From positions 1-16,416 of the forward strand of contig JAQUXG010000005.1 of the NCBI GenBank assembly GCA_028692515.1: a stretch of DNA of 16,416 nt. The letters are read 5' to 3'. The DNA is from Kiritimatiellales bacterium (GTDB lineage: Bacteria; Verrucomicrobiota; Kiritimatiellia; Kiritimatiellales; Tichowtungiaceae). Positions within the stretch are counted from its first letter, which is position 1, and each line of letters begins with the position of its first letter. The notes beneath the pieces were generated by a model. That model did no database searches, was not told the origin of the DNA, and saw nothing but the letters and a program-made list of their open reading frames with translations. Position numbers and translations under genes: made by a program. Below are positions 1 to 16,416 of the stretch, piece by piece.

Positions 1-384
1 GCTACCGGCTTCCAGCCCGTGATGGTAGCGCGCGCCGAAACCGCAGATTTCCTCAACCACTTGCTGCTGCTGATTTACTTTAATGGGATAAACGCCGCGA
101 TAGACTCCGTTGTAATTATATTCGGCAATCGCTTTGGCAAAACTTTCGTGAAGCCGCTTGATGCGCGCATCGAGAATATCGCTGAGACGCACCAGCACCG
201 GCAGATCAAAGCCGCGCTCCTGAATGCCCTTCGCCACATCCATCAGACTGACGGATGCACCGCTGGGTCCGTCCGGATGAACCGCCACCTCGCCTTTTTC
301 CGAGATGCTGAAATAACCTGCCCCCCAGTTTTCGACGCCATAAAGCTCCGTAGACTGTGCTGCCGACCATTTTCCGTTTTCCAC
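1..384 (-). CDS. speA: Biosynthetic arginine decarboxylase, N-terminal part (runs off window)
   Basis: PLP-dependent decarboxylation of arginine to agmatine, the first step of the agmatine route to putrescine, in the cytoplasm. Read from a GTG at 384, the 128 visible codons give the SpeA N-terminus: YGVENWGAGYF (residues ~15-25), then LPVLVRLSDILDARI, EYNYNGVYRGVYPIKVNQQQ and VVEEICGFGARYHHGLEAGS at the window edge. The lysine in the YPIKVNQ motif is the PLP-binding residue of this family. The start is chosen because GGGAG (minus strand, 395-399) lies 10 nt upstream of the GTG and no in-frame ATG precedes the first conserved block. The rest of the gene, normally over 600 residues in this family, lies outside the window. 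It follows the kinase gene on the same strand after a 122-nt gap holding two copies of the window's palindromic repeat. Confidence 0.93.
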   Translation of the reverse strand, partial: MENGKWSAAQSTELYGVENWGAGYFSISEKGEVAVHPDGPSGASVSLMDVAKGIQERGFDLPVLVRLSDILDARIKRLHESFAKAIAEYNYNGVYRGVYPIKVNQQQQVVEEICGFGARYHHGLEAGS

Positions 385-394
385 CGTTTGACTT

Positions 395-399
395 CTCCC
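395..399 (-). promoter_or_regulatory. Ribosome binding site deciding the speA GTG start
   Basis: GGGAG on the minus strand ends 10 nt before a GTG that begins the conserved SpeA reading frame. It supports GTG rather than ATG initiation. Confidence 0.6.
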
Positions 400-455
400 G
401 TTGGTTAAAAAGTGGGCACGGTTTTACGTCCTGTGCCCCCCGTTGGAAAGCGCAA

Positions 456-474
456 TTTTCCAAACATTGGAAAA
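456..474. repeat. Palindromic repeat copy 1 (perfect arms, centre 465)
   Basis: TTCCAA-ACA-TTGGAA flanked by T and A runs. It lies between the kinase gene and speA, and its centre is 31 bp from the next copy. Confidence 0.85.
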
Positions 475-481
475 ATTATCC

Positions 482-510
482 CTGAATTTTCCAAGGATTG
501 GAAAACTCAG
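482..510 (-). terminator. Hairpin over the kinase stop codon, possible terminator
   Basis: The palindromic repeat at 487-505 is extended outward by CTGA/TCAG pairing with one G-U-type mismatch, giving about a 13-bp stem with a 3-nt loop. The kinase TGA stop (507-509) is inside the stem. No immediate U-tract follows on the minus strand; a T5 run comes about 10 nt later. Terminator function is therefore only possible. Confidence 0.35.
487..505. repeat. Palindromic repeat copy 2 (perfect arms, centre 496)
   Basis: TTCCAA-GGA-TTGGAA with T4/A4 flanks. Next to the kinase stop codon; it forms the core of the hairpin at 482-510. Confidence 0.85.
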
Positions 511-2411
511 GCGAGCACGCGGGCCAGCACTTCGGCAATTGCCTCTTTTTTTATCGGTTTGGTGATGTATTCATCCATCCCGGCGGAGATGCACTTTTCG
601 CGGTCGCCGGTCATGGCGTGGGCGGTCATGGCGACGATGGGAACTCCGGCGGCCGGGCCGGACAGTTTGCGGATTTCGCCAGCGGCCGTGTAGCCGTCCA
701 TCACCGGCATCTGACAGTCGAGCAGAACCACGTCAAAAGGCTCTGCCCGTTGCTTTTCCACAGCAAGCTGGCCGTTTTCGACCACCGTAACGTCCAGTCC
801 AAGACTGGATAGAATTTTACGGGCAACCAGCTGGTTGACCGCGTTGTCTTCGGCCAGCAGAACACGGGCGCTGAACGTTTTTGGCACAGCGGACGACGCT
901 GGCGCCACATCACACTCGCTCGAAATCGGCAATGTGATTACAAAATAGAACGTGGTTCCGGCTTCCGGCTCGCTATGCAACCCGATCCGCCCGCCCATCA
1001 TTTCGACCAGCTGCTTCGAGATCGAAAGACCCAGCCCGGTTCCCCCGAATTTACGGGTGGTCGAAAGATCGGCCTGCGTGAATTTTTCAAAAATCAACTG
1101 CTGCTGTTCCGGCAGAATGCCGACTCCGGTATCGCGAACACTGACGCGCAAGGTCACTTCCGTCGCCGACTGTCCGGTTGTTTTAATATCCACAAAAATC
1201 CCGCCCTGCCGGGTAAATTTAATGGCATTCCCCACGAGATTGGTCAGCACCTGCCGGATGCGAACTTCATCACCGACCAGACAGGACGGCACATCTGACG
1301 GGTAACGGAATTCCAGCTTCAGATTCTTGGAGAGCGCATCGGGCATGAAAATTTCATGTACGGTTTCAAAAACCCCCTGCAGATAGAACGGCCGTTTTTC
1401 CATTTCGAGCCGGCCGGCCTCGATTTTTGAAAAGTCAAGAATGTCATTTAATATGGTAAGCAGCGACTGTGCGGAATGCTGAATGGTCTCAGCCGCCCGT
1501 TTCTGTTCCGGAGCCAACTCGGTTTCCATCAGAATATCACTCATGCCAATTACACCGTTCATCGGTGTGCGCAGCTCATGGCTCATATTGGCTAGAAAAT
1601 CGCTCTTGGCGCGGTTGGCCACTTCAGCGGCCTCTTTGGCCTCCATCAGCGCGCGCGTGCGCTCTTCGACACGCTGCTCCAACCGGGATCTTGAACGGTC
1701 CAGATCTCCAATCAGCTTGTTCAGCGACTGCCGCATCGCATCCATCTGCTGCGCCAGCACACCGATTTCGTTCAACCGGCTGACCGGAACCTCCTCGCTC
1801 AGGTTCCCCTGTGAAATCTCCTCGGCTGCAGCGGAAAGCTCCTGAACCGGCATAAAGATCAGTCGGTGAGTCAAAAGAAAAGCGGCAATGGACAGACTGA
1901 CAACAACCAGAATCGTAATGACGATAATAACGATCACCTGCTGGCCCAGCTCATCCCACACATTCCGGTTGGACGCCACCAAGCGGACTTCCGCCTGCCG
2001 GCCGTCTTCAAGAGGAATCATCTTGGTGCCCTGCATATAGCGGCTTTCCGCTACCTGTTCGCGATGAACCACCCAGCCAAAACCCTGAACAACCTTATTG
2101 ATCTGCAACTCAGGTTTTTCAGGATCACCGAGCGTCACGCCGGCAAACACAATGTCACGGTCATTTAAAAGAGATTCGAGAAAATGGCTGATCGCCGCCT
2201 CATCCCGCTCCGCAACGGAATCTTCCAGAGCAATTTTCGTCAGCGAAAGCTTCTGCTCCATATTGCGCTGAATTTCATCTTCAACCGCAGTTTTCTGCTG
2301 GGCGATCAGCACCCCGGCGATCGTAAACAGCACAACGCTCACCACAATGGTCAGCACCGCCGGAAACACAAAGGACAGGCTCCGGAAAAAAGATGTCATG
2401 CGCAATTTCAT
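507..2411 (-). CDS. Hybrid sensor histidine kinase with C-terminal receiver domain
   Basis: Inner-membrane two-component sensor that autophosphorylates on histidine and passes phosphate to its own receiver. In a 634-residue reading: membrane segment ~14-38, extracytoplasmic sensor region ~40-157 (no family recognised), second membrane segment ~158-184, HAMP ~185-238, coiled coil ~240-272, HisKA with His278 in [16 protein letters not shown], HATPase with the N box around Asn395, G1 DTGVG at 427-431 and G2 GGTGLGL at 456-462, then a REC domain ~517-634 with acidic pair 521-522, phosphoacceptor Asp565 in [11 protein letters not shown], Thr596 and Lys618. No HPt domain or separate response regulator is visible nearby, so output and signal are unknown. 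Start is uncertain: ATG 2411 is chosen, ATG 2399 would also keep the first membrane segment, and an upstream TTG at 2453 is less likely. None has a good Shine-Dalgarno. The gene is divergent from purM. Confidence 0.93.
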
Positions 2412-2473
2412 ACTTCGTGGGCAGAGAATAGCCATCCGGTGTCTAAAAAACAACTGACTTGCCCCTTTTTCTA

Positions 2474-2501
2474 TTGTCCGCCGCCCTCACCGTGCTACAT
2501 T
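2474..2501 (+). promoter_or_regulatory. Candidate sigma70-type promoter for purM
   Basis: TTGTCC (2474-2479), 16-nt spacer, TACATT (2496-2501). This places the transcript start near 2508, shortly before GGAG at 2518-2521 and the purM ATG at 2529. Each hexamer matches consensus at four of six positions, so this is a fair rather than strong match. Confidence 0.4.
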
Positions 2502-2528
2502 GTGCGCCTTTCAAAACGGAGATCCCAT

Positions 2529-3560
2529 ATGGCAGCAAAAAAAAGCGCATACGCACAGGCAGGCGTCGATATCGACGTCATGATGAACTCTCTTCAGAAC
2601 ATTAAAAAAGACGTCAAATCCACCGCCACCCAAGGCGTCGTCAGCGAGATCGGCTCCTTCGGCGGCCTCTTCCGCTCCCCCGGCAAAGACTTCCTGCTCG
2701 TCGCCAGTGCCGACGGCGTCGGCACCAAGCTCAAAGTCGCTCACATGGCGAAAAAGCACAAAACCGTCGGACAGGACCTCGTCAACCACTGCGTCAACGA
2801 CATCCTCGTGCAGGGTGCCACCCCGCTCTTCTTCCTCGACTATCTCGGCACCGCTGCCCTCTCCGGAAAAATCTTCGAAGACGTCATCTCCGGCTTCTGC
2901 AAAGCCTGCCGCGAAAACGGCTGCGCGCTGCTCGGCGGCGAAACCGCTGAAATGCCCGGCCTCTACCCGCCCGGCGAATACGACCTCGTCGGAACCATCA
3001 TCGGACAGGTCGAAAAGAAAAAAGTCATCACCGGAAAAACCATCCGCAAAGGCGACGTCATCCTCGGCCTGCCCTCCAGCGGACTCCAAACCAACGGCTA
3101 CTCGCTCGCCCGCAAAGTCATCTTCGAAAAAGCCGGAAAAAAACTGAGCGACCTCGTCCCCGGCACCAAACTCACCTTCGAAAAAGCCCTGCTCGCCGTC
3201 CACCAGAGCTACCTCAACCCCGTCGTCGCTCTCATGAAAAAAGTACAGGTACACGGTATGGCGCACATCACCGGCGGCGGACTCGTCGACAACGTCCCGC
3301 GCGTTCTGCCAAAAACCGTTGATGCCGTCTTCGACCGCTCGACCTGGAAAACGCCCGCCATTTACCAGTTTATCGAAAAAGAAGGCGACATCGACCACGA
3401 AGAAATGTACCGCGTCTTCAACATGGGCATCGGCATGGTCGTCATCGTCCGCGCCGCCGACGCCGAAAAAGCCATCGCCACGCTCAAAGCCGCCAAACAG
3501 AAAGCCATCGTCGTCGGCCGCATTGAAAAAGGCACAGGTAAATCGGTTTTGATTAATTAA
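2529..3560 (+). CDS. purM: Phosphoribosylformylglycinamidine cyclo-ligase (AIR synthetase)
   Basis: Converts formylglycinamidine ribonucleotide plus ATP to aminoimidazole ribonucleotide, step five of de novo purine synthesis, in the cytoplasm. The 343-residue product matches the usual PurM length and carries the family blocks in order: FGGLFR (44-49), ADGVGTKLKVAH (61-72), DLVNHCVNDILVQGATPLFF (83-102), LLGGETAEMPG (134-144), YDLVGTIIG (151-159), GLQTNGYSLARKV (185-197), AHITGGGLVDNVPRVLP (245-261) and MYRVFNMGIGM (293-303). The start is the ATG with GGAG 7 nt upstream; an in-frame extension back to 2184 overlaps the kinase gene and has no PurM homology. Codons end in C very often (GTC, CTC, ACC, ATC), more than in the neighbouring genes. 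Monocistronic: a strong terminator follows about 20 nt downstream. Confidence 0.97.
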   Translation: MAAKKSAYAQAGVDIDVMMNSLQNIKKDVKSTATQGVVSEIGSFGGLFRSPGKDFLLVASADGVGTKLKVAHMAKKHKTVGQDLVNHCVNDILVQGATPLFFLDYLGTAALSGKIFEDVISGFCKACRENGCALLGGETAEMPGLYPPGEYDLVGTIIGQVEKKKVITGKTIRKGDVILGLPSSGLQTNGYSLARKVIFEKAGKKLSDLVPGTKLTFEKALLAVHQSYLNPVVALMKKVQVHGMAHITGGGLVDNVPRVLPKTVDAVFDRSTWKTPAIYQFIEKEGDIDHEEMYRVFNMGIGMVVIVRAADAEKAIATLKAAKQKAIVVGRIEKGTGKSVLIN

Positions 3561-3580
3561 TCAGACCTTCCGGCCACCAA

Positions 3581-3621
3581 AAGCCCCGTTTTTCCAACCT
3601 TTGGAAAACGGGGCTTCTTTT
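3581..3621 (+). terminator. Rho-independent terminator of purM built around the palindromic repeat
   Basis: Arms AAGCCCCGTTTTTCCAA (3581-3597) and TTGGAAAACGGGGCTT (3601-3616) pair with one bulged T, around loop CCT, followed by a T-rich tail to 3622. The top of the stem is exactly the dispersed palindrome. Confidence 0.85.
3590..3608. repeat. Palindromic repeat copy 3 (perfect arms, centre 3599)
   Basis: TTCCAA-CCT-TTGGAA. It forms the upper stem of the purM terminator. Confidence 0.85.
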
Positions 3622-3622
3622 T

Positions 3623-3740
3623 GAGGCTGCCAGCCTCTGGCCAGCGGCAGGATGCCGCTTCCACACTGCGGCTCCGTCGGAGACGTCGCCCTACCCGAAA
3701 ATCACATCCCACTTAGGCAGGGCGAACTCTCCGAGTAAGC
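3623..3740. repeat. Cluster of inverted repeats after purM
   Basis: Gene-free. Hairpin 3623-3637 (GAGGCT/AGCCTC), palindrome CTGGCCAG 3637-3644, hairpin 3643-3659 (AGCGGCA/TGCCGCT), then a longer imperfect inverted repeat: 3671-3692 against 3719-3740, matching at 16 of 22 positions in the pattern GCT..TCGGAGA..CGCCCT, with a 26-nt spacer. It resembles a non-coding dispersed repeat or a decayed miniature element. No transposase or target duplication is visible. Confidence 0.55.
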
Positions 3741-3771
3741 CGAATTGACGATTAACCGCCCGCCACATAAA

Positions 3772-3813
3772 CTCCAACCCGAAGTTACGGCCGTCGTTCA
3801 TTAAATGTTGGAT
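3772..3813. other. Possible attC-like site, left of the small AT-rich gene
   Basis: CTCCAAC (3772-3778) and GTTGGAT (3807-3813) form a six-base pair (TCCAAC/GTTGGA). GTTGGAT fits the integron core GTTRRRY; the left box misses RYYYAAC at its first base. Inside are GAA/TTC and the palindrome ACGGCCGT. At 42 nt it is shorter than known attC sites (about 57 nt and up), so the call is tentative. Confidence 0.25.
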
Positions 3814-3825
3814 ATGGATAAATAA

Positions 3826-4155
3826 ATGAAAGCCACAGAATACTCTTATGCTTTTGAAGCTTCATCGAATGTAATTGCCGAAGCAATTGATGCCATTGTT
3901 TTAAAAGACAACAAGATAACCTGTAGCTGGTCTGGTAACAGAAAGAAAGTGGCAATCCTAATTGATCGTTCTGTTTGGTACATGAAGAATTTTAGAGGCA
4001 AATCCGTCGTGCTTGAATTAGGAGAGAACGGAGTAGTCGATGGCGAATGTGCAGATGTATCTCTTTTCTCGATATCACGGCAGTCTGACATCGATACACT
4101 TCATAACTTGTTTAACAGCATCCGAGATAATTTAAATGAAACCCAACGGGCTTGA
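3826..4155 (+). CDS. Small protein of unknown function, possible gene cassette
   Basis: 109 residues, about 12 kDa, soluble: no signal peptide, membrane segment or recognised motif. The sequence alternates predicted beta-type stretches (KKVAILIDRSVWYM, KSVVLELGENGVV) and ends in a likely helix (DIDTLHNLFNSIRDNLNETQRA). I do not recognise the family. Its composition is about 40% G+C by eye and rich in AAT, TTA and GAA codons, unlike its GC-richer neighbours, which suggests acquisition. The start has GGA 7 nt upstream. The ATG follows 12 nt after a GTTGGAT box and the stop falls just inside an ACCCAAC-led hairpin, the arrangement seen in integron cassettes. It converges on rnc with a 44-nt gap. 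It may be a real gene or a relic. Confidence 0.6.
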   Translation: MKATEYSYAFEASSNVIAEAIDAIVLKDNKITCSWSGNRKKVAILIDRSVWYMKNFRGKSVVLELGENGVVDGECADVSLFSISRQSDIDTLHNLFNSIRDNLNETQRA

Positions 4156-4182
4156 GCCTTACGGCTGACGCCGACGTTCATC
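4141..4182. other. Possible attC-like site, right of the small AT-rich gene
   Basis: ACCCAAC (4141-4147) fits RYYYAAC. Symmetric blocks follow, AAC / GGC / AGCC-TTAC-GGCT / GCC / GTT, ending at GTT 4176-4178, for 42 nt in total. The gene's TGA (4153-4155) lies inside. The right box GTTCATC does not fit GTTRRRY, so it is degenerate or not a true site. Confidence 0.25.
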
Positions 4183-4199
4183 AGTAAACGTTCGCCGCA

Positions 4200-4889
4200 T
4201 TACTTCCCGGCGGAGGGAATGAGACAGAGGACGGCCTGAGTGGCGGCGGATTTTTCGGCTTCGCGTCGGCTGGAGCCTTCTCCGCGATAGGCGTAGGTTG
4301 AGACGGTGACTTCGACCAGATAATGACGGGCGTGATCCGGCCCGCTCTCTTCCAGCACTGTGTAATCCGGAACCCCAAAGCCTTTTTTCTGGGCATATTC
4401 CTGAAGCATCCCTTTCGGGTTTTCAAGCGTCGGCTCGGCTTTTTCCAAACATTGGAAAATATTGCGCTCAAAAAATTTCCGAGCGGCTTTGAGTCCGCCG
4501 TCCAGCCAGACCGCGCCAAGCAGCGCCTCAAGCGCGTCTTCGAGATTTGAATCGCGATCCGCGCCGCCGCTGGCGGCCTCGCCTTTGCCGAGCCGCAGGT
4601 GTTCGCCCAGTCCGAGTTCACGTGCCGCAGAGGTCAGCGCCGTGCCCGAGGTGATGGAGCTTTTCAGTCGGGTCAACTCGCCTTCGTTGGCCTGCTGATT
4701 TTTTTCGGTCAGCACGTCGGCGGCCAGCAGGCCGAGCACCGCGTCGCCAAGAAACTCGAGCCGCTGGTTGTCCAGCTCTGTCGCTGCGTTTTCGTAGCGG
4801 AACGACGGATGCGTCAGCGCGTTTTCCAGCAACGCCTTGTCTCGAAAGCGATACTGGATCCGTTTTTCCAGACTCTGGAACTTTTTCAT
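4200..4889 (-). CDS. rnc: Ribonuclease III
   Basis: Mg-dependent endonuclease that cleaves double-stranded RNA in rRNA precursors and regulatory duplexes. 229 residues, the usual length. Nuclease domain ~1-145 with signature NQRLEFLGDAVLG (41-53); catalytic acids Glu45, Asp49, Asp118 and Glu121 (in LEDALEALLGA). Linker ~145-156, then a dsRNA-binding domain ~157-222 (NPKGMLQEYAQKKG, then GEGSSRREAEKSAA). Start ATG 4889 aligns with normal RNase III N-termini; a longer reading to 4976 adds residues with no homology. Two copies of the palindromic repeat lie in the gene: FQSLEK at residues 4-9 (variant arms) and FQCLEK at 145-150, the latter in the flexible linker. The leader holds a third, imperfect copy. 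It lies divergent from the lipoprotein gene. Confidence 0.96.
   Translation of the reverse strand: MKKFQSLEKRIQYRFRDKALLENALTHPSFRYENAATELDNQRLEFLGDAVLGLLAADVLTEKNQQANEGELTRLKSSITSGTALTSAARELGLGEHLRLGKGEAASGGADRDSNLEDALEALLGAVWLDGGLKAARKFFERNIFQCLEKAEPTLENPKGMLQEYAQKKGFGVPDYTVLEESGPDHARHYLVEVTVSTYAYRGEGSSRREAEKSAATQAVLCLIPSAGK
4441..4459. repeat. Palindromic repeat copy 4 (perfect arms, inside rnc, centre 4450)
   Basis: TTCCAA-ACA-TTGGAA, read on the rnc strand as Phe-Gln-Cys-Leu-Glu in the linker between the two RNase III domains. Confidence 0.85.
4864..4882. repeat. Palindromic repeat copy 5 (variant with compensating arms, centre 4873)
   Basis: TTCCAG-ACT-CTGGAA: both arms changed, so pairing is kept. 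It encodes Phe-Gln-Ser-Leu-Glu near the rnc start. Other RNase III proteins have a helix of the same length here, so this copy could be native protein sequence. Confidence 0.5.
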
Positions 4890-4895
4890 TAAAGG

Positions 4896-4914
4896 ATTTC
4901 CAAACATTTGAAAA
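4896..4914. repeat. Palindromic repeat copy 6 (one arm imperfect, rnc leader, centre 4905)
   Basis: TTCCAA-ACA-TTTGAA. It lies just upstream of the rnc ATG and contributes the GGA that is the only Shine-Dalgarno-like motif there. Its centre is 32 bp from copy 5. Confidence 0.6.
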
Positions 4915-4964
4915 GTGAACCAGAATTTTGGAACAAAGGAAACTGCAACGCGGGATTTTATGAA

Positions 4965-4993
4965 TTTACAGAGCAACGGTAAAAGTTTATGAA
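4965..4993 (+). promoter_or_regulatory. Candidate promoter for the SHOCT lipoprotein gene
   Basis: TTTACA (4965-4970), 17-nt spacer, TATGAA (4988-4993), placing the start near 5000. The hexamers match consensus at five and four of six positions. Confidence 0.4.
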
Positions 4994-5020
4994 TCAGACC
5001 GTTAGCGAAAGGAAGTGTTC

Positions 5021-5779
5021 ATGAAAAAGCTGTGTTTTACCCTGACCCTGATCGTACTGGCCGCCGTGATCAGCGGATGTACCCATCCGATGACCGTCAC
5101 TAATCTTAACAACTATCACAACAAGACCATCGTTCAGCTCGATGAACGTCTGCGCATCGGCGTCCGCGCCAACGCCGCCGACCTCAACGGCCACCGCTTT
5201 ATTCACGCCGTCGGCCGCGATCTGCTCAAATACAATGCGCAGTGCACCACCGCCGTGGATGACAACGAATTTATCGACGTGATCGCCAACATTTCGCTGG
5301 TCTCCAAGCAGCGCGGATCGGGATGGAACTTCTGGTGCGACTTCCCCGGCTTCCTGATCTGGTTCCCGGCTTGGCACGGCTACAACTACGACTTCATGTA
5401 TGACATCGACGTGACGCTCAATGATGCCAAAACCGGCAAGCTGATCAACAGCATGTTTATTCCGGTTCGCCTTGATATCAAACATGCCGACATCAGCCGC
5501 ACCTGGGTGGATGGCGTGGCGTGGCCGACTCTCGGGGTGAGCGCCCTGTTCGGTGGTCTGCACAACATGATGTATGATCCAACCGTCACGCCGATCGTCG
5601 CGCAGGAAGTTGATCCGGTTCTGGCCGACTACGTCGCCCAGCAGATTGCCCTCAATCTGCACTACTACAAATCGGCACCGCAGGACCGTCTGGAAAAACT
5701 CAAAATGCTTCTGGATGAAAAACTCATCACGCCCGAAGAGTATGAGATGAAGCGCAAAGCCGTCGTTGAAGACCTCTAA
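5021..5779 (+). CDS. Lipoprotein with C-terminal SHOCT domain
   Basis: 252 residues. Signal peptide MKKLCFTLTLIVLAAVISGC with lipobox ISGC; Cys20 should be the lipidated residue, anchoring the protein in the inner or outer membrane. The body has an aromatic-rich stretch at ~102-124 (GWNFWCDFPGFLIWFPAWHG) followed by YDIDVTLNDAKTGKLINS, a beta-type segment. Residues 221-251 (DRLEKLKMLLDEKLITPEEY and on) match the SHOCT short C-terminal domain, usually a helical oligomerisation or interaction module. Start ATG 5021 is preferred over GTG 5015 because AAGGAAG sits 5 nt upstream. It is monocistronic, ended by a strong terminator. The specific function is unknown. Confidence 0.85.
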   Translation: MKKLCFTLTLIVLAAVISGCTHPMTVTNLNNYHNKTIVQLDERLRIGVRANAADLNGHRFIHAVGRDLLKYNAQCTTAVDDNEFIDVIANISLVSKQRGSGWNFWCDFPGFLIWFPAWHGYNYDFMYDIDVTLNDAKTGKLINSMFIPVRLDIKHADISRTWVDGVAWPTLGVSALFGGLHNMMYDPTVTPIVAQEVDPVLADYVAQQIALNLHYYKSAPQDRLEKLKMLLDEKLITPEEYEMKRKAVVEDL

Positions 5780-5796
5780 ATTCTCTTGGCATCACA

Positions 5797-5831
5797 CAAA
5801 AAGCGCTCCGATCTTCGGGGCGCTTTTTTTT
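5797..5831 (+). terminator. Rho-independent terminator of the lipoprotein gene
   Basis: AAAAGCGCTCCGA (5799-5811) pairs with TCGGGGCGCTTTT (5815-5827), with one T-G wobble and loop TCT, followed by eight T in all (5824-5831). Confidence 0.9.
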
Positions 5832-5863
5832 GACCTCTGGAATTCCTCACCCATTACCCTCCT

Positions 5864-5899
5864 GTTTTACAATATGCGCATATGCGCATATTGTAAAAC
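5864..5899. repeat. Perfect 36-bp palindrome beside the xer gene
   Basis: Half-site GTTTTACAATATGCGCAT is followed directly by its exact reverse complement, with no loop. It lies 38 bp beyond the recombinase stop codon, between convergent genes. No U-tract follows on either strand. Confidence 0.9.
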
Positions 5900-5937
5900 C
5901 GCATCATCACGAGGCTTCGAAATAAAACCGAAATGAA

Positions 5938-6825
5938 TCAGGCGCGGGGATGAAACTGGCGATGGACGCCTTTGAGACGGTCGGGGTCGACGTGCGTATA
6001 TATCTGGGTTGTAGCAATGTCGGCATGGCCAAGCATTTCCTGAATGATGCGCAGCGGCGCGCCGTTGGCCAGCAGGTGGCTGGCGAAGGAATGGCGAAGT
6101 GTGTGCGGATAGATCGTTTTGGTAATCCCGGCCGCGCGAGCGCATTTTTTGATCATGTCCCAGATGGTTTTGCGCGACATGGGCTGATGGCGGTTGCTTA
6201 GAAAAACCGTCTGTTCCTGCGGGCCGGGCGAGAACTGCGGACGCACGGTCTGAATATACTGTTTCACCCGCTCAATCGCATCTTTGCCAACCGGCACGAC
6301 GCGCTCTTTGCGCCCTTTGCCGATGCACCGCAAAAAATGTTCATCAAAATGCAGATCACTGAGCTGCAGATGGGTCAGCTCAGAAACGCGCAGGCCGGAA
6401 GCATAGAATAGTTCAATGACCGCGCGGTTGCGGATGCCAAGCGGCGTTTTGAGATCCGGCGCGGCGAGCAGACGATCAATCTCTTTTGGCGTCAGTACGC
6501 TCGGAAGCATCTTCCAGACTTTGGGTGATTCCATCGTCTCGGCGACGTTGATGCTGAGAAGCCCTTCCTGCGCGAGATAGCGAAAGAAAACTTTAAGCGA
6601 AACGAGGTGGCGCGATAGCGAGTTGGACGCCAGGCCGCGCGCCTTTTCCGCCATCAGGTGTTCAAGAATCTGTTTGCGTGTAACCGCATTGATGGAGCGA
6701 ACGCCCTGCTCCGTCAGCCAGTCGAGAAAACGCCCGATGTCGTCGGCATAGGCTGCGCGTGTGTTCGGGCTCAATCCCAGCTCAAGGGAAATGTAGTCCA
6801 AAAATTGTTCGAGAAGTGCCCTCAT
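5938..6825 (-). CDS. xerD: Site-specific tyrosine recombinase XerD/XerC-like
   Basis: Tyrosine recombinase that resolves chromosome dimers by strand exchange at dif-type sites. 295 residues, close to E. coli XerD. N-terminal SAM-like DNA-binding domain ~1-85 (LSPNTRAAYADDIGRF, then NSLSRHLVSLKVFFRYL); catalytic domain ~108-295 with all expected residues: Arg146 (ASGLRVSEL), Lys170 (GKGRKERVVP), His241 and Arg244 (HTLRHSFASHLL), His267 (LGHADI) and nucleophile Tyr276 (TTQIYTHVD). XerD is preferred over XerC on the LSPNTRAAY and SPKVWKMLP-type segments, but the two cannot be separated firmly here. The ATG has no Shine-Dalgarno: its leader ends in pyrimidine-rich TTTTTCCTCC. The perfect palindrome at 5864-5899 is immediately downstream. 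Confidence 0.94.
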   Translation of the reverse strand: MRALLEQFLDYISLELGLSPNTRAAYADDIGRFLDWLTEQGVRSINAVTRKQILEHLMAEKARGLASNSLSRHLVSLKVFFRYLAQEGLLSINVAETMESPKVWKMLPSVLTPKEIDRLLAAPDLKTPLGIRNRAVIELFYASGLRVSELTHLQLSDLHFDEHFLRCIGKGRKERVVPVGKDAIERVKQYIQTVRPQFSPGPQEQTVFLSNRHQPMSRKTIWDMIKKCARAAGITKTIYPHTLRHSFASHLLANGAPLRIIQEMLGHADIATTQIYTHVDPDRLKGVHRQFHPRA

Positions 6826-6835
6826 GGAGGAAAAA

Positions 6836-6943
6836 TACGAAATCCGAAGTACGAAACACGAAACAAATCCGAAAGCTTAAATTCGAATTTTCCAAGGTTT
6901 GAAAATTGTTTCGTGCTTCGATATTCGAGTTTCGAATTTAAAG
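6836..6943. repeat. Inverted-repeat element in the purC-xerD gap
   Basis: A-rich motif series TACGAAATCCGAAGTACGAA and ACACGAAACAA, with its inverted counterpart downstream: CGAAACACGAAACAA (6852-6866) matches the reverse complement of 6906-6920 at 14 of 15 bases. CTTAAATTCGAA (6876-6887) also pairs with 6931-6943 allowing one gap. It overlaps the purC stop codon. No coding content. It resembles dispersed non-coding repeats common in environmental bacterial genomes. Confidence 0.6.
6888..6906. repeat. Palindromic repeat copy 7 (imperfect, centre 6897)
   Basis: TTCCAA-GGT-TTGAAA: the right arm has lost a G. It lies in the loop of the larger inverted repeat between xerD and purC. Confidence 0.55.
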
Positions 6944-7825
6944 GGCGGAGCCCGTCAGTCGTTCGTAGGCTTCGAGATACTTGGCCTGAGACTTTTTAAT
7001 GATCTCTTCGGGCAGCGAGGGCGCAGGCGGGGTTTTGTCCCAATCGAGCGTTTCGAGATAGTCGCGGACAAACTGCTTGTCGTAGGACATCGGCGAAGAA
7101 CCGACTTTATAGGTGTCGGCGGGCCAGAAACGCGAGCTGTCGGGCGTAAGCACTTCGTCGATCAGAATGATTTCCCCGTCGAGTTCGCCGAATTCAAATT
7201 TGGTGTCGGCGATGATAATCCCTTTGGTCAGCGCATATTCCGCGGCCTGCTTGTAGAGCGCAATGCTGATGGCTTTGAGCTCTTCGGCTTTCTCCGTACC
7301 GACAATTTCTTTGGCTTTTTCAAAGGAGATATTTTCGTCGTGAAGCCCCTGCTCGGCTTTGGTGGACGGCGTGAAGATCGGCTCGTCGAGTTTACCGGCC
7401 ATCTGATAGCCGGCACGAAGCGGCATGCCGCCGATGGTGCCGCTCTGCTGGTATTCTTTCCAGCCGGAGCCGATGAGGTAGCCGCGCACAATGCACTCGA
7501 CGGGAAAGACGGTGGTTTTTTTGACGAGCATGGAACGGCCTTCGAGCTGGTCGGCGTGCTGATTGAACGGCGCAGGAAAATCGCTGACGTCTGTGCTGAT
7601 CATGTGGTTTTTGACGATGTTGCCGGTGCGCCCGAACCAGAATTTTGAAATTTTGTTAAGCACCTCGCCTTTTTTCGGAATGCCGTTCGGCATAACGCAG
7701 TCGAAGGCGGAAATGCGGTCGCTAGCCACAAACAGCAGCTTGTCGCCCGCGTCAAAAATTTCGCGGACTTTGCCGCTGCGCGACGGGACCCCGGGGATCT
7801 GGATTTTCGTTAAAGCCTGATTCAT
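6938..7825 (-). CDS. purC: Phosphoribosylaminoimidazole-succinocarboxamide synthase (SAICAR synthetase)
   Basis: Joins aspartate to CAIR using ATP to form SAICAR in de novo purine synthesis; cytoplasmic. 295 residues, the longer form of the family (E. coli PurC is about 237). Blocks: SGKVREIFD (17-25), SDRISAFD (35-42, nucleotide site), ECIVRGYLIGSGWKEY (110-125), GIIIADTKFEFG (202-213, metal/ATP region) and LIDEVLTPDSSRFW (221-234). The start has AAAGGAG 7 nt upstream. It begins 20 nt after nifS on the same strand and is probably the last gene of a nifU-nifS-purC transcript. purM lies about 3.4 kb beyond purC on the opposite strand, so the purine genes are not in one operon. Confidence 0.97.
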   Translation of the reverse strand: MNQALTKIQIPGVPSRSGKVREIFDAGDKLLFVASDRISAFDCVMPNGIPKKGEVLNKISKFWFGRTGNIVKNHMISTDVSDFPAPFNQHADQLEGRSMLVKKTTVFPVECIVRGYLIGSGWKEYQQSGTIGGMPLRAGYQMAGKLDEPIFTPSTKAEQGLHDENISFEKAKEIVGTEKAEELKAISIALYKQAAEYALTKGIIIADTKFEFGELDGEIILIDEVLTPDSSRFWPADTYKVGSSPMSYDKQFVRDYLETLDWDKTPPAPSLPEEIIKKSQAKYLEAYERLTGSAL

Positions 7826-7845
7826 ATGCGGACTCCTTTAGCGGG

Positions 7846-9003
7846 TTAAGAAACAAAGGGGGAAAGTTCACGAAGACGTTTTACAATTTTGGGCAGTTCG
7901 GTCAACACCGCATCCACATCTTCTTCCGTGTTATAGGTACTGAGGCTGAGGCGGATGGAGCCGTGAACCGAAACGCCCGCCACATTCATGGCGCGTAGCA
8001 CGTGCGACGGTTCCAGCGAGCCGGAGGCGCAGGCTGAGCCGGTCGAGGCGCAGATGCCGTGATCATCGAGCATCAACAGGATGGCTTCGCCTTCAATAAA
8101 ATCAAAGCTGATATTGGTGGTATTCGGCAGGCGGCAGGCTGGATCGCCGTTTACACGGGCACCTGGGCACGTTGCCAAAAGCCCTTGCTCCAACCGGTTG
8201 CGCATGGCTTTGACACGGGTATTTTCCTCACTGAGGTGTTTCGCCGCCAGATCACAGGCAACGCCGAGTCCCACGATGTACGGAACGTTTTCCGTGCCCG
8301 CGCGCCGCCCGCGCTCCTGATGCCCGCCGAGTACCAGCGGCTTCACCTTGGTTCCGCGCCGGATATAAATCGCCCCGATACCTTTGGGTGCATGCAGCTT
8401 GTGACCGGAAAGCGAAAGCATATCGATTGGCAACTCACTGACTTTCATCGGGATTTTACCGACCGCCTGTACGCCGTCAGTATGAAAAATTCCGCCCGCC
8501 TCATGAACCATTTCACCGATCAGGCCGACTGGAAAAATCACGCCGGTTTCATTATTGGCCCACATCAGCGAAGTCAGGCTCCGACCGGCGCGCAACTCGC
8601 GTTGCAAAACATCGAGTTCTAAGCGGCCCTTTTCATCCACGTCGAGCTTGGTCAGGCGAAAGCCGCGGTCTTCGAGGTAATGACACGGACCGGAAACCGC
8701 CGCATGCTCTACTTTCGAGGTGATAATATGCGGCGCCTTATCCATCGCTTCCGCACCGCCGCGAATGGCGAGGTTATTGCTTTCTGAGCCGCAACTGGTG
8801 AAGGTGATTTCCTGCGGATCTTCCGCGCCGATCAGCGCGGCGACCTGCTCGCGAGCGGCTTCAACATATTTTTTAACCTGTCCACCGAAGGTGTGCATGC
8901 TGGAGGGATTGCCCCACAGATCCGTTAAAAACGGCAGAATGGCTTCACGCACTTCATCCGCAATTTTTGTGGTGGCATTGTTATCGAGATAGACCGTTCG
9001 CAT
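7846..9003 (-). CDS. nifS: Cysteine desulfurase, NifS-type (group I)
   Basis: PLP enzyme that takes sulfur from cysteine as a persulfide and delivers it to the NifU scaffold. 385 residues. YLDNNATTK (5-13), TFTSCGSESNN (67-77), HTDGVQAVGK (174-183), PLP lysine Lys202 in SGHKLHAPKG, and active-site loop TGSACASGSLEPSHVL (321-336) with Cys325, the same number as the catalytic cysteine I recall for A. vinelandii NifS. The short GSLEPSHVL loop and the fused-type NifU partner favour the NifS subgroup over IscS. The ATG at 9003 overlaps the nifU stop by one base (TGATG), with AGGAGGT 6 nt upstream, so translation is probably coupled; a GTG at 9006 is less well spaced. No nitrogenase genes are visible, so general Fe-S assembly is the likely role. 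Confidence 0.94.
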   Translation of the reverse strand: MRTVYLDNNATTKIADEVREAILPFLTDLWGNPSSMHTFGGQVKKYVEAAREQVAALIGAEDPQEITFTSCGSESNNLAIRGGAEAMDKAPHIITSKVEHAAVSGPCHYLEDRGFRLTKLDVDEKGRLELDVLQRELRAGRSLTSLMWANNETGVIFPVGLIGEMVHEAGGIFHTDGVQAVGKIPMKVSELPIDMLSLSGHKLHAPKGIGAIYIRRGTKVKPLVLGGHQERGRRAGTENVPYIVGLGVACDLAAKHLSEENTRVKAMRNRLEQGLLATCPGARVNGDPACRLPNTTNISFDFIEGEAILLMLDDHGICASTGSACASGSLEPSHVLRAMNVAGVSVHGSIRLSLSTYNTEEDVDAVLTELPKIVKRLRELSPFVS

Positions 9004-9839
9004 CACTTGACCTCCTCGACATGAATATCTTCAGAAACATTTTCTTTCAGCCGGGCCTCGACCACATCTTTCAGGGTAATTTCTGAAATAATACAACCGG
9101 AGCAAGCTCCACGGAAACGCACTTTGACGATATCGCCGTTTACATCAATCAGTTCCAGATCACCGCCGTCCTGACGAAGAGCCGGGCGGATTTCGCGGTC
9201 GATCACATCTTCGATTAAATGAATTTTCTGTAAGGTCGTCATCGGCGCTTTTTCGGGTACCGCCGGTGCGTCCATTTCGGAGTGAACCCTCAACATGATT
9301 TTTTCGATATCCGGCAGGCAATTGCCGCAACCGCCGCCCGCTTTACATGTGTTGGTCAGCTCTTCCAGCGTTTGAATATTGTTTTCCCGAACGGCTTTTT
9401 CGATCTCTTTATCGGTCACACCGAAACAGTGACAAACCACATCACCCTCAAGTTCCTTATCCCACCGTTTGCCCGTGCGATAGTTATAGATCGCGGCTTC
9501 GAGCGCCTCGCGTCCCATCACGGAACAGTGCACCTTTTGCTTAGGAAGCCCGCCGAGATATTCAGCAATATCCTTGTTCGTGATCTTTTCTGCTTCTTCA
9601 AGCGTCTTGCCGAGTATCATTTCGGTCAGCGCCGAAGAGGATGCAATCGCACTGGCGCACCCGAAGGTCTGAAATTTGGCTTCCTTAATGCGCCCCTCGT
9701 CATCGAGCTTAAACATCAGCTTGAGCGCATCACCGCAAGCCAGCGAACCGACTTCACCGGTGCCGTCCGGATTTTCAATCTTTCCGACATTGCGCGGATT
9801 CTTAAAATGATCGTTTACCTTGTCTGTGTAGTCCCACAT
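9003..9839 (-). CDS. nifU: Three-domain Fe-S scaffold protein NifU
   Basis: Scaffold on which Fe-S clusters are built from NifS-derived sulfur before transfer to enzymes. 278 residues with the full A. vinelandii-type architecture: IscU-like domain ~1-125 with Cys35 (GSLACGDA), Cys61 (TFGCAS) and Cys105 (VHCSVMG); BFD-like [2Fe-2S] domain ~133-182 with Cys136, Cys138, Cys171 and Cys174; Nfu domain ~200-278 with Cys246 and Cys249 (ACSGC). All ligands are present. The start has AAGGGAG about 5 nt upstream. It is the first gene of the probable nifU-nifS-purC operon, behind a strong promoter, with nadA 80 nt upstream on the same strand. Confidence 0.96.
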   Translation of the reverse strand: MWDYTDKVNDHFKNPRNVGKIENPDGTGEVGSLACGDALKLMFKLDDEGRIKEAKFQTFGCASAIASSSALTEMILGKTLEEAEKITNKDIAEYLGGLPKQKVHCSVMGREALEAAIYNYRTGKRWDKELEGDVVCHCFGVTDKEIEKAVRENNIQTLEELTNTCKAGGGCGNCLPDIEKIMLRVHSEMDAPAVPEKAPMTTLQKIHLIEDVIDREIRPALRQDGGDLELIDVNGDIVKVRFRGACSGCIISEITLKDVVEARLKENVSEDIHVEEVK

Positions 9840-9877
9840 AAAAACTCCCTTGGAATAATGGATAAAAGGAATGCCGG

Positions 9878-9906
9878 ATTATTGGAGGTTTAAATTCCCG
9901 AGTCAA
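9878..9906 (-). promoter_or_regulatory. Sigma70-type promoter upstream of nifU
   Basis: On the minus strand TTGACT (9901-9906), 17-nt spacer, AATAAT (9878-9883). Both hexamers match consensus at five of six positions with optimal spacing; start near 9871, giving about a 30-nt leader. This means nifU-nifS-purC can be transcribed independently of nadA. I see no clear IscR or Fur operator. Confidence 0.6.
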
Positions 9907-9919
9907 CAAATCATCTTTT

Positions 9920-10822
9920 CTATATTTTCAACATCCGCTCAATTGAACCGACTGCTCTGCCGGCAATTTCCCCGGGAACCGTCACGCGATATTTCATGTC
10001 CTGAAGAGACCAGAGCACCTTTTCGAGCGTGATCTTCTTCATATTCGGGCAGACCGCCCGATCCGGATTGACTGGATAGAACGTTTTGCCCGGATTTTCG
10101 TTGCGCAGGCGGTAATTAATGCCCAGCTCGGTCGCAATAATAAACTCCTGATGATCCGATTGTTGAGCGAAGCGGCACATCTGCCCGGTCGAGAGCAATT
10201 CGTCGGCCAGGTCGCGCACCGGCTTGCTACACTCCGGATGAGCCAGCACCAGCGCGCCGGGATGCTCTTCCTTCAGCTCTAATACATCGGTGTCACGGAT
10301 GCGCTCATGCGTCGGACAAAACCCGTTATAGAGAACAAACTCTTTGCCCAGCTGTTCGGCCACAAATGAGCCAAGGTTACGATCGGGCACAAAAATAATT
10401 TTTGAATCACCCAGCGATTTACACACGGCTACCGCATTGGACGAAGTGCAGCAGATATCGCTCTCCGCCTTCACCTCGACCGGACTGTTCACATAACAGA
10501 CCACCTTCGCGCCGGGATACTCCGCCTTGAGCTGACGAACTTTCTCCGCAGTCACCATATCGGCCATTGGACAGCCCGCATCCGGATCGGGGATCAGAAT
10601 GGTTTTTTCCGGAGAAAGAATCGCGGCGGTTTCGGCCATAAAATGGACGCCGCAGAAGACCACCACTTCGTTGAGAAGTGTCGCGGCCTTACGGCTCAGC
10701 TCCAGCGAATCGCCCGTAAAATCGGCAATCGCCTGTACCTCATCCAGCTGATAGTTGTGGGCAATGATCACCGCGCCGCGCGTCTCTTTCAGCTCCAGAA
10801 TCTGCTTTTTAATCGATTTCAT
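9920..10822 (-). CDS. nadA: Quinolinate synthase A
   Basis: [4Fe-4S] enzyme that condenses iminoaspartate with dihydroxyacetone phosphate to quinolinate, for NAD synthesis. 300 residues. AHNYQLDEVQAIADFTGDS (21-39), FCGVHFMAETA (56-66), cluster cysteines Cys84 (DAGCPMADM), Cys169 (NGFCPTHERI) and Cys258 (AVCPNMKKI), plus CYVNSPVEVKAESD and AHPEC (194-198). The three cysteines sit where the family's cluster ligands are. Start ATG 10822: a longer frame from GTG 10861 reads through a CACGAA repeat and adds no homology. No Shine-Dalgarno; the leader is CTCTCCCTCA. nadB is not in the window. Its position beside nifU/nifS fits its need for a cluster. Confidence 0.96.
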   Translation of the reverse strand: MKSIKKQILELKETRGAVIIAHNYQLDEVQAIADFTGDSLELSRKAATLLNEVVVFCGVHFMAETAAILSPEKTILIPDPDAGCPMADMVTAEKVRQLKAEYPGAKVVCYVNSPVEVKAESDICCTSSNAVAVCKSLGDSKIIFVPDRNLGSFVAEQLGKEFVLYNGFCPTHERIRDTDVLELKEEHPGALVLAHPECSKPVRDLADELLSTGQMCRFAQQSDHQEFIIATELGINYRLRNENPGKTFYPVNPDRAVCPNMKKITLEKVLWSLQDMKYRVTVPGEIAGRAVGSIERMLKI

Positions 10823-10837
10823 TGAGGGAGAGTTTAC

Positions 10838-10855
10838 CCACGAATCGACACGAAT
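10838..10855. repeat. CCACGAA-type repeat upstream of nadA
   Basis: CCACGAATCGACACGAAT, related to the CACGAA repeats at 13194-13312. It lies in the nadA leader. Confidence 0.5.
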
Positions 10856-10863
10856 AAACACTA

Positions 10864-10882
10864 TTTTCCAATGGTTGGAAAA
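10864..10882. repeat. Palindromic repeat copy 8 (perfect arms, centre 10873)
   Basis: TTCCAA-TGG-TTGGAA with T/A flanks, in the nadA upstream region. Confidence 0.85.
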
Positions 10883-10900
10883 AATTGAATGATCCGGCCT

Positions 10901-10930
10901 CCTGATCTTCCAATCCTTGAAAAAATCAGG
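10901..10930 (-). terminator. Hairpin over the exchanger stop codon, possible terminator
   Basis: CCTGAT/ATCAGG arms extend palindrome copy 9, with the exchanger TGA (10926-10928) inside the stem. Same design as 482-510. No U-tract follows directly on the minus strand, so termination is only possible. Confidence 0.35.
10906..10924. repeat. Palindromic repeat copy 9 (imperfect, centre 10915)
   Basis: TTCCAA-TCC-TTGAAA. Its centre is 42 bp from copy 8, and it forms the core of the hairpin at 10901-10930. Confidence 0.6.
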
Positions 10931-11906
10931 CAGTCAGGATGAGATACGCCATATAAGCGATATACCCGCTGAGGAGCAGTGCCCCTTCCCTTCGCGAAAT
11001 ACGTTTACCAGTAAAGAAAATCGGCAGGCAGATCACGGCCGTAAGAATCATCACCGGCAGATCTGCATGCAAGGTTTGAGGCGAAACCGGAATTCCGTTC
11101 GGCGAAAGCATTCCGGCCAGACCCATAACTGCCAGCAAATTGAATAGACAGCTGCCGACCACATTACCAACGGCAATGTCGCGCTCGCCACGGATGGAGG
11201 CCACCACAGAAGTCGCCAGTTCCGGAAGAGAGGTTCCGGCGGCGACAATCGTCAGGCCGATGATCAACTCGCTGACGCCCAGCTTCTGGGCAATCATAAC
11301 CGCCCCGTCCACCAACCAGTTTGAACCCAGCACCAGCAGGCCCAGACCGGCCAAAAGCAACGCGGCATCTTTGAGCAGAACTTTTACCAAGAGAGGCTCT
11401 TTTTCTCCGTATTTTTTTTCGTATTCCGCCCGAACTGCTTTGTTTTCGCGGCGGCTCTGACGGATCAAAAATATTGTGTAGGCGATAATTCCGGCAAAAA
11501 GAATCAATCCCTCCGGCCGACCGATTATTCCATTCAGAGCGAACAGATAAACCAGAACCGACGCGCCGATCATCAGCGGAACATCCAGCCGGATCAGTTG
11601 CATCGAGACCGTTAACGGCGCGACCAGAGACGAGAGTCCAAGAATCAGCAGAATATTAAAAATATTACTACCGATCACATTGCCCAGCGCGATGCTGGTT
11701 TGACCGCTCAGCGAAGAAATTGCAGTGACCGCCATTTCGGGAGCACTGGTTCCGAAGGCCACCACCGTCAACCCGATCACCAGCGGGGAGATACCGAATG
11801 CGGCGGCCAGCTTCGAGGCCCCGCGAACCAGCGCCTCCGCGCCAAACACCAGCAAGATAAATCCGGCGACGATCAGTACTGGAGCGGAATGGATCAAATC
11901 AGTCAT
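10926..11906 (-). CDS. CaCA-family Na+/Ca2+ exchanger, copy A (YrbG-like)
   Basis: Inner-membrane antiporter that exports Ca2+ in exchange for Na+ or H+. 326 residues, about ten membrane helices in two inverted halves. Alpha repeat 1: GTSAPEMAV (52-60) and GNVIGSNIFN (75-84). Alpha repeat 2: GTSLPELATS (224-233) and GNVVGSCLFN (247-256). The ion-coordinating Thr, Ser, Glu and final Asn are kept, but the usual SN pair in repeat 2 is SC (Cys253). A charged cytoplasmic loop lies at ~150-172 (SRRENKAVRAEYEKKYGEKE). Start ATG 11906 is by match to copy B; AAAGGA lies 13 nt upstream, a long gap. It is the second of two tandem paralogues, 75 nt downstream of copy B. Specificity (Ca2+, K+ dependence) cannot be read from sequence alone. 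Confidence 0.93.
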   Translation of the reverse strand: MTDLIHSAPVLIVAGFILLVFGAEALVRGASKLAAAFGISPLVIGLTVVAFGTSAPEMAVTAISSLSGQTSIALGNVIGSNIFNILLILGLSSLVAPLTVSMQLIRLDVPLMIGASVLVYLFALNGIIGRPEGLILFAGIIAYTIFLIRQSRRENKAVRAEYEKKYGEKEPLLVKVLLKDAALLLAGLGLLVLGSNWLVDGAVMIAQKLGVSELIIGLTIVAAGTSLPELATSVVASIRGERDIAVGNVVGSCLFNLLAVMGLAGMLSPNGIPVSPQTLHADLPVMILTAVICLPIFFTGKRISRREGALLLSGYIAYMAYLILTA

Positions 11907-11981
11907 TGGTGGTACATCATCCTTTAAAAACACGTTTTTTCAACCGCAGCACAAAACCCCGGCCAAAATTCAGTGAAAAAC

Positions 11982-12974
11982 TCATCCGGTGCTGCGTGCG
12001 GTCAGGACAAGATAAGCTATATAAGCGATGTATCCAGCCAGAAATAACAGACCCTCCCGACGCGAAATGCGGCTGCCGGTAAAAAAAACCGGCAGACAGG
12101 CCGCCGCCGAAAGAATCATTACCGGAATGTCGAAATGCAAAGCCTGTAAAGAAACGGTAACCCCGGCTGGAGAGATGAGGCCGGTCAGTCCCAGCACTGC
12201 TAAAATATTAAAAATATTACTCCCGACCACATTACCAACGGCAATATCGCGCTCTCCGCGAATCGAGGCGACAACGGAGGTAGCCAGTTCCGGCAGTGAG
12301 GTTCCAGCTGCAACAATAGTCAGGCCAATCACCAGATCGCTGACACCCAGCTTCTGTGCAATGGACACCGCACCATCCACCAGCCATTTTGAGCCGAGAA
12401 CCAGCAGACCCAGTCCAGCCAGAATCAGAAGCACATCCACGAGCAGAGCGGTCAACGAGTAAGCCTTTTCCTCTCCGTACTCCTGCGCATATTCGGCCAG
12501 TACCTCTTTGTTTTCACGGCGGCTCTGGAAAATCAGAAAAACTGTATAAGCAATAATTCCGGCAAACAGCAGTCCTCCTTCCAGCCGGCCGACGGTTCCG
12601 TCCAGACAAAACAGGAAGGTCAGTATGGAAACCGCGATCATCAGGGGCACATCTATCTTGATCAGCTTCTGCGCAACAACCAGCGGCGCAATCAGAGCCG
12701 ACAGTCCAAGAATGAAAAGGACATTGAAAATATTACTGCCAACCACATTGCCCAGCGCGATGTTGGTCTGACCCGCCATCCCGGACATCGTACTGACCGC
12801 CATTTCAGGCGCACTGGTACCGAAGGCGACAACCGTCAACCCGATCACCAGCGGAGAAATTCCGAACACAGCAGCCAGTTTTGATGCGCCGCGCACCAGC
12901 GCCTCGGCACCGAACAGCAACAGAGTGAACCCGGCGATCAACAGCACCGGAGCAGAATGGAATAAATCAGTCAT
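11982..12974 (-). CDS. CaCA-family Na+/Ca2+ exchanger, copy B (YrbG-like)
   Basis: Paralogue of copy A and the upstream gene of the pair. 330 residues, the same two-half fold. GTSAPEMAV (52-60), GNVVGSNIFN in repeat 1, GTSLPELATS and GNVVGSNIFN in repeat 2: unlike copy A it keeps both SN pairs. Long identical stretches with copy A (such as VVASIRGERDIAVGNVVGS) point to tandem duplication. The cytoplasmic loop differs most (SRRENKEVLAEYAQEYGEEK). The leaders of both copies share AGGATGATG followed by CACCAATG or CCACCAATG, so the duplicated unit included about 30 nt upstream. The AGGA motif lies about 12 nt before the ATG. Confidence 0.94.
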   Translation of the reverse strand: MTDLFHSAPVLLIAGFTLLLFGAEALVRGASKLAAVFGISPLVIGLTVVAFGTSAPEMAVSTMSGMAGQTNIALGNVVGSNIFNVLFILGLSALIAPLVVAQKLIKIDVPLMIAVSILTFLFCLDGTVGRLEGGLLFAGIIAYTVFLIFQSRRENKEVLAEYAQEYGEEKAYSLTALLVDVLLILAGLGLLVLGSKWLVDGAVSIAQKLGVSDLVIGLTIVAAGTSLPELATSVVASIRGERDIAVGNVVGSNIFNILAVLGLTGLISPAGVTVSLQALHFDIPVMILSAAACLPVFFTGSRISRREGLLFLAGYIAYIAYLVLTARSTG

Positions 12975-13193
12975 TGGTGCGCATCATCCTGTAAACGTAG
13001 CTGTTTTCAATATTTTTCCAACCAAACAGAGACCCTCGATCTGCGTCAAAGGTTTTTGTACGAAAAATCATTGCTCCGTAAAAATGCGCCCACAACCCCC
13101 AGTCTGGGTAATTTTGTTACCATTAAGCAGGGAACAAATTTGACGAAGTATTTTTTTAAATCTAGTGCTTCATAAACTTAAATTATTTGGATA

Positions 13194-13312
13194 AACCACG
13201 AAATACACGAAAGACACGAAACCGTGCGGATGAGGATGTTAACCACGAAATACACAGAAAAAGAAAACCCTACATTTCGTGTGGTTCGTGTGGTTCGTGT
13301 ATTTCGTGGTTT
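13194..13312. repeat. CACGAA-type inverted repeat block
   Basis: AACCACGAAATACACGAA (13194-13211) pairs perfectly over 18 bp with 13294-13311. Further CACGAA units lie at 13215-13220 and 13241-13255, and TTCGTGTGG units at 13276-13293. Non-coding and tandem-like on both arms. It can form a long stem with an 82-nt intervening segment. Confidence 0.8.
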
Positions 13313-13345
13313 CAAAAATACTCATTAAGTTAATTTCGTATAATT

Positions 13346-13364
13346 GGCGACTGAGCTTGTCGCC
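13346..13364 (-). terminator. Weak hairpin after recJ
   Basis: GGCGAC/GTCGCC six-bp stem with a 7-nt loop, just beyond the recJ stop. It is followed on the minus strand by AATTATA rather than a U-tract, so termination is uncertain. Confidence 0.3.
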
Positions 13365-13369
13365 GGAAA

Positions 13370-15073
13370 CTATTGAGCGGGGCGGATATCGCGGATGTTG
13401 AGCTGAATGTTTGTGCGGCCGTTCCAGGTGTTTTCCTGAAGTGTGAAGGCGACATCAATCGGGCCGGAAGGAAGTTTTTCGGCTAGATTAAAGCCGATGG
13501 CCTCTCGGCTGACTTTTCCGTCGGAAAGCGTCAGCTTGCGATGTTTTTCTTTGAGGATGCGACTGTCGATGGCTTTGATCCCGCAAACGGCCCAGATCGG
13601 CTCTGGATTGTCCTGACCAAATGGGCCCGTGCGTTTCAGTCCGTCCATCAGTGCATCATCGGCTTCGCCGAGAGTCACCGCCCGGTCAATTTCCAGAACC
13701 GGAACCAGATCCGCGTCTTTAATCTGCGCAGCAACCGCTTCGTTAAAGCGGACTTTGAAAGCGTCCAGATTCTGTTCTTCGATTTCAAGTCCGGCGGCCA
13801 TGGCGTGTCCACCGAACTGCTTGAGCAGGTTAGTGCAGGAGCCTAAACCTTCGAGTAAGTTATAGCCGTCGATACTGCGGCAGGATCCGCGGCCGGAAGC
13901 GCCGTCCATACCGATCACCGCGACCGGGCGGCTGTAGCGATGAACCAGCCGCGAGGCGACGATACCGATCACGCCGGTATGCCAGCCCTCGCGGGCGATG
14001 ACGAGACCGAAGTGTTTTTCTGCATCAAAATAGGAATCGATCTCATCGATCGCTTCGCGAACCATATCTTTTTCAATGGCCTGGCGTTCGCGGTTGGCCG
14101 TGTCGAGCAGTTGCGCCAGTTCGTCGGCGCGCGCGGGCAGATCGGTGAGCAGCAGTTCCAGCGCGGCATCGGGACGCCCCACCCGCCCGGCGGCATTAAT
14201 ACGCGGGCCGAAGGAAAAACCGGCATGCCAGGTTTCGACCGACCCGGTAATTCCGGTCAGTTTTTTAAGCGCATTCCAGCCCGCCCAGCAGGAGTTTTCC
14301 AAGGCTTGGAAACCGGCGCGCACCAATACGCGGTTTTCGCCGAGCAGCGGCACCATATCGGTAACCGTAGCAACCGCGACAAAATCGAGAACCTTTTTCA
14401 GGTCAATCGTCGCAGAAATCAGACATCCATTATCGCGTCCGGTTTTAATCAGCGCATGACAAAGCTTAAACGCAACGCCCGCGCCGGCGAGAATGCGCGC
14501 CGGATGATTTGCGACGCACTTCGGGTTCACCACCGCAACTGCGCTCGCGATCTGTACACCGGGTTCGTGATGATCGGTAATGACCACATCCACTCCGGCA
14601 GCGGCAGCCTTTTCAACGGCCTCGACGGAACTGGTGCCGCAGTCGACGGTGATGATTAAAGACGGTTTGTGTTCCGCGATGCAGGCGGTCAGCGCGTCGG
14701 GCGAAAGACCGTAGCCGTCGTCGAAGCGGCTGGGAATAACCGCAGAGACATTTCCGCCGAGTTCGCGCAGAACACGCACCATGAGCGCGGTGCTGCAAAC
14801 GCCGTCCACATCGTAGTCGCCGAAGACCGTGATTTTTTCTCCGTCGGTCAGCGCGCGGCGAACGCGCGCGGCGGCTTTGTCCATATCGGGCATTTCAAAG
14901 GGGTCGCTGAGCGTGGAGAGCGCCGGATTAATGAACCGTTCCGCCTCTTCGACGGTTTTGCATCCGCGCTGAGTCAGCAGTGCGGCAAGCGGAGCGGGCA
15001 TTTTTTCCAAGGTTTGGAAAAAACGCTCTGCCAGTGCTTCATCGCACGGTTTAAATTTCCAATGTTTGGACAT
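13370..15073 (-). CDS. recJ: Single-stranded-DNA-specific exonuclease RecJ
   Basis: 5'-3' ssDNA exonuclease for recombination and repair, in the cytoplasm. 567 residues, near the usual length. DHH domain: VFGDYDVDGVCST (83-95), ITVDCGTSS (141-149), ITDHHEPG (165-172), GAGVAFKLCHAL (197-208), FSFGPRINAAGRVG (286-299). DHHA1 part with GRGSCRSIDGYNLLEGL (394-410) and FGGHAMAAGLE (420-430); OB-type C-terminus ~460-567. All metal-binding motifs are intact. Three palindromic repeat copies lie in the gene: one overlapping the start codon (read as SKHWK), one at residues 19-23 (FQTLE) and one at 255-259 (FQALE). No Shine-Dalgarno: the ATG follows T8-GAA, directly behind the secDF terminator. The N-terminal W and the helix after it fit other RecJ proteins, so the start is credible. 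Confidence 0.96.
   Translation of the reverse strand: MSKHWKFKPCDEALAERFFQTLEKMPAPLAALLTQRGCKTVEEAERFINPALSTLSDPFEMPDMDKAAARVRRALTDGEKITVFGDYDVDGVCSTALMVRVLRELGGNVSAVIPSRFDDGYGLSPDALTACIAEHKPSLIITVDCGTSSVEAVEKAAAAGVDVVITDHHEPGVQIASAVAVVNPKCVANHPARILAGAGVAFKLCHALIKTGRDNGCLISATIDLKKVLDFVAVATVTDMVPLLGENRVLVRAGFQALENSCWAGWNALKKLTGITGSVETWHAGFSFGPRINAAGRVGRPDAALELLLTDLPARADELAQLLDTANRERQAIEKDMVREAIDEIDSYFDAEKHFGLVIAREGWHTGVIGIVASRLVHRYSRPVAVIGMDGASGRGSCRSIDGYNLLEGLGSCTNLLKQFGGHAMAAGLEIEEQNLDAFKVRFNEAVAAQIKDADLVPVLEIDRAVTLGEADDALMDGLKRTGPFGQDNPEPIWAVCGIKAIDSRILKEKHRKLTLSDGKVSREAIGFNLAEKLPSGPIDVAFTLQENTWNGRTNIQLNIRDIRPAQ
14295..14313. repeat. Palindromic repeat copy 10 (perfect arms, inside recJ, centre 14304)
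   Basis: TTCCAA-GGC-TTGGAA, read on the recJ strand as Phe-Gln-Ala-Leu-Glu (residues 255-259). Confidence 0.85.
15003..15021. repeat. Palindromic repeat copy 11 (perfect arms, inside recJ, centre 15012)
   Basis: TTCCAA-GGT-TTGGAA with long T/A flanks, read as Phe-Gln-Thr-Leu-Glu near the RecJ N-terminus. Confidence 0.85.
15055..15073. repeat. Palindromic repeat copy 12 (imperfect, spans recJ start codon, centre 15064)
   Basis: TTCCAA-TGT-TTGGAC. On the recJ strand the outer end of the element is the ATG itself, giving Met-Ser-Lys-His-Trp-Lys. Its centre is 52 bp from copy 11. Confidence 0.6.
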
Positions 15074-15076
15074 TTC

Positions 15077-15112
15077 AAAAAAAACAGCGCCCCGAAGTTT
15101 CGGGACGCTGTT
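15077..15112 (-). terminator. Rho-independent terminator of secDF
   Basis: AACAGCG/CGCTGTT and CCCGAA/TTCGGG stems separated by one mismatch; on the minus strand they are followed by T8. It ends only about 4 nt before the recJ ATG, so secDF transcripts should stop before recJ. Confidence 0.88.
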
Positions 15113-15131
15113 CGCTATTACCCGTTATCGA

Positions 15132-16416
15132 TTAGATTTTCTTTTCTTTGTGCCAGAGCAGGACAACCGGTGTGGCGACAAAGATCGATGAGTAGGTTCC
15201 GACGACGATCCCGATAAAGAGCGCCAGCGCGAAGTCGTTGATGGCCCCGCCACCAAAAACCAGCAGCATGACGACTGTCAAAAGTGTCGTGAGCGAAGTC
15301 AGCACCGTACGCGAGAGCGTCTGGTTGATACTCAGGTTGGCGATTTCTCGGTACGAGGTCTTGCCGCCGTGCATCAGCTTGATGTCTTCGCGGATCCGGT
15401 CGAACACCACAATGGTGTCGTTGACGGAGTACCCGACAATGGTCAGCAGTGCGGCAATAATTGGCAGACTGAGCTGACGTCCACACAGACAATAGATACC
15501 GACAGTGATCAGCACGTCGTGGAAAATCGCCACAATGGCACCGACTGCGAAGGCGAACTCGAAACGGAAGGAGATGTAAATGATGATGCCGAGCATGGCC
15601 AACGCCAGCGACATGATTCCTTTCTTCTTCAACTCCGAACCGATCTGCGGGCCGACGGTATCGTTGGAAATATCATGATAGCCCTGCGCCGCAAAGGCGG
15701 TGTTGATGCTCTCCAGAGCGGCGTTGCTATTTTCGTACGCCACTTTGATTTCCAGTGTTTCTTTGGCGACATCAGCGGCCACACCCAGCTCTTTGTGATA
15801 CTGAACGTCGGCATCTTTAACCCCGGCCTGATCCAGAACGGCGCGAACCGCGTCTTCCGACTGCTTCTGGTCAAAAGCGAAGCTGATGGACGAACCCCCG
15901 GTGAAGTCCACGCCGAAGTTCTTTTCGCCGTTGTTAATGAAGAAGATCCAGGTCACAACAATCACCGAGACAGACAGAATGGCCGCAAATTTCCGCTTAC
16001 CGAGGAAGTCGAATTTGCTGTTGCGGAAGATGGTGAACATTTTGAGCGTTGCGAGCTTGGTCTTCGCCGCCAGCGTATCAAGCATCAGACGGGTGAAGAC
16101 CAGCGCCATCAGCATGCTGACCATAATACCGGCGCTCAGGGTAATGGCAAAGCCGCGAATCGGACCGGAGCCCTGCCAAAAGAGGATAACCGCCGTCAGC
16201 AACGTGGTGAGATTGGAGTCGAAGATGGTACTGAAGGCTTTCCCGTACCCCGCCGTGATGGACGCGCCGAGGCTCTTCCCCGTGCGCAACTCTTCACGGA
16301 TACGCTCAAAAATCAGCACGTTGGCATCAACGGCCATGCCGAGCGTCAAGACAATGCCCGCAATTCCAGGCATGGTCAGCACGGGCAGGTCCATCGACCC
16401 CTTGACCACCGCCGCG
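15132..16416 (-). CDS. secDF: SecDF protein-export membrane protein, fused form (C-terminal SecD part plus SecF; runs off window)
   Basis: Proton-driven partner of SecYEG that helps pull proteins across the inner membrane. The visible 428 codons are open to the window edge. First comes the SecD C-terminal membrane part, with [20 protein letters not shown] then FERIREEL, and three further helices to FTRLML. Next is a short cytoplasmic link ([10 protein letters not shown]), then all of SecF: first helix [18 protein letters not shown], periplasmic P4-like domain starting at [11 protein letters not shown], and the SecF signature [17 protein letters not shown], ending HKEKKI. The absence of a stop or new start between the parts shows one polypeptide. 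The N-terminal SecD half lies outside the window. It ends at a strong terminator before recJ. Confidence 0.96.

Follow-up and report, generated by a model that had tools for sequence, protein, structure and literature searches.

The Lrp/AsnC proteins bind arrays of 15-bp boxes, and the boxes of NrdR are paired palindromes about 31-32 bp apart, with a consensus of their own and few copies per genome. The DNA-uptake words of Neisseria (DUS) and Haemophilus (USS) occur in high copy number, within genes and in terminators as well, and leave a footprint in the proteome; such words are short and asymmetric and are not known to be phased. HIP1 (GCGATCGC) of the cyanobacteria is present in coding DNA, and a study of its periodicity has reportedly been published. 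Lrp-family proteins, as described in part of PMC2995911, bind as cooperative dimers to one face of the DNA, two or three helical turns apart from centre to centre, and wrap it. For HIP1, an 8-bp word, sections of PMC4390886 give a link to a methyltransferase, discuss gain by substitution and raise the idea of a by-product for exceptional HIP sequences. The REP/BIME elements are described in part of PMC2817692 as palindromes that number over 100 in a genome and are at times regularly spaced, with a GTAG foot listed for most REPs.

The palindrome described here was found in a 16,416-nucleotide stretch of a Kiritimatiellales genome (contig JAQUXG010000005.1; hereafter the window). Its sites have the same-face spacing by two or three turns of Lrp/AsnC operator arrays such as those of the archaeal Ss-LrpB but, unlike these, exist in hundreds to more than 1,000 near-perfect copies, half or more of them within genes in two species, and the single Lrp gene usual in the class is present in site-free genomes too. 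Like HIP1 the word is an iterated, over-represented palindrome with an in-gene excess and gain by substitution, but it is 17-19 bp long, clustered and helically phased. High copy number, in-gene presence, a proteome footprint and terminator copies are shared with DUS/USS, from which the word differs in being palindromic, clustered and phased, and pairing at about 31-32 bp is shared with NrdR boxes, whose consensus is different. Unlike REP/BIME, the in-gene copies compared are not insertions, there is no GTAG foot, and no overall link to RAYT genes is found. The open-access literature gave no match to six spelt-out versions of the word and, judged by titles and the starts of abstracts, no element of such kind for Kiritimatiellia or Verrucomicrobia; within the same partial view, an open-access search for helically phased palindromic sites of nucleoid-associated proteins gave only work on designed proteins.

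Results

A palindromic word with a constrained centre

All twelve copies of the first-pass annotation were recovered in the window, seven of them exact for TTCCAA-N3-TTGGAA and five with one or two mismatches (Table 1). Dinucleotide-preserving shuffles contain 0.01 exact copies and 1.02 copies with at most two mismatches on average, and 0 of 200 shuffles reached either 7 exact or 12 near copies; the chance figure for exact copies is thus higher than the value of about 0.001 given earlier. A genome-wide count no higher than expectation had been named beforehand as the result that would speak against the element, and the count is 609, versus 0 for the reversed pattern. The palindrome is real and not a product of chance, an origin that the window shuffles and the reversed control rule out. 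The central three bases are less free to vary than had been claimed: 600 of the 609 copies have C or G in the middle, and the refined consensus is TTTTCCAA-NSN-TTGGAAAA.

Table 1. Copies of the palindrome in the window (mm, mismatches to the exact arms).
Copy	Span	Strand	Core	Match, centre	Location	Peptide	Close partner
1	456..474	.	458-472	exact, ACA	intergenic		31 bp from copy 2
2	487..505	.	489-503	exact, GGA	intergenic; within terminator-like hairpin 481-511 (- strand)		
3	3590..3608	.	3592-3606	exact, CCT	3' of purM; within terminator-like hairpin 3581-3616		
4	4441..4459	.	4443-4457	exact, ACA	within rnc (- strand)	FQCLEK	
5	4864..4882	.	4866-4880	2 mm	rnc N-terminus; terminator-like match	FQSLEK via CAG/CTG codons	32 bp from copy 6
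6	4896..4914	.	4898-4912	1 mm	immediately upstream of rnc		
7	6888..6906	.	6890-6904	1 mm	between xerD-like and purC genes		
8	10864..10882	.	10866-10880	exact, TGG	between nadA and calcium/sodium antiporter gene		42 bp from copy 9
9	10906..10924	.	10908-10922	1 mm	intergenic, nadA/antiporter region, as copy 8		
10	14295..14313	.	14297-14311	exact, GGC	within recJ (- strand)	GFQALEN	
11	15003..15021	.	15005-15019	exact, GGT	within recJ, close to start	FFQTLEK	52 bp from copy 12
12	15055..15073	.	15057-15071	1 mm	overlaps recJ start codon	MSKHWK	

Close copies lie on one face of the helix

The distances between close copies approximate multiples of 10.5 bp (22, 31/32, 42, 52/53, 63 and so on), both within and between genes, and the four window pairs, at 31, 32, 42 and 52 bp, all lie near such multiples. 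In the genomes G000 and G009 together, 97 of the 111 pairs 16-260 bp apart fall within 1.5 bp of a 10.5-bp multiple, where 31.7 are expected (Rayleigh p ~2e-30). The phase is found alike when both sites are in genes (45 pairs, R 0.83) and when neither is (55 pairs, R 0.77), and it persists when the 30-33 bp class is removed (81 pairs, R 0.74, p ~7e-20). In a site-blind set, which leaves out the window and two contigs chosen from the site list, 90 of 104 pairs and 70 of 79 neighbour gaps fit the phase (22.6 gaps expected). A period of 10.5 is the best of 14 tested, a period of 3 giving an R of 0.10; the phase weakens past about 200-300 bp.

The copies are also clustered, with 37 of 180 neighbour gaps in G009 no longer than 70 bp (3.4 expected). 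Triple arrays with 16-17 bp linkers are present in 39 of 288 genomes of the class and in none for a control pattern, and the arrays of one family (f27) run in steps of, for example, 22-30-31-31-31-22. Since the spacers of G048 are for the most part unrelated (15 spacers; mean identity 0.29, maximum 0.83), spacing in that genome was not simply copied, whereas some arrays of G057 have shared units, so that part of its spacing arose by duplication.

These observations bear directly on the earlier idea of a processed RNA hairpin, and on the wider proposal that the word acts at the RNA level, as a hairpin or as a terminator. Copies 2, 3 and 5 of the window (3 of 12) do coincide with terminator-like matches, but the window holds 26 such matches versus 23.6 in shuffles, no more than chance. 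The symmetry of the word is confined to about 17-19 bp, stopping at about +-9 bp among the site classes tested in three genomes, and at least five extra contiguous pairs beyond the word are found at only 3 of 87 sites in G000, 0 of 97 in G009 and 0 of 40 in G048. With a stem that rarely extends past the word, many copies in genes and a 10.5-bp phasing that is a property of double-stranded DNA, an RNA element is barely credible. The copy centred on 4873, in which both arms have changed, had been read as a case of kept pairing; it offers no evidence for RNA pairing, the difference consisting of two synonymous codons in the rnc frame (CAG for CAA and CTG for TTG, in FQSLE), and the same rnc position in G010, G003 and G009 reads TTCCAG...TTGGAA, with a single arm altered.

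Copies within genes are gained and lost mainly by substitution

Measured against a synonymous-codon shuffle null, in-gene sites are 60- to 70-fold in excess (47 versus 0.79 in G000; 73 versus 1.05 in G009), so that selection acts on the DNA word beyond effects of codon use. FQxLE peptides are enriched in both genomes, and the sites appear, from sequence, to have altered the protein sequences of their hosts. A site-poor relative still has FQxLE peptides, apparently as fossils of former sites. Within recJ, copy 10 has an exact counterpart at the same codons in G012, G003, G009 and G001, and for copy 11 the match is exact in 7 of the 12 species aligned, its own counted. Of 31 alignable in-gene ortholog comparisons 30 are gapless (6 further rows were unalignable), and gain and loss of in-gene copies proceed mainly via substitution. 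The recJ alignments are gapless apart from one insertion-like case, in G006, where a second copy stands 52 bp from the first.

The gapless in-gene comparisons speak against a mobile palindrome, spread by a RAYT-type transposase (REP) or as an RPE-like in-frame insertion element, as the first-pass annotation had also considered. Copy number is high and varies between lineages as such an element would have it, the G006 insertion added a copy, RAYT-family genes occur in 51 of 58 relatives, and within family f2 their number weakly follows that of the sites (positive rank correlation, rho 0.49, p 0.007, 29 genomes). Over all 58 genomes, however, RAYT and site numbers are not correlated (rho 0.18, p 0.19), and the coefficient is negative in the window's own genus (rho -0.46, p 0.09, 14 genomes) and -0.06 in the rest; G057 has 111 sites and no RAYT match, G048 has 1,339 and two, and the site profile is without a visible GTAG foot. 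A mobile origin is accordingly very unlikely. Highly improbable too is that the word is a side effect of methylation or of mismatch repair, an origin proposed for certain HIP sequences of cyanobacteria: this would account for an iterated palindrome in coding DNA and its gain by substitution, but predicts neither phasing, clustering nor intergenic arrays with set linkers.

A further proposal is a DNA-uptake signal of the Neisseria or Haemophilus kind, in which a surface receptor reads the word during natural transformation and biased uptake and recombination accumulate copies. Hundreds of copies within and between genes, substitution gain, the FQxLE footprint, the presence of some copies in terminator-like hairpins and patchy counts among relatives would all agree with it, as would ComEC in 54 of 58 relatives (35 of 35 well-completed ones). 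ComEC is equally common in site-free genomes, however, and does not discriminate, and the word is palindromic, strongly clustered and helically phased; we regard an uptake signal as unlikely.

The word is specific to a class and shows no promoter preference

In the genomes sampled the word is specific to one class, identified as Kiritimatiellia by most of the named matches: counts reach 1,339 per genome there, versus at most 4 in the rest of the phylum (97 genomes sampled). The preference for intergenic DNA differs widely between genomes, with 47 of 94 sampled sites inside genes in G000, 73 of 103 in G009 and 0 of 27 in G057. Convergent, tandem and divergent intergenic regions all hold sites (15 convergent and 15 tandem in G000), and because all intergenic classes are used and a cluster lies upstream of only 210 of 413 flanking genes, there is no promoter preference. 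No gradient of sites between origin and terminus was evident by eye in G009.

Placement also weighs on the proposal that the sites serve a transcription factor of the ordinary kind as the operators of a large regulon. A palindromic operator with phased pairs would suit it, and upstream of one Lrp-type gene (L074) there is a phased pair, about 134-166 bp from the start; but some 600 exact copies per 1.8 Mb, the in-gene shares of G000 and G009, the equal use of convergent and tandem regions in G000 and the lack of promoter preference make it quite unlikely.

Site-poor species have presumably lost the system. A switch of palindrome in site-poor G007 was considered and rejected, as TTCCAA-N3 is still the top palindrome in 390 kb, with several weaker ones behind. 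In genomes with very few sites, three pairs (L017, L028 and L030) adjoin genes judged by eye to be of restriction, nuclease or nucleotidyltransferase type, which suggests that such pairs were imported; these three pairs revealed no ancestral operator.

Search for a binding protein

No binding protein was found among Lrp/AsnC, NrdR and DtxR genes or among the neighbours of clusters. Lrp/AsnC genes occur in 52 of 58 genomes, mostly in one copy and in site-free ones included, and so do not track the sites; the Lrp HTH region is similar in the three site-free genomes examined (G030, G039, G047). Among 30 fetched Lrp/AsnC loci, a set apart from those of G000 and G009, 28 show no near-match in the 300 bp upstream, L330 and L353 among them being poorly assessable; in the other two, near-matches lie at -69 (L358) and -49 (L359). 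NrdR was likewise rejected, its gene being present in 52 of 58 relatives, site-rich and site-free alike. The DtxR/MntR-type operator is a 19-bp form with a C/G centre; the DtxR gene does not track the sites either, with no match in site-rich G000, G001, G013 and G048, and matches in site-free G045, G051 and G055.

A neighbourhood search over 222 non-identical clusters and 413 flanking proteins, in which small upstream genes were also inspected by eye and many loci had been fetched because they hold site pairs, gave no recurrent regulator. An Rrf2-type gene does recur in a wider list of small proteins, but was set aside: at one locus the nearest near-match stands 135 bp upstream, and at the other four none is closer than about 890 bp.

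A possible lead is a small HTH-like protein encoded on two phage contigs that carry phased pairs; its NUMOD-like matches are weak and below cut-off. No relative of it was present in the fetched sequence beyond its contigs, and a viral scan returned its own contig only.

Discussion

Of the three ideas first put forward for the palindrome, the binding site of a nucleoid protein or global regulator is favoured over the RNA hairpin and the mobile palindrome, by virtue of the helical phasing, the clustering and a selection on the DNA word that is independent of the protein code. The sequence TTTTCCAA-NSN-TTGGAAAA is probably the site of a putative dimeric, cooperative, genome-wide and most likely architectural DNA-binding protein. 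Such a sequence-specific dimer would read the word in its duplex target TTTTCCAANSNTTGGAAAA, and neighbouring sites, separated by two, three or more full turns, would be bound cooperatively on one helix face, in a manner resembling that of Lrp-type proteins. Its action would be genome-wide and most likely nucleoid-associated, bending or wrapping the DNA, rather than that of a switch for a small regulon. We infer the reading of the word by a protein, the dimeric state and the cooperativity from the sites themselves, and the architectural role from their number and placement only.

A fuller and more tentative reading, which we hold possible but on balance doubtful, is that of a sequence-addressed bacterial chromatin. 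A class-specific protein would bind its palindromic address at intervals of a few kilobases, in as many as 1,339 places per genome, and clusters would assemble wrapped particles of set geometry (spanning about 105-170 bp, with steps of, for example, 22-31-31-30-22 bp). Selection for the address would rewrite codons and amino acids throughout the proteome, and loss of the protein would leave the peptides behind as fossils.

The better-known nucleoid proteins of bacteria are mostly loose in their binding specificity. Here the genome seems to record hundreds of precise, phased addresses, so that the putative sites of a global DNA-binding protein would be readable from sequence. The site-rich and site-poor species within one genus, with G000, G001, G003, G009, G010 and G013 rich in sites and G005, G007 and G008 poor, may be a natural loss series, and as the G009 assembly apparently derives from a cultured isolate, the putative protein could be fished out. 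The footprint in proteins would clearly exemplify how a signal at the DNA level can shape protein sequences, and the spread of the word through many genomes of a little-studied class points to a new DNA-binding protein, which may shape the chromosome.

Copy number and consensus of the palindrome

All twelve palindrome copies that the first-pass annotation had described in the window were recovered at their positions, seven of them exact (dinucleotide shuffles predict 0.01) and twelve with no more than two mismatches (1.02 predicted). The excess extends across the source genome, G000 (1.81 Mb in 288 contigs, the window being contig 32; 86% complete), which contains 609 copies of the palindrome and none of the control, the reversed pattern. 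The central three bases had been described as varying freely; however, 600 of these 609 copies remain when the middle base is limited to C or G, and the centre is therefore N-S-N. The same middle bases account for 1,319 of 1,339 copies in genome G048, 542 of 567 in G009 (a single contig of 3,882,676 bp; G+C content 53.0% in 800 kb) and 584 of 595 in G003. The profile compiled from samples of G000 and G009 is TTTTCCAA-NSN-TTGGAAAA, with T favored at ±8 and ±9 and a return to approximately background by about ±13. Past ±9 bp, base pairing does not rise above background, which argues against the earlier proposal of a processed RNA hairpin.

Among 58 relatives, including G000, counts range from 0 to 1,339 for the palindrome and from 0 to 3 for the control, with 62 to 793 copies in each of the 14 genomes of the same genus. 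Across the phylum, 144 genomes were sampled (completeness 90% or more, except G000); the NSN form occurs at least once in 27 of 47 genomes of the same class (maximum 1,319) and in 16 of 97 outside it, where the highest count is 4. A scan of public sequences for phased pairs listed 80 loci out of at least 116 stretches, and the titles among those listed are mostly Kiritimatiellae, Kiritimatiellales, Verrucomicrobia and so-called Lentisphaerae MAGs, with a few that differ (Spartobacteria, Firmicutes). At three loci (L017, L028 and L030) from genomes with only 2–5 copies in all, the phased pairs adjoin what by eye are defence- or restriction-like genes, as though acquired from relatives rich in sites.

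Helical phasing of neighboring sites

Distances between sites (no more than one mismatch, pairs 16–260 bp apart) fall on multiples of 10.5 bp. The analysis drew on 286,080 bp of G000 (the window and 40 contigs), 800,000 bp from G009 sampled as 20-kb stretches (40 in total, one in every 100 kb), 164,765 bp from G048 and 124,958 bp from G057. Site content played no part in choosing the G009 stretches or most of the contigs of G000, whereas each of the ten G057 stretches was picked for holding sites. In G000 and G009 together, 97 of 111 pairs lie within 1.5 bp of a multiple of 10.5 bp, compared with 31.7 expected (R 0.79, p ~2e-30, assuming independent pairs), comprising 40 of 45 pairs with both sites in genes, 8 of 11 mixed pairs and 49 of 55 with neither site in a gene. 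The signal is retained when the 30–33 bp class is omitted (67/81; R 0.74, p ~7e-20, on the same assumption). Removal of the window and two G000 contigs, which were not chosen blind, leaves 90 of 104 pairs in phase, or 62 of 76 when the 30–33 bp class is also removed. Neighbor gaps, a more independent set, are in phase in 140 of 150 cases across the four genomes (42.9 expected), in 70 of 79 without the window and the two contigs (22.6 expected, p ~1e-22) and in 44 of 47 in G009 by itself. Codon periodicity is ruled out as the cause, since R is only 0.10 at period 3.

The distances fit best to a period of 10.4 in G000 and of 10.5 or 10.6 in G048 and G057, and phase strength declines with distance (R 0.88 at 16–60 bp, 0.74 at 120–200 bp and 0.52 at 200–300 bp), becoming weak beyond 300 bp. 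Sites are also clustered: 37 of 180 neighbor gaps in G009 are no longer than 70 bp (3.4 expected), and the four close pairs of the window are 31, 32, 42 and 52 bp apart. Genome G007, a site-poor member of the genus with 71 palindrome copies, has 3 close pairs in 390 kb, too few for a phasing test.

Arrays and lineage differences

Triple arrays, with three copies in a row and linkers of 16–17 bp, were found in 39 of the 288 genomes of the class and in 25 of 113 genera; none of the 288 has a triple array of the control pattern. Such triples are absent from many site-rich genomes, G009, G018 and G019 among them. Steps of 31 or 32 bp at the loci found this way simply reflect the search pattern; the steps observed beyond that constraint (22, 30 and 62) are all in phase. 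In family f27 the arrays are bounded on both ends by 22-bp steps (Table). Most of the 15 array spacers compared in G048 are unrelated, with identity averaging 0.29 and reaching 0.83 at most, whereas G057 has units common to several arrays, so duplication contributes in this genome.

The favored central triplet differs by lineage (by count, GCC in G048 and ACA/TCA in G057; by eye, TCA in G104 and G125), as does linker length (31 versus 32), and these differences resemble dialects of one word. A search for phased pairs or arrays also yielded a few phage contigs. Two of the phage loci, L148 and L149, are parts of one contig, in which arrays flank a small lipoprotein-like gene on both sides, and a small HTH-like protein is encoded by both L148 and L151. 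Other repeats and genes are included in the Table; gene names in the window derive from NCBIfam matches of 10 proteins.

Table. Arrays, phage contigs and other features observed in the window and in related genomes.
Feature	Location	Description
f27 array	L309	steps 22-30-31-31-31-22
f27 array	G104:C3	steps 22-31-31-30-22
f27 array	G122:C7	steps 22-31-30-22
Phage contigs (IMG/VR) carrying the palindrome in phased pairs or arrays	L148, L149, L150, L151, L328	
Perfect 34-bp palindrome	window 5865-5898	intergenic; ttttacaatatgcgcatatgcgcatattgtaaaa
Calcium/sodium antiporter-type genes	window 10926-12974	tandem pair; first by profile match, second by eye
Repeats of type 'accacgaaatacacgaa'	window 13190-13310	intergenic; unrelated to the palindrome
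GC-rich palindromic unit CCACGC-N4-GCGTGG	G009 L261 15497-17330	29 copies, 64-66 bp period; resembles a CRISPR array

Sites within genes, their gain and loss

With gene calls from a simple hexamer caller written for this analysis (not a standard tool), exact sites lie in genes in 47 of 94 cases in G000 (80.8 expected from the coding fraction), 73 of 103 in G009 (91.5), 6 of 44 in G048 (39.4), 0 of 27 in G057 (24.2) and 10 of 11 in G007 (9.8). Relative to a null in which synonymous codons are shuffled within each gene, in-gene sites are abundant: 47 versus 0.79 in G000, 73 versus 1.05 in G009, 6 versus 0.05 in G048 and 10 versus 0.35 in G007. Read in frame 0, the palindrome encodes FQxLE, a peptide found 31 times in G000 (26 with exact site codons; nine control peptides 0 or 1 each), 58 times in G009 (28 exact; controls 0–6), 25 times in G007 (8 exact; controls 0–3) and twice in G048, where sites are mostly intergenic (1 exact; controls 0–1). 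The surplus FQxLE peptides with other codons in G007 look like remnants of sites once present.

From the reciprocal orthologs of G000, G009 and G007, 37 site comparisons were obtained (a pair examined from each side is counted twice), of which 6 were unalignable, 1 had a gap in the site and 30 were gapless, 12 of these exact. For the two recJ sites, exact matches are seen in 7 of 12 species at the start-proximal position and in 5 of 12 at GFQxLEN; the remaining species differ by substitutions, partly synonymous. Together, these alignments indicate that sites inside genes are gained and lost chiefly through substitution. The exception is recJ of G006 (L217), in which a coding-region insertion of ~52 bp with a GC-rich inverted repeat ends in an additional palindrome copy, 52 bp away from the existing one. 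In the recJ tree (12 rows, with 4 of 9 inner branches open and one long branch), site-rich species fall both outside and among site-poor ones, which favors, but does not prove, site loss in the latter. A mobile palindrome of REP/RPE type, as had been suggested, is not supported by the in-gene comparisons, nearly all gapless where alignable; RAYT genes correlate with sites inside family f2 alone (rho 0.49, p 0.007) and show no overall correlation.

Candidate binding proteins and proposed role

Because symmetric words are helically phased both in and out of genes, the phasing is best explained by a dimeric protein binding neighboring palindromes cooperatively on one face of the helix. The initial suggestion of a protein-binding site for a nucleoid or global regulator is thus favored by the phasing; Lrp, NrdR and DtxR did not provide the binder. 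Lrp-type proteins (PMC2995911) have sites two or three turns apart, center to center, and wrap DNA, a one-face geometry that matches the phased palindromes. However, an Lrp gene, usually single, is present in 52 of 58 relatives, site-free ones included, and its HTH region is similar in three site-free genomes (G030, G039 and G047). No near-match lies within 300 bp upstream of the Lrp gene in 28 of 30 loci examined (two of these poorly assessable). L074 departs from this pattern, with a phased pair about 134–166 bp upstream. NrdR and DtxR family genes likewise do not track the sites.

The open-access papers searched contained no account of this word or of any iterated palindrome with helical phasing. 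The nearest kinds are HIP1, uptake sequences and Lrp operator arrays, from each of which the palindrome differs; ComEC is nearly universal among the relatives. The genes flanking palindrome clusters are generic and the cluster is upstream of the gene in 210 of 413, so there is no promoter preference. That the sites are numerous and indifferent to gene orientation suggests that the predicted binder would have an architectural role.
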